Part shown: one piece after another, positions 1 to 36,661 of the stretch
Numbering within the stretch: position 1 is the first letter of the stretch
How the letters are laid out: every line of letters starts with the position of its first letter
Virus record (IMG/VR): IMGVR_UViG_3300045107_000067
Span: 1 to 36,661 of that record
Direction: 5' to 3' (one strand)
DNA: 36,661 bases
DNA from: a virus
Notes under the pieces: generated by a model
Told to the model about the DNA's origin: nothing
The model's database searches: none
The model's input: only the letters and a program-made list of their open reading frames with translations
Translations under genes and position numbers: made by a program

Positions 1-2
1 TA

Positions 3-1151
3 GAGAGGGAGTACGACAAGATACTCGGGCAGCGTCTACCGGGCGCGCGTGCAATCGATCTGTCGGACGATGAGGAAGCCGGCGAGGCACCACTGTTCGA
101 CTTCGAGGGTGGGCTCAAGCGGCTGAGCGACGAAGAAGAGCGAGACGTCAACTGGCTGATACCGGGATGGATCGCTAGATCGGAGATCACGATTGTCGAG
201 GGCGATCCGGGCGTAGGCAAGTCGTGGTTCACTCAGTACATCGGTGCACTGGCGATCAAGGGCAAACGACTCAAGACACACCATCAATACATGAAGCGTG
301 CGATGCACGGGACGAGCGTCTTGTATATCGACATGGAGAACGCGGTCAACGTCATCACTAAGCCTCGCATGACTGACCTCGGCCTGTCGAAGGAAGAGCA
401 GCATCGCTTCATCGTGTTTGACAAACCGTTCTCGCTCACCGATCCTGATGCAGTTGAGGCAGTGCGCAAATACCTCGAGAAGGTCAAGGGAACGCCTGAC
501 GAGATCGGACTGATCGTATTCGACACGATCAACGTCTATCTAGGCGACACTGACTCTCACAAGGCTGCTGAGGTCGCTCAAAGCATGTCGCACCTGACGC
601 AGATGTGTCGCGACTTCGAGCTCGCTATCGTTGTCATCAGGCATCTCACGAAAGGCTCACAGGGAGGCAGCGCGCTGTATCGAGGACAAGGCTCGATGGC
701 GTTCGCCGGCAATGCACGCATGGTCGTCCGGATCGCGAAGCATCCGATGCGTGACGATGGCACGCTCGTCGCCAAGGTCATCAAGACCAACATCTCTAAG
801 TTCGAGCCTGCCCTGTGCTGGCGACTCGAGGAAGGCGAGAGAAAACCCGGTCGCGATCATACGCCGACGTGGGTGGTCATCGAGGACTTTGACCTCGACG
901 TGAAGGACGACGACCTCGGCAAGGTCGAGGACAAGAAGAAGGACAAGGAGAAGGGCGATCCGCTTACTGACGCCAAGATATGGCTGCAGTCGAAGCTCGA
1001 CAACGAGGGCGCGTGTTTCGTGTTAGCCCTGCATGACGAGATGAAGAAGCGGAACAAGCCGTTCAATGAGAAGGTGCTCGACAAGGCGGCACGCGAGCTC
1101 AACGTGCATCGCAAGAAGGTCGGCAACTCGTGGAAGTGGTCACTAAAATAA
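3..1151 (+). CDS. RepA/AAA_25-type replicative ATPase (5' partial)
   Basis: The reading frame is open from the first bases of the window, so the start lies upstream. A Walker A motif GDPGVGKS is encoded at 201-224. A Walker B-like strand LIVFDTI follows about 100 residues later, then a conserved VVIRHLTKG segment and a GSMAFAGNARMV segment. This order is typical of RecA-fold AAA_25/RepA-like phage and plasmid ATPases, which act as replicative helicases or DNA-binding motors. A Lys/Asp-rich linker (KDKEKGD region) separates the ATPase core from a C-terminal segment of about 60 residues that looks like a small winged-helix domain (ELNVHRKKVGNSWKW). The frame ends at TAA 1149-1151, immediately before a hairpin. 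Function as a helicase rather than a RecA-like recombinase is inferred. Confidence 0.8.
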   Translation, partial: EREYDKILGQRLPGARAIDLSDDEEAGEAPLFDFEGGLKRLSDEEERDVNWLIPGWIARSEITIVEGDPGVGKSWFTQYIGALAIKGKRLKTHHQYMKRAMHGTSVLYIDMENAVNVITKPRMTDLGLSKEEQHRFIVFDKPFSLTDPDAVEAVRKYLEKVKGTPDEIGLIVFDTINVYLGDTDSHKAAEVAQSMSHLTQMCRDFELAIVVIRHLTKGSQGGSALYRGQGSMAFAGNARMVVRIAKHPMRDDGTLVAKVIKTNISKFEPALCWRLEEGERKPGRDHTPTWVVIEDFDLDVKDDDLGKVEDKKKDKEKGDPLTDAKIWLQSKLDNEGACFVLALHDEMKKRNKPFNEKVLDKAARELNVHRKKVGNSWKWSLK

Positions 1152-1171
1152 GAGGGGCATTCGCGCCCCTC
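1152..1171. terminator. Bidirectional terminator hairpin between convergent genes
   Basis: A perfect 7-bp stem, GAGGGGC (1152-1158) with GCCCCTC (1165-1171), has a 6-base loop. It sits between the TAA of the ATPase gene and the stop of the convergent DUF932 gene. There is no long T-tract on either side, so efficiency is uncertain. Confidence 0.6.
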
Positions 1172-1198
1172 CCAAGTCACACAGGAAGCGTGTAGTGC

Positions 1199-2146
1199 TC
1201 AGGCTGCCATGTCGAGCAGTGTGCTGAGCACCTTGTCCTTCATCTGCGCAGTCTTGCCGACCCAGGCGCGCTCGAGGCGCTTGTCGGGCGTGCGCGATGC
1301 CAGGTGATCAGCCCAGTAGGTGACGGCGTTGAACACGCCCCAGGCGTTGCCCGGGACGGCGCCAGGCGCGCGCTCGTACACGTCGAGCAGCAACTTCATG
1401 CGCGGTGCGAACACGCCGGCTTCGGTGCGGTGCGTCACGAGCTGCTCGACATCATCGCCCTTCTGGAAAACCGGTGCGAGGATGCGCACCACGTCGTCCA
1501 TGTTGACCTTGATCTTCGACAGCTTCTTGGCGTTCTTCTCGAAGCCCATGTGCACTTCCTCGGTCACGCCGAACACGTCCTTGGCGCGGTCGATGATCGA
1601 GTCGTCAAACTCCTTCCTGTGGTGGATGCGCATCTCGGTCGACACTTCGCGCAGCGCCATAGTCATGGTGTTCATGCACACGACGCGGACGTTGGTCGCC
1701 TTGAAGATCGCCGACTTGCCCTGCTCGTGCGGCGACGCCAGCAGCAGGTAGTTGCGCAGCTTGTCGCCCTTCGTGACCTCGATGTCACGCTTCAGGCGCG
1801 CCAGGCCCCAGATCAGCTTGCCGCCCTTGAGCGAGCCGGCCGTTTCCATCGTGGCGCCGCCCGCTTTCGCGAACGCGTCGAACAGCTTGAACGTATCGCG
1901 GTTCTGGTGGGGATGGTAGTCCTTGCCGACCACGTCGAGCACCTTGCCGTCGCTGTCGCGGACAAGAGCGTAGTGGCCGTAGACGTCCTTGCCGTCGGCC
2001 AGAAACATCTTCTCCTTGTTGACGCGCCAATCGATGCCGGCGGTCTTGAGCGCGGCGGTGGGCGTCGGGGCGTCAGCGACGTATTCGCCGAGGCCGTGCC
2101 ACGGAACCTCGTTGGTATACATCATGGTCTCGACAGCTGCGGGCAT
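1199..2146 (-). CDS. DUF932 family phage/plasmid-like protein
   Basis: The 315-residue product matches the DUF932 (TIGR03299, phage/plasmid-like) pattern. It has an N-terminal NEVPWHGLG segment, a KDYHPHQN segment near residue 90, and a central NVRVVCMNTMTMAL segment. The C-terminal part contains NAWGVFNAVTYWADH. DUF932 proteins are common in phages and plasmids, but their role is not established. The start at 2146 is chosen because an AGGAG Shine-Dalgarno sequence lies just upstream. An in-frame ATG at 2173 would lie only a few bases from the predicted transcription start. The gene stands alone under its own promoter (2186-2213) with a TTAA-N7-TTAA box. Confidence 0.85.
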   Translation of the reverse strand: MPAAVETMMYTNEVPWHGLGEYVADAPTPTAALKTAGIDWRVNKEKMFLADGKDVYGHYALVRDSDGKVLDVVGKDYHPHQNRDTFKLFDAFAKAGGATMETAGSLKGGKLIWGLARLKRDIEVTKGDKLRNYLLLASPHEQGKSAIFKATNVRVVCMNTMTMALREVSTEMRIHHRKEFDDSIIDRAKDVFGVTEEVHMGFEKNAKKLSKIKVNMDDVVRILAPVFQKGDDVEQLVTHRTEAGVFAPRMKLLLDVYERAPGAVPGNAWGVFNAVTYWADHLASRTPDKRLERAWVGKTAQMKDKVLSTLLDMAA

Positions 2147-2185
2147 TGTAGTCTCCTGTGTTGAGCTCGTCATCGAGCATGACGT

Positions 2186-2247
2186 AATCTAACACAGTGA
2201 TGAGCGCACTCAACGCCATCAGAGAGTTTTGGTTAACAAAGCGTTAA
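2186..2247 (-). promoter_or_regulatory. Promoter of the DUF932 gene with upstream TTAA-N7-TTAA box
   Basis: Read on the minus strand, the box TTAACGCTTTGTTAACC (TTAA cores span 2247-2233) lies upstream of a -35 TTGAGT (2213-2208). A 16-base spacer leads to the -10 TAGATT (2191-2186), preceded by TGTG as an extended element. From the box start it is 34 bases to the -35 start and 56 bases to the -10 start, the same as in four other promoters here. The box also lies upstream of the divergent promoter at 2258. Confidence 0.75.
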
Positions 2248-2257
2248 GTGGCTGCAT

Positions 2258-2286
2258 TTGCGATTAATTGCATACAGTGTTAGTAT
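2258..2286 (+). promoter_or_regulatory. Promoter of the 2325-3976 unit
   Basis: TTGCGA (2258-2263), a 17-base spacer and TAGTAT (2281-2286) precede the gene at 2325. The -10 is preceded by a GTGT extension, resembling the minus-strand promoters here. The TTAA-N7-TTAA box at 2233-2247 lies 48 bases upstream of the -10, so it may act on both divergent promoters. Confidence 0.6.
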
Positions 2287-2324
2287 TGCGCCCGGGAATA
2301 CACCACAAACCCAGGGGGTACATC

Positions 2325-2642
2325 ATGACTGACCGCGCACACGTTGTTTTTGCCAAGATCAAGGGACGCTCGCGAGACACGGGCGCAGGAATGCCGGTGT
2401 ACGGCGGAGACATCCAGTACTCCGAGACGCTGACTGTGAGTGCATCGCCGCAGACCACTTCTATCTCCGCGCCGGACCAGACGTTCGACGTGTTCGCCGA
2501 CATCACGACGGAGACGAGCTGCTGGGTTGCCACAGGTGCCACGCCTGCACCGGGAAGCAATCCCCGCTGGCTGCTGCTTGCCAACCAGAGCCTGACGCTT
2601 CGGCTGAAGTCCGGCGACAAGGTAGCTGTGGTGGCAGCATGA
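2325..2642 (+). CDS. Small hypothetical protein preceding the Calx-beta/SPRY gene
   Basis: A 105-residue protein of unknown family. Its sequence is beta-rich and Thr/Ser-rich, with no signal peptide or membrane segment. The start at 2325 is preceded by an AGGGGG ribosome-binding site; in-frame codons further upstream lack one. The stop overlaps the next start in an ATGA arrangement (2639-2642), which implies translational coupling. Its partner is an adhesion-type protein, so it may be a virion decoration or an assembly partner of that protein. That role is inference from context only. Confidence 0.75.
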   Translation: MTDRAHVVFAKIKGRSRDTGAGMPVYGGDIQYSETLTVSASPQTTSISAPDQTFDVFADITTETSCWVATGATPAPGSNPRWLLLANQSLTLRLKSGDKVAVVAA

Positions 2643-3976
2643 GGAACAGTCGGAACGTAAGACACTCACGACGCACCGGAACCGGTGGTAGCTCTTCAGG
2701 AGGTGACGACTTGCCCTCATACTATTCCGTCAACAGCCCCTCGGGTTCCGAAGGCGGCAACATGGTCTTCACGATCTCGCGCACTCAGGCGGGCATCGCG
2801 GAGCGCGTGAACTTCACGCTCACAGGTACAGCAACCAGCGGAGTCGATTACACACCGCCGGCCAATCTCTACGTCGACTTCCTCGCCGCAGACACGAGCA
2901 AGCAGGTCACGATCCCAGTCGCGACGGACTTGGTCAACGATGCGGCCGAGACCATCATCATGACGCTGACCAGCATCGTGAACACCTCGCGTCTCACTAC
3001 TCCCGTGGGTACGGGGACGATCACCGACCTGACTGCAGCTCCTGTGTATACCGTCGCAGTGTCCGGCAGCCCGACAGCTGAAGCTGGCTCGGCGATGACG
3101 TTCACGATCACTCGCACAACGACTGGCCTGGCGCAGACGGCGAACTTCACGCTGACGGGTACAGCGACCGAAGGAGTCGACTACACGACCTCCGCCTCGA
3201 CCTCGGTGAGCTTCGCGGCCGGGGACACGTCGAAGACCGTGACTATCACACCGCTGTCGGATACCAACTACGCTGAGAGCGACGAGACCGTTATCCTCAC
3301 GCTGACCTCGATCACCGGCTCGGGCACTGGTAGTGTCGGATCGCCGGGCTCGGCTACGGGCACGATCACCAACGTGGTCACCTACGCCTACTGGGACAAC
3401 GCGAACAAGGGCACGGGCAGCTTTGCTCCCGTCCTCGCCAACGTCAACAGCGTGCTGCGTTCTGTGAAGCCGAGCGCCGGTGGTCAGCGCGGCACAGTGC
3501 GCGGCAACGCGGGCAAGTCCAGCGGCAAGTGGTATTTCGAGCTGAAGCTTGTCTCGGGTACCGACGGCAACTTCGGCATGTCGCTCAACTCGGTCAGCCT
3601 CAACCAAGATATGTCGGGTGTCAACAACACCTTCCAGATCGTGATCTTCAATGGCAACGTCTATGTCAATGGGTCATTGACGAGCGGCGTGACACCGAGG
3701 CAGCCCGGCGTCTACTTCTTCGCTCTCGACAGGGACGCGGGCAAGGTGTACGTCGGAACATGCACGACGGCAGGTGCGAGCGTCGCCTGGGCGAACAGCG
3801 CTAACCCCGATGCCGGAACGGGCGGGATCACATGGAACCCGTCCGGTGCAGTGTTCTTCGATGCAAGTCCGTACTGGTCGGGCTCGCAGACCGAAGTGCA
3901 AGTCAACTGCGGTCAGGATGCGTTCATCGGACCCAAGAACTCGGTCTGCACAACGTTCAATCCCTGGACCATCTGA
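2639..3976 (+). CDS. Calx-beta repeat / SPRY-like adhesion-type protein
   Basis: The 445-residue product has a short basic and Gly/Ser-rich N terminus, then two Calx-beta repeats at about residues 25-115 and 135-240. Each repeat carries the diagnostic pairs FTLTGTATSGVDYT / FTLTGTATEGVDYT and AETIIMTLTS / DETVILTLTS. The C-terminal 200 residues resemble a SPRY/concanavalin-like lectin fold (GKWYFELKL, GNFGMSLNS, GVYFFALDRDAGKVYVG, PYWSGSQTEVQVNCGQ). Such folds are used in phage surface and receptor-binding proteins. There is no signal peptide. It is unusual that the gene lies in the early region rather than beside the tail genes. Its 3' end overlaps the convergent gene at 3913 by 64 bases. 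Confidence 0.8.
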   Translation: MRNSRNVRHSRRTGTGGSSSGGDDLPSYYSVNSPSGSEGGNMVFTISRTQAGIAERVNFTLTGTATSGVDYTPPANLYVDFLAADTSKQVTIPVATDLVNDAAETIIMTLTSIVNTSRLTTPVGTGTITDLTAAPVYTVAVSGSPTAEAGSAMTFTITRTTTGLAQTANFTLTGTATEGVDYTTSASTSVSFAAGDTSKTVTITPLSDTNYAESDETVILTLTSITGSGTGSVGSPGSATGTITNVVTYAYWDNANKGTGSFAPVLANVNSVLRSVKPSAGGQRGTVRGNAGKSSGKWYFELKLVSGTDGNFGMSLNSVSLNQDMSGVNNTFQIVIFNGNVYVNGSLTSGVTPRQPGVYFFALDRDAGKVYVGTCTTAGASVAWANSANPDAGTGGITWNPSGAVFFDASPYWSGSQTEVQVNCGQDAFIGPKNSVCTTFNPWTI

Positions 3977-4479
3977 CGATACCAGGTGGGTGGGCCTCGA
4001 CGCGTCCAACGCGCGTTCATCCCATCCACCTTCCACTTCGCCGCCATATACTGTCTATAGGCCGAGTGGACATCGTTGACGTGAGTGAAGTCGAGACCTC
4101 GCGCTAAGCTACGCGCACAGTTCACGAACTCCGTACGCTCGACCGGGATACGCTTTCCCCTGATCAGCTCGGGCATTCGATCAGCGGCGCACAGGATGAT
4201 TGTCGAGCTGGCGTGCTCACGATCATATCGCCGGCTGTATTCCTTCAGCAGCCACTCAGCGTGCAGGATCAACCACGACAGGTTGTCGGATGATGCACGC
4301 GCCCAGACAGCGCACGGGTGGTTGACGTGCGTCGGTCGATAGCCAAGATGCACGCCCATGACCTGTGACCAAGTCGTGCTGATCAGCTGTGCAGTCTCGA
4401 GCACCATCTTGACGAGGCGTCGATCATCGAGCGCTTCCGCGCACAACTTCGCCGAGGGATGGGTTGCGAAGATGTTCAT
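3913..4479 (-). CDS. Conserved phage protein of the MNIF...NHPC type
   Basis: The 188-residue protein starts MNIFATHP, followed by LDDRRLVKMVLETAQLIST and a central PTHVNHPCAVWARAS segment. Proteins with this layout are widespread in phages and are sometimes annotated as pyrimidine-dimer glycosylase-like. I cannot confirm that, so it is left unnamed. The start at 4479 has an AAGGGG ribosome-binding site and overlaps the stop of the DHFR gene as ATGA, indicating coupled translation. The Asp/Arg/Lys and His/Cys clusters look catalytic or nucleic-acid binding, but this is inference. The C terminus overlaps the convergent Calx-beta gene by 64 bases. Confidence 0.7.
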   Translation of the reverse strand: MNIFATHPSAKLCAEALDDRRLVKMVLETAQLISTTWSQVMGVHLGYRPTHVNHPCAVWARASSDNLSWLILHAEWLLKEYSRRYDREHASSTIILCAADRMPELIRGKRIPVERTEFVNCARSLARGLDFTHVNDVHSAYRQYMAAKWKVDGMNARWTRRGPPTWYRQMVQGLNVVQTEFLGPMNAS

Positions 4480-5003
4480 TGGAACCCCTTGAAGAACGGC
4501 CACTTCGCTTCGCGCGTCTGCTTGATGTGATCGGCGATGCTGCCCCACAATTTGGCTGCGTGCGTGTTGCCGGTCTTGAGCAGTCGACGGCCTGTGCTGC
4601 GCGTCCACTCCTCCATCTTCACGTTCTCCATGATCGCGCCCGTATCATCGTTCCAGAGCGACGGCATGACGCGATCAGCCACGCCGTCGTAGTTGATGTG
4701 AGTGATGTAGGAGCGACGGATCAGACCGCTGCGCAACCAGACCATGTAGATCGTCATGCCGCCGATCACGATGCCGTCGGGGTGCTTGTGCGCGATGTCG
4801 CGCGGGTCCTCGTGTCGCCGCTGAATGTAGAGCGTGCGATCCGGAAGCGGAGGCAGCTTCGCGGCGGTCACAGGACCGACGATGAGCGTGCGTCCCTTCG
4901 TCATGCCTTGGAACCAACGAAGGTCCTCAGCGTCGTTCCAGGGCAGCTTGCCATCGAGGCCGAGTTGTCCGTGTTTACCCACTGCTGCTATCAAGTCGAC
5001 CAC
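4476..5003 (-). CDS. folA: Dihydrofolate reductase
   Basis: The 175-residue product has the DHFR core: LIAAVGKHGQLGLDGKLPW at the N terminus, then EDLRWFQGMTKGRTLIVGP. The Asp in EDL matches the conserved acidic substrate-binding residue of bacterial DHFR. The nucleotide-binding IVIGGMTIY motif lies near residue 80. DHFR reduces dihydrofolate to tetrahydrofolate for thymidylate synthesis; phage copies boost nucleotide supply during replication. The start is taken as GTG at 5003 because AGGAGA lies just upstream and the DHFR fold begins at the next residues. The classic GRxTW segment is altered (GPVTAAKL). The stop overlaps the downstream start as ATGA. Confidence 0.85.
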   Translation of the reverse strand: MVDLIAAVGKHGQLGLDGKLPWNDAEDLRWFQGMTKGRTLIVGPVTAAKLPPLPDRTLYIQRRHEDPRDIAHKHPDGIVIGGMTIYMVWLRSGLIRRSYITHINYDGVADRVMPSLWNDDTGAIMENVKMEEWTRSTGRRLLKTGNTHAAKLWGSIADHIKQTREAKWPFFKGFQ

Positions 5004-5211
5004 GTCGTCTCTCCTGTTGTTGCTCGTAGAACTTAAGCTTGTCGAGTCGTGCGCGCAACGCGTTGTTCTCTTCAATTGTCAGCGCGCGTGACCTGATCGC
5101 TTCGCTGTAGTTATGCACGAGCGAGCTGAGCAGGTTCACAGGTACGCTTATGCTCCGTCGTCCCCGATGTCGTGCAATGGCGTTCTTGAGGAATTGAATT
5201 TCTTGTTCCAT
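4975..5211 (-). CDS. Small coiled-coil-like hypothetical protein
   Basis: A 78-residue product of unknown family, rich in Glu, Arg, Leu and Gln with a heptad-like C-terminal half (LTIEENNALRARLDKLKFYE). This is consistent with a short coiled coil. The ribosome-binding site is weak (AGGG about 10 bases upstream of ATG 5211). It overlaps the DHFR gene by 29 bases and the upstream gene by 64 bases, in keeping with the compressed leftward block. Function unknown. Confidence 0.55.
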   Translation of the reverse strand: MEQEIQFLKNAIARHRGRRSISVPVNLLSSLVHNYSEAIRSRALTIEENNALRARLDKLKFYEQQQERRRGRLDSSSG

Positions 5212-5465
5212 ACGTCGGCACCCTGGATCGCGAGATCACGAACACGGCGGAACTTCTCGTAGTGGGGGTGGGATGTATCGAGCAGGCGCAGCTCCTCGTA
5301 GATTTCCTCGAGCAGATGTTCCATGACCTCGACACGAAAGACCAAGGCCATAGCGCACTTCTGCGGGAGAGTGGTTGCGGGAAGACACTCGCGACGGGTG
5401 AACGAGCACAGGGCGTCGAGGTTCATGCGACGGATCGACTCCTCAGCTTTCGGCAAATCGACCAT
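5148..5465 (-). CDS. Small hypothetical protein
   Basis: A 105-residue product with a central amphipathic helical segment (EVMEHLLEEIYEELRLLD) and no recognisable domain. The start at 5465 (MVDLPKAEESI) has a GGGAG ribosome-binding site. The long upstream extension of the same frame is Ser/Arg-rich and is most likely a shadow of the neighbouring gene. The gene overlaps the upstream gene by 23 bases and the downstream gene by 64 bases. Function unknown; co-transcribed with the leftward early block. Confidence 0.6.
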   Translation of the reverse strand: MVDLPKAEESIRRMNLDALCSFTRRECLPATTLPQKCAMALVFRVEVMEHLLEEIYEELRLLDTSHPHYEKFRRVRDLAIQGADVWNKKFNSSRTPLHDIGDDGA

Positions 5466-5859
5466 CTTGAAACTCCCTACGTTCGCGCACGTAGACGTTA
5501 CCGTTCGCGTCACGATACACCACAACCTCGTCGCCGTCACCCATGACGACGCCGTTCGCCGGGAAGCCGCTGAAGCCGATGCGACTGACCTGCAGCTTAG
5601 CCACAGCGATGGCTTCGTAGTACGTACCCCTCTTGACGTGCTTGTGCGTCGGCGTGAAAGCGACACGCTCGAGTGCTCCTGTGAAGGTCACCGCTCGTTT
5701 CTCCCGGCGGATGCGCATCTCGATCTCGCACGACTTTTTGAACTCGTCCGCAGCGCTTAGCGCAGCTCCCCAGCCGGTCGCGTTCTTGATGTAGTCTTCC
5801 CACTTCTTGTGCTCGGCGGACAACTCCTCGTCCGTGAGGTCTTTAATCTGTTTTCCCAT
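5443..5859 (-). CDS. Hypothetical protein
   Basis: A 138-residue product of unknown family. The N-terminal 60 residues are charged and helical (DLTDEELSAEHKKWEDYIKNA). The C-terminal half looks beta-rich (GVVMGDGDEVVVYRDANGNVYVRERREF), so a two-part fold is likely. The start at 5859 is supported by a GGAGG ribosome-binding site. The gene overlaps the genes on either side by 17 and 23 bases. No function can be assigned. Confidence 0.65.
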   Translation of the reverse strand: MGKQIKDLTDEELSAEHKKWEDYIKNATGWGAALSAADEFKKSCEIEMRIRREKRAVTFTGALERVAFTPTHKHVKRGTYYEAIAVAKLQVSRIGFSGFPANGVVMGDGDEVVVYRDANGNVYVRERREFQDGRFAES

Positions 5860-6103
5860 CTTCAACCTCCGTTGCGCCTGATGCTCTGTAGAACTGATCG
5901 CGCGCCTGCGCGTCAGCAAACGTGTAGACGCGACCTGCGCGCGTGTTGTAGGAGCCCCAGTTCGTTGCGAGCGCACAGCGCTGAGCGAGCACGCGCTTCA
6001 GCGTCCTGTCGGGCACGAAACAACGATAGGGATTGCGAAGGAGCGCCTTCGCGATCCTCCGCATCTCCAACGTGTTCGGCGATGGTGACTTGTCTGTGAT
6101 CAA
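5843..6103 (-). CDS. Small hypothetical protein, TTG start
   Basis: An 86-residue basic product (MRRIAKALLRNPYRCFVPDR, then a GRVYTFADAQARDQFYRASG segment) of unknown family. Its start is TTG at 6103, preceded by AGGGGG, and it overlaps the TGA of the upstream gene as TTGA. This coupled arrangement supports the unusual start codon. The charge suggests possible nucleic-acid contact, but no motif proves it. Confidence 0.6.
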   Translation of the reverse strand: MITDKSPSPNTLEMRRIAKALLRNPYRCFVPDRTLKRVLAQRCALATNWGSYNTRAGRVYTFADAQARDQFYRASGATEVEDGKTD

Positions 6104-6237
6104 TCGAGCCCCCTCAGCTTGCGGATCGTTTTAATCCAGCGAATTGCCCACGCGTCACCGCGCTTGGCATCAAGAATGATCTCGAGAGCTTTCGCCCCCG
6201 AATGACCATGACCTGTCAGCACCTGATAGTCGCTCAT
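6100..6237 (-). CDS. Very small basic hypothetical protein (45 residues)
   Basis: A 45-residue product beginning MSDYQVLTGHGHSGAKALE with a basic C-terminal helix (IRWIKTIRKLRG). The start at 6237 has a CAGGAGG ribosome-binding site and overlaps the upstream stop by one base (TGATG). A longer in-frame extension to 6291 lacks a ribosome-binding site. It is tightly coupled between the DUF2786 gene and the TTG-start gene. Function unknown. Confidence 0.55.
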   Translation of the reverse strand: MSDYQVLTGHGHSGAKALEIILDAKRGDAWAIRWIKTIRKLRGLD

Positions 6238-6944
6238 CACTTGACCTCCTGTCTCAGCTTCACCTGGTTGCCGGCGGCGTTGCCCGCCCATGAACCCGAT
6301 CCCGACTTGATCGACACCTGGCGATTGGACTTGCGCACACCCGCTTCGGCGAAGAATTGCTCGACCTCATCCTCGAGCTCCTTGCGGTGGCTGATGATTG
6401 CCAACGCGGTGCCCGTCTTGGGAGCCGGCAGCGCGAGCGCCTCGGACGCGGCAGCGTCGTTCGCCATCATGTCCTTGACCAGCGCCTCGACGCGAGCGAA
6501 GACACGCAGCGCGCACGCCTCCTTGAACGTGCGGCGAAACTCGGCGCGATCCGACTTGCTCAGCCCGCGCGGCAACGCCTGCTTGTAGAACGTCTCGATC
6601 TGACTGCACAGCCAGCCGTACGTCAGCTGCGCCGCATCGATGTTGTCCTCGCGGCCGACGAATGTCACCTTGTCGCTTTCGCGACCACCCGAGTAGCGGA
6701 TGTACTTGCACCCGTACAGTCGGCCGGCGGCGTTCGCCATCCACAGCATCCAACGCTTGTCGGCTTCGAACATTGCCGACTCACGCGCCTTCTTCTCGAT
6801 CTTCTTGAACTCGGACTCGCTGATGCCGTGCTGCGTCATGAGACGCATTGCCATCTGCATCGCAGTGGCGGCCTCGTGTTCGGTCGCGCCCTTGTCGTGG
6901 GCGACGGCGAGCAGCTTCTGGATTTTTTCCTTGATCGCAGACAT
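6237..6944 (-). CDS. DUF2786 family protein
   Basis: The first 45 residues (IKEKIQKLLAVAHDKG, TEHEAATAMQMAMRLM, THGISE-type ending) are the DUF2786 domain found in phage and bacterial proteins of unknown role. The remaining 190 residues include KVTFVGREDNIDAAQLTYGWL and a Glu/Arg-rich helical region. The 235-residue length is ordinary for the family. The start at 6944 has AGGAGG upstream within an ACACAGGAG leader shared with other minus-strand genes here. It heads the leftward sub-operon 6944-3913 under a box promoter at 6974-7001. Confidence 0.8.
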   Translation of the reverse strand: MSAIKEKIQKLLAVAHDKGATEHEAATAMQMAMRLMTQHGISESEFKKIEKKARESAMFEADKRWMLWMANAAGRLYGCKYIRYSGGRESDKVTFVGREDNIDAAQLTYGWLCSQIETFYKQALPRGLSKSDRAEFRRTFKEACALRVFARVEALVKDMMANDAAASEALALPAPKTGTALAIISHRKELEDEVEQFFAEAGVRKSNRQVSIKSGSGSWAGNAAGNQVKLRQEVK

Positions 6945-6973
6945 CGTGTCCTCCTGTGTGTTTCGGTATAGAT

Positions 6974-7035
6974 ACTCTATCACAGCTACATGCTGCGTCA
7001 GGTACCGTACCCGGGCAGGGTTAACAAAGCGTTAA
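6974..7035 (-). promoter_or_regulatory. Promoter of the DUF2786 gene with upstream TTAA-N7-TTAA box
   Basis: On the minus strand the box TTAACGCTTTGTTAACC (cores 7035-7021) is followed by -35 CTGACG (7001-6996), a 16-base spacer and -10 TAGAGT (6979-6974) with a TGTGA extension. Distances from the box start are 34 to the -35 and 56 to the -10. The upstream gene's TAA (7032-7034) is embedded in the box. Confidence 0.75.
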
Positions 7036-7367
7036 GCCGGGCGCACCTTGTAACCCGTCATGTCCTCGTGTTCGATGGGCAGCCCGTTGTAGTTGGGCAC
7101 CGTCGCCGCTGCGAGATCGTCGAGACGCGACCACGTCCACCGAACCTTCTCGCCGCGCTTGACGTGCTGAAAGAACCCGTTGGGATTGACCAGCCCGAAC
7201 GATGGGCCGTGCACTGTGACTGCCATCGACTTGCGCGACGGCGACTGCTCAACGCGATTGACGTTCCACCCGCGGTCGAGCAGATAGCGCAGCGTGTTGT
7301 GCTGGAAGCCGCTCGTGTGATCGAGGGCAAAGAGGTTGAGCTGAGCCTGAGTCAGTCGGCGTGCCAT
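7032..7367 (-). CDS. Hypothetical protein
   Basis: A 111-residue basic product of unknown family. It contains a helical N terminus (TQAQLNLFALDHTSGFQHNTLRY region) that could be a helix-turn-helix. A beta-rich middle (MAVTVHGPSFGLVNPNGFF) and a KVRWTWSRLDDL segment follow. The start at 7367 has AGGAG upstream in an ACACAGGAG leader. It is the only gene between two box promoters, and its stop codon lies within the downstream box. A DNA-binding role is conceivable but not shown. Confidence 0.65.
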   Translation of the reverse strand: MARRLTQAQLNLFALDHTSGFQHNTLRYLLDRGWNVNRVEQSPSRKSMAVTVHGPSFGLVNPNGFFQHVKRGEKVRWTWSRLDDLAAATVPNYNGLPIEHEDMTGYKVRPA

Positions 7368-7397
7368 CGGTGTTCTCCTGTGTTCATCCGATGTCGT

Positions 7398-7459
7398 ACT
7401 CTAACACAGGCAGCAGCTATGTCAGCCACCGCCTGTGCTCGTAGTTAACAGATCGTTAA
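7398..7459 (-). promoter_or_regulatory. Promoter of the 7367 gene with upstream TTAA-N7-TTAA box
   Basis: On the minus strand the box TTAACGATCTGTTAACT (cores 7459-7445) precedes -35 CTGACA (7425-7420), a 16-base spacer and -10 TAGAGT (7403-7398) with a TGTGT extension. The 34 and 56 base distances match the other box promoters. A further TTAA at 7463 overlaps the upstream gene's stop. Confidence 0.75.
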
Positions 7460-7462
7460 GGC

Positions 7463-8137
7463 TTAACGACCGCGGCCTCCGCCACCATGGCCGCCGCCCT
7501 GTCCGTTGTTCTGTCCTCCGTTGCCGGAGCCCGGACCGTTCCCGTTCGTGTTCCCGCCGCCGTTGCCGGAGTTCGGGTTGTTGCCGTTCCCATTGCCGGG
7601 ACCGCTGCCGTTGTGCCCGTTGTTGCCGCCACCATTGCCCGTGCCGGGACCCGATCCGCCAGTGTTGCCACCGCCATTGCCCGGATTGCCGTGGTTGCCG
7701 TTGCCGTTGCCCGGTCCATCGCCACCACGCCCGGGCCCATCGCCGTGACCGTGACCATGGTCATCGCCTCGCCCCGGTCCGTCGCCCTTCGGACCTTCAC
7801 CGTGTCCGCCACCGCCGTGATGACCGCCAGGGCCCCCGTGACCGCCAGGGCCGCCAGGATGGTCACCTCCACCGCCAGGCTTATCGGGCGTCGAAGGTCC
7901 GGCGGGACCCGGTGCAACTGGGTCAGGAGCAGGACTGCTAGTGTTGCCACCAGCGACGCCAACAGGATTGGATGCTGCACGATCTCCTCCTTCCCCGTAC
8001 GAGCGGAACCCAGCCGCGAAGCAGCCGTTGCGCTCAAAGAACCCCATCGGCTCGCGACAGTTGCTCGCCGCCATCGATGCGTTGCACCCCGACAGGATCA
8101 TCAAGGATGCCATTGTCGTGAAGATTACTCGAGTCAT
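7463..8137 (-). CDS. Gly/Asn-rich lipoprotein
   Basis: The 224-residue product begins with a short signal sequence (MTRVIFTTMASLMIL) ending in a lipobox LSGC. It should therefore be lipidated at Cys18 and anchored to a membrane. After a Cys-containing segment of 25 residues, the rest is extreme low complexity: Pro/Gly-rich, then Gly/His/Asp-rich, then repeating GNGN, GGGN and GPGN units. The ribosome-binding site is AAGGGAG before ATG 8137. The 5' 104 bases overlap the end of the upstream gene in another frame. The role is unknown; options include a surface or periplasmic lipoprotein that blocks superinfection, or a lysis-related lipoprotein, but neither is shown. Confidence 0.75.
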   Translation of the reverse strand: MTRVIFTTMASLMILSGCNASMAASNCREPMGFFERNGCFAAGFRSYGEGGDRAASNPVGVAGGNTSSPAPDPVAPGPAGPSTPDKPGGGGDHPGGPGGHGGPGGHHGGGGHGEGPKGDGPGRGDDHGHGHGDGPGRGGDGPGNGNGNHGNPGNGGGNTGGSGPGTGNGGGNNGHNGSGPGNGNGNNPNSGNGGGNTNGNGPGSGNGGQNNGQGGGHGGGGRGR

Positions 8138-9044
8138 TGCGTGATACTCCCTTTACCTTGTACCGCTTCTGTTGAGGACCTTCGCCCGTCCTCGGGTCGA
8201 AGTTTACGAGAACAGCCGGGAAGTGCATGAGCCTGAAGCCCGTGCGTCCCTTCCCGACTCTCACGTTGCGATTGTGCGCTCGCCGCAGATGAACGCGGGG
8301 AGACGCACGCTTGCCTGCTTCGGTCGTCCGGTCGATCGCGTTCCCTGTGCGATCATAGACCGTGCCGATATTGATGTAGGTATAGCCCGGGATCGGTGCA
8401 CGACCGAGCTTCGCCCGCTTCTTGTTGAGCCGAGGTTCCACAGGGACGACGTGCTTCGCCATTCCCTTGGTGTTGAGCAGGATCAGCGCCGCAGTGACGT
8501 GCCGACCGGCGTAGATCAGGTAGGTCTTGTGCAGATACTTCTGCAGCTTGTCGCGGTGCATCTTCCAGAACGACGGCATCCAAGGAGTGTCGCGCACCTC
8601 GAACTCGACTGTGCCCGTCTTCAGGTTGAGCGAGGCGTCGATACCCGACGGTGGCAAGAACGCCATCTCGTCATTCAGGTAGTAAATCCACGTGATGACG
8701 CGGAACACGCTGCCGGGCAGCTCGTGGATTAGCGAGATGTGCCGACACTTGCCGAACCCATCGCTCTCCTCGGTTTCGACGACCATTTCGGGGAACGGCA
8801 GGCTCAGGCAGCCGGCTTCCTGCATCGCGCTGAGTGATGCGATAATGTCCGACGTTGCCATCTCTCTGTGGAGATCGACATCGAACACGAACAGCGGCTT
8901 CTGGACCAGAGCGACGCCGAGGTTCTTGAAGATGTGCAGCTGGTCGTCGCGGACCTGGACGTGATCTCGCTCGCTGTGGGGAGTCGCCATCATGATGCGA
9001 CCGGCGGACGCCGCGTCGAGCATGTGATGGATCTTCGTGTGCAT
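8034..9044 (-). CDS. Conserved phage protein of unknown function
   Basis: A 336-residue product without a recognised catalytic motif. The C-terminal region has a basic motif SPRVHLRRAHNRNVRVGKG followed by GFRLMHFPAVLVNF and a Lys/Arg end. This RxHxRRxHxR pattern occurs at the C terminus of several phage proteins of unknown role. The start at 9044 (MHTKIHHMLDAA) has an ACACAGGAGG-type leader and ribosome-binding site. Its last 104 bases overlap the lipoprotein gene. It has its own promoter (9073-9100) that lacks a full TTAA-N7-TTAA box. Confidence 0.7.
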   Translation of the reverse strand: MHTKIHHMLDAASAGRIMMATPHSERDHVQVRDDQLHIFKNLGVALVQKPLFVFDVDLHREMATSDIIASLSAMQEAGCLSLPFPEMVVETEESDGFGKCRHISLIHELPGSVFRVITWIYYLNDEMAFLPPSGIDASLNLKTGTVEFEVRDTPWMPSFWKMHRDKLQKYLHKTYLIYAGRHVTAALILLNTKGMAKHVVPVEPRLNKKRAKLGRAPIPGYTYINIGTVYDRTGNAIDRTTEAGKRASPRVHLRRAHNRNVRVGKGRTGFRLMHFPAVLVNFDPRTGEGPQQKRYKVKGVSRNDSSNLHDNGILDDPVGVQRIDGGEQLSRADGVL

Positions 9045-9072
9045 CGTGTATCCCTCCTGTGACACGTAGTAA

Positions 9073-9100
9073 TGTATCATAGTGGGTTACACGATGCAGA
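9073..9100 (-). promoter_or_regulatory. Promoter of the 9044 gene
   Basis: On the minus strand, -35 TCTGCA (9100-9095), a 16-base spacer and -10 GATACA (9078-9073) lie within TATGATACATT. It shares the ATGATACATT core with the promoter at 10490. Only a single TTAA (9112-9115) lies upstream, with no partner at the N7 distance. Confidence 0.5.
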
Positions 9101-9112
9101 CGATGAAGTCTC

Positions 9113-9787
9113 TTAACGATCTTCGACCGGGACCATGATCACGTCGCGGTTGATGCGATGCTTGACCACGTAGCCGAACTCTCCGTTCAGCCAAGTCTCG
9201 ATGTCGCCCTGCCGATAGCCGAACGGAATGCCGAGCCCTTTGTCCTCGAACGCGATCACAGGGCGCGCACGATTGATCGTGTCGACCGCCCCTCGCAGTG
9301 CGAGCATCTCCGCGCCTTCGATGTCGAGGTAGATCAGGTCCACCTCTTCGCCGCCGGGCATCGCCATGTCATCGATGGTGATCGTCGGCAGACCTTCGCT
9401 CTGATCGTTGAACGTGATCTGGTGCGCGCCGCAGTTCCGATCCTCACGGAGTAGGCTGACGTGCTGCTTCGCTTTGCTCGTGAGAGCGAACGGCATGGGA
9501 GTGATGACGTTGGCGTAGTCCTTGACGTTGTAGAGCAGGGCCTTGTAGTTCGTCGGGTCCGGCTCGAAGGTATAGACGCGAGCGAAGTGCGCAGCGAACT
9601 TGACTGCCCACACACCGCAGTTGCCGCCAGCCTGGATGACTACGCGTTTCCGTCGGCAGGCGTTGACGGCGAGGATGGCGTCGGTGTTGAAGGTATCGAA
9701 GACGACGGCTGCACACTCGGTGTCAGTGGCCGGCCAAAGATATCCGCGTTCCCAGCGGTACCCTTCAGGCGCAGATCGAGATTCCAT
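9113..9787 (-). CDS. FkbM-family SAM-dependent methyltransferase
   Basis: The 224-residue product carries the FkbM core: VVIQAGGNCGVWAVKFA as SAM motif I near residue 50, VYTFEPDPTNY near residue 70, and VDLIYLDIEGAEMLALRGA near residue 150. FkbM enzymes O-methylate sugars or small molecules using S-adenosylmethionine. The N terminus (WPATDTECAAVVFDTFN) aligns with phage members of the family, so the start at 9787 with a GAGGGA ribosome-binding site is likely genuine. It overlaps the upstream glycosyltransferase gene by 148 bases. The pairing suggests glycan modification of the virion, the host surface or DNA; the substrate is unknown. Confidence 0.85.
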   Translation of the reverse strand: MESRSAPEGYRWERGYLWPATDTECAAVVFDTFNTDAILAVNACRRKRVVIQAGGNCGVWAVKFAAHFARVYTFEPDPTNYKALLYNVKDYANVITPMPFALTSKAKQHVSLLREDRNCGAHQITFNDQSEGLPTITIDDMAMPGGEEVDLIYLDIEGAEMLALRGAVDTINRARPVIAFEDKGLGIPFGYRQGDIETWLNGEFGYVVKHRINRDVIMVPVEDR

Positions 9788-10386
9788 TTGATGTCCCTCG
9801 GCTTCGGATGCCCGTGGAAGATGACGACCCGCGCTTCGGGCGGAACGGGGCCACCGTGCATGGTTGCCTTGTAGCTGACGAAGTGACCGGGCACCATGTC
9901 CTGCCAGTACCGCACAGCCTGGTACTTCATCTGCAGCTCAATGAACGCCTGGTCGCCGCCCTCGGCGAACTCGCCCATCCAGCCGTGCGGGTTCTTCATG
10001 AACGTTTGCCAGATCACAGGCTTGATGTAGTTCGGGATATACATGAACGACGATTGCATACCACGCGGCCGGTAGAAGTCGCGCAGGATACGGAACTCGG
10101 TGCCTGGCTGTGCGAGGTGGTGGCAGTTGTCCACAAGGATCGTGTCGAGGTCCATGTAGAGCAGATCGCCGAAGAACTTGTCCTGGTCGAACAGCTCCAT
10201 CTTGCTCCACCAGCCGGGCAGGTTCCACGTCAGCGGGCGGATGTAGTGCCGCAGGCCAACAGACGGATCGTCGGTCAGGATGACGGGCGTCTGGCCGAAG
10301 CGATACTTGATCTGCTCCACCAGCGTGTCAACGTCGAGGTCTCGGTAGTATCCACCCGTCTTGTAGACGAGCACTATCTGTACCAT
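9640..10386 (-). CDS. Putative glycosyltransferase
   Basis: The 248-residue product contains a DLLYMDLDTILVDN segment near residue 85, a DxD-type metal and nucleotide-sugar site as in GT8-like glycosyltransferases. It also has WSKMELF upstream and a C-terminal VIFHGHPKPRDI motif. Family assignment is from these motifs only. The start MVQIVLVY at 10386 has GGGGGA upstream; the ATG at 10398 has no ribosome-binding site. The last 45 residues are Ser/Pro/Thr low complexity and lie inside the overlap with the methyltransferase gene, so they may be a non-essential tail or reflect an acquired overlap. Confidence 0.75.
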   Translation of the reverse strand: MVQIVLVYKTGGYYRDLDVDTLVEQIKYRFGQTPVILTDDPSVGLRHYIRPLTWNLPGWWSKMELFDQDKFFGDLLYMDLDTILVDNCHHLAQPGTEFRILRDFYRPRGMQSSFMYIPNYIKPVIWQTFMKNPHGWMGEFAEGGDQAFIELQMKYQAVRYWQDMVPGHFVSYKATMHGGPVPPEARVVIFHGHPKPRDIKWNLDLRLKGTAGNADIFGRPLTPSVQPSSSIPSTPTPSSPSTPADGNA

Positions 10387-10454
10387 TGCATCCCCCATGC
10401 TATAAGCCCGGCGATGACGCCGAGCAAGATGCTGAGTTTCGGGTTAAAGCGCAT
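10374..10454 (-). CDS. Candidate 26-residue single-pass membrane peptide
   Basis: A short frame from ATG 10454 to TAG 10374 encodes MRFNPKLSILLG followed by a hydrophobic stretch and a Trp/Arg end. This gives one predicted membrane helix with a positively charged N terminus. It fills the gap between the 10497 gene and the glycosyltransferase gene, overlaps the latter by 13 bases, and lies just downstream of a candidate promoter. There is no strong ribosome-binding site, so expression is uncertain. Confidence 0.4.
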   Translation of the reverse strand: MRFNPKLSILLGVIAGLIAWGMQWYR

Positions 10455-10489
10455 GATGGTGGGACCAGCGTTTGTGGCACTGGCCCCAA

Positions 10490-10517
10490 TGTATCATCAG
10501 AGCAGCGTGCGCGCAAA
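10490..10517 (-). promoter_or_regulatory. Candidate promoter of the membrane peptide-glycosyltransferase-methyltransferase cluster
   Basis: On the minus strand, -35 TTTGCG (10517-10512), a 16-base spacer and -10 GATACA (10495-10490) occur within TGATGATACATT. The -10 context and spacer match the promoter at 9073-9100. No TTAA box is present. The -35 lies inside the 3' end of the 10718 gene. Confidence 0.45.
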
Positions 10518-10718
10518 CGCGCGGGCATCGCTCTCGGTCGTGAACTTGTTCACCTTCGCCTTGCACACCACGACCCACTTGCCGGGCTCGGGCGACATCA
10601 CGACGACGGAGGTGACAGCCGGCTTGTGCGGCTTGTCGGGATCGACGTGCGGCTTCGGCTGCGGGAGCACAGGGAAGCGACGACGACGCGTGCCGAGGTA
10701 ATCGCGAGCGTGCTTCAT
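10497..10718 (-). CDS. Small basic hypothetical protein
   Basis: A 73-residue product with a basic, proline-rich N-terminal half (RDYLGTRRRRFPVLPQPKP). The C-terminal half (GKWVVVCKAKVNKFTTESDARAFARTLL) looks like a small beta-beta-alpha fold. The start ATG 10718 overlaps the upstream TGA as ATGA. The alternative longer frame upstream is Arg/Ala-rich and is a shadow. Function unknown. Confidence 0.6.
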   Translation of the reverse strand: MKHARDYLGTRRRRFPVLPQPKPHVDPDKPHKPAVTSVVVMSPEPGKWVVVCKAKVNKFTTESDARAFARTLL

Positions 10719-10918
10719 CCGTCGATCACACCGCGGTCGATGAGCTTCTGCTTCTGCGACGTGCGCAGCTGCTCGAGCTTGTCGAGGAACTTCTCGAACT
10801 GTCCCTTGGCGAAACGCTCGCGCTCGCCGCCGGTCAGCCACTTGGCATCCTCGTGACATGGGACGCCCTGAGCGCCCTTCTCGAACTGGAAGTGCTTCGC
10901 GAAATTGCCGTACTTCAT
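10715..10918 (-). CDS. Small hypothetical protein
   Basis: A 67-residue charged, mostly helical product (GGERERFAKGQFEKFLDKLEQLRTSQKQKL) of unknown family. The start at 10918 has an AAGGAAG ribosome-binding site. It is translationally coupled to the next gene by an ATGA overlap. No motif identifies a function. Confidence 0.65.
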   Translation of the reverse strand: MKYGNFAKHFQFEKGAQGVPCHEDAKWLTGGERERFAKGQFEKFLDKLEQLRTSQKQKLIDRGVIDG

Positions 10919-10969
10919 TTGATCTTCCTTCCGTTGACTGTGGTCAGTAGACTCACAGGAGTGATGTGA

Positions 10970-11341
10970 TTAGGCGTGAGCAGCACCGTTGTCTTGCTGT
11001 GCATCCTGATGACCGTCCCCGTGAACTTCGCTCCTAAACACGAAGCGCCCTCGACCTTGTCTCCAGGATTTAACTTGATCTTCATCCACCTCGACTCCGA
11101 TAATGTTCACGTCGAAGACATTGAGGCAAGCCTCGATATGCGTCAACAGTGGATTTGCGCGCGTCTTCCACTGGCGTATCGTTGTTCTCTGCACACCACT
11201 GCGCTCGGCGAGTTCCTTCATCGTCATGAGGTGCTGGTTCATGAGCCGGAACAGGTATCGCACGAGCGGATGAGCATGCTCGGGCACGCGCTGCTTGCGG
11301 TAGTGAGGCCGGTGCAGCTCCGGAGGTTTGCGCGCGGTCAT
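10970..11341 (-). CDS. XRE/Cro-CI-type helix-turn-helix regulator
   Basis: The 123-residue product has a helix-turn-helix of the Cro/CI kind at about residues 38-85. MTMKELAERSGVQRTTIRQWK gives the turn and recognition helix, followed by NPLLTHIEACLNVFDVNI. The N terminus is basic (RPHYRKQRVPEHAHP). The C terminus is Gly/Gln/His-rich and probably flexible. It should bind DNA as a dimer and regulate phage transcription. Its start overlaps the upstream stop as ATGA. It is one of the phage-encoded candidates for binding the TTAA boxes in this window, although XRE operators usually look different. Confidence 0.8.
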   Translation of the reverse strand: MTARKPPELHRPHYRKQRVPEHAHPLVRYLFRLMNQHLMTMKELAERSGVQRTTIRQWKTRANPLLTHIEACLNVFDVNIIGVEVDEDQVKSWRQGRGRFVFRSEVHGDGHQDAQQDNGAAHA

Positions 11342-11547
11342 GTCAATAACTTCTCCACGGTTCGGTAGCCCCTTTCATCGATCTGGACTTGGTCGCCGTT
11401 CATAAGGACGAGATAAACATCGCCCTCGTGGAAGTGAAGGAAGCAGATGGATCGGATCGGAATAACGTAGACGTCGTGTGGTCCCTGCACATGGATAGAT
11501 TTGGGCTTCTTCGTGTCGGGACGAGGAACGCGGAAATGCTCACACAT
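11338..11547 (-). CDS. Small hypothetical protein
   Basis: A 69-residue product with a beta-rich core (VYVIPIRSICFLHFHEGDVYLVLMNGDQVQI) of unknown family. The start at 11547 has a strong AAAGGAG ribosome-binding site 6 bases upstream. It is coupled to the XRE regulator by an ATGA overlap, so the two are probably produced together. It could be a cofactor of that regulator, but nothing in the sequence proves it. Confidence 0.65.
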   Translation of the reverse strand: MCEHFRVPRPDTKKPKSIHVQGPHDVYVIPIRSICFLHFHEGDVYLVLMNGDQVQIDERGYRTVEKLLT

Positions 11548-11576
11548 GGTGATCTCCTTTGTTGCTGACCTGTGAA

Positions 11577-11605
11577 TGATCAGTTCAGCGATCCTCGCTC
11601 GTCAA
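11577..11605 (-). promoter_or_regulatory. Possible promoter of the 11547-XRE gene pair
   Basis: On the minus strand, TTGACG (11605-11600), a 17-base spacer and TGATCA (11582-11577) precede the gene at 11547. The -10 is a weak match. The 95-base gap to the upstream gene's end leaves room for a promoter. Confidence 0.3.
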
Positions 11606-11642
11606 CGCTTCTCACTCTAGTGTTACCAAATGTTGCGGGATG

Positions 11643-11867
11643 TTACTCCATCATCCTCGCATCGCACGGCTTCGCAGTGCACGCCCAGTGCACGTGGTTG
11701 TTGCTGCGCGCCTTGCTGAGGCGCACGCTGTCCTTCGTCCCACAGATCGGGCAAGTCGCCTTGGCCACGTCGAGCTTCTTGTCGATCATGCGCTGCTTCA
11801 TCTTCACGTGGAACGTGACCATCTTGGCGAACTTCTCTCTGCTCATGGCTTGTGCAAACTCAGTCAT
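11643..11867 (-). CDS. Small zinc-ribbon-like protein
   Basis: A 74-residue product with a basic helical N-terminal half (FAKMVTFHVKMKQRMIDKK). This is followed by a CPICG knuckle and a second cysteine pair (WACTAKPC) 27 residues later, consistent with a zinc ribbon. Such small phage proteins often bind nucleic acid. ATG 11867 overlaps the upstream stop as ATGA. The ribosome-binding site is weak, so translation probably depends on coupling. Confidence 0.65.
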   Translation of the reverse strand: MTEFAQAMSREKFAKMVTFHVKMKQRMIDKKLDVAKATCPICGTKDSVRLSKARSNNHVHWACTAKPCDARMME

Positions 11868-12115
11868 AGGCCCACGTCTCCAGAAGTTGGGTTGCGTTGA
11901 TCGCCGGCAGTTCCTGGTCGGGGAACCGGTAGCCGGCTTCCGACACGGCGCGCACGATGCACCATCTGTTCGTAGGTCATCGGATGCGGATCGAGCACCT
12001 CCTCGCCGTTGATCCGCGCTTCGAGATATTCGATGCGGTCCACGAAGTCCTTGAGCACGTCGGGCAGGTTGTACCGCTGCCGGATGCGACGGCGTAACTC
12101 GTTGTAAAAGCTCAC
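11864..12115 (-). CDS. Small hypothetical protein, GTG start
   Basis: An 83-residue product beginning with GTG at 12115 (SFYNELRRRIRQRYNLPD), preceded by a strong AAGGAGG and overlapping the upstream TGA as GTGA. Its middle, IEYLEARINGEEVLDPHPMTYEQMVHRARRVG, resembles small phage proteins seen in early regions, but no named family is recognised. The longer frame upstream of this start is a shadow of the 12579 gene. It is coupled at both ends by ATGA/GTGA overlaps. Confidence 0.65.
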   Translation of the reverse strand: MSFYNELRRRIRQRYNLPDVLKDFVDRIEYLEARINGEEVLDPHPMTYEQMVHRARRVGSRLPVPRPGTAGDQRNPTSGDVGL

Positions 12116-12579
12116 GAATACCTCCTTACGATGATGTCGCCAGTGGCGAGCTGGGTTATGCGGACGGTGAAGCCGAAGCGTCGTGCGGCCATGTGGAACG
12201 TGCCGCGTGTTGCCTTGCCGAGAGCAGAGCGCGTGACGCGGAACCTGTCGCCCTCTTTCTTGAGGTACGTCGTGAAGGCGTGATCCCACCGCCCGTGCTT
12301 GTATAGCCGAACAGTGGTGGTGTCGACCACAGGAACGCCTTCGTTGTCGAGCCGCGCCTGCTTGTCGAGCAGCTCGTGGTACAGCCGCTTGTATCGATTG
12401 CGGCTTTCGGTGAGCTGCTTGATCTCCGTGCGCGGCGGGATCGGTCGAGTGACTGCCTTGATGACCCATATGGGCACGAACACCGACGCGTTGTCGTGAT
12501 CGGTTGGCTTGATCTGATGCTTGGCCAACGCCTCGAGCCAGGCAAGCGCATTCGCGCGTATCTCGTCAGTGGAGTGCAT
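12112..12579 (-). CDS. Hypothetical protein
   Basis: A 155-residue basic product of unknown family. The N-terminal half is helical (IRANALAWLEALAKHQI, then a coiled segment ESRNRYKRLYHELLDKQARLD). The C-terminal half is beta-rich with many Arg/Lys residues. The start at 12579 has an AGGAT ribosome-binding site. It overlaps the upstream gene by 14 bases and the downstream gene as GTGA. A nucleic-acid-binding role is plausible from charge only. Confidence 0.65.
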   Translation of the reverse strand: MHSTDEIRANALAWLEALAKHQIKPTDHDNASVFVPIWVIKAVTRPIPPRTEIKQLTESRNRYKRLYHELLDKQARLDNEGVPVVDTTTVRLYKHGRWDHAFTTYLKKEGDRFRVTRSALGKATRGTFHMAARRFGFTVRITQLATGDIIVRRYS

Positions 12580-12790
12580 GGCCGATCATCCTGCGGATGG
12601 ACAGCTCGGCGGTGGCGAGCAGATGCGCCTGCTTCTCGATATACCTCAGGAGGCGCTCATTCTCGAGCGCGAGTGTATGCGTGGCGAGCTGCAGCGACTG
12701 GATCGTCTCCGACGAATAGCTTAGCGGCAGCGGGCGGCTTGAAGTACGGGACCCTTTTCTCAAATGCTTTTCCTCTCTTGTAGAGACCAT
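12566..12790 (-). CDS. Small coiled-coil-like protein (start uncertain)
   Basis: A 74-residue frame from ATG 12790 whose second half (LATHTLALENERLLRYIEKQAHLLA) is a convincing amphipathic helix. The first half lies within the 3' end of the upstream gene and looks like a shadow, and the ribosome-binding site is poor. The true start may therefore be a non-standard codon nearer 12700. The frame ends 14 bases into the downstream gene. Function unknown. Confidence 0.4.
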   Translation of the reverse strand: MVSTREEKHLRKGSRTSSRPLPLSYSSETIQSLQLATHTLALENERLLRYIEKQAHLLATAELSIRRMIGHALH

Positions 12791-13088
12791 GTTCCAGTGG
12801 GGCGATGCCTGCCTGCGTCCAGAACTTGAACAGCTCGGGACCGGTATGCTGCCAGCGGGACTCCTCGAACAGCCGGCGTCGGCGCATGAACACCCGGTAG
12901 GCGTCATTGCCCCACGCGCAGCCGTGCGTGAAGGGGTCGTAGAGAGCGAGATCGTACCGGTCGATGTATTCCTCGAGCCACTCGAGCGCCTGTGTCTCGA
13001 GGTGCCAGAACGGAAGGGGGCCACAGCGCTGCTGCTTGAGCAGACCGACGCTACGCTTTTCGTTGCTGCTTGCCACGAGCTGATACAT
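12657..13088 (-). CDS. Hypothetical protein
   Basis: A 143-residue product with many aromatic and charged residues (PFWHLETQALEWLEEYIDRYDLALYDPF, WGNDAYRVFMRRRRLF). No family is recognised. ATG 13088 is preferred; in-frame GTG codons at 13148 and 13160 lie further inside the upstream gene. One of these (13148) also has a GAGG nearby, so the start is open. It overlaps the upstream gene by 38 bases. Confidence 0.6.
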   Translation of the reverse strand: MYQLVASSNEKRSVGLLKQQRCGPLPFWHLETQALEWLEEYIDRYDLALYDPFTHGCAWGNDAYRVFMRRRRLFEESRWQHTGPELFKFWTQAGIAPLEHGLYKRGKAFEKRVPYFKPPAAAKLFVGDDPVAAARHAYTRARE

Positions 13089-13515
13089 GGGCAGCACGAT
13101 CCCTCTTCCGGTAATACGCAGCGAGACTGGCGGCTCGAATTTTCTCACGCTTTTCCTCACTCTCCTTGTCGACCTGTTCGGACACTACGCTCAAGTATAT
13201 TGCCAGGTCAACGAGGAAAGTCTTGTATTTCTGAGTGCGCAAGAGTCTAGTCTGCAGGTTGGAATACCGCCGGAGTTGAGTGGATGCGCGGAGCAGCACT
13301 GGTGCGATTTGCTCCCGGACGTGCTGTGGCATCAACCGGTCACCAGCGAGGTACCGTCTGGCAGAGCGCTCGTCTACTCCGGTAAGTAGGGCGAGAAAAA
13401 CTGAGTCCCACTGGAGAAATCTGCAGGCGATAATCACCGGGTCTGCGCTCTCATGAATGCCCACCATGAGGTGCTTTAATCGCTGCTTTATCAACGTCTT
13501 AGCTTGTTTGTGCAT
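13051..13515 (-). CDS. HTH-like early protein at the head of the leftward block
   Basis: The 154-residue product contains WDSVFLALLTGVDERSARRYLAGDRLMPQHV around residues 35-65. This resembles the helix-turn-helix of small phage regulators with the pattern GVDERSxRRWxAG. The rest is basic and helical, ending KREKIRAASLAAYYRKRD. It is the first gene transcribed leftward from the 13516-14196 control region, the usual place for an early regulator. The ribosome-binding site before ATG 13515 is weak. Confidence 0.6.
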   Translation of the reverse strand: MHKQAKTLIKQRLKHLMVGIHESADPVIIACRFLQWDSVFLALLTGVDERSARRYLAGDRLMPQHVREQIAPVLLRASTQLRRYSNLQTRLLRTQKYKTFLVDLAIYLSVVSEQVDKESEEKREKIRAASLAAYYRKRDRAAHVSARGKQQRKA

Positions 13516-13543
13516 GCTGGCCGTTCGCGGTCTAGGGATTGGT

Positions 13544-13572
13544 AGTGTACGCCACAGGATCGATGAATGCAA
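13544..13572 (-). promoter_or_regulatory. Promoter for the start of the leftward block
   Basis: On the minus strand, TTGCAT (13572-13567), a 17-base spacer and TACACT (13549-13544) lie about 30 bases before the start at 13515. No TTAA-N7-TTAA box is found at the 56-base position used by other promoters. Confidence 0.45.
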
Positions 13573-13619
13573 ATGCGGGTTGTTGCTTTGCGCGCGTAGG
13601 GGCGTGTGTGGTGTGCGTG

Positions 13620-13666
13620 TGCCGGTGCGCATTATGCGCGCTTATACGCGCATGTGAAAACCGGCA
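13620..13666. repeat. Nested inverted repeat
   Basis: An outer 7-bp pair, TGCCGGT (13620-13626) with ACCGGCA (13660-13666), encloses an inner perfect 7-bp pair, ATGCGCG (13634-13640) with CGCGCAT (13647-13653), around the loop CTTATA. It lies at the edge of the T/G-rich non-coding region. Confidence 0.7.
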
Positions 13667-14046
13667 AATTTGCTAATCATCATCATATAGTTAGTGTTAG
13701 TGTGTTGATATTGCTGGTGAAAATGATGATTGGTGTTGAGTGTCCGAAAGAGGTACTTCATTTACGATGGTGTGTTAAGTCATTGATTTTGTTGATGTCG
13801 ACTTTTTGAGAGTTCGTGAAAAGCGTGATGTTTCAGCTGGTTAGATGGTGATCGTGTGTGATGTATCCAGTGGCCTAATCTTCATACGGGTAGTTTTTGT
13901 TGTGCTGGATCAATGACTTAGTGTCTGATCGTTGATGATGTGTCTCGACGGTGTTTGCCTTCGTCACGCGTAATGCGCTGCGCACGTACCGCCCCTACGA
14001 GGCTTGGACCTGTGAGTGGGGGGGGTAGTGTGTGGATGGACAAGAT

Positions 14047-14077
14047 GTGGATTAGGGGCTGGGTGGCCCATATCCAC
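14047..14077. repeat. Inverted repeat / hairpin
   Basis: GTGGAT (14047-14052) pairs with ATCCAC (14072-14077), and an inner GGGC/GCCC pair closes the loop. It could act as a terminator for any transcript entering the region or as a protein-binding site. There is no T-tract. Confidence 0.45.
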
Positions 14078-14109
14078 CTTCTAAAAGACCAAACGGCCAC
14101 TCCAGTCTC

Positions 14110-14132
14110 TTAATCTTAATCTTTAACGTTAA
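14110..14132. promoter_or_regulatory. Composite TTAA operator, copy 1
   Basis: Four TTAA words start at 14110, 14116, 14123 and 14129, giving TTAA-N2-TTAA-N3-TTAA-CG-TTAA. The pattern is dyad-symmetric because TTAA is self-complementary. It ends 13 bases before the -35 of the rightward promoter. The same spacing recurs in the 15440-15587, 16240-16309 and 16834-16856 clusters. Confidence 0.65.
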
Positions 14133-14145
14133 TTCTCACCCACTA

Positions 14146-14174
14146 TTGAGACTCTATACCCATTGATGTAGACT
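14146..14174 (+). promoter_or_regulatory. Promoter of the rightward early block
   Basis: TTGAGA (14146-14151), a 17-base spacer and TAGACT (14169-14174) lie 22 bases before the start at 14197. The hexamers resemble those of the DUF932 promoter (TTGAGT and TAGATT). Confidence 0.55.
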
Positions 14175-14196
14175 CTGAAGATCACGGAGGGAACCG

Positions 14197-14547
14197 ATGA
14201 TAGTCTTGAAGCACCTCTGCCGCGAGTTCGACCTTGAGCCACGTCGCTTGCGGATGGTCCTGCGCTCACACTACGGCAACCGAGGGAGATGGAAATGGGA
14301 AGACGACGCAAGCGAACTGAAAACGATCCGCGACCTGTTGCGGGATACATTGAACCGTCCAGCCCCCAAAGGCCGCCCACCTCGTGCCTCTACTTCCACA
14401 AGGACGGTCGAGACCTCATCGTCAACTTCTGCCACGACGGCGCAGCAGCCCGATACCTCGAGCTGGTTGGCGAAGGCGAAGGTCCGTACCGTTGGCGGAA
14501 AGACGAAGCTGGTCGTCACGCGATCATCTACGAAAGCGGCATCGTAG
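14197..14547 (+). CDS. Small winged-helix-like protein with Ser/Thr-rich tail
   Basis: The first 50 residues (MIVLKHLCREFDLEPRRLRMVLRSHY, then RGRWKWEDDASELKTIRDLL) look like a small phage winged-helix domain. Similar segments occur at the C terminus of the 14295 product and in the 16453 product. The remaining 65 residues are Ser/Thr-rich and low complexity, and lie entirely inside the overlapping 14295 gene, so they may have no function of their own. ATG 14197 has a strong GGAGGG ribosome-binding site. A -1 slip in the overlap would fuse this domain to the next frame. Confidence 0.6.
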   Translation: MIVLKHLCREFDLEPRRLRMVLRSHYGNRGRWKWEDDASELKTIRDLLRDTLNRPAPKGRPPRASTSTRTVETSSSTSATTAQQPDTSSWLAKAKVRTVGGKTKLVVTRSSTKAAS

Positions 14548-14915
14548 CCCGCGCCTCGTCACTCGAGGAGCTGGAGCGGATCATCGAGTCCGATCCTCTC
14601 GATGAGCTGCCTGAACCGCACGAGCGGAACATCGCCAACTTCAAGAGCGATCACGTCCGCGAGTACGTTCCTCGCGAGACACGGAAGCAGAAGCGTGAGC
14701 GTCGAGCTGGCGAAGAGCGGGAGCCAAAGCAACCGCGCTTGCCGAAGCCCGACACGTCCGGTCTCGTAGGCGTGAGCTGGCTCGCAGAGAAGCTCAACGT
14801 CGAAGGCAAAGACGTACGGGTTGCGCTACGTGCGCAGTTCAAGAAGCCTGACATCGGTTGGCTGTGGGACCCTACCGAAGCCGAGAAGGTTCTCAAGTCC
14901 CTGAAGCTACGTTAA
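14295..14915 (+). CDS. Winged-helix-containing early protein
   Basis: The 206-residue product has an N-terminal module at about residues 25-95 (CLYFHKDGRDLIVNF, RWRKDEAGRHAIIYESGIVARASSLEELERII). A highly charged linker (KQKRERRAGEEREPKQPRLPK) follows. The C-terminal domain of about 50 residues (SWLAEKLNVEGKDVRVALRAQF, GWLWDPTEAEKVLKSLK) resembles the N-terminal domain of the 14197 product. ATG 14295 is chosen because GAGGGAG lies 6 bases upstream; the ATG at 14289 is too close to it. It overlaps the previous gene by 253 bases in the -1 frame. A DNA-binding role is likely from the fold type. Confidence 0.7.
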   Translation: MGRRRKRTENDPRPVAGYIEPSSPQRPPTSCLYFHKDGRDLIVNFCHDGAAARYLELVGEGEGPYRWRKDEAGRHAIIYESGIVARASSLEELERIIESDPLDELPEPHERNIANFKSDHVREYVPRETRKQKRERRAGEEREPKQPRLPKPDTSGLVGVSWLAEKLNVEGKDVRVALRAQFKKPDIGWLWDPTEAEKVLKSLKLR

Positions 14916-14962
14916 TGGGGAGCTGGCATTAAATGGAAGCTGGCGTTAATGAGAAGCTGGCG
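14912..14962. repeat. Three tandem 17-bp imperfect repeats
   Basis: TTAATGGGGAGCTGGCA (14912-14928), TTAAATGGAAGCTGGCG (14929-14945) and TTAATGAGAAGCTGGCG (14946-14962) are head-to-tail. They cover the stop codon of the 14295 gene and the start codon of the next gene. Each begins with TTAA and contains AGCTGGC. Confidence 0.75.
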
Positions 14963-15235
14963 TCTCGGCTGCCGGTGAGGCCGCGGCTGATCCGCCTGAT
15001 CCGGAAAGCATTGCGTGACCGATACAGTCTTGCCATGCACGTCGCCAAGCATCCACGACCTCCTCCCGACCTCGTGCGCAAGTTCCGACGGTCAGACGTG
15101 CGAGTCGACGGCCTCATCTCCCTGTGCGGCAGGCATCTTGTGGCCGCCTATACCGACAGGGAGGTGTGCCTTCTGATGACCGAGGGTGAGTTGAAGCGCC
15201 TGGAGGCCTCTCTAGGGCCCGAGAGGGATGACTAA
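14933..15235 (+). CDS. Small basic hypothetical protein
   Basis: A 100-residue product, strongly basic in its first 60 residues (PVRPRLIRLIRKALRDRYSLAMHVAKH). A more hydrophobic, beta-rich half follows (VDGLISLCGRHLVAAYTDREVCLLMTEGELKRLE). No family is recognised. The start at 14933 lies within the 17-bp tandem repeats, with a GGGGAG sequence about 11 bases upstream, so its translation may be affected by whatever binds there. Function unknown. Confidence 0.55.
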   Translation: MEAGVNEKLASRLPVRPRLIRLIRKALRDRYSLAMHVAKHPRPPPDLVRKFRRSDVRVDGLISLCGRHLVAAYTDREVCLLMTEGELKRLEASLGPERDD

Positions 15236-15439
15236 GCAAATTCCCTCGACATTCACCGGCTCTCGGGCGCCTGGCTGCCCTCTAGGTTCGTTGCGTGACG
15301 CAACTTGAGCGACTTCGACGGTGCAAAATCACCATGCACGACGCTAGACACGTATCGATGCGGATCAAGAGCCCGCTAGAGATGTCTAGAGATCTAGAGA
15401 TGTCTAGAGACCGAGGTGTGGCCACGCCACCGCGACGTC
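15236..15439. other. Non-coding region with short palindromes and tandem repeats
   Basis: No gene is seen here. The region holds a perfect palindrome GTTGCGTGACGCAAC (15290-15304), an 18-bp tandem repeat at 15376-15411, and a small GTGGC/GCCAC hairpin at 15418-15430. It runs directly into the TTAA array that starts at 15440. Confidence 0.6.
15376..15411. repeat. 18-bp tandem repeat built from CTAGAGA words
   Basis: CTAGAGATGTCTAGAGAT (15376-15393) is followed at once by CTAGAGATGTCTAGAGAC (15394-15411). Each unit contains two CTAGAGA words, so four occur in 36 bases. The junctions create palindromes such as TCTAGA. Confidence 0.75.
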
Positions 15440-15618
15440 TTAACCTTACTTGTTAACGTTAAGGCCCCATTAACCTTAACTCTTAACGTTAACGGCATCT
15501 TAATGGTTAACGCCATCTTAACCTTAATTCTTAACGTTAACACTCCGTCTATCTTAACGCTTTGGTAACGTCTATTCTTAACGTTAACGCCACCCGTGCC
15601 ACCTTAACGCTTTGTTAA
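15440..15618. promoter_or_regulatory. TTAA operator array upstream of the 15692 gene
   Basis: Two motif types interleave. Composite TTAA-N2-TTAA-N3-TTAA-N2-TTAA copies lie at 15440-15462 (one word TTAC), 15470-15492, 15518-15540 and, degenerate, 15565-15587. TTAA-N7-TTAA boxes lie at 15459-15473, 15489-15503, 15507-15521, 15554-15568 (second word GTAA) and 15604-15618. Neighbouring motifs share TTAA words, which gives a nearly continuous array on the scale of one helical turn. This suggests cooperative binding of a regulator. Confidence 0.7.
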
Positions 15619-15637
15619 CCACATGCAGGTGTGGCAC

Positions 15638-15665
15638 CTGACACGCCGCAGCAGTCTTGTATGAT
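15638..15665 (+). promoter_or_regulatory. Promoter of the 15692 gene with box at 15604
   Basis: CTGACA (15638-15643), a 16-base spacer and TATGAT (15660-15665) precede the gene. The box TTAACGCTTTGTTAACC starting at 15604 is 34 bases before the -35 start and 56 before the -10 start. Confidence 0.75.
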
Positions 15666-15691
15666 GTGAAGGTCAACAACGAGGACACGCC

Positions 15692-15898
15692 ATGGCCTAC
15701 TACATGCTCTTCACCCGCCCCTACGTGACGCACAAGTGGGCGCCGCAATTCGGCGACTACAAGCGCAAGGACGTTGAGCAGGAACGTCGCGACTCGTTCC
15801 CGCGCCTCGCCGGCAAGCTGTGGCGCATCGTGCGCCTTGCCGACGACCACAAGAACACGCTCGACGCCGTGACGAGGGAAATCAATGGCGATCAGTGA
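15692..15898 (+). CDS. Small basic hypothetical protein
   Basis: A 68-residue product (MAYYMLFTRPYVTHKWAP, then DVEQERRDSFPRLAGKLWRIVRLADDH) of unknown family. The start has GAGG 7 bases upstream in a leader containing GTCAACAACGAGG. The same leader string precedes the 17558 gene. It overlaps the next gene by 14 bases. It is probably an early host-interaction protein judging by size and promoter, but this is inference. Confidence 0.65.
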   Translation: MAYYMLFTRPYVTHKWAPQFGDYKRKDVEQERRDSFPRLAGKLWRIVRLADDHKNTLDAVTREINGDQ

Positions 15899-16184
15899 GC
15901 AGGAATATCACGCTCTCGTGTCGCGGCGCAAGCCGCGGCATGAGGTTGACACCACCCTGTGGATGCGCGCACACCTCGCCCCGCCGGAGGACGGGAAGGT
16001 CGCCGCGTATTCGTTCGAATATGAAGACCTCGTGTTAACGGTCCGTGCACCATACCGCGCAGCAGTCGACGCGGCGGTGCGATACTTTCGCCAGGAAAAC
16101 ACCAGCGAAGTTGCCGTCAATTATATCCGCCTGCTTCCGTCAAAGTTTAAGCATGGCGATGAGGCAAAGGTGACGCGCATTTAG
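15885..16184 (+). CDS. Small hypothetical protein
   Basis: A 99-residue product beginning MAISEQEYHALVSRRKPRHE, with a beta-rich middle (KVAAYSFEYEDLVLTVRAPYRAA) and a conserved-looking helix (VDAAVRYFRQENT). No family is recognised. The ribosome-binding site GAGGG is 6 bases upstream, and the start lies inside the previous gene's 3' end, so the two are co-translated. A TTAA array begins 22 bases after its stop. Confidence 0.65.
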   Translation: MAISEQEYHALVSRRKPRHEVDTTLWMRAHLAPPEDGKVAAYSFEYEDLVLTVRAPYRAAVDAAVRYFRQENTSEVAVNYIRLLPSKFKHGDEAKVTRI

Positions 16185-16205
16185 CGCGCCACTCTTTACG
16201 CCTTG

Positions 16206-16364
16206 TTAACGTTAACGGAGTGTTAAGCTTCACGTCTTGTTAACGTTAACTGTTAAGGTTACCGACGGGTTAAGATTTACGTCTCAGTAATGTTACGAGT
16301 TAACGTTAATGGAGCGTACAGAAACATGGTTAACGGTGGGTGGGCCACTTTAACGGTTCATTAA
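16206..16364. promoter_or_regulatory. TTAA operator array upstream of the 16453 gene
   Basis: TTAA-N7-TTAA boxes lie at 16212-16226 and 16350-16364. Composite copies lie at 16240-16262 (last word TTAC) and 16287-16309 (GTAA, TTAC, TTAA, TTAA). Extra single TTAA words occur at 16206, 16270 and 16330. No gene is seen between 16185 and 16452. Confidence 0.65.
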
Positions 16365-16383
16365 CCATTGCGGACGGATGCAC

Positions 16384-16411
16384 CTGACATGCGGGTCGGG
16401 TGTGATAATGT
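16384..16411 (+). promoter_or_regulatory. Promoter of the 16453 gene with box at 16350
   Basis: CTGACA (16384-16389), a 16-base spacer and TAATGT (16406-16411) with a TGTGA extension precede the gene. The box TTAACGGTTCATTAACC starts 34 bases before the -35 and 56 before the -10, as in the other box promoters. Confidence 0.7.
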
Positions 16412-16452
16412 ATCTCTACGCTCAATGACGAGCGCGACACAGGAAAACGAAC

Positions 16453-16779
16453 ATGACCACGATCAACGCTCTCCTCGCCACCCGCAACGAACTCGCCGCC
16501 CGCCTCGACGTGAAGTCTATTGCTTCATGGAAGGCCTCGAAGGCGAAGCTGCAGGAACAGATCGACGAGTTCACGGCACGCCTGACGCCCACGCGCAAGC
16601 GTGACGACCTGTTCCACCTCACTGACCTGTGCCGCGAGCTCGGCATGAACGCGAAGGTGGCACGCGCGAAGGCACGCCGCCTGTACGCGAAGGACGACAC
16701 GACGCTGCCGACGCCCATCACGAAGTGGGCATGGGACATGAGCGATCAGGATCGCGTCCGCGAACACTTCGCGAAGTGA
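16453..16779 (+). CDS. Small winged-helix-like protein
   Basis: The 108-residue product has an N-terminal helical half (LLATRNELAARLDVKSIASWK, then KLQEQIDEFTARL). A C-terminal domain (FHLTDLCRELGMNAKVARAKAR, ITKWAWDMSDQDRVREHF) shares its plan with domains in the 14197 and 14295 products. This is a DLCREL/LCREF helix, a basic recognition-like helix and a KW(A/K)W strand. It probably binds DNA. The gene is a self-contained cassette with its own box promoter, a CAGGAAAA ribosome-binding site and an intrinsic terminator right after the stop. Confidence 0.7.
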   Translation: MTTINALLATRNELAARLDVKSIASWKASKAKLQEQIDEFTARLTPTRKRDDLFHLTDLCRELGMNAKVARAKARRLYAKDDTTLPTPITKWAWDMSDQDRVREHFAK

Positions 16780-16788
16780 TTAACGAAG

Positions 16789-16818
16789 GGGGCGGGGAAA
16801 CCCGCCTCTTTTTCTTTT
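16789..16818 (+). terminator. Intrinsic terminator after the 16453 gene
   Basis: A GC-rich stem GGCGGG (16791-16796) with CCCGCC (16801-16806) around a GAAA tetraloop is followed by a T-rich tract (TCTTTTTCTTTT, 16807-16818). It is the clearest rho-independent terminator in the window. Confidence 0.9.
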
Positions 16819-16822
16819 GGCA

Positions 16823-16901
16823 TTAACCCGACGGTAACGATAAGAAGTAACGTTAACGAGCGGTAAAGCTTAACGCTCCATTAACGTTAACGGCCGCTTA
16901 A
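16823..16901. promoter_or_regulatory. TTAA operator array upstream of the 16965 gene
   Basis: TTAA-N7-TTAA boxes lie at 16823-16837 (second word GTAA), 16870-16884 and 16887-16901. A degenerate composite copy (GTAA, ATAA, GTAA, TTAA) lies at 16834-16856. The last box ends two bases before the -35 of the next promoter. Confidence 0.65.
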
Positions 16902-16903
16902 CC

Positions 16904-16931
16904 TTGACCCGCATTGCAGGTGTGGTATGAT
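16904..16931 (+). promoter_or_regulatory. Promoter of the 16965 gene
   Basis: TTGACC (16904-16909), a 16-base spacer and TATGAT (16926-16931) precede the gene. The nearest box (16887-16901) starts 39 bases before the -10, which is closer than in the five 56-base promoters. Confidence 0.7.
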
Positions 16932-16964
16932 GTGACATCGAAACACGAACACGGGATTTCCGCC

Positions 16965-17450
16965 ATGCACATCGCCGACCACCTGCGCACGCAAATCGCC
17001 GCCGCTCTCCGCGCCGATGACGTGACCATCTTCTTCGACGACTCCCGCGAACGCACCATTGCCATCGTGCGCCGCGCCGATGCCGTTGACGTGTTCCTGC
17101 ACGACTCGTCGTCCGACGATGACGACTTCGCGTTCTACGCCATCGATCCCGACCTGTCCGCTCCTGCGTGCATCCCTGCGTTCTTCGTCGCCATCCCTGA
17201 TGCCATCGATGACGACGCCGACGCACCGCGCGTCGTGACGCTCCCTGCCGACTCTGTCGCGCTGATCGTTGACGCCATCGACTCGCACGTCGACTCGCTC
17301 GCCGAAAACGCTGCGTCCGACGCTGCCGACCTGCAACCCGAACACGTTCCCGCCATTCAATCGCTCATGAACGCCGCCAACGCGCTGTCGCCGTCGTACT
17401 ACACGATGACCGCGACCGAACTGCTCGACCTCGATCTCGTTGACGATTGA
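16965..17450 (+). CDS. Highly acidic early protein
   Basis: The 161-residue product has about 33 Asp/Glu residues against 7 Arg and no Lys. Asp clusters such as SSSDDDDF and AIDDDADAP are spread along the chain. It has no signal peptide or known domain. Ala, Val and Ile are abundant, so it is probably folded rather than disordered. Such charge is seen in DNA-mimic proteins (anti-restriction, anti-defence) but is not proof of that role. The start at 16965 has GGGA upstream; upstream in-frame codons lie over the promoter. It is an independent cassette with its own promoter and a following hairpin. Confidence 0.65.
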   Translation: MHIADHLRTQIAAALRADDVTIFFDDSRERTIAIVRRADAVDVFLHDSSSDDDDFAFYAIDPDLSAPACIPAFFVAIPDAIDDDADAPRVVTLPADSVALIVDAIDSHVDSLAENAASDAADLQPEHVPAIQSLMNAANALSPSYYTMTATELLDLDLVDD

Positions 17451-17461
17451 TTTACCATCGT

Positions 17462-17499
17462 GCGCGCGTCGTGGGATTTTTCCTGTGACGCGCGCTTCT
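17462..17499 (+). terminator. Terminator hairpin after the 16965 gene
   Basis: A 9-bp stem, GCGCGCGTC (17462-17470) with GACGCGCGC (17487-17495), has a 16-base loop and is followed by a short TTCTTT. It directly abuts the TTAA box of the next promoter. Confidence 0.75.
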
Positions 17500-17531
17500 T
17501 TAATGGTTTCTTAACACCTCGATGCTATACT
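17500..17531 (+). promoter_or_regulatory. Promoter of the 17558 gene with box over the -35
   Basis: The TTAA-N7-TTAA box (17500-17514) covers the position where a -35 would lie. The -10 TATACT (17526-17531) starts 26 bases after the box start. No good -35 hexamer is present, as expected for an activator-dependent promoter. Confidence 0.6.
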
Positions 17532-17557
17532 GATCATGTCAACAACGAGGTGCTGCC

Positions 17558-17764
17558 ATGCTGATCTTCACCTCCGTCTTCCTCGCCACCCCGATCCTGC
17601 CCGCCACGCTCGACGCCGCCTCGCGCGTCTCCGTGTGCAACGAACTCGCCCGCCTGTGCCGTGCGCACGCCGACCACGTCGAAGTGACGACAGCGGGCGT
17701 TTATATCAACGTGCGCATCGAGGGCGAGCTCGTCGCGTCCTACCGCACGTTGAACCAAATCTGA
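17558..17764 (+). CDS. Small hypothetical protein
   Basis: A 68-residue product with a hydrophobic start (MLIFTSVFLATPILPATL), a Cys/His-containing middle (CNELARLCRAHADH) and a beta-strand end (VYINVRIEGELVASY). The start could act as a weak signal or membrane segment. The ribosome-binding site is GAGG in a leader with GTCAACAACGAGG, the same string as before the 15692 gene. It is flanked by terminator hairpins. Function unknown. Confidence 0.6.
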   Translation: MLIFTSVFLATPILPATLDAASRVSVCNELARLCRAHADHVEVTTAGVYINVRIEGELVASYRTLNQI

Positions 17765-17770
17765 CGTTGA

Positions 17771-17800
17771 CGGGGGCGCAGGATTTTTCCTGCGTCCTCG
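17771..17800 (+). terminator. Terminator-like hairpin after the 17558 gene
   Basis: CGCAGGA (17777-17783) pairs with TCCTGCG (17788-17794) around a TTTT loop. Six further pairs, including wobbles, extend the stem to 17771 and 17800. There is no T-tract after it. Confidence 0.65.
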
Positions 17801-17806
17801 CCTACG

Positions 17807-17838
17807 TTAACACTTTCTTAATGGGTACATGCTACACT
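17807..17838 (+). promoter_or_regulatory. Promoter of the 17868 gene with box over the -35
   Basis: The TTAA-N7-TTAA box (17807-17821) occupies the -35 region, and the -10 TACACT (17833-17838) starts 26 bases after the box start. This spacing is identical to that of the promoter at 17500. Confidence 0.6.
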
Positions 17839-17867
17839 GTATGTATCGAAACGAAGGGAATACGTCG

Positions 17868-18074
17868 ATGACCATCATGAACGTGACCTCCACCCGCCTG
17901 ACTGTCGCGCCCGTCGATACCAACGCGACCGACTACGTTATCGACTACACGTCCTTCGCCGACAACGCCACGCGCCGCGTTGCGCACCTGACCTACAGCG
18001 ATGCGATGCAGCGTGCCGACGCCCTGCGCAAGCGCGGGTATCGTGTCAACGTGCGCCGCCTGCACGTCCTGTGA
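17868..18074 (+). CDS. Small hypothetical protein
   Basis: A 68-residue product (MTIMNVTSTRLTVAPVDTN, then YSDAMQRADALRKRGYRVNVRRL) of unknown family, probably a small alpha/beta fold with a basic end. The start at 17868 has AAGGGA 8 bases upstream; codons further upstream lie in the promoter. The next gene follows after 32 bases. It belongs to the box-controlled early cassettes. Function unknown. Confidence 0.6.
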   Translation: MTIMNVTSTRLTVAPVDTNATDYVIDYTSFADNATRRVAHLTYSDAMQRADALRKRGYRVNVRRLHVL

Positions 18075-18106
18075 TCCACACACATACACACGAAGGGAGT
18101 AATACA

Positions 18107-18307
18107 ATGTTCACCATTCTCACCGTCATGTCGTGCATCGTCGCGTGTGTCGTGCTCATCCGTATGATGAACGAAACGACAAGGGAACGCATCAACGTTG
18201 ACCGTATGCGTTACGTCTCGCTCTCGCCCGACGAGCGGCACATCGCGCAGAAATACGATGCAAGGTTGATGCCACGTCGTTCGATCAGGGACTATCGTCA
18301 CGGATGA
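18107..18307 (+). CDS. Small single-pass membrane protein
   Basis: A 66-residue product whose first 21 residues (FTILTVMSCIVACVVLIRMM) form one membrane helix. A charged, basic cytoplasmic-type tail follows (RERINVDRMRYVSLSPDERH, ending RRSIRDYRHG). The start at 18107 has GAAGGGAG upstream; the longer in-frame frame begins within CACA repeats and lacks a ribosome-binding site. It is co-transcribed with the 17868 gene. A role at the inner membrane, such as exclusion or envelope modification, is possible but not shown. Confidence 0.6.
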   Translation: MFTILTVMSCIVACVVLIRMMNETTRERINVDRMRYVSLSPDERHIAQKYDARLMPRRSIRDYRHG

Positions 18308-18325
18308 TGATGAACGAAGGGTTAA

Positions 18326-18358
18326 GGGGTACGGATTGCGCGAATGCAACCGTATCCC
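18326..18358 (+). terminator. Terminator-like hairpin ending the early block
   Basis: GGGGTACGG (18326-18334) pairs with CCGTATCCC (18350-18358) with one wobble. An inner TTGC/GCAA pair closes around GCGAAT. A second, A/T-rich hairpin AAAAGA/TCTTTT lies at 18418-18433. Together they insulate the early cassettes from the late operon. Confidence 0.65.
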
Positions 18359-18454
18359 ACCCATCAACTTTTAACCATCTGCCTACCCCCACCCATTCCA
18401 CCCGCATGGCTAAGGACAAAAGACCCATCTTTTGAATTTCCACAGAAGAGCTAT

Positions 18455-18483
18455 TTGACAGACCACAGAGCTCGAAGTATCAT
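18455..18483 (+). promoter_or_regulatory. Consensus promoter of the structural (late) operon
   Basis: TTGACA (18455-18460), a 17-base spacer and TATCAT (18478-18483) lie 25 bases before the small terminase start. It is the best -35 match in the window. No TTAA-N7-TTAA box lies at the positions used by early promoters, although a lone TTAACCAT word occurs near 18371. Confidence 0.7.
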
Positions 18484-18507
18484 CCCGAGAACATCGGGAG
18501 CCATTTC

Positions 18508-19017
18508 ATGCGTCGAGACACCGCCTATAGACCATTGAAAGAGCTGGCAAAAGAGCTGGACTCCTTAATTCCGTACGCCCCGTCCAACGAGCAAAAACTC
18601 GCAGATTTCCTCGAGTACTTCTCCGAGCACGGAAACGTCGGCGAAGCGGCACGACACGCGAACATCTCCCGCCGCACGATCTTCCGCGCACGGAAAGACC
18701 CCGAGTTCGAGAAGTTGTACCAGGAAGCGCACGAGCTGGGCGTCTCCGCGATGGAAGATGAGGCTGTGCTGCGCGCCACGAAAGGAACGCTCGAACCAGT
18801 GTTCTGGAAAGGCCGCCGGGTTGCGACAATCCGGAAGAAGTCCGACCTGCTGCTCATGTTCATACTCAAGGCCCGGAAGCCGGAGCTGTACCGCGATAAC
18901 TTCGAACAGAAAGACCCTGTGAATGTCCACGATGACACGATCCAGTCTCCACGCGAAGTCATCGCTAGCCGACTTGCTCGCATCTCGGCCCGAACACGAG
19001 AGGCAGACAATTCTTGA
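18508..19017 (+). CDS. Terminase small subunit
   Basis: The 169-residue product has a DNA-binding HTH at about residues 35-65 (GNVGEAARHANISRRTIFRARKDPEFEKLY). This is followed by AHELGVSAMEDEAVLRA and a KSDLLLMFILKARKPELYRD segment, the pattern of small terminases in related phages. It recognises the packaging site and recruits the large subunit. The ribosome-binding site GGGAG is 7 bases from ATG 18508. It is the first gene of the late operon and overlaps the large terminase frame by 95 bases. Confidence 0.85.
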   Translation: MRRDTAYRPLKELAKELDSLIPYAPSNEQKLADFLEYFSEHGNVGEAARHANISRRTIFRARKDPEFEKLYQEAHELGVSAMEDEAVLRATKGTLEPVFWKGRRVATIRKKSDLLLMFILKARKPELYRDNFEQKDPVNVHDDTIQSPREVIASRLARISARTREADNS

Positions 19018-20293
19018 CGGCTTCTCGGACCTCGAGCTGCAGAAACTCGAGTACGATTGGAAGTTCTGGGGCCGCACAGACCAGCAAATCCCACCCAAGC
19101 CGTGGTCGATCTGGATCGCACTCGCCGGCCGCGGATGGGGCAAGACCCGCGTCGGCGCAGAGTTCATCAGGGATCGTGCCTGTGGCAAAACGCCTTTCTC
19201 CAAAGGCCGTGCGCGACACATCGCCATCGTGGGCGAAACCGCCGCTGACGCGCGAGACGTCATGATCGAAGGCGTCTCTGGCATCCTCGCCGCACATCCG
19301 AAGGACTTCCGTCCGCACTACGAGCCGTCCAAGCGCAAGCTGACGTGGCCCAACGGCGCCACAGCCCTCGTGTTCAACGCGACTGAGCCCGACCAACTGC
19401 GTGGTCCGCAGTTCGACACCGCCTGGCTCGACGAGATGGCGAAGTGGCGGTACATCCAAGAGACGTGGGACATGCTGCAGTTCGGTATGCGCCTCGGCGA
19501 CGATCCGGAGCAGCTTATCACGACGACGCCCAAGCCACTCCCGCTCATCCGTGAAATTCTCAAGTATCCGTACACTCATGTCACCAGGGGCTCTACCTAC
19601 GACAACAAGGCCAACCTTGCCAAGAGCTTCTTCGCACAGGTGGTGACCAAATACGAGGGCACGCGCCTCGGTCGCCAGGAGATCGACGCGGAAATCCTGG
19701 ACGACGTGCCCAACGCGCTCTTCTCCCGCGCAAACATCGACAAAAACCGCACGCGTTCACTTCCCGAGCTCGAGCGCATTGTCGTCGGAGTCGACCCGTC
19801 TGGCACCGAGGGCGACGAGGAGAAGCGCTCCGACGAAGTGGGCATCGTCGTCGCCGGTCGCAGCGAAGACAAGCACGGCTACATCATTGACGACTGCACC
19901 ATCAACGAACGCCCGGAGAAATGGGCACAGAAGGTCATCGAAGCCTTCGACCAGTACGAGGCCGACGAGATTGTGGTCGAAACGAACTTCGGTGGAGCAA
20001 TGGTCGAGGCTGTGCTCCGCAGCGTACCTGGAGGGCAGAGCCTTCCCATCAAGAAGGTCACGGCATCACGTGGCAAGCACATCCGAGCTCAGCCGGTGGC
20101 GAGCTTGTACGAGCAGGACCGTATCCACCATCTGGGCTCCTTGAGCTCACTGGAGGATCAGCTCTGCCTGTTCACGCCCGACGGGTACATGGGAGGACGA
20201 TCTCCGGACCGCGCAGACGCAGCGATCTGGGCACTGACCGACCTGCTCGTCGAGAAGATCAAGCGCACCGCTAGCAAAGAAACGAGGATGTAA
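18923..20293 (+). CDS. Terminase large subunit
   Basis: The 456-residue product has the packaging ATPase motifs LAGRGWGKTRVGAE (Walker A) near residue 70 and FDTAWLDEMAKW (Walker B with catalytic Glu) near residue 165. ITTTPKPLPL follows as motif III. The C-terminal nuclease begins with VVGVDPSG and contains further acidic residues (DEIVVETNFGG). The sequence is of the type shared with gene transfer agents and alphaproteobacterial phages. It drives DNA into the prohead and cuts it. The start is uncertain: ATG 18923 or 18932 would overlap the small subunit gene; neither has a strong ribosome-binding site. Confidence 0.95.
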   Translation: MSTMTRSSLHAKSSLADLLASRPEHERQTILDGFSDLELQKLEYDWKFWGRTDQQIPPKPWSIWIALAGRGWGKTRVGAEFIRDRACGKTPFSKGRARHIAIVGETAADARDVMIEGVSGILAAHPKDFRPHYEPSKRKLTWPNGATALVFNATEPDQLRGPQFDTAWLDEMAKWRYIQETWDMLQFGMRLGDDPEQLITTTPKPLPLIREILKYPYTHVTRGSTYDNKANLAKSFFAQVVTKYEGTRLGRQEIDAEILDDVPNALFSRANIDKNRTRSLPELERIVVGVDPSGTEGDEEKRSDEVGIVVAGRSEDKHGYIIDDCTINERPEKWAQKVIEAFDQYEADEIVVETNFGGAMVEAVLRSVPGGQSLPIKKVTASRGKHIRAQPVASLYEQDRIHHLGSLSSLEDQLCLFTPDGYMGGRSPDRADAAIWALTDLLVEKIKRTASKETRM

Positions 20294-20295
20294 TC

Positions 20296-21804
20296 ATGGC
20301 CACCACATCAACTCTCGATGTCTCCCACCGCATCGGCGCCTACGGGCAGATGGAATTGCGCTGGGAGCTACCCGCTTCCCTGTGGGGCGGCACCTACGAA
20401 ATGCGCAAGAAAGGGCAGAAGTACCTGCCGGCGGACGAGAAAGAGTCTCCGGCTGCATACACTTCCCGCCTCAACCGGTCGTTCCTGTTCAACGGCTTCA
20501 AGAAGACCGTGAACACGATGGTCGGCAAGGTGTTCTCCAAGCCCATCATCATGAAGGACGACAATCCAACTGCTCTCAAGGATTGGGCAGAGGCGGTCGA
20601 CAGCGAGGGCCGGCGCCTGGACTTGTTCGCCGAGGACGTCTTCCGCGAGGCGCTCAAGTGGGGCCTGTGCCACGTCTTCGTGGACATGCCGAAGATGCCG
20701 GCGAACGCGACACTCGCCGACGAGAAGGCGATGAACGCCAAGCCGTACTGGAACAAGGTGATCCCGCAGCACCTCATCGGTTGGCAGTCGATCAAGGTCG
20801 GCGCCATCGATGTTCTCACCAGCATTCGCATCTGGGAGGAGTACACCGAGGCCGACGGCGACTACGGCGAGAAGAAGGTGCAGCGCATCAGGGAAGTCAC
20901 GCGCACCGAGTACAAGATTTGGGAGCTGCGCCCCGTCGTCACCGCAGGCAAGAAGAGCACGCGCACTGAGTGGCAGATGATCGAGACGGGCCCGATGACT
21001 CTTGGGTACATCCCGCTCTTCACGATCTACACCCAGCGCGAGGGGTTCATGCTCGGCTCTCCGCCGCTCGAGGACCTGTGCTGGATCAACGTCGCGCACT
21101 GGCAGAGCTCCTCGGATCAGCGGCACATTCTGCACGTCGCACGCGTGCCCATCCTGTTCGGCTCCGGGCTTGGCGACAGCGCGGACAAGATCATCGTCGG
21201 TCCCAACCGCATGATCGCCGGGCCGGAGTCCAGTGACCTCAAGTACGTCGAGCACAGCGGCAAAGCCATCGAGTCTGGCCGCGAAGACTTGAAGGACCTC
21301 GAGTCCCAGATGAAGATCATGGGCTTGGAGCTTCTGCTGCCGAACACCTCTGGTGGTGGCCAAACAGCCACCGCCAAGTCTCTCGACTACGCCGACGTGA
21401 ACTCTCCGCTGCAGTTCATGGCCATCGCGTTGCAGGACGCCTTGGAGGCTGGCTTGCAGATCACAGCCGACTGGATGAAGATCGGCCAGGCAGGCTCGCT
21501 GAAGGTCAACACCGACTACGGCATCACGCTGCGCGATGCTGCAGACGTGCAGGCACTCATCCAGGCTCGCATCGCAGGCGAGATCAGCGACGAGACGTTC
21601 TGGACGGAACTGAAGCGCCGCAACATCCTCAGCGAAGACTTCGACGTGAACAAGGAGAAGTCACTGCTGAAGCAGGAGCAGGATGCCGCAGCTGCCGAAG
21701 CCAAGGCACTGGCCGAAGCACAGGCCGCAGCCAAGCCTCCCGCACAACAGCCGGGTGCAGCACGAGGTGGCACACCGGGTGTAGGATCGGACGTGCAGCA
21801 GTGA
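20296..21804 (+). CDS. Portal protein, DUF4055 family
   Basis: The 502-residue product shows the DUF4055 portal pattern. The N terminus has AAYTSRLNRSFLFNGFKKTVNTMVGKVF and EALKWGLCHVFVDMP. The middle contains LGYIPLFTIYTQREG and PPLEDLCWINVAHWQSSSDQ, and near residue 350 is ESQMKIMGLELL. The C terminus is Ala/Gln-rich and probably flexible. The portal forms the dodecameric DNA channel at one capsid vertex. It follows the large terminase by two bases, and its TGA overlaps the next GTG start. Confidence 0.9.
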   Translation: MATTSTLDVSHRIGAYGQMELRWELPASLWGGTYEMRKKGQKYLPADEKESPAAYTSRLNRSFLFNGFKKTVNTMVGKVFSKPIIMKDDNPTALKDWAEAVDSEGRRLDLFAEDVFREALKWGLCHVFVDMPKMPANATLADEKAMNAKPYWNKVIPQHLIGWQSIKVGAIDVLTSIRIWEEYTEADGDYGEKKVQRIREVTRTEYKIWELRPVVTAGKKSTRTEWQMIETGPMTLGYIPLFTIYTQREGFMLGSPPLEDLCWINVAHWQSSSDQRHILHVARVPILFGSGLGDSADKIIVGPNRMIAGPESSDLKYVEHSGKAIESGREDLKDLESQMKIMGLELLLPNTSGGGQTATAKSLDYADVNSPLQFMAIALQDALEAGLQITADWMKIGQAGSLKVNTDYGITLRDAADVQALIQARIAGEISDETFWTELKRRNILSEDFDVNKEKSLLKQEQDAAAAEAKALAEAQAAAKPPAQQPGAARGGTPGVGSDVQQ

Positions 21805-22103
21805 AGACGCTCATCATCTACACACTCATCGCCATCTTCTCGGCGACCACAGCCTTGAGCCACGACTGGTATCCGACAGAGTGCTGCTCGGCTACCGACT
21901 GCGCGCCTCTCCCTGTGGACAAGATAAAGTTCACCAGCGAAGGGTGGACTCTCCCCAACGGAGAGTTCATCGCCAAGGGTAACGAGCGGCAGTCGAAAGA
22001 CTGCAGCTTCCACTGGTGTCGGTACAACGAAGACCCCAAGACCAAAGTCATCTGGCCCACAGGACGGAAGCAGTGCTTCTTCGTACCGGATTGCAGCACA
22101 TGA
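21801..22103 (+). CDS. Secreted Cys-rich small protein
   Basis: A 100-residue product with a signal peptide (MKTLIIYTLIAIFSATTALS). The mature part starts HDWYPTECCSATDCAPL and has further cysteines (DCSFHWC, KQCFF, DCST), so disulfides are likely in the periplasm. Similar DWYPxxCCS proteins occur in alphaproteobacteria and their phages, with unknown role. The start is GTG at 21801 overlapping the portal TGA. A secreted protein inside the head operon is unexpected. Coupling to the next gene is by ATGA. Confidence 0.7.
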   Translation: MKTLIIYTLIAIFSATTALSHDWYPTECCSATDCAPLPVDKIKFTSEGWTLPNGEFIAKGNERQSKDCSFHWCRYNEDPKTKVIWPTGRKQCFFVPDCST

Positions 22104-22834
22104 CCAATCAAGAGGAACATGACGCAGCGATCAGGCGTGCATTCGAGGTCAAAGACGCGCTCAGGACGCTCGCAGGCGTCGTTGAGCACTTGCGCTTGAT
22201 CGCACAGCGCGAAGCGATGCTGAAGGTCCTTGAGGCGTCGTCGCTCACGAACAAGCGACAGCTCAATCGACTGCTCACCGAGCTCGCCGGCATTCGGCGC
22301 GACTCCTACGCCAAGATCGACTTCACGATCAGGGATGCGATGCAGCAGCTCGAGCCAGCCGCTGACACCGCCCGCCTGCTCAACACCTACCCACTCGTCG
22401 GCACGTTCTACGTCGAGTGGCTCACCGTAGCCGAGACACGCGAGGCGCAGCGAGTCAAGGCAGCCATGCGGATGGCGTTGATCAACAAGGAGGACGCCAA
22501 GCTGCTCAGCGAACGCATCACCGAAGCTTACGCTGCCAGCAAAACCAGCCTAGCGTCGCTAGTTGCCACAGTGGGCAACATGGTGGTAAACGAAGCACGT
22601 ATCGCAGCGATGAAAGCGGCGGGCGTGAAGCAATGGCGCATTACTGCGCTCGTCGACTCAGGCACATCGCCTAAGACCTTGGCGTCTCTTGGGGAGATAT
22701 ACGATGTCGGCAAAGGACCTCATCTTCCGCTTCACATCGGCGGTCGGTCGATTGCTACTCCTGTCCATGAGGGACCTCTTCCTGATCTCGAAACAGTCGA
22801 ACAATGGCGTGCTCGTCAGGCAACAGCGCCATGA
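22100..22834 (+). CDS. Minor head / head morphogenesis protein (Mu F/SPP1 gp7-like)
   Basis: The 244-residue product is helical for 180 residues. It ends in a degenerate head-morphogenesis motif: QWRITALVDSGTSPKTLASLGEIYD then KGPHLPLHIGGRSI. The position right after the portal also fits this family, which joins the portal and capsid. The cysteines usual in the motif are absent, so assignment is moderate. ATG 22100 overlaps the previous stop as ATGA; its own stop overlaps the 22831 start the same way. Confidence 0.65.
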   Translation: MTNQEEHDAAIRRAFEVKDALRTLAGVVEHLRLIAQREAMLKVLEASSLTNKRQLNRLLTELAGIRRDSYAKIDFTIRDAMQQLEPAADTARLLNTYPLVGTFYVEWLTVAETREAQRVKAAMRMALINKEDAKLLSERITEAYAASKTSLASLVATVGNMVVNEARIAAMKAAGVKQWRITALVDSGTSPKTLASLGEIYDVGKGPHLPLHIGGRSIATPVHEGPLPDLETVEQWRARQATAP

Positions 22835-23061
22835 TCGTCACCATCGCTGAGTACAAGGACCTGTGGTTCAGTGGCAAGGTACTCTACGATGGCACGACGA
22901 GAGTCTATCGCCCAACTGGAGAGCGTATCGCGATCCGAGAGGGACAAGTACAAGAAGATGTGGCGACACTCCCAGTACGGGGAGGCATCACATGGCTTGG
23001 CGTCAATCGGGAAGGTTCTGAAGGATCACATCAAGGTCTCTCGTGGGGAGAAAGCATATGA
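22831..23061 (+). CDS. Small hypothetical frame overlapping the methyltransferase gene
   Basis: A 76-residue frame starting at ATG 22831 in an ATGA overlap with the head protein. Its first 40 residues (IVTIAEYKDLWFSGKVLYDG, then YRPTGERIAIREG) look protein-like. The rest is Gly/Ser-rich and out of frame with the clearly real methyltransferase segment. It may be a short gene, or the remnant N terminus of a longer gene broken by a frame change. Confidence 0.4.
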   Translation: MIVTIAEYKDLWFSGKVLYDGTTRVYRPTGERIAIREGQVQEDVATLPVRGGITWLGVNREGSEGSHQGLSWGESI

Positions 23062-23470
23062 CTTCGGATGCGGTGACGGGGGCGTGGTCGACTTTCTTGC
23101 TGATCGAGGCATTGACACCACAGGCATCGATATTGTGGCTTGCGACTCTAGTATCCTTGAGCATCCGCTTTGGGACATGCCGTCGGACCTGGAGCCTGCG
23201 CCGTATGGCTTTTGCTTCGATGTCATGCAGTGCGTACCAGAAGAACTTGTTGCGCCGTCACTGGCGGGCATCTCGCGGCTCGTCACAAAAGAAGCGTGGT
23301 TTCAGATTGCGCTTGGCGAAGATGATTTCGGCACACTTATCGGTAAGAAGCTCCATGTGACTCTCAAGCCCATCGGATGGTGGCGCAACCAACTGCTCAA
23401 CCATTTTTCGGGTTGCAGGATGGGCCAGCCAAATGATACAACGTGGCTGTGGGCACATGTCCGAAAGTAA
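22889..23470 (+). CDS. Class I SAM-dependent methyltransferase
   Basis: The 193-residue product has KMWRHSQYGEASHGLASI near residue 22, then the SAM-binding motif I AYDFGCGDGGVVDFLAD near residue 55 and motif II TTGIDIVACD. These are followed by FCFDVMQCVPEELV. The target could be a small molecule, protein or DNA; no DNA-methyltransferase catalytic motif (NPPY or DPPY type) is seen. ATG 22889 has AAGG 9 bases upstream, but the start is uncertain because of the overlapping frame at 22831. Its place within head genes is unusual for a metabolic enzyme. Confidence 0.7.
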   Translation: MARRESIAQLESVSRSERDKYKKMWRHSQYGEASHGLASIGKVLKDHIKVSRGEKAYDFGCGDGGVVDFLADRGIDTTGIDIVACDSSILEHPLWDMPSDLEPAPYGFCFDVMQCVPEELVAPSLAGISRLVTKEAWFQIALGEDDFGTLIGKKLHVTLKPIGWWRNQLLNHFSGCRMGQPNDTTWLWAHVRK

Positions 23471-23846
23471 CGTGATCCCGTTTCCGTCTCGGCCCAAACC
23501 CACACGACGCATCTCGTTTGAGGTCTGGGTTGACGATGACTGGATTATCAGAAGCTACCGATCTCATGGCATCAAGCCAGATCAATTGGGTGCCGCTAGC
23601 CTTGCTCTACATCGTCTTGCGGCGATGGTCGCTGAGAGTTATCGAGCTTGTGGTTATTGCAATGCTCTTGATGAGCCAGTATTTTCCGCTCTGATCTTGC
23701 GCAGCTCGGACTTCTTTACGTGGTTCGAGCAGGAAGAGTTCCAGCGTGTCGAGGACCTGCAATGGCTAAAGGAAAGATGGCTGGCAGCGTTCAAATCCGT
23801 ACAGCGCTCGTCGTCGGTGGAGCCCGGTGCGTCTGGCGCGACTTAG
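23457..23846 (+). CDS. Hypothetical protein in the head operon
   Basis: A 129-residue product beginning MSESNVIPFPSRPKPTRRI, with IPFPSRP typical of the disordered start of many proteobacterial and phage proteins. It continues with FEVWVDDDWIIRSYRSHG and a helical end. No family is assigned. It overlaps the methyltransferase gene by 14 bases and the next gene by 85 bases. The last 28 residues lie inside the overlap. Confidence 0.55.
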   Translation: MSESNVIPFPSRPKPTRRISFEVWVDDDWIIRSYRSHGIKPDQLGAASLALHRLAAMVAESYRACGYCNALDEPVFSALILRSSDFFTWFEQEEFQRVEDLQWLKERWLAAFKSVQRSSSVEPGASGAT

Positions 23847-24379
23847 ACGCTGCACTCTCTCTCGGTAAGTACGATGCGGTCCTGTGCGTCAACGATATTG
23901 GCACGGTCTTCGAGGATCGCATCGACTTCTGGTGCACGCTCCATCCCGAAAAATTCAAACCGTGGCAAGCAGTTAGGGCCGTTAACGGTTTCAACAATGA
24001 CTACATTGCTGTATGCCACGAGCTCAACCCAGAGCTTGGGAAGCGTGACAACTTGCCCCGTATTGATAAATCTATCGATTACCGTTATCCTGGCATGGAT
24101 GGCAGCGGGTCCAGTGGATTGTTTGCTGTCAAGGTTGCTCAGGACCACGGTTTCAACCGCATTGTGCTTGCAGGAATACCGATGAAAGCCGACGAGGCAC
24201 ACTTCTTCGACGACAAGGTCTGGACCGAACGGGACCAGTTCCTTGTGGCGTGGAAGATTGCTCGTCCCGCGATCAAGGACGCCGTGCGCAGCATGTCCGG
24301 TTGGACACGTCAGCTTCTGGGTGCTCCCACTTCCCTGTGGCTCAGTGAGCCCACAACCAGCGGTGCTGATCATGGATAA
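23762..24379 (+). CDS. Rossmann-like protein (DUF115/MptE-like appearance)
   Basis: The 205-residue product has a nucleotide-binding-like start (TALVVGGARCVWRDLDAALSLG), YDAVLCVNDIGTVFEDRIDFWCTLHPEKF, and GSGSSGLFAVKVAQDHGFNRIVLAGIPM. This layout resembles the DUF115/6-hydroxymethylpterin pyrophosphokinase MptE-like group seen in sugar and flagellar modification contexts. It also resembles proteins found among phage head genes. The enzymatic role is not proved. ATG 23762 has a GAGGA ribosome-binding site, while the longer frame upstream is a shadow. Confidence 0.6.
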   Translation: MAKGKMAGSVQIRTALVVGGARCVWRDLDAALSLGKYDAVLCVNDIGTVFEDRIDFWCTLHPEKFKPWQAVRAVNGFNNDYIAVCHELNPELGKRDNLPRIDKSIDYRYPGMDGSGSSGLFAVKVAQDHGFNRIVLAGIPMKADEAHFFDDKVWTERDQFLVAWKIARPAIKDAVRSMSGWTRQLLGAPTSLWLSEPTTSGADHG

Positions 24380-25133
24380 AATCCTCGACTCGCTCGAAGG
24401 CGTGCCCGAGCACTTCCACCAGTTCTACGAGAAGGACGCAGCGGACGGCAAGTTCAAGCTGCAGGACATCACTCCGCTCAAGAACGCGTTGAACCACGCG
24501 AAGGAAGAGCGGAACCAGGCCCGCGCCAAGGCGAAGGCCGTCGAAGCGTGGGAGAAGCTGGGCAAGACGCCGGAGGAAATCTCGGCGCTGCTCGAGGCGA
24601 AGACGAAGGAAGAGGAAGAGGCGGCGAAGAAGGCCGGCAACTTCGATCAGGTGCTCGAGCAGCACAAGTCGAAGTGGCAGAAGGACCTCGAAGCTGCCGC
24701 GGCCGAACGCGACACGTGGCGCAACCAGTTCGTGAACGCCCACGTGAACAACAACCTCACCCAGGCGCTTGTCAAGGGTGAGACGACGCCGGAAGGCGCC
24801 GAGCTGCTGCCCAACATCTTGAAGGACCGCGTGTCCGTCGAGGTGAAGGACGGAAAGGTTTCGACTCGCATCACCAACTCCGACGGCTCGCCGATGATCG
24901 GCAACGGCGAAGGCGGCATGGCCACGTTCGATGACCTGGTCGCCGATGCGAAGAAGAAGTATCCCTCCCTGTTCAAGGGAACGGGTCAGTCGGGAAGCGG
25001 TGCTCCCGGGAATACGAATGGCAACGGCGGCGGTGCCCCGGGCAACTTGAAGCGCTCGAAGATGTCCATCCCGGAGAAGGCGAAGTACGTCGAGGAACAC
25101 GGCCAGGCCGCGTACCTCAAGCTTCCCATGTAA
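24372..25133 (+). CDS. Capsid scaffolding protein
   Basis: The 253-residue product is highly charged and helical for its first 170 residues. KNALNHAKEERNQARAKAKAV, then EISALLEAKTKEEEEAAKKAG and QHKSKWQKDLEAAAAERD form a long coiled coil. A Gly/Asn-rich linker and a basic C-terminal helix (KRSKMSIPEKAKYVEEHG) follow. This layout and its place just before the major capsid gene are typical of scaffolding proteins, which guide prohead assembly through the C-terminal helix. It overlaps the previous gene by 8 bases. Confidence 0.8.
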   Translation: MDKILDSLEGVPEHFHQFYEKDAADGKFKLQDITPLKNALNHAKEERNQARAKAKAVEAWEKLGKTPEEISALLEAKTKEEEEAAKKAGNFDQVLEQHKSKWQKDLEAAAAERDTWRNQFVNAHVNNNLTQALVKGETTPEGAELLPNILKDRVSVEVKDGKVSTRITNSDGSPMIGNGEGGMATFDDLVADAKKKYPSLFKGTGQSGSGAPGNTNGNGGGAPGNLKRSKMSIPEKAKYVEEHGQAAYLKLPM

Positions 25134-25179
25134 CCAGGCTGGGCGTTGAAGAGCATCTCATCATCAGAAAGGACATGAG

Positions 25180-26178
25180 ATGGCCACTGGCACCAAGAGC
25201 AACTTCCAGATCTTCAACGAGTACACTCACACCGGCATGGTGGAGACGCTCGTCCAGGTCTCGGAAGTCTTCAACGCCGCCTCGCAGGGCTCGATCCGAC
25301 TGACGTCGGTCAACCGCCGCGGTGACTTCAACTACGAGTCGTTCTTCGCGTCCACGTCGGGTCTCGTCACCCGCCGTATCACGAAGGGCACCGGTTCCAC
25401 GTCGGCTGTGACCGACCTGGCGCTGTCGCAGTCCCAGAAGGTCGGCGTCAAGATCAATCGCAAGATCGGTCCCGTCGCCAACACCCTGGACTCGTTCAAG
25501 AAGATCGGCGACGGTCCCTTCGACGAGAACGCCCTGAACTACGCCATCGGCGTGCAGGCCGCGAAGGCCATGCAGGTCGAGATGTGCGACACGGCTCTTG
25601 CCGCGGCGGTCGCTGCGCTCAAGAACCAGTCGGCGGTCAAGTACACCGTCACCTCGAACGGCACGCTCGCCACCTCTTCGCTGGTCTCCGGCCTCGCGAA
25701 GTTCGGTGACCAGGCGAACCGTATCGTCTGCTGGGTCATGCACTCCAAGCCGTTCTACGACCTCGTGCAGTCCCAGATCGCGGCGAACATCGACGGCGTG
25801 TCTAACTTCGTCGTGGCCCAGGCGTCCCCGATCACGCTGAACCGTCCGGTTCTCGTGACCGACTCGCCGTCCCTGCTCCTGACCTCCGGCTCGCCGGCTG
25901 TCACCGACTACTTCACGCTCGGCCTCACGGTCGACGCGCTGGAGTGCGAGGACAGCGAGGAGTCGACGGTTCTCTCCGACATCCAGCTCGGGCTCGAGAA
26001 CCTCGTCGTCCGTATGCAGGGCGAATACGCCTACAACATGTCCATGAAGGGCTTCACCTGGGACGTCACCAACGGCGGCGAGAACCCGACCGTGTCGGCG
26101 CTCGGGACGGGTTCCAACTGGGACCCGATTGCGGCTTCCTACAAGGACTACGCCGGCATCGTCATCCAGTCGCGCTGA
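25180..26178 (+). CDS. Major capsid protein
   Basis: The 332-residue product follows the scaffold gene, has a strong AAAGGA ribosome-binding site, and is followed by a hairpin, as expected for an abundant virion protein. It shows DFNYESFFASTSGLVTRR, NRKIGPVANTLDSFKKIG, and WVMHSKPFYDLVQSQIAANI. A C-terminal part contains YFTLGLTVDALECEDSEES. The pattern fits an HK97-fold capsid protein of this phage group; the fold itself is inferred from context rather than motif. Confidence 0.85.
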   Translation: MATGTKSNFQIFNEYTHTGMVETLVQVSEVFNAASQGSIRLTSVNRRGDFNYESFFASTSGLVTRRITKGTGSTSAVTDLALSQSQKVGVKINRKIGPVANTLDSFKKIGDGPFDENALNYAIGVQAAKAMQVEMCDTALAAAVAALKNQSAVKYTVTSNGTLATSSLVSGLAKFGDQANRIVCWVMHSKPFYDLVQSQIAANIDGVSNFVVAQASPITLNRPVLVTDSPSLLLTSGSPAVTDYFTLGLTVDALECEDSEESTVLSDIQLGLENLVVRMQGEYAYNMSMKGFTWDVTNGGENPTVSALGTGSNWDPIAASYKDYAGIVIQSR

Positions 26179-26204
26179 TCCTGGCGCCGACTGAAACTGG
26201 GACA

Positions 26205-26230
26205 CGCGGGGAGTCGAAAGGCTCCTCGCG
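26205..26230 (+). terminator. Hairpin after the major capsid gene
   Basis: CGCGGGGAG (26205-26213) pairs with CTCCTCGCG (26222-26230) with one wobble and an 8-base loop. Lacking a strong T-tract, it may attenuate rather than end transcription, or protect the capsid mRNA 3' end. Confidence 0.6.
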
Positions 26231-26254
26231 TATTCCACAACAAGGGCCCCAGCC

Positions 26255-26665
26255 ATGAATGACCGACCCAAGAAGCACTACGCCATCTACTACTTCGGAG
26301 CACCTGTGGCCGCAAAGGCCCGCGCCGCTGAGCTCCGTCGCGAGAAGCAGTCCGCCATCGTGATCGACGCCTACGCGTTCAACGGTGAGCTCGAGTCGTG
26401 CGACCTGATCGAGTTCATCGGCAACGAGAAGGATGACGACGCGCAGAAGGCTCGCATCGTCGCCGCCTACTCCGGTCGTGCCAAGGAGGCCAATCCCGTC
26501 GAGGAGGAAGCCGAGGCCGAAAAGATTTTCGTTCCCGAGGGATGGCAGAAGCTGTCCTGGACGAAGCTGCAATCGCTCGCGTCGGAGATCAAGCCCGATG
26601 CGACCATCCGCAACAAGGACGAGGCCAAGTCGATCATCGCCGACTACCTCGAGGACAACAGCTGA
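26255..26665 (+). CDS. Head-associated protein with HeH/LEM-like C terminus
   Basis: A 136-residue product with an N-terminal alpha/beta region (KKHYAIYYFGAPVAAKARAAELRRE, then SAIVIDAYAFNGELESCDLIEFIG) and an acidic linker. The C-terminal helical segment LSWTKLQSLASEIKPDATIRNKDEAKSIIADYLE is split here as LSWTKLQSLASEI and NKDEAKSIIADYLE, and resembles the small HeH/LEM fold often found in phage head proteins. It lies between the capsid gene and the neck genes. The precise role is unknown. Confidence 0.65.
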   Translation: MNDRPKKHYAIYYFGAPVAAKARAAELRREKQSAIVIDAYAFNGELESCDLIEFIGNEKDDDAQKARIVAAYSGRAKEANPVEEEAEAEKIFVPEGWQKLSWTKLQSLASEIKPDATIRNKDEAKSIIADYLEDNS

Positions 26666-26675
26666 GGAGTGAGCA

Positions 26676-27209
26676 ATGGCACTCGAAGTCGAAGACGGCA
26701 CTGCCAAGTCGGACGCTGAGTCCTACGTCTCCGTCGCCGATTGCCAAAGCTACTTCGAGCTTCGTGGCACGGACAACTGGAGCGGCCTGCCCGCATCGCC
26801 CGATCCGACGACGGCACAGGAAGAGTTCCTGCGTCGTGCCACTGAGTACATCGACCAGTGCTACGCCGAGCTGTTCAAGGGATACCGGGTGAGTGCCGAA
26901 CAGGCGCTTGCCTGGCCCCGCGAATGCGTCGAGGTCGATGGCATCTACCTGGCGAATGACGCACTGCCCGTCGCCCTCGTGCGTGCGACCTGTGAGGCTG
27001 CCAAGCTGATCGCGAGCGGCGAGGACGTGACGCCGACGCTCGAGCGCGGCAACCGCATCAAGACGAAGACCGAAACCGTCGGTCCGATCAGCCAGCGCAT
27101 CGCCTATGCCGATGACGCGCCCGTGACCAACGTCTACACGTCCGTCCATCGCTACATGAAGCAGCTGCTCGACAGCTCGAGCGCAGTTCGCAAGGTGGTG
27201 CGCGGATGA
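26676..27209 (+). CDS. Head-tail adaptor, DnaT-like ssDNA-binding family
   Basis: The 177-residue product starts MALEVEDGTAKSDAESYVSV and continues with EEFLRRATEYIDQCYAELFKG and EQALAWPRECVEVDG, then ALVRATCEAAKLIASG. This is the pattern of the phage DnaT-like family that sits between capsid and tail genes. The name is a database label; in this position a head-tail adaptor role is more likely than primosome function. A GAGGAG ribosome-binding site precedes the ATG. Its stop overlaps the next start as ATGA. Confidence 0.8.
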   Translation: MALEVEDGTAKSDAESYVSVADCQSYFELRGTDNWSGLPASPDPTTAQEEFLRRATEYIDQCYAELFKGYRVSAEQALAWPRECVEVDGIYLANDALPVALVRATCEAAKLIASGEDVTPTLERGNRIKTKTETVGPISQRIAYADDAPVTNVYTSVHRYMKQLLDSSSAVRKVVRG

Positions 27210-27595
27210 CCGTCTACACCAACCTCATCAACACCGCCTATCGCCTGGTCGACAAGTTCGGCCAGAACATGACGGTGAATGTCGTCACTGACGGCACGCC
27301 GCCCGATCCGAGCCAGCCGTGGAACGTGGCTGCTGGTACGACCGTCTCGCACAGCACGCGAGGCGTCATGCTTGACTTTCGCCCTGATCAGGTCGAGGGC
27401 TACGCATACCAGCGTGGCGACAAGCTCGTCTACATCGCGGCCAAGGACCTCCCTGTGGTCATCACAGAGGAGATGTTTATCACCGACGCGTCAGGTGTGA
27501 GCTGGGCGATCATCTCCGCTTCGCGCGTCTATCCGTCCGGCGAGGACATCCTCTTCCAGCTGTATGTGCGCGAATGGCCACGACGCTACAAGTAG
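27206..27595 (+). CDS. Head-tail connector / neck protein
   Basis: A 129-residue beta-rich product (FGQNMTVNVVTDGTPPDPSQ, then YQRGDKLVYIAAKDLPVVIT and ASGVSWAIISASRVYPSGED). It has the size and barrel-like pattern of head-closure or neck proteins. Its assignment rests on the gene order adaptor - this gene - tail terminator. The start overlaps the adaptor stop as ATGA, and its end overlaps the next gene by 22 bases. Confidence 0.65.
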   Translation: MTVYTNLINTAYRLVDKFGQNMTVNVVTDGTPPDPSQPWNVAAGTTVSHSTRGVMLDFRPDQVEGYAYQRGDKLVYIAAKDLPVVITEEMFITDASGVSWAIISASRVYPSGEDILFQLYVREWPRRYK

Positions 27596-28038
27596 CCGTA
27601 GACGAGATTTACGGCCGACTCAAGACGGTGTGGGATGCACAAACGCCGGCAATTCTTGGCGCGTCTCCCGCAGCGCCTGTCACGTTGCTCTACGAGGACA
27701 CGGAATGGAAGGGTCGTCCCGACGATCCGACCAGTGCTCCCTGGGCGCGTGTCTCAATTCGTCATGCGAGTGGGCAGCAAGCCACTCTCGCTGACTCGAC
27801 TTCAAGGCGCTTGTTCCGTAACTACGGTGCGGTTACGGTTCAGTGCTTTGCGCCCATGCGAGACAATCGCGGCGCGCCGGTGGCACGTCAACTCGCGGAG
27901 GTTGTAAAGGCAGCGTTCGAAGGTGCTCGCACCTCGAATGTCTGGTTTCAATCCGTGCGGTTCAATGAGATTGGCCGCGAGGGACTGTTCTTCCAGCTCA
28001 ACGTCGTCGCCAACTTCGAGTGGGACGAAGCGAGGTAA
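27574..28038 (+). CDS. Tail terminator-like protein
   Basis: The 154-residue product shows the pattern of tail terminator-like proteins (DUF4128 type). It has an N-terminal helix (VAVDEIYGRLKTVWDAQ), PWARVSIRHASGQQATL, and YGAVTVQCFAPMRDNRG with VARQLAEVVKAAFEG. These proteins cap the tail tube and join it to the neck. It lies just before the tail tube gene, as expected. It overlaps the previous gene by 22 bases. Confidence 0.75.
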   Translation: MATTLQVAVDEIYGRLKTVWDAQTPAILGASPAAPVTLLYEDTEWKGRPDDPTSAPWARVSIRHASGQQATLADSTSRRLFRNYGAVTVQCFAPMRDNRGAPVARQLAEVVKAAFEGARTSNVWFQSVRFNEIGREGLFFQLNVVANFEWDEAR

Positions 28039-28044
28039 TCAACT

Positions 28045-29565
28045 ATGGCAACTTTGAATAAGCAGGACTCCAACAGCTCGGGACTGCGCTACGCGCGGGA
28101 GGCGTCTTACGGCGTTCTTCCGACTTCGCCTGCGCCGACCTGGTACCCGCTGGAGCCCAACTCCTACAACGACTTCGGTGGGCAGATCACCACCGTCGCT
28201 CGCAACCCGATCAACGATGGCCGTCAGCGCAAGAAGGGCGTCACGACGGACCTCGATGCTTCGGGCGGGTTCGAGTCGGACCTCACGTACACCAACTTGC
28301 AGGACCTCCTGCAGGGCTTCTTCTTCGCCGCGCTCGAGACCAAGGCGGAGAAGTCGTGCGCCACGATCTCGGGATCGCCGCTCGCCTACCAGGTGACCAG
28401 CGGTACCGACTACGCGGTGAACGATCTGCTCTTCGCCAAGGGCTTCGACGCCGACGCCAACAACGGACTGAAGGTGGTGACGAACGCCGCCTCCGGTTCT
28501 GTGAGGGCTGCGGGTCTGTCGGCGGCGACGAGTCAGTCGGGCACGGTCAGCAAGGTTGGCTTCGCCTTCTCCAGCGGCGATGCGACCATCGATGCCTCCG
28601 GCACGTTGCCGCAGTTCAAGACCACGACCAAGGACCTGACGACGCTCAACCTGATCCCGGGCGAATGGGTCTACGTCGGTGGCGATGCTGCGGGCGACAA
28701 GTTCGCCACAGCTGCCAACAACGGCTGGGCGCGTGTCAAGTCTGTGACCACGAATGCCATCACGTTCGACAAGACTGCTGGCACAATGGTTACCGACGCC
28801 GGCACCGGCAAGACGATCCGACTCTTCTTCGGTCGCGTTCTGCGCAACCGGACGGGATCGAACATCGCTCGTCGGTCCTACCAGCTCGAGCGCACGCTGG
28901 GCGCGCCCGATGATGCACTGCCGTCGCAGATCCAGTCCGAGTACCTGGTCGGTGCGATCCCGAACGAGTTCGAGCTCGCGATCAACACCGCCGACAAGGT
29001 GACGGCCACTCTCGGGTTCGTGGCGAAGGACAACGAAACGCGTACGGGTGCTGTGGGCGTCAAGTCCGGCACGCGTCCGACGCTCGTTGACGCCGACGCC
29101 TACAACACGTCCAGCGACGTGAAGCGTATCAAGATGGGCATCATCGACTCGACCAACGAGAACGTGACGCCCCTCTTCGCCTACATCACCGACCTGACCT
29201 TGAACATCAACAACAACCTCTCGCCCAACAAGGCGGTGGGTGTTCTCGGTGCCTTCGAGGTGACGGCCGGCACGTTCGAGGTCACGGCCTCGATGACTGC
29301 TTACTTCGCTGACGTGACGGCCACTGCTGCGGTCCGCAACAACAGCGACGTTACGATGGACATCATGCTCGTCAAGGCGAACTCCGGTATCGCCATCGAC
29401 ATTCCGCTCATCGCCCTCGGCGACGGTCGGCTCAACGTCGAGCAGGATCAGCCCATCACTCTGCCGCTCTCCGCTGACGCGGGCACCGGCGCCAAGATCG
29501 ACAGCAACATGAACCACACGCTGCTGATGGTCTTCTTCGACTACCTGCCTGATGCGGCGGAGTAA
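28045..29565 (+). CDS. Major tail tube protein
   Basis: The 506-residue product is beta-rich and repetitive in Ser, Thr, Ala and Gly. It includes [22 protein letters not shown] at the start (written here as [11 protein letters not shown] and TSPAPTWY), [19 protein letters not shown], and a [17 protein letters not shown] core near the C terminus. This matches large tail tube proteins of siphophages, with extra Ig-like material in the middle (about residues 100-260). It follows the tail terminator gene and precedes the tail chaperones. A strong hairpin lies after its stop. Confidence 0.85.
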
Positions 29566-29576
29566 GTCCACCTTCA

Positions 29577-29602
29577 GGGGCGGCGGGCATCACCGCCGTC
29601 CC
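29577..29602 (+). terminator. Hairpin after the tail tube gene
   Basis: GGGGCGGCGG (29577-29586) pairs with CCGCCGTCCC (29593-29602) with one wobble and a GCATCA loop. There is no T-tract, so partial termination or mRNA protection is likely. Confidence 0.6.
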
Positions 29603-29629
29603 ATCCCCAGTGACAAGAGGTTCTTGCAC

Positions 29630-30061
29630 ATGAACGCCTATGAAATGTATTCCGCGGACAAGTCGAAGGAGACCGGTGGTATCTGGCTCGACTTCGGTTC
29701 GTTCCGCATCAAGGTCGCTCGTGCCGGTGGCTCGAATGTGGCCTTCGCCAAGTGTGTCGAGGAAAAGACCCGCCCGTATCGTCGGGCGATCGACCAGGGA
29801 GTGATGGACCCCAAGCGCGGCGACGAGCTGCTTGCCGAGGTCTTCGCCGAGGTCATCGTGCTCGACTGGCAGGTGAAGAAAGACAACGGTGAACTCGTGC
29901 AGGGAATGCACACGCCGGAAGGCGACATCGCGCCCTTCACCCGCGACAACGTGAAGAACGTCTTTATTGACTTGCCGGAACTGTTCCAGCAGGTCCAGGC
30001 CGAAACCGCGAAGCTCGCCAACTTCCGCAAGGAAGCGGTGAAGGCCGAAGGAAAAAACTGA
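29630..30061 (+). CDS. Tail assembly chaperone (lambda G-like)
   Basis: A 143-residue protein in the position of lambda gpG, between the tail tube and tape measure genes. It includes KETGGIWLDFGSFRIKVARAG and LLAEVFAEVIVLDW. It ends with the codons GGA AAA AAC TGA, which contain the -1 slippery heptamer A AAA AAC. Such proteins bind the tape measure protein during tail assembly. The start at 29630 (MNAYEMYSADK) has GAGG 9 bases upstream; the longer frame runs back over the preceding hairpin. Confidence 0.85.
   Translation: MNAYEMYSADKSKETGGIWLDFGSFRIKVARAGGSNVAFAKCVEEKTRPYRRAIDQGVMDPKRGDELLAEVFAEVIVLDWQVKKDNGELVQGMHTPEGDIAPFTRDNVKNVFIDLPELFQQVQAETAKLANFRKEAVKAEGKN
30052..30058 (+). promoter_or_regulatory. 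-1 programmed frameshift slippery site
   Basis: The heptamer A AAA AAC lies in the zero frame of the chaperone gene, immediately before its TGA (30059-30061). It is a canonical X XXY YYZ site. A short CGAGG/CCTCG stem (30063-30067 with 30081-30085) could form just downstream. Confidence 0.85.
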
Positions 30062-30450
30062 CCGAGGTCCTGCTCTACGTCCTCGAGCAAGGGCCTGTGG
30101 AACGACGCATACTCGAGATGGCAATGAAGGGTGGGGGCCCAATTCCCCAGGCGATGCAAAACGCTCCCACCCTTGAACCAGGTCTCGAACTCTACATGAT
30201 GGCGTACACTGACCTCGACCGAGGACGAGCAATATCCCAGATGGGGCAGGAATTGCCGCTTTCGTGGGACTTGATTGACAGGTGGTGCCACGCTCATGGT
30301 ATATTCGGTGAAACTCGGGTAGACGTATTCGAGCACGTTAGGAACCTTGACGACTTCTACTTGAGGTGGCGTGAGAGCAAACGGCCTAAGGGGAAAGGCA
30401 ATGGGAGACCTCCGCCAGTTCAGCCAGCGAATGTTCGGTCTCGCAAATAA
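30058..30450 (+). CDS. Tail assembly chaperone frameshift extension (lambda T-like)
   Basis: In the -1 frame, reading continues from CTG at 30058 without a stop to 30450, adding 130 residues to the chaperone. The segment has no good start of its own (the first is GTG 30097). It includes LTEVLLYVLEQGPVERRILEM (split here at LTEVLLYVLEQG and PVERRILEM), WDLIDRWCHAHGIFG and LDDFYLRWRESK. The fusion of about 273 residues corresponds to lambda gpGT, made at low level beside the short form. It overlaps the next gene by 50 bases. Confidence 0.8.
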   Translation: MTEVLLYVLEQGPVERRILEMAMKGGGPIPQAMQNAPTLEPGLELYMMAYTDLDRGRAISQMGQELPLSWDLIDRWCHAHGIFGETRVDVFEHVRNLDDFYLRWRESKRPKGKGNGRPPPVQPANVRSRK

Positions 30451-30829
30451 GATCGACAAGAACGCTAACGAAAAGGTCAAGGACGCAGCAAAAGCGTTCT
30501 TGACCACAGTAGTAGAAATGACGCCCGTCGATACAGGCCAGGCAGTGTCCTCCTGGAAGGTGGGTCTGAACTACAAGCCGCGCGGGACGCGTGTCTTCAG
30601 TGAAGGGGCCTCCGGGTCTACGGCTTCGGCCAACAGGTCAGCGGTGCTGGCGCAGGAACTGCCCAAGATCAGCGCCCGTGTCACGGGTCAAACGATCTCT
30701 GTGGTGAACACCGCCCCGTACATTCAGCGCCTGAATAACGGGACATCCAAGCAGGCACCCGCTGGGTTCATCGATAGCGCCTACATCCAGGCGACATTGG
30801 CGATCCGCAAGAGAAAGCTGTTGGTCTGA
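30401..30829 (+). CDS. HK97 gp10-like tail/neck protein
   Basis: The 142-residue product has FLTTVVEMTPVDTGQAVSSW near residue 35, the hallmark PVDTG...W motif of HK97 gp10-like proteins. It also has PYIQRLNNGTSKQAPAGFID near the end. The family usually lies between neck and tail tube genes and helps join head and tail. Here it sits after the chaperones and before the tape measure gene, which is an unusual order. ATG 30401 has AAAGG just upstream. Confidence 0.75.
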   Translation: MGDLRQFSQRMFGLANKIDKNANEKVKDAAKAFLTTVVEMTPVDTGQAVSSWKVGLNYKPRGTRVFSEGASGSTASANRSAVLAQELPKISARVTGQTISVVNTAPYIQRLNNGTSKQAPAGFIDSAYIQATLAIRKRKLLV

Positions 30830-33330
30830 TGGCAACCGAAGAAACAGTCGTTTTAGTCTCCGAACGTGGCGCATCCGACGTAGCCAAGAAGGTTCGGGAC
30901 ATCGGAACAGCCGGCGAACAGTCGGCCAAGTCGATTGACACGCTCAAGGGCGTGCTCGCGACCATCGGCGGTGTGTTGGCTGTGGATAAGCTGAAGGAGG
31001 CGTCCGACGCCTACCTCGGCATCAACAACCGACTTAAGCTTGTTACCAAAGGCGCCGACGACTTGGCGAAGACGCAGCAGCGATTGCTCGACATCTCGAA
31101 CGACACACGGTCGAGCTTCGAAGGTACCGCCGCGCTCTACACCAAGCTGTCGCTCAACGCCAAGAACCTGAACATCAGTCAGGAAGATGTGGCGAAGGTT
31201 GTCGAACGCACCAACAAGGCCATCGTGCTGTCCGGTGCATCGGCGAACGAAGCGAAGGGCGGTCTGATCCAGTTCAGCCAGGGCCTTGCGTCCGGTCGTC
31301 TGCAGGGCGAAGAACTGCGGTCGGTGCTGGAGAACTTGCCCGCCCTCGCGCAGCAGATCGCCAAGGGCTTGAACACCACAGTCGACAACCTGCGCAAGCT
31401 TGGCGCCGCCGGATCGCTCACGACATCCGCCGTGCTCGGCGCGTTGAAGCGTCAGGGAGACGAGATCGATAAGGCCTTCAAGTCGTTCACGCCGACGATT
31501 GGCCAGGCGCTCGAGGTGCTCAACAACCAGTTTATCACCTTCGTTGGCAACGCAGGCCAGACCTCAGGCGCTGCAAACCTGATCGCGTCGAGCATCCTGA
31601 CGCTCGCCAACAACCTGGGCACCGCCTCGAACATCGTCCTGACGTTCGGTGCTGCCTTCGCCACGCTGAAGATCGCCACGTTCATTCAAGGCATCTACAC
31701 GGCGACGACGGCGGTCGGGTTCTTCAACGCCATCCTGTCGGTCAATCCCATCGTCGCCTTTGCCGTCGCGCTCGTCGGCGTCACGACTGCGCTGCTGACC
31801 TTTGGCTCGAGCATCAAGCTCACAGCCGATGGCACTGTGACGCTCGCGACGGTGACGAAGACCGCACTCAATCAGGTCGGACAGTCGCTGCTCACTCTAG
31901 CGCAGTATGCCATCACGGTCGGCACGTCGATCATCACGGTCTTGACCGACACCTTCAACTTCGTCGCCAACGGGTTCAACACCGCCTACAACACAGTCAG
32001 CGGATGGGTTACCAAGGTCAAGACGCTGTTCACTGACATTGGCAACTTCATCAAGACCACGTTCGATGGCGTAATCGCGTACATCAACGGCCTGTGGCAG
32101 TCGGTGCTCAACACGATCTCCTCGGTGCTGCAGCGTGTCGGCGACGTGGCCAACAAGATCGTGTCTGTGGGCAAGGCGAATGCACAGGGAGGAGGAAACC
32201 TTGCGAAGAGCCTACCGGGGTTTGCTACTGGCGGGTCTTTCACCGTCGGCGGTTCGGGTGGCACGGACTCTCAGCTCGTTGCCTTCCGCGCGACACCTGG
32301 CGAGAAGGTCAGCATCAATACGCCTGGTCAGTCGGGCGGCAATTTCCAGATCACGACCGCCTTCGCTGGCCCCGAGTCGCAGAAGACGTTTCAGACTGTC
32401 TTGTCGAGCGGTAAGACCGAGAGCACGTTCAACGATGCGGTGAAGTCGGGAACGTCCGACGGGTTCAAGACGCTCAACAGCACGACGGCTGCTCTGTCGA
32501 CCGATGTCACGACGGGCAACAACAAGCTGATCAGCCAGACTGTGGCATACGGTGGGCAGATCACGGGCGTTGTGAACGCGTCCAGCAAAAGCACCTCAGC
32601 AGGCCTCAGCACTGTCCGGGCCGGCACCGATGCGACGACGGAAAGCGTTGACCGCCTGACTGGCGTCGTCGCGGCATCTGGAGGCATCGGCGGCAGTGAC
32701 GGCGGTGGTACATCGTTCAACACCGGCGGCGGTGGCAGCGATTTCAACAAGCCACTTCTCGGCAACACGCAGGGCAGCGGAGGCTTCAGCAGCGGAGGTG
32801 GCGGTGGTGGATCGTTCACGATCACTGTGACGCCGCCGTTCCAGCAGTGGCTGCAGAACCTGGGCGGTGTCGCAGTCAAGGGCGCACTTCAGGGTTTCCA
32901 GCAGGACGTCTATCAGTACGTCAAGCTGCTCGAGCGTCCCATTGACAACCAGGGCGCCATCGCCGCAAGCCGCAAGAACCTGGCTCGCAAGGTTGCCGTC
33001 TACAAGAATGACCCGCAGTTCAACCTCGCGTTCGGGTCGCTCGCCAACGAGCTGCTCAAGTTCCGCAACGGCGGCTCGGTCATGGTGGGCGGCACAGGTG
33101 CTGTCGACTCGACCTACCTGGCGATGCGTGCGACGAAGGGCGAACGGATCGACGTACTCACGCCCGCGCAGCAGCAGGAAGAGCGCAAGCAGATGCAGGC
33201 GGGCAGCCAGCGTCCCATCAATGTCGAGATCAACATCACGACGCCGGATGCCAACAGCTTCCGCAAGTCGAAGACCCAGGTGCTGCAGCAGTTCGTGGTA
33301 GACCTGCAGAGGAGCTTGAATAATGTTTGA
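30829..33330 (+). CDS. Tail tape measure protein
   Basis: The 833-residue product has the tape measure N-terminal domain (LKLVTKGADDLAKTQQRLLD, LVQFSQGLASGRLQGEEL-like region, ALAQQIAKGLNTTVDNLRKL). Hydrophobic segments follow around residues 255-330, then a long helical part. Two C-terminal Gly-rich segments carry a repeated motif: GGSFTVGGSGGTDSQLVAFR near residue 465 and GGSVMVGGTGAVDSTYLAMR near residue 750. It sets tail length; by the usual rule of about 1.5 angstroms per residue the tail would be roughly 125 nm. ATG 30829 overlaps the previous TGA by one base. Confidence 0.9.
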   Translation: MATEETVVLVSERGASDVAKKVRDIGTAGEQSAKSIDTLKGVLATIGGVLAVDKLKEASDAYLGINNRLKLVTKGADDLAKTQQRLLDISNDTRSSFEGTAALYTKLSLNAKNLNISQEDVAKVVERTNKAIVLSGASANEAKGGLIQFSQGLASGRLQGEELRSVLENLPALAQQIAKGLNTTVDNLRKLGAAGSLTTSAVLGALKRQGDEIDKAFKSFTPTIGQALEVLNNQFITFVGNAGQTSGAANLIASSILTLANNLGTASNIVLTFGAAFATLKIATFIQGIYTATTAVGFFNAILSVNPIVAFAVALVGVTTALLTFGSSIKLTADGTVTLATVTKTALNQVGQSLLTLAQYAITVGTSIITVLTDTFNFVANGFNTAYNTVSGWVTKVKTLFTDIGNFIKTTFDGVIAYINGLWQSVLNTISSVLQRVGDVANKIVSVGKANAQGGGNLAKSLPGFATGGSFTVGGSGGTDSQLVAFRATPGEKVSINTPGQSGGNFQITTAFAGPESQKTFQTVLSSGKTESTFNDAVKSGTSDGFKTLNSTTAALSTDVTTGNNKLISQTVAYGGQITGVVNASSKSTSAGLSTVRAGTDATTESVDRLTGVVAASGGIGGSDGGGTSFNTGGGGSDFNKPLLGNTQGSGGFSSGGGGGGSFTITVTPPFQQWLQNLGGVAVKGALQGFQQDVYQYVKLLERPIDNQGAIAASRKNLARKVAVYKNDPQFNLAFGSLANELLKFRNGGSVMVGGTGAVDSTYLAMRATKGERIDVLTPAQQQEERKQMQAGSQRPINVEINITTPDANSFRKSKTQVLQQFVVDLQRSLNNV

Positions 33331-33910
33331 TGACGTCCGCCTGCCCGAAGAAGTCGAACGCGGCGCTGTAGGCGGTCCGCGTTTTCAGACGTCGATCACT
33401 GTGCTGGCGACAGGCGCCGAACAGCGCAACGTCGACTGGGAACGCCAGCGCGGCAAGTGGGAACTGACCTACGGCATCCAGAGCAAGACCGACTTTATGG
33501 ATGTTGTGAAGTTCTTCTACGCACGACAGGGCAAGGCCCGCGGGTTCCGGTTCAAAGACTGGACGGATTATCAGGCGACGGCCGAAGCCATCGGCACGGG
33601 CAACGGCGTGGCGACGACGTTCCAGCTGCGCAAGAACTACACATCGGTCGTCACGTACCAGCGCAAGATTACTCGACCTGTGAGCGGGACGGTGACGGTC
33701 TACAAGAACGGCGTAGCGCAGTCCGTGACCATCAACTACAGCACCGGCGTGGTGACGTTCGGTGTTGCACCCGCTTCGCTCGATGCGATCACCGCCACCT
33801 TCGAGTTCGACGTGCCCGTCCGCTTCGATACCGATGAGCTGCAGATCGAGGCCGAGACCTACGACGCTGCGGCAATCAAGTCACTGCCTGTGGTGGAGCT
33901 GCGCGAATGA
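33323..33910 (+). CDS. DUF2460 distal tail protein (GTA gp12-like)
   Basis: The 195-residue product shows the DUF2460 (TIGR02217) pattern: FDDVRLPEEVERGAVGGPRF at the start, ERQRGKWELTYGIQ, and FYARQGKARGFRFKDWTDY. A beta-rich half ends PVRFDTDELQIEAE. In the Rhodobacter gene transfer agent this family forms the distal tail ring below the tube. It overlaps the tape measure gene by 8 bases and the next gene as ATGA. Confidence 0.92.
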   Translation: MFDDVRLPEEVERGAVGGPRFQTSITVLATGAEQRNVDWERQRGKWELTYGIQSKTDFMDVVKFFYARQGKARGFRFKDWTDYQATAEAIGTGNGVATTFQLRKNYTSVVTYQRKITRPVSGTVTVYKNGVAQSVTINYSTGVVTFGVAPASLDAITATFEFDVPVRFDTDELQIEAETYDAAAIKSLPVVELRE

Positions 33911-34791
33911 AGACTATCGGCGGGTCGCTTCAGACCGCAATCGAAGCTGAGACGACTTACCTGTGCCGTATTTGGGAGCTCCAGCTTTCAAACGGCACAA
34001 TTCTTTATTTTACGGATCACGATCAGGACGTGGTCTATAGCGGCCAGACATACAAGGCTGATCCCGGCGTCACCGTGTCAGCGTTGATGGCCACGACGGC
34101 AGGCGGACAGAACGCCACGCTGACTGTGCAGTTCAAGACGTCCTACATCACCGAGTCGATGGTTCGTCGCGGTCAGCTTGACGATGCGATCTTCGTGCTC
34201 AGCGCAGTCGACTGGACCAACACTTCGCTCGGCGCCATCCCATTGTTCACAGGATCGCTGGCCGATGTCGAGTGGCACGACAAGCTGATGGCGGTCATCA
34301 CCATCCGCGCGGGGCTTGCTGCCGCGTCGGACAACACCGCCGGTGAGTTCTATTCGCGCACCTGCCGCGCCAAGCTCGGCGACAGCCGCTGTCAGGTCAA
34401 TCTCACCTCGCTGTCCATCGCGTTGACTGTGGCGAGCGTCACGGCGTCAGGCCTGTCATTCACGGCAACGGCGGTCAATGCGTCGGCCACCAACTACTTT
34501 GCCCTCGGCGTCATCGAATGGGCGACAGGCGACAACGCTGGATTGATTGACGAGGTACAGGCGAACGTGACGGGCACCGGGTTGGTGACGTTGGCGCTCC
34601 AGCCTCGCTTCCCGATCCAAGTCGGCGATACGGGAACGATCAAGCCTGGGTGCAACAAGGAAGCAGTGACGTGCAAGAACAAGTTCAACAACTTGGTCAA
34701 TATGCGCGCTGAGCCTTATGCCCCACCGCCGAATGCCAACCTCATGGCCAACTGGCAGCCGCCTCCTCTCGCGCCTCTGGTAGGAAGCTAA
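33907..34791 (+). CDS. DUF2163 tail hub protein (GTA gp13-like)
   Basis: The 294-residue product matches DUF2163 (TIGR02218). It has YLCRIWELQLSNGTILYFTD near the start, SALMATTAGGQNATLTVQF, and the Cys-containing pairs TCRAKLGDSRCQVN and GCNKEAVTCKNKFNN. The protein then ends FNNLVNMRAEPYAP. In the gene transfer agent, hub proteins of this type hold an iron-sulfur cluster; the four cysteines here are consistent with that. The start overlaps the DUF2460 stop as ATGA, so the two are co-translated. Confidence 0.92.
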   Translation: MKTIGGSLQTAIEAETTYLCRIWELQLSNGTILYFTDHDQDVVYSGQTYKADPGVTVSALMATTAGGQNATLTVQFKTSYITESMVRRGQLDDAIFVLSAVDWTNTSLGAIPLFTGSLADVEWHDKLMAVITIRAGLAAASDNTAGEFYSRTCRAKLGDSRCQVNLTSLSIALTVASVTASGLSFTATAVNASATNYFALGVIEWATGDNAGLIDEVQANVTGTGLVTLALQPRFPIQVGDTGTIKPGCNKEAVTCKNKFNNLVNMRAEPYAPPPNANLMANWQPPPLAPLVGS

Positions 34792-34792
34792 C

Positions 34793-36661
34793 ATGGTCCT
34801 CGACATCAACTGGGGTTCACCCTACACGGGCGCTCCTCTCACCATCGATCCCAACTCGCAGCTCGCGCAGAACCTCAACTTCTACACGGGCACGCTCAAG
34901 GGACCTGTGGGCGGAGTCGGTAGCATTGGAAGCGATAGCCCGACGTGGGGACAGCCGATCCCGATCACATGGGGCAAGGTGAAGATCAGCGTGCCGGTGT
35001 TGCAGATGCTGCCGCTCCGTCGGCGGTACGAGCTTCTGCGCAGCTACGCTTACGGGATCGACTCGCACAGCAGCGTGAGCGGTACAGACTACGCCACGTA
35101 CTTCACCGCCGACTTCGTGCTCAGCCTCGGTTACAGTGGCGACACGACACGGCGCAAGATCATCAACAGGCTGTGGCTTGATGGCACGCTTGTGTATCAG
35201 GCAAACTCCGCATCCGCCAATCGCCAGCGGTTCGTGTTCTTCCCCGAGAGCGAGACAGCACCGATTGCCGATCAGCTGGCCGCTGGCACAGTCGACCCTG
35301 TGGCATATCGCGGGCTGAACTGGCTGCTCATGCTCGACACGCCCATCAATTCGCCTGGCTATCTTCGCAAGACGATGCCGAAGGTGGACATTGAGCTGTT
35401 CGACTATGCCATCACTTCCACGCCGGCTACGAACTTCACGCCGCTCACTGCCGGCTCGCCTGGGCCTGGCGTCAGCAACAGCTCGACGTTCTACGACTGG
35501 GACGACGGCTATCTCTTCACTGTGGACACCAACGATGTGATCCACAAGTGGAACGTCATCACAGGCGGCGAGATCGATAACTACCCGATCACGAACAAGA
35601 CCACGCCTTGGTCGAACGTCGGTGCATCGACTGCCTGCACCTCGTTTGTCAAGATCAACGGCAAGCGGTTCATCACCGCCGAGATGGACAACGGCTCGAA
35701 CCGCGACTACTTTGTCGTGATCGATCTAGACACAGGCGCAGTGACCGACTACTTCGGGTTGAGCACGACCGGCGGCGTGTTCTTCACCAACAACTACGGC
35801 GCTGACGAGATTGCCAACCAGTTCACTCACATGCCGATGGTCACAGGTATCGTCGGCAGCCAGCAGGCGTTCGTGCTCATGGGCACGCTTGGCGGCGGTG
35901 AGTACCTGTGGCAGATCAATGACGCCGGTCAACTCATCTACCGCGGTCATGACAACGCCTATCCTCGTCCGAAGACAGCCTCACAGGAAGGCGTGCTCGA
36001 TCACGACACGGGCGACTGCTATTTCATCGTGTCGCGCGAACCGAGCAGTGGTGGCGCTGAGTCGACTGACTTGCTGGTTGTGACGCGAGGCGGCAACGTC
36101 CGCTACATCACCGCACCATTTGCCGCGTCGGGCCTTACGCTCATTGCTGCGTTCCCCACGGCCGATGACTGCTTTGTGCTGTTCGAGACCAATGGCACGA
36201 CGGTTCAGATCAGGAAGGTTGACCCGATCAACCTGACTGTGGTCAAGACGTTGAGCGGTGGCAGCTGTCCTCCCTTCCCGTCCGGCGCGACGATCTCCCC
36301 GACGTGGCAGCAGTCGAACACGCAGGGCTTGTTCATCGGTTGGATGGTCATTACCGGCAACACGTTCTACAAGCTTGACATGCTGGCGATGACCTACACT
36401 TCCTGGACGCTGTCGCCGACGCCGACGGTCACGGGCGTGCCGGTGTACGACTCGATTGACAACAAGTTCTACGACGCGTCCGGCACTGCCGTCAAGGAGA
36501 TCACAGTCGGTCCGCAGGACACTGACCGCGTAGCGCTCGAGGACATCCTCCTCGGCCTGTGCGTTCGCGCCGGCTACGATCCCGCAGACGTCATCATCGA
36601 GAACATCGATGACCTCGTGACCGGCGCAATCATCTCGGCTGCCTTCAACCTGCGAGACGTG
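34793..36661 (+). CDS. Tail hub/tip protein with inserted beta-propeller-like region (3' partial)
   Basis: The frame starts at ATG 34793, one base after the DUF2163 stop, and is open for 623 codons to the window end. The first 180 residues (PLTIDPNSQLAQNLNFYTG, PITWGKVKISVPVLQMLPL, LWLDGTLVYQ) look like the start of a phage tail hub. Residues about 210-560 hold repeated strand patterns such as DDGYLFTVDTNDVIHKWNVI, FVKINGKRFITAEMDNGSN and FVLMGTLGGGEYLWQIND, which suggest a beta-propeller. The last 50 residues (RVALEDILLGLCVRAGYDPA, LVTGAIISAAFNLRD) match the conserved segment of gene transfer agent gp15/J-like hubs. No NlpC/P60 gene separates it from DUF2163. Confidence 0.8.
   Translation, partial: MVLDINWGSPYTGAPLTIDPNSQLAQNLNFYTGTLKGPVGGVGSIGSDSPTWGQPIPITWGKVKISVPVLQMLPLRRRYELLRSYAYGIDSHSSVSGTDYATYFTADFVLSLGYSGDTTRRKIINRLWLDGTLVYQANSASANRQRFVFFPESETAPIADQLAAGTVDPVAYRGLNWLLMLDTPINSPGYLRKTMPKVDIELFDYAITSTPATNFTPLTAGSPGPGVSNSSTFYDWDDGYLFTVDTNDVIHKWNVITGGEIDNYPITNKTTPWSNVGASTACTSFVKINGKRFITAEMDNGSNRDYFVVIDLDTGAVTDYFGLSTTGGVFFTNNYGADEIANQFTHMPMVTGIVGSQQAFVLMGTLGGGEYLWQINDAGQLIYRGHDNAYPRPKTASQEGVLDHDTGDCYFIVSREPSSGGAESTDLLVVTRGGNVRYITAPFAASGLTLIAAFPTADDCFVLFETNGTTVQIRKVDPINLTVVKTLSGGSCPPFPSGATISPTWQQSNTQGLFIGWMVITGNTFYKLDMLAMTYTSWTLSPTPTVTGVPVYDSIDNKFYDASGTAVKEITVGPQDTDRVALEDILLGLCVRAGYDPADVIIENIDDLVTGAIISAAFNLRDV

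Follow-up and report, generated by a model that had tools for sequence, protein, structure and literature searches.

The phage genome studied here carries TTAA-N7-TTAA boxes before promoters on both strands, and the question raised by this locus is which protein reads these boxes and to what effect. They are probably sites of the host response regulator CtrA, used in two promoter designs and in half-site arrays and serving genes that would be tied to the cell cycle. The window, i.e., the whole stretch analysed, is 36,661 nt of the IMG/VR record IMGVR_UViG_3300045107_000067 (positions 1 to 36,661), which belongs to a bacterial virus.

Boxes, registers and half-site arrays

There are 13 TTAA-N7-TTAA boxes in the window against 0.04 expected by chance, and a scan of a 54,458-bp contig that covers more of this phage gave the identical set of 13 and no others. 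All 13 are intergenic, although box 7021 reaches 4 nt into the end of a gene; about 17% of positions 1–18500 is intergenic. When promoters were assigned as consensus matches by an unbiased scan, six boxes were found at one offset, exactly 34 bases before the -35 and 56 before the -10 (Table 1), and the largest number of boxes sharing an offset was two in 5,000 random placements and three in 5,000 jittered placements. Five of these promoters had been described in a sequence-only reading with the same distances and a 16-base spacer, and all five are present as described; three boxes are identical there as 17-mers, TTAACGCTTTGTTAACC. The observation is confirmed and is larger than first noted, because that count left out a sixth promoter at 16870 (+), a class II pair at 17500 (+) and 17807 (+), and the arrays. 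Among the six promoters, the linker between box and promoter has an identity of 0.32, near background, and the box (0.85), the -35 (0.72) and the -10 (0.63) are conserved; since the linker has diverged, recent duplication is not the explanation.

Table 1. Boxes, promoters, genes and half-site arrays (coordinates of the window)
Feature	Positions	Strand	Remark
CtrA-type box TTAACGCTTTGTTAACC	2233..2247	-	class I register, serves DUF932 gene
Promoter TTGAGT-N16-TAGATT	2186..2213	-	34/56 bases downstream of 2247 box
DUF932 protein (PF06067, phrog_1221)	1199..2173	-	first gene behind 2247 box
CtrA-type box TTAACGCTTTGTTAACC	7021..7035	-	class I register
Promoter CTGACG-N16-TAGAGT	6974..7001	-	
DUF2786/DUF7168 protein	6237..6944	-	behind 7035 box
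CtrA-type box TTAACGATCTGTTAACT	7445..7459	-	class I register
Promoter CTGACA-N16-TAGAGT	7398..7425	-	
Orphan protein, 111 aa, no family	7032..7367	-	behind 7459 box
Array, 18 TTAA half-sites	15440..15618		gaps mostly 6, 7, 11 bp; boxes 15459, 15489, 15507, 15604 inside
CtrA-type box TTAACGCTTTGTTAACC	15604..15618	+	class I register
Promoter CTGACA-N16-TATGAT	15638..15665	+	
Two small orphan genes, 68 aa and 99 aa	15692..16184	+	behind 15604 box
Second array, 12 TTAA half-sites	16206..16364		boxes 16212 and 16350 inside
CtrA-type box TTAACGGTTCATTAACC	16350..16364	+	class I register
Promoter CTGACA-N16-TAATGT	16384..16411	+	
Orphan gene, 108 aa	16453..16779	+	behind 16350 box
Third array, 7 TTAA half-sites	16780..16901		boxes 16870 and 16887 inside
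Sixth class I box TTAACGCTCCATTAACG	16870..16884	+	overlooked in the sequence-only reading
Second box of 16870 promoter	16887..16901	+	abuts -35; -35 at +17, -10 at +39
Promoter TTGACC-N16-TATGAT	16904..16931	+	
Orphan gene, 161 aa	16965..17450	+	behind 16870/16887 boxes
Class II CtrA promoter, box TTAATGGTTTCTTAAC replaces -35	17500..17531	+	-10 TATACT at +26; gene 17558–17764
Class II CtrA promoter, box TTAACACTTTCTTAAT	17807..17838	+	-10 TACACT at +26; gene 17869–18074

The 34/56 spacing of the six promoters gives a class I geometry, in which a site is centred near -61 or -71 and an intact -35 lies downstream. The earlier placement of the box centre near -61 therefore holds, and the activator role attached to it may also apply. 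The host-type register, with the box 5' end at -35 to -39, does not fit these six, and so they are not classed as class II CtrA promoters. Only boxes 17500 and 17807 have their 5' end near -38, overlapping the -35, and are in the class II register; their -10 at +26 agrees with host CtrA promoters (PMC4287350) and with phiCbK gp018. The dense half-site arrays are located upstream of the plus-strand promoters.

The geometry in other phages and in host genomes

No near relative of the window was found in phage or plasmid collections. The nearest isolates by TerL and DNA polymerase include the Brevundimonas phages Strzyga and Polewnik, and TerL relatives in genomes are mostly alphaproteobacterial; these relations point only indirectly to a host. 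Strzyga also has box clusters, in which no 34/44 promoters were recognisable, and boxes are rare in the other terminase relatives, indicating that the trait was not inherited across that terminase clade. Depletion of GANTC was considered as a sign of a host with CcrM and was dropped because CTNAG is depleted equally. An association of the box with DUF932 is weak: a box lies within 300 nt upstream in only 3 of 76 DUF932 loci, this phage included, and the stretches read of ZS04 and S-ESS1, relatives of the DUF932 gene of a box-bearing contig, contained no box.

The register recurs in unrelated phages. In a scan of IMG/VR with the gap left free, restricted to deduplicated contigs with GC of at least 0.5, the -35 was at 34 in 10 of 18 cases and at 44 in 4 of 18; a decoy box in the same scan gave 0 of 4 at either distance. 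Because low-GC contigs yield many chance matches, our conclusions are based on the contigs with GC of at least 0.5 plus L185; an offset-33 peak in AT-rich contigs shrank once related contigs were removed and was not used. Registers 34 and 44 are one helical turn apart, which is a hint, only suggestive, of activation that depends on helical phase and on contact with the RNA polymerase alpha C-terminal domain. In CRP-type class I promoters, the centre of the activator site is at about -61 or -71, also one helical turn apart, and the -61/-71 boxes occupy the same positions, the putative regulator here being an OmpR-family response regulator and not CRP. Most of the 37 such phage promoters also have the extension TTAACCAT, which was absent from the query and agrees with the CtrA motif reported as TTAACCAT (PMC6180460). 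In 385 sampled alphaproteobacterial genomes, we found one match at 34 and none at 44; with the register essentially absent from these hosts, class I action of CtrA has no host precedent among them. In the CtrA-activated promoters of Caulobacter, the box 5' end is at -35/-39 (PMC4287350): the box is the same and 17500 and 17807 share the register, whereas full sites in the host are at -35 and not at -61/-71 with an intact -35.

That phages use host CtrA is already known from the LPEG phages, including Brevundimonas phage Delta, phiCbK and Mesorhizobium phage Cp1R7A-A1 (PMC9437464); the upstream geometry is new here. The LPEG criterion calls for more than 5 CtrA sites with a normalised positional entropy under 0.75, and the entropy here is 0.63 for 13 exact sites in the 54,458-bp record, computed with the exact consensus in place of the PSSM of PMC9437464; the sites are, as in LPEG phages, mainly intergenic and in promoter regions (8 promoters, fixed registers). 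Clustering of intergenic TTAA-N7-TTAA before small orphan genes and low entropy are common to both, shared ancestry is not needed for this likeness, and infection of an alphaproteobacterium with CtrA, which also marks LPEG phages, may apply here too. LPEG phages commonly, but not necessarily, adsorb to a pilus or flagellum; the sequence here offers no evidence on the receptor. The differences are the fixed 34/56 register at six promoters, where the LPEG paper states no spacing rule (PMC9437464), and the single boxes at dispersed minus-strand promoters; in phiCbK gp005 and gp018, unlike the six class I promoters, the box is near -35. The gp019 promoter of Cp1R7A-A1, in which CtrA binding and activation have been proven by EMSA and lacZ with a CtrA dependence of only about 2-fold (PMC9437464), has its -35 at 44 and its -10 at 66, and a sister promoter has 34/56.

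Candidate readers of the boxes

The consensus, the two boxes in host register, the LPEG criterion and the promoter tested in another phage all lend good support to host CtrA, one of the readers proposed in the sequence-only reading, whose interpretation is supported in part; the phage encodes no protein with a Trans_reg_C (response-regulator DNA-binding) domain. At the six promoters, CtrA~P would be bound to the full box near -61, with both the -35 and the -10 intact downstream, and would act in class I style by contacting RNA polymerase from upstream. At 17500 and 17807, CtrA would substitute for the -35, the mode seen in the host's own promoters. The half-site arrays may load extra CtrA and set the threshold or timing of the plus-strand promoters, and the mostly orphan genes, together with DUF932 and DUF2786, would be tied to the phase of the host cell cycle with high CtrA~P.

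Activation is not certain, because CtrA represses a gene of phage Delta and, at the host gene pilA, upstream CtrA sites lower and delay expression. It is conceivable, though rather unlikely, that CtrA binds here and the upstream boxes and arrays repress or delay the promoters, a deferment of lysis comparable to the action of pilA sites 2–4 and to DELTA_120, which has a dense box cluster and is derepressed on CtrA failure (PMC9437464). The arrays at 15440–15620 look like the Delta gap region, and the promoters have fair -35 and -10 elements that might fire unaided. The C. crescentus pilA promoter also has multiple CtrA boxes upstream, but its expression-lowering and -delaying sites accompany a box at -35 (PMC11264516), which most of the phage promoters here do not have. 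A box centred at -61 keeps both promoter elements free, the 34/44 registers are classic class I positions that fit polymerase contact better than blocking, and the sole tested promoter of such geometry is activated by CtrA.

The sequence-only reading had also allowed for a protein of the phage itself that recognises a similar site, for which the XRE-like protein (10970–11341) or the protein at 13051–13632 would be candidates. The phage does encode an HTH_3 protein, and some temperate phages have dispersed repressor sites. We regard this as improbable, because box, extension and register are common to unrelated phages, each of which would need the same regulator, and the only common candidate is host CtrA; two boxes fit the host CtrA register, and a stoperator-style repressor is unlikely in a phage in which no integrase was found. 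Least probable of all is that the boxes form a replication origin or partition array, in which case their distance from promoters would be accidental or left over from the duplication of promoter cassettes. Each of the three arrays consists of AT-rich half-sites in tandem, and the Caulobacter origin also contains CtrA sites, but three minus-strand promoters have single boxes at the same offset far from the arrays, the linkers of the six promoters have diverged to background, and the offset is seen again in other phages.

Implications for phages of alphaproteobacteria

With host CtrA as the preferred reader, there is about an even chance of convergence among unrelated alphaproteobacterial phages on a class I CtrA promoter (-61/-71, intact -35) that their hosts do not use. 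With such a design, genes could be expressed at a basal level as the phage enters and more strongly at high CtrA~P, and the host control acting on -35-type CtrA promoters might be bypassed. The qualitative fact that phages have CtrA sites becomes an exact promoter grammar open to pattern search, and it suggests activation by CtrA from upstream, a mode unseen in the sampled host promoters. Such viruses apparently follow the cell cycle of the host through a promoter design of their own, for which this grammar is a sequence-only marker, and the small unknown genes behind the boxes are singled out as candidate cell-cycle-timed takeover genes.

Promoters with a common register

The window carries 13 TTAA-N7-TTAA boxes against 0.04 expected; all are intergenic and confined to 2.2–17.9 kb, and no further box was found elsewhere in the 54-kb record. 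Their normalised positional entropy, computed by the published definition, is 0.63 versus a mean of 0.955 under random placement. When sigma-70-type promoters were searched downstream of each box without presetting the distance, the best promoter lay in exactly the same register for six boxes (Table), with a 16-base spacer in every case. The five promoters that a sequence-only reading had placed at one exact box distance were all recovered; as a total, five falls short, because the promoter at 16870 had been overlooked. In 5,000 random placements any one offset was common to at most two boxes; moving the boxes by a jitter of up to 40 bases, again 5,000 times, gave at most three. Pairwise identity across the register is 0.85 for the box, 0.72 for the -35, 0.63 for the -10 and 0.32 for the linker; the kept feature is the distance, without the linker sequence. 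The box centre falls at -61, assuming that the -10 starts at -12.

Table. Boxes of the window phage with an assigned promoter (offsets in bases from box start)
Box	Strand	-35 start	-10 start	-10 sequence
2247	-	34	56	
7035	-	34	56	
7459	-	34	56	
15604	+	34	56	
16350	+	34	56	
16870	+	34	56	
17500			26	TATACT
17807			26	TACACT

The 16870 promoter has two boxes, the second of which (16887) directly adjoins its -35. The 17500 and 17807 boxes occupy the place of the -35, their 5' ends near -38, where full CtrA sites lie in Caulobacter promoters (PMC4287350); phiCbK gp018 resembles this arrangement. Three arrays of 18, 12 and 7 TTAA half-sites, separated for the most part by 6, 7 and 11 bp, precede the plus-strand promoters, and similar clusters (gaps 10–11 and 7) occur in the Brevundimonas phage Strzyga. 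Short TCTAGAGA repeats (ctagagatgtctagagatctagagatgtctagagac) at 15380–15412 lie directly upstream of the first array. The box at 2233–2247 sits between divergent promoters, of which the plus-strand one (TTGCGA-N17-TAGTAT, -35 at +25) leads to 2325–2642 and a Calx-beta domain protein gene (2639–3976).

The window covers part of the genome of a siphophage, and a 54,458-bp record represents the same phage (record position = window position + 29,457). Window position 25,029 corresponds to base 1 of the record, from which the window's right part continues, and the genome map is therefore circular. Among its genes are those for terminase, portal, scaffold, capsid and tail proteins, a DNA polymerase of family A, a helicase, an exonuclease and thymidylate synthase; neither an integrase nor, among its proteins, a response-regulator DNA-binding domain was found. 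Strzyga is related (TerL 50%, DNA polymerase 45%). On the minus strand at 9113–10398, an FkbM-type methyltransferase gene (PF05050) overlaps an adjoining 252-aa minus-strand gene without known family. A DUF932-family gene is first behind a box upstream of an intact promoter in three phages (contigs L281 and L148, and window 1199–2173); most phage DUF932 loci have no box.

Registers in other phages and in hosts

IMG/VR was scanned twice with the box-to-(-35) gap left variable. With a CTTGC-type -35 (offsets 21–51; deduplicated matches in contigs of GC at least 0.5), ten matches lay at 34, four at 44 and one each at 35, 37, 45 and 50; a decoy with reversed half-site letters gave four matches under the same conditions, none at 34 or 44. 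With a YTGAC-type -35 and the window phage left out, three of seven matches were at 44. One contig, L185, with a terminase similar to those of phiCbK-like and roseobacter phages, has eight promoters at 34 and four at 44. In other phages, 37 promoters of these types mostly have CAT directly following the second TTAAC (33, 29 and 30 of 37 for the three bases, respectively), and the extended box is TTAACCAT, a CtrA motif reported previously (PMC6180460).

When the -35 was relaxed to TTGA or TTGC, the box-plus-promoter pattern gave 15 matches in 385 alphaproteobacterial genomes, and the reversed pattern a comparable number. Judged by match length, a single host match had the 34 register and none the 44 register, so that such promoters are rare or absent in the hosts sampled.

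Other box-rich contigs have different fixed registers, e.g. 16 in L239 and 25–26 or 31 in L177/L198. L239 (IMGVR_UViG_3300021399_000107, 165 kb) has 68 boxes within 11.6 kb, of which several lie directly against a strong TTGAC-N17-TATAAT promoter (-10 at +39), and a dense tandem array near 6.7–7.3 kb. L177 and L198 (IMGVR_UViG_3300040801_002879; 87 kb, GC about 0.4) carry boxes upstream of consensus promoters whose -35 lies at either +25/26 or +31; CtrA or a different regulator may use them. In L148, L185, L258, L264, L274 and L289, a long inverted repeat, differing from phage to phage (e.g. CTTGAGAAGCCCTTGCGGCTTCTCAAG in L258), flanks the -35 of several 34-register promoters, as if it were a second operator for a phage repressor; such repeats are only weak in the window's promoters.

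Possible role of host CtrA

The boxes, their exact registers, their recurrence in phages and their near-absence in hosts are established at the sequence level. CtrA binding and activation are known from the literature at one promoter with geometry of this kind: according to PMC9437464, CtrA~P binds the gp019 promoter of phage Cp1R7A-A1, and a strain with temperature-sensitive ctrA expresses gp019 at a nearly two-fold lower level. We read this promoter as -35 at 44 and -10 at 66, and its two sister promoters as 44/66 and 34/56; in the text of that paper the words "spacing" and "transcription start" are absent. CtrA would likewise bind the boxes of the window phage and would activate its promoters rather than restrain them, and the 34 and 44 registers would reflect a need to keep to a single helical face. 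Delay or repression by CtrA, for which the upstream pilA sites (PMC11264516) and phage Delta are precedents, is the chief rival reading.

Phage use of host CtrA is already published, and in the literature searched we found no report of a fixed upstream register common to unrelated phages and unseen in hosts. By the criteria that were tested, the window phage is a new member of the CtrA-using phages.
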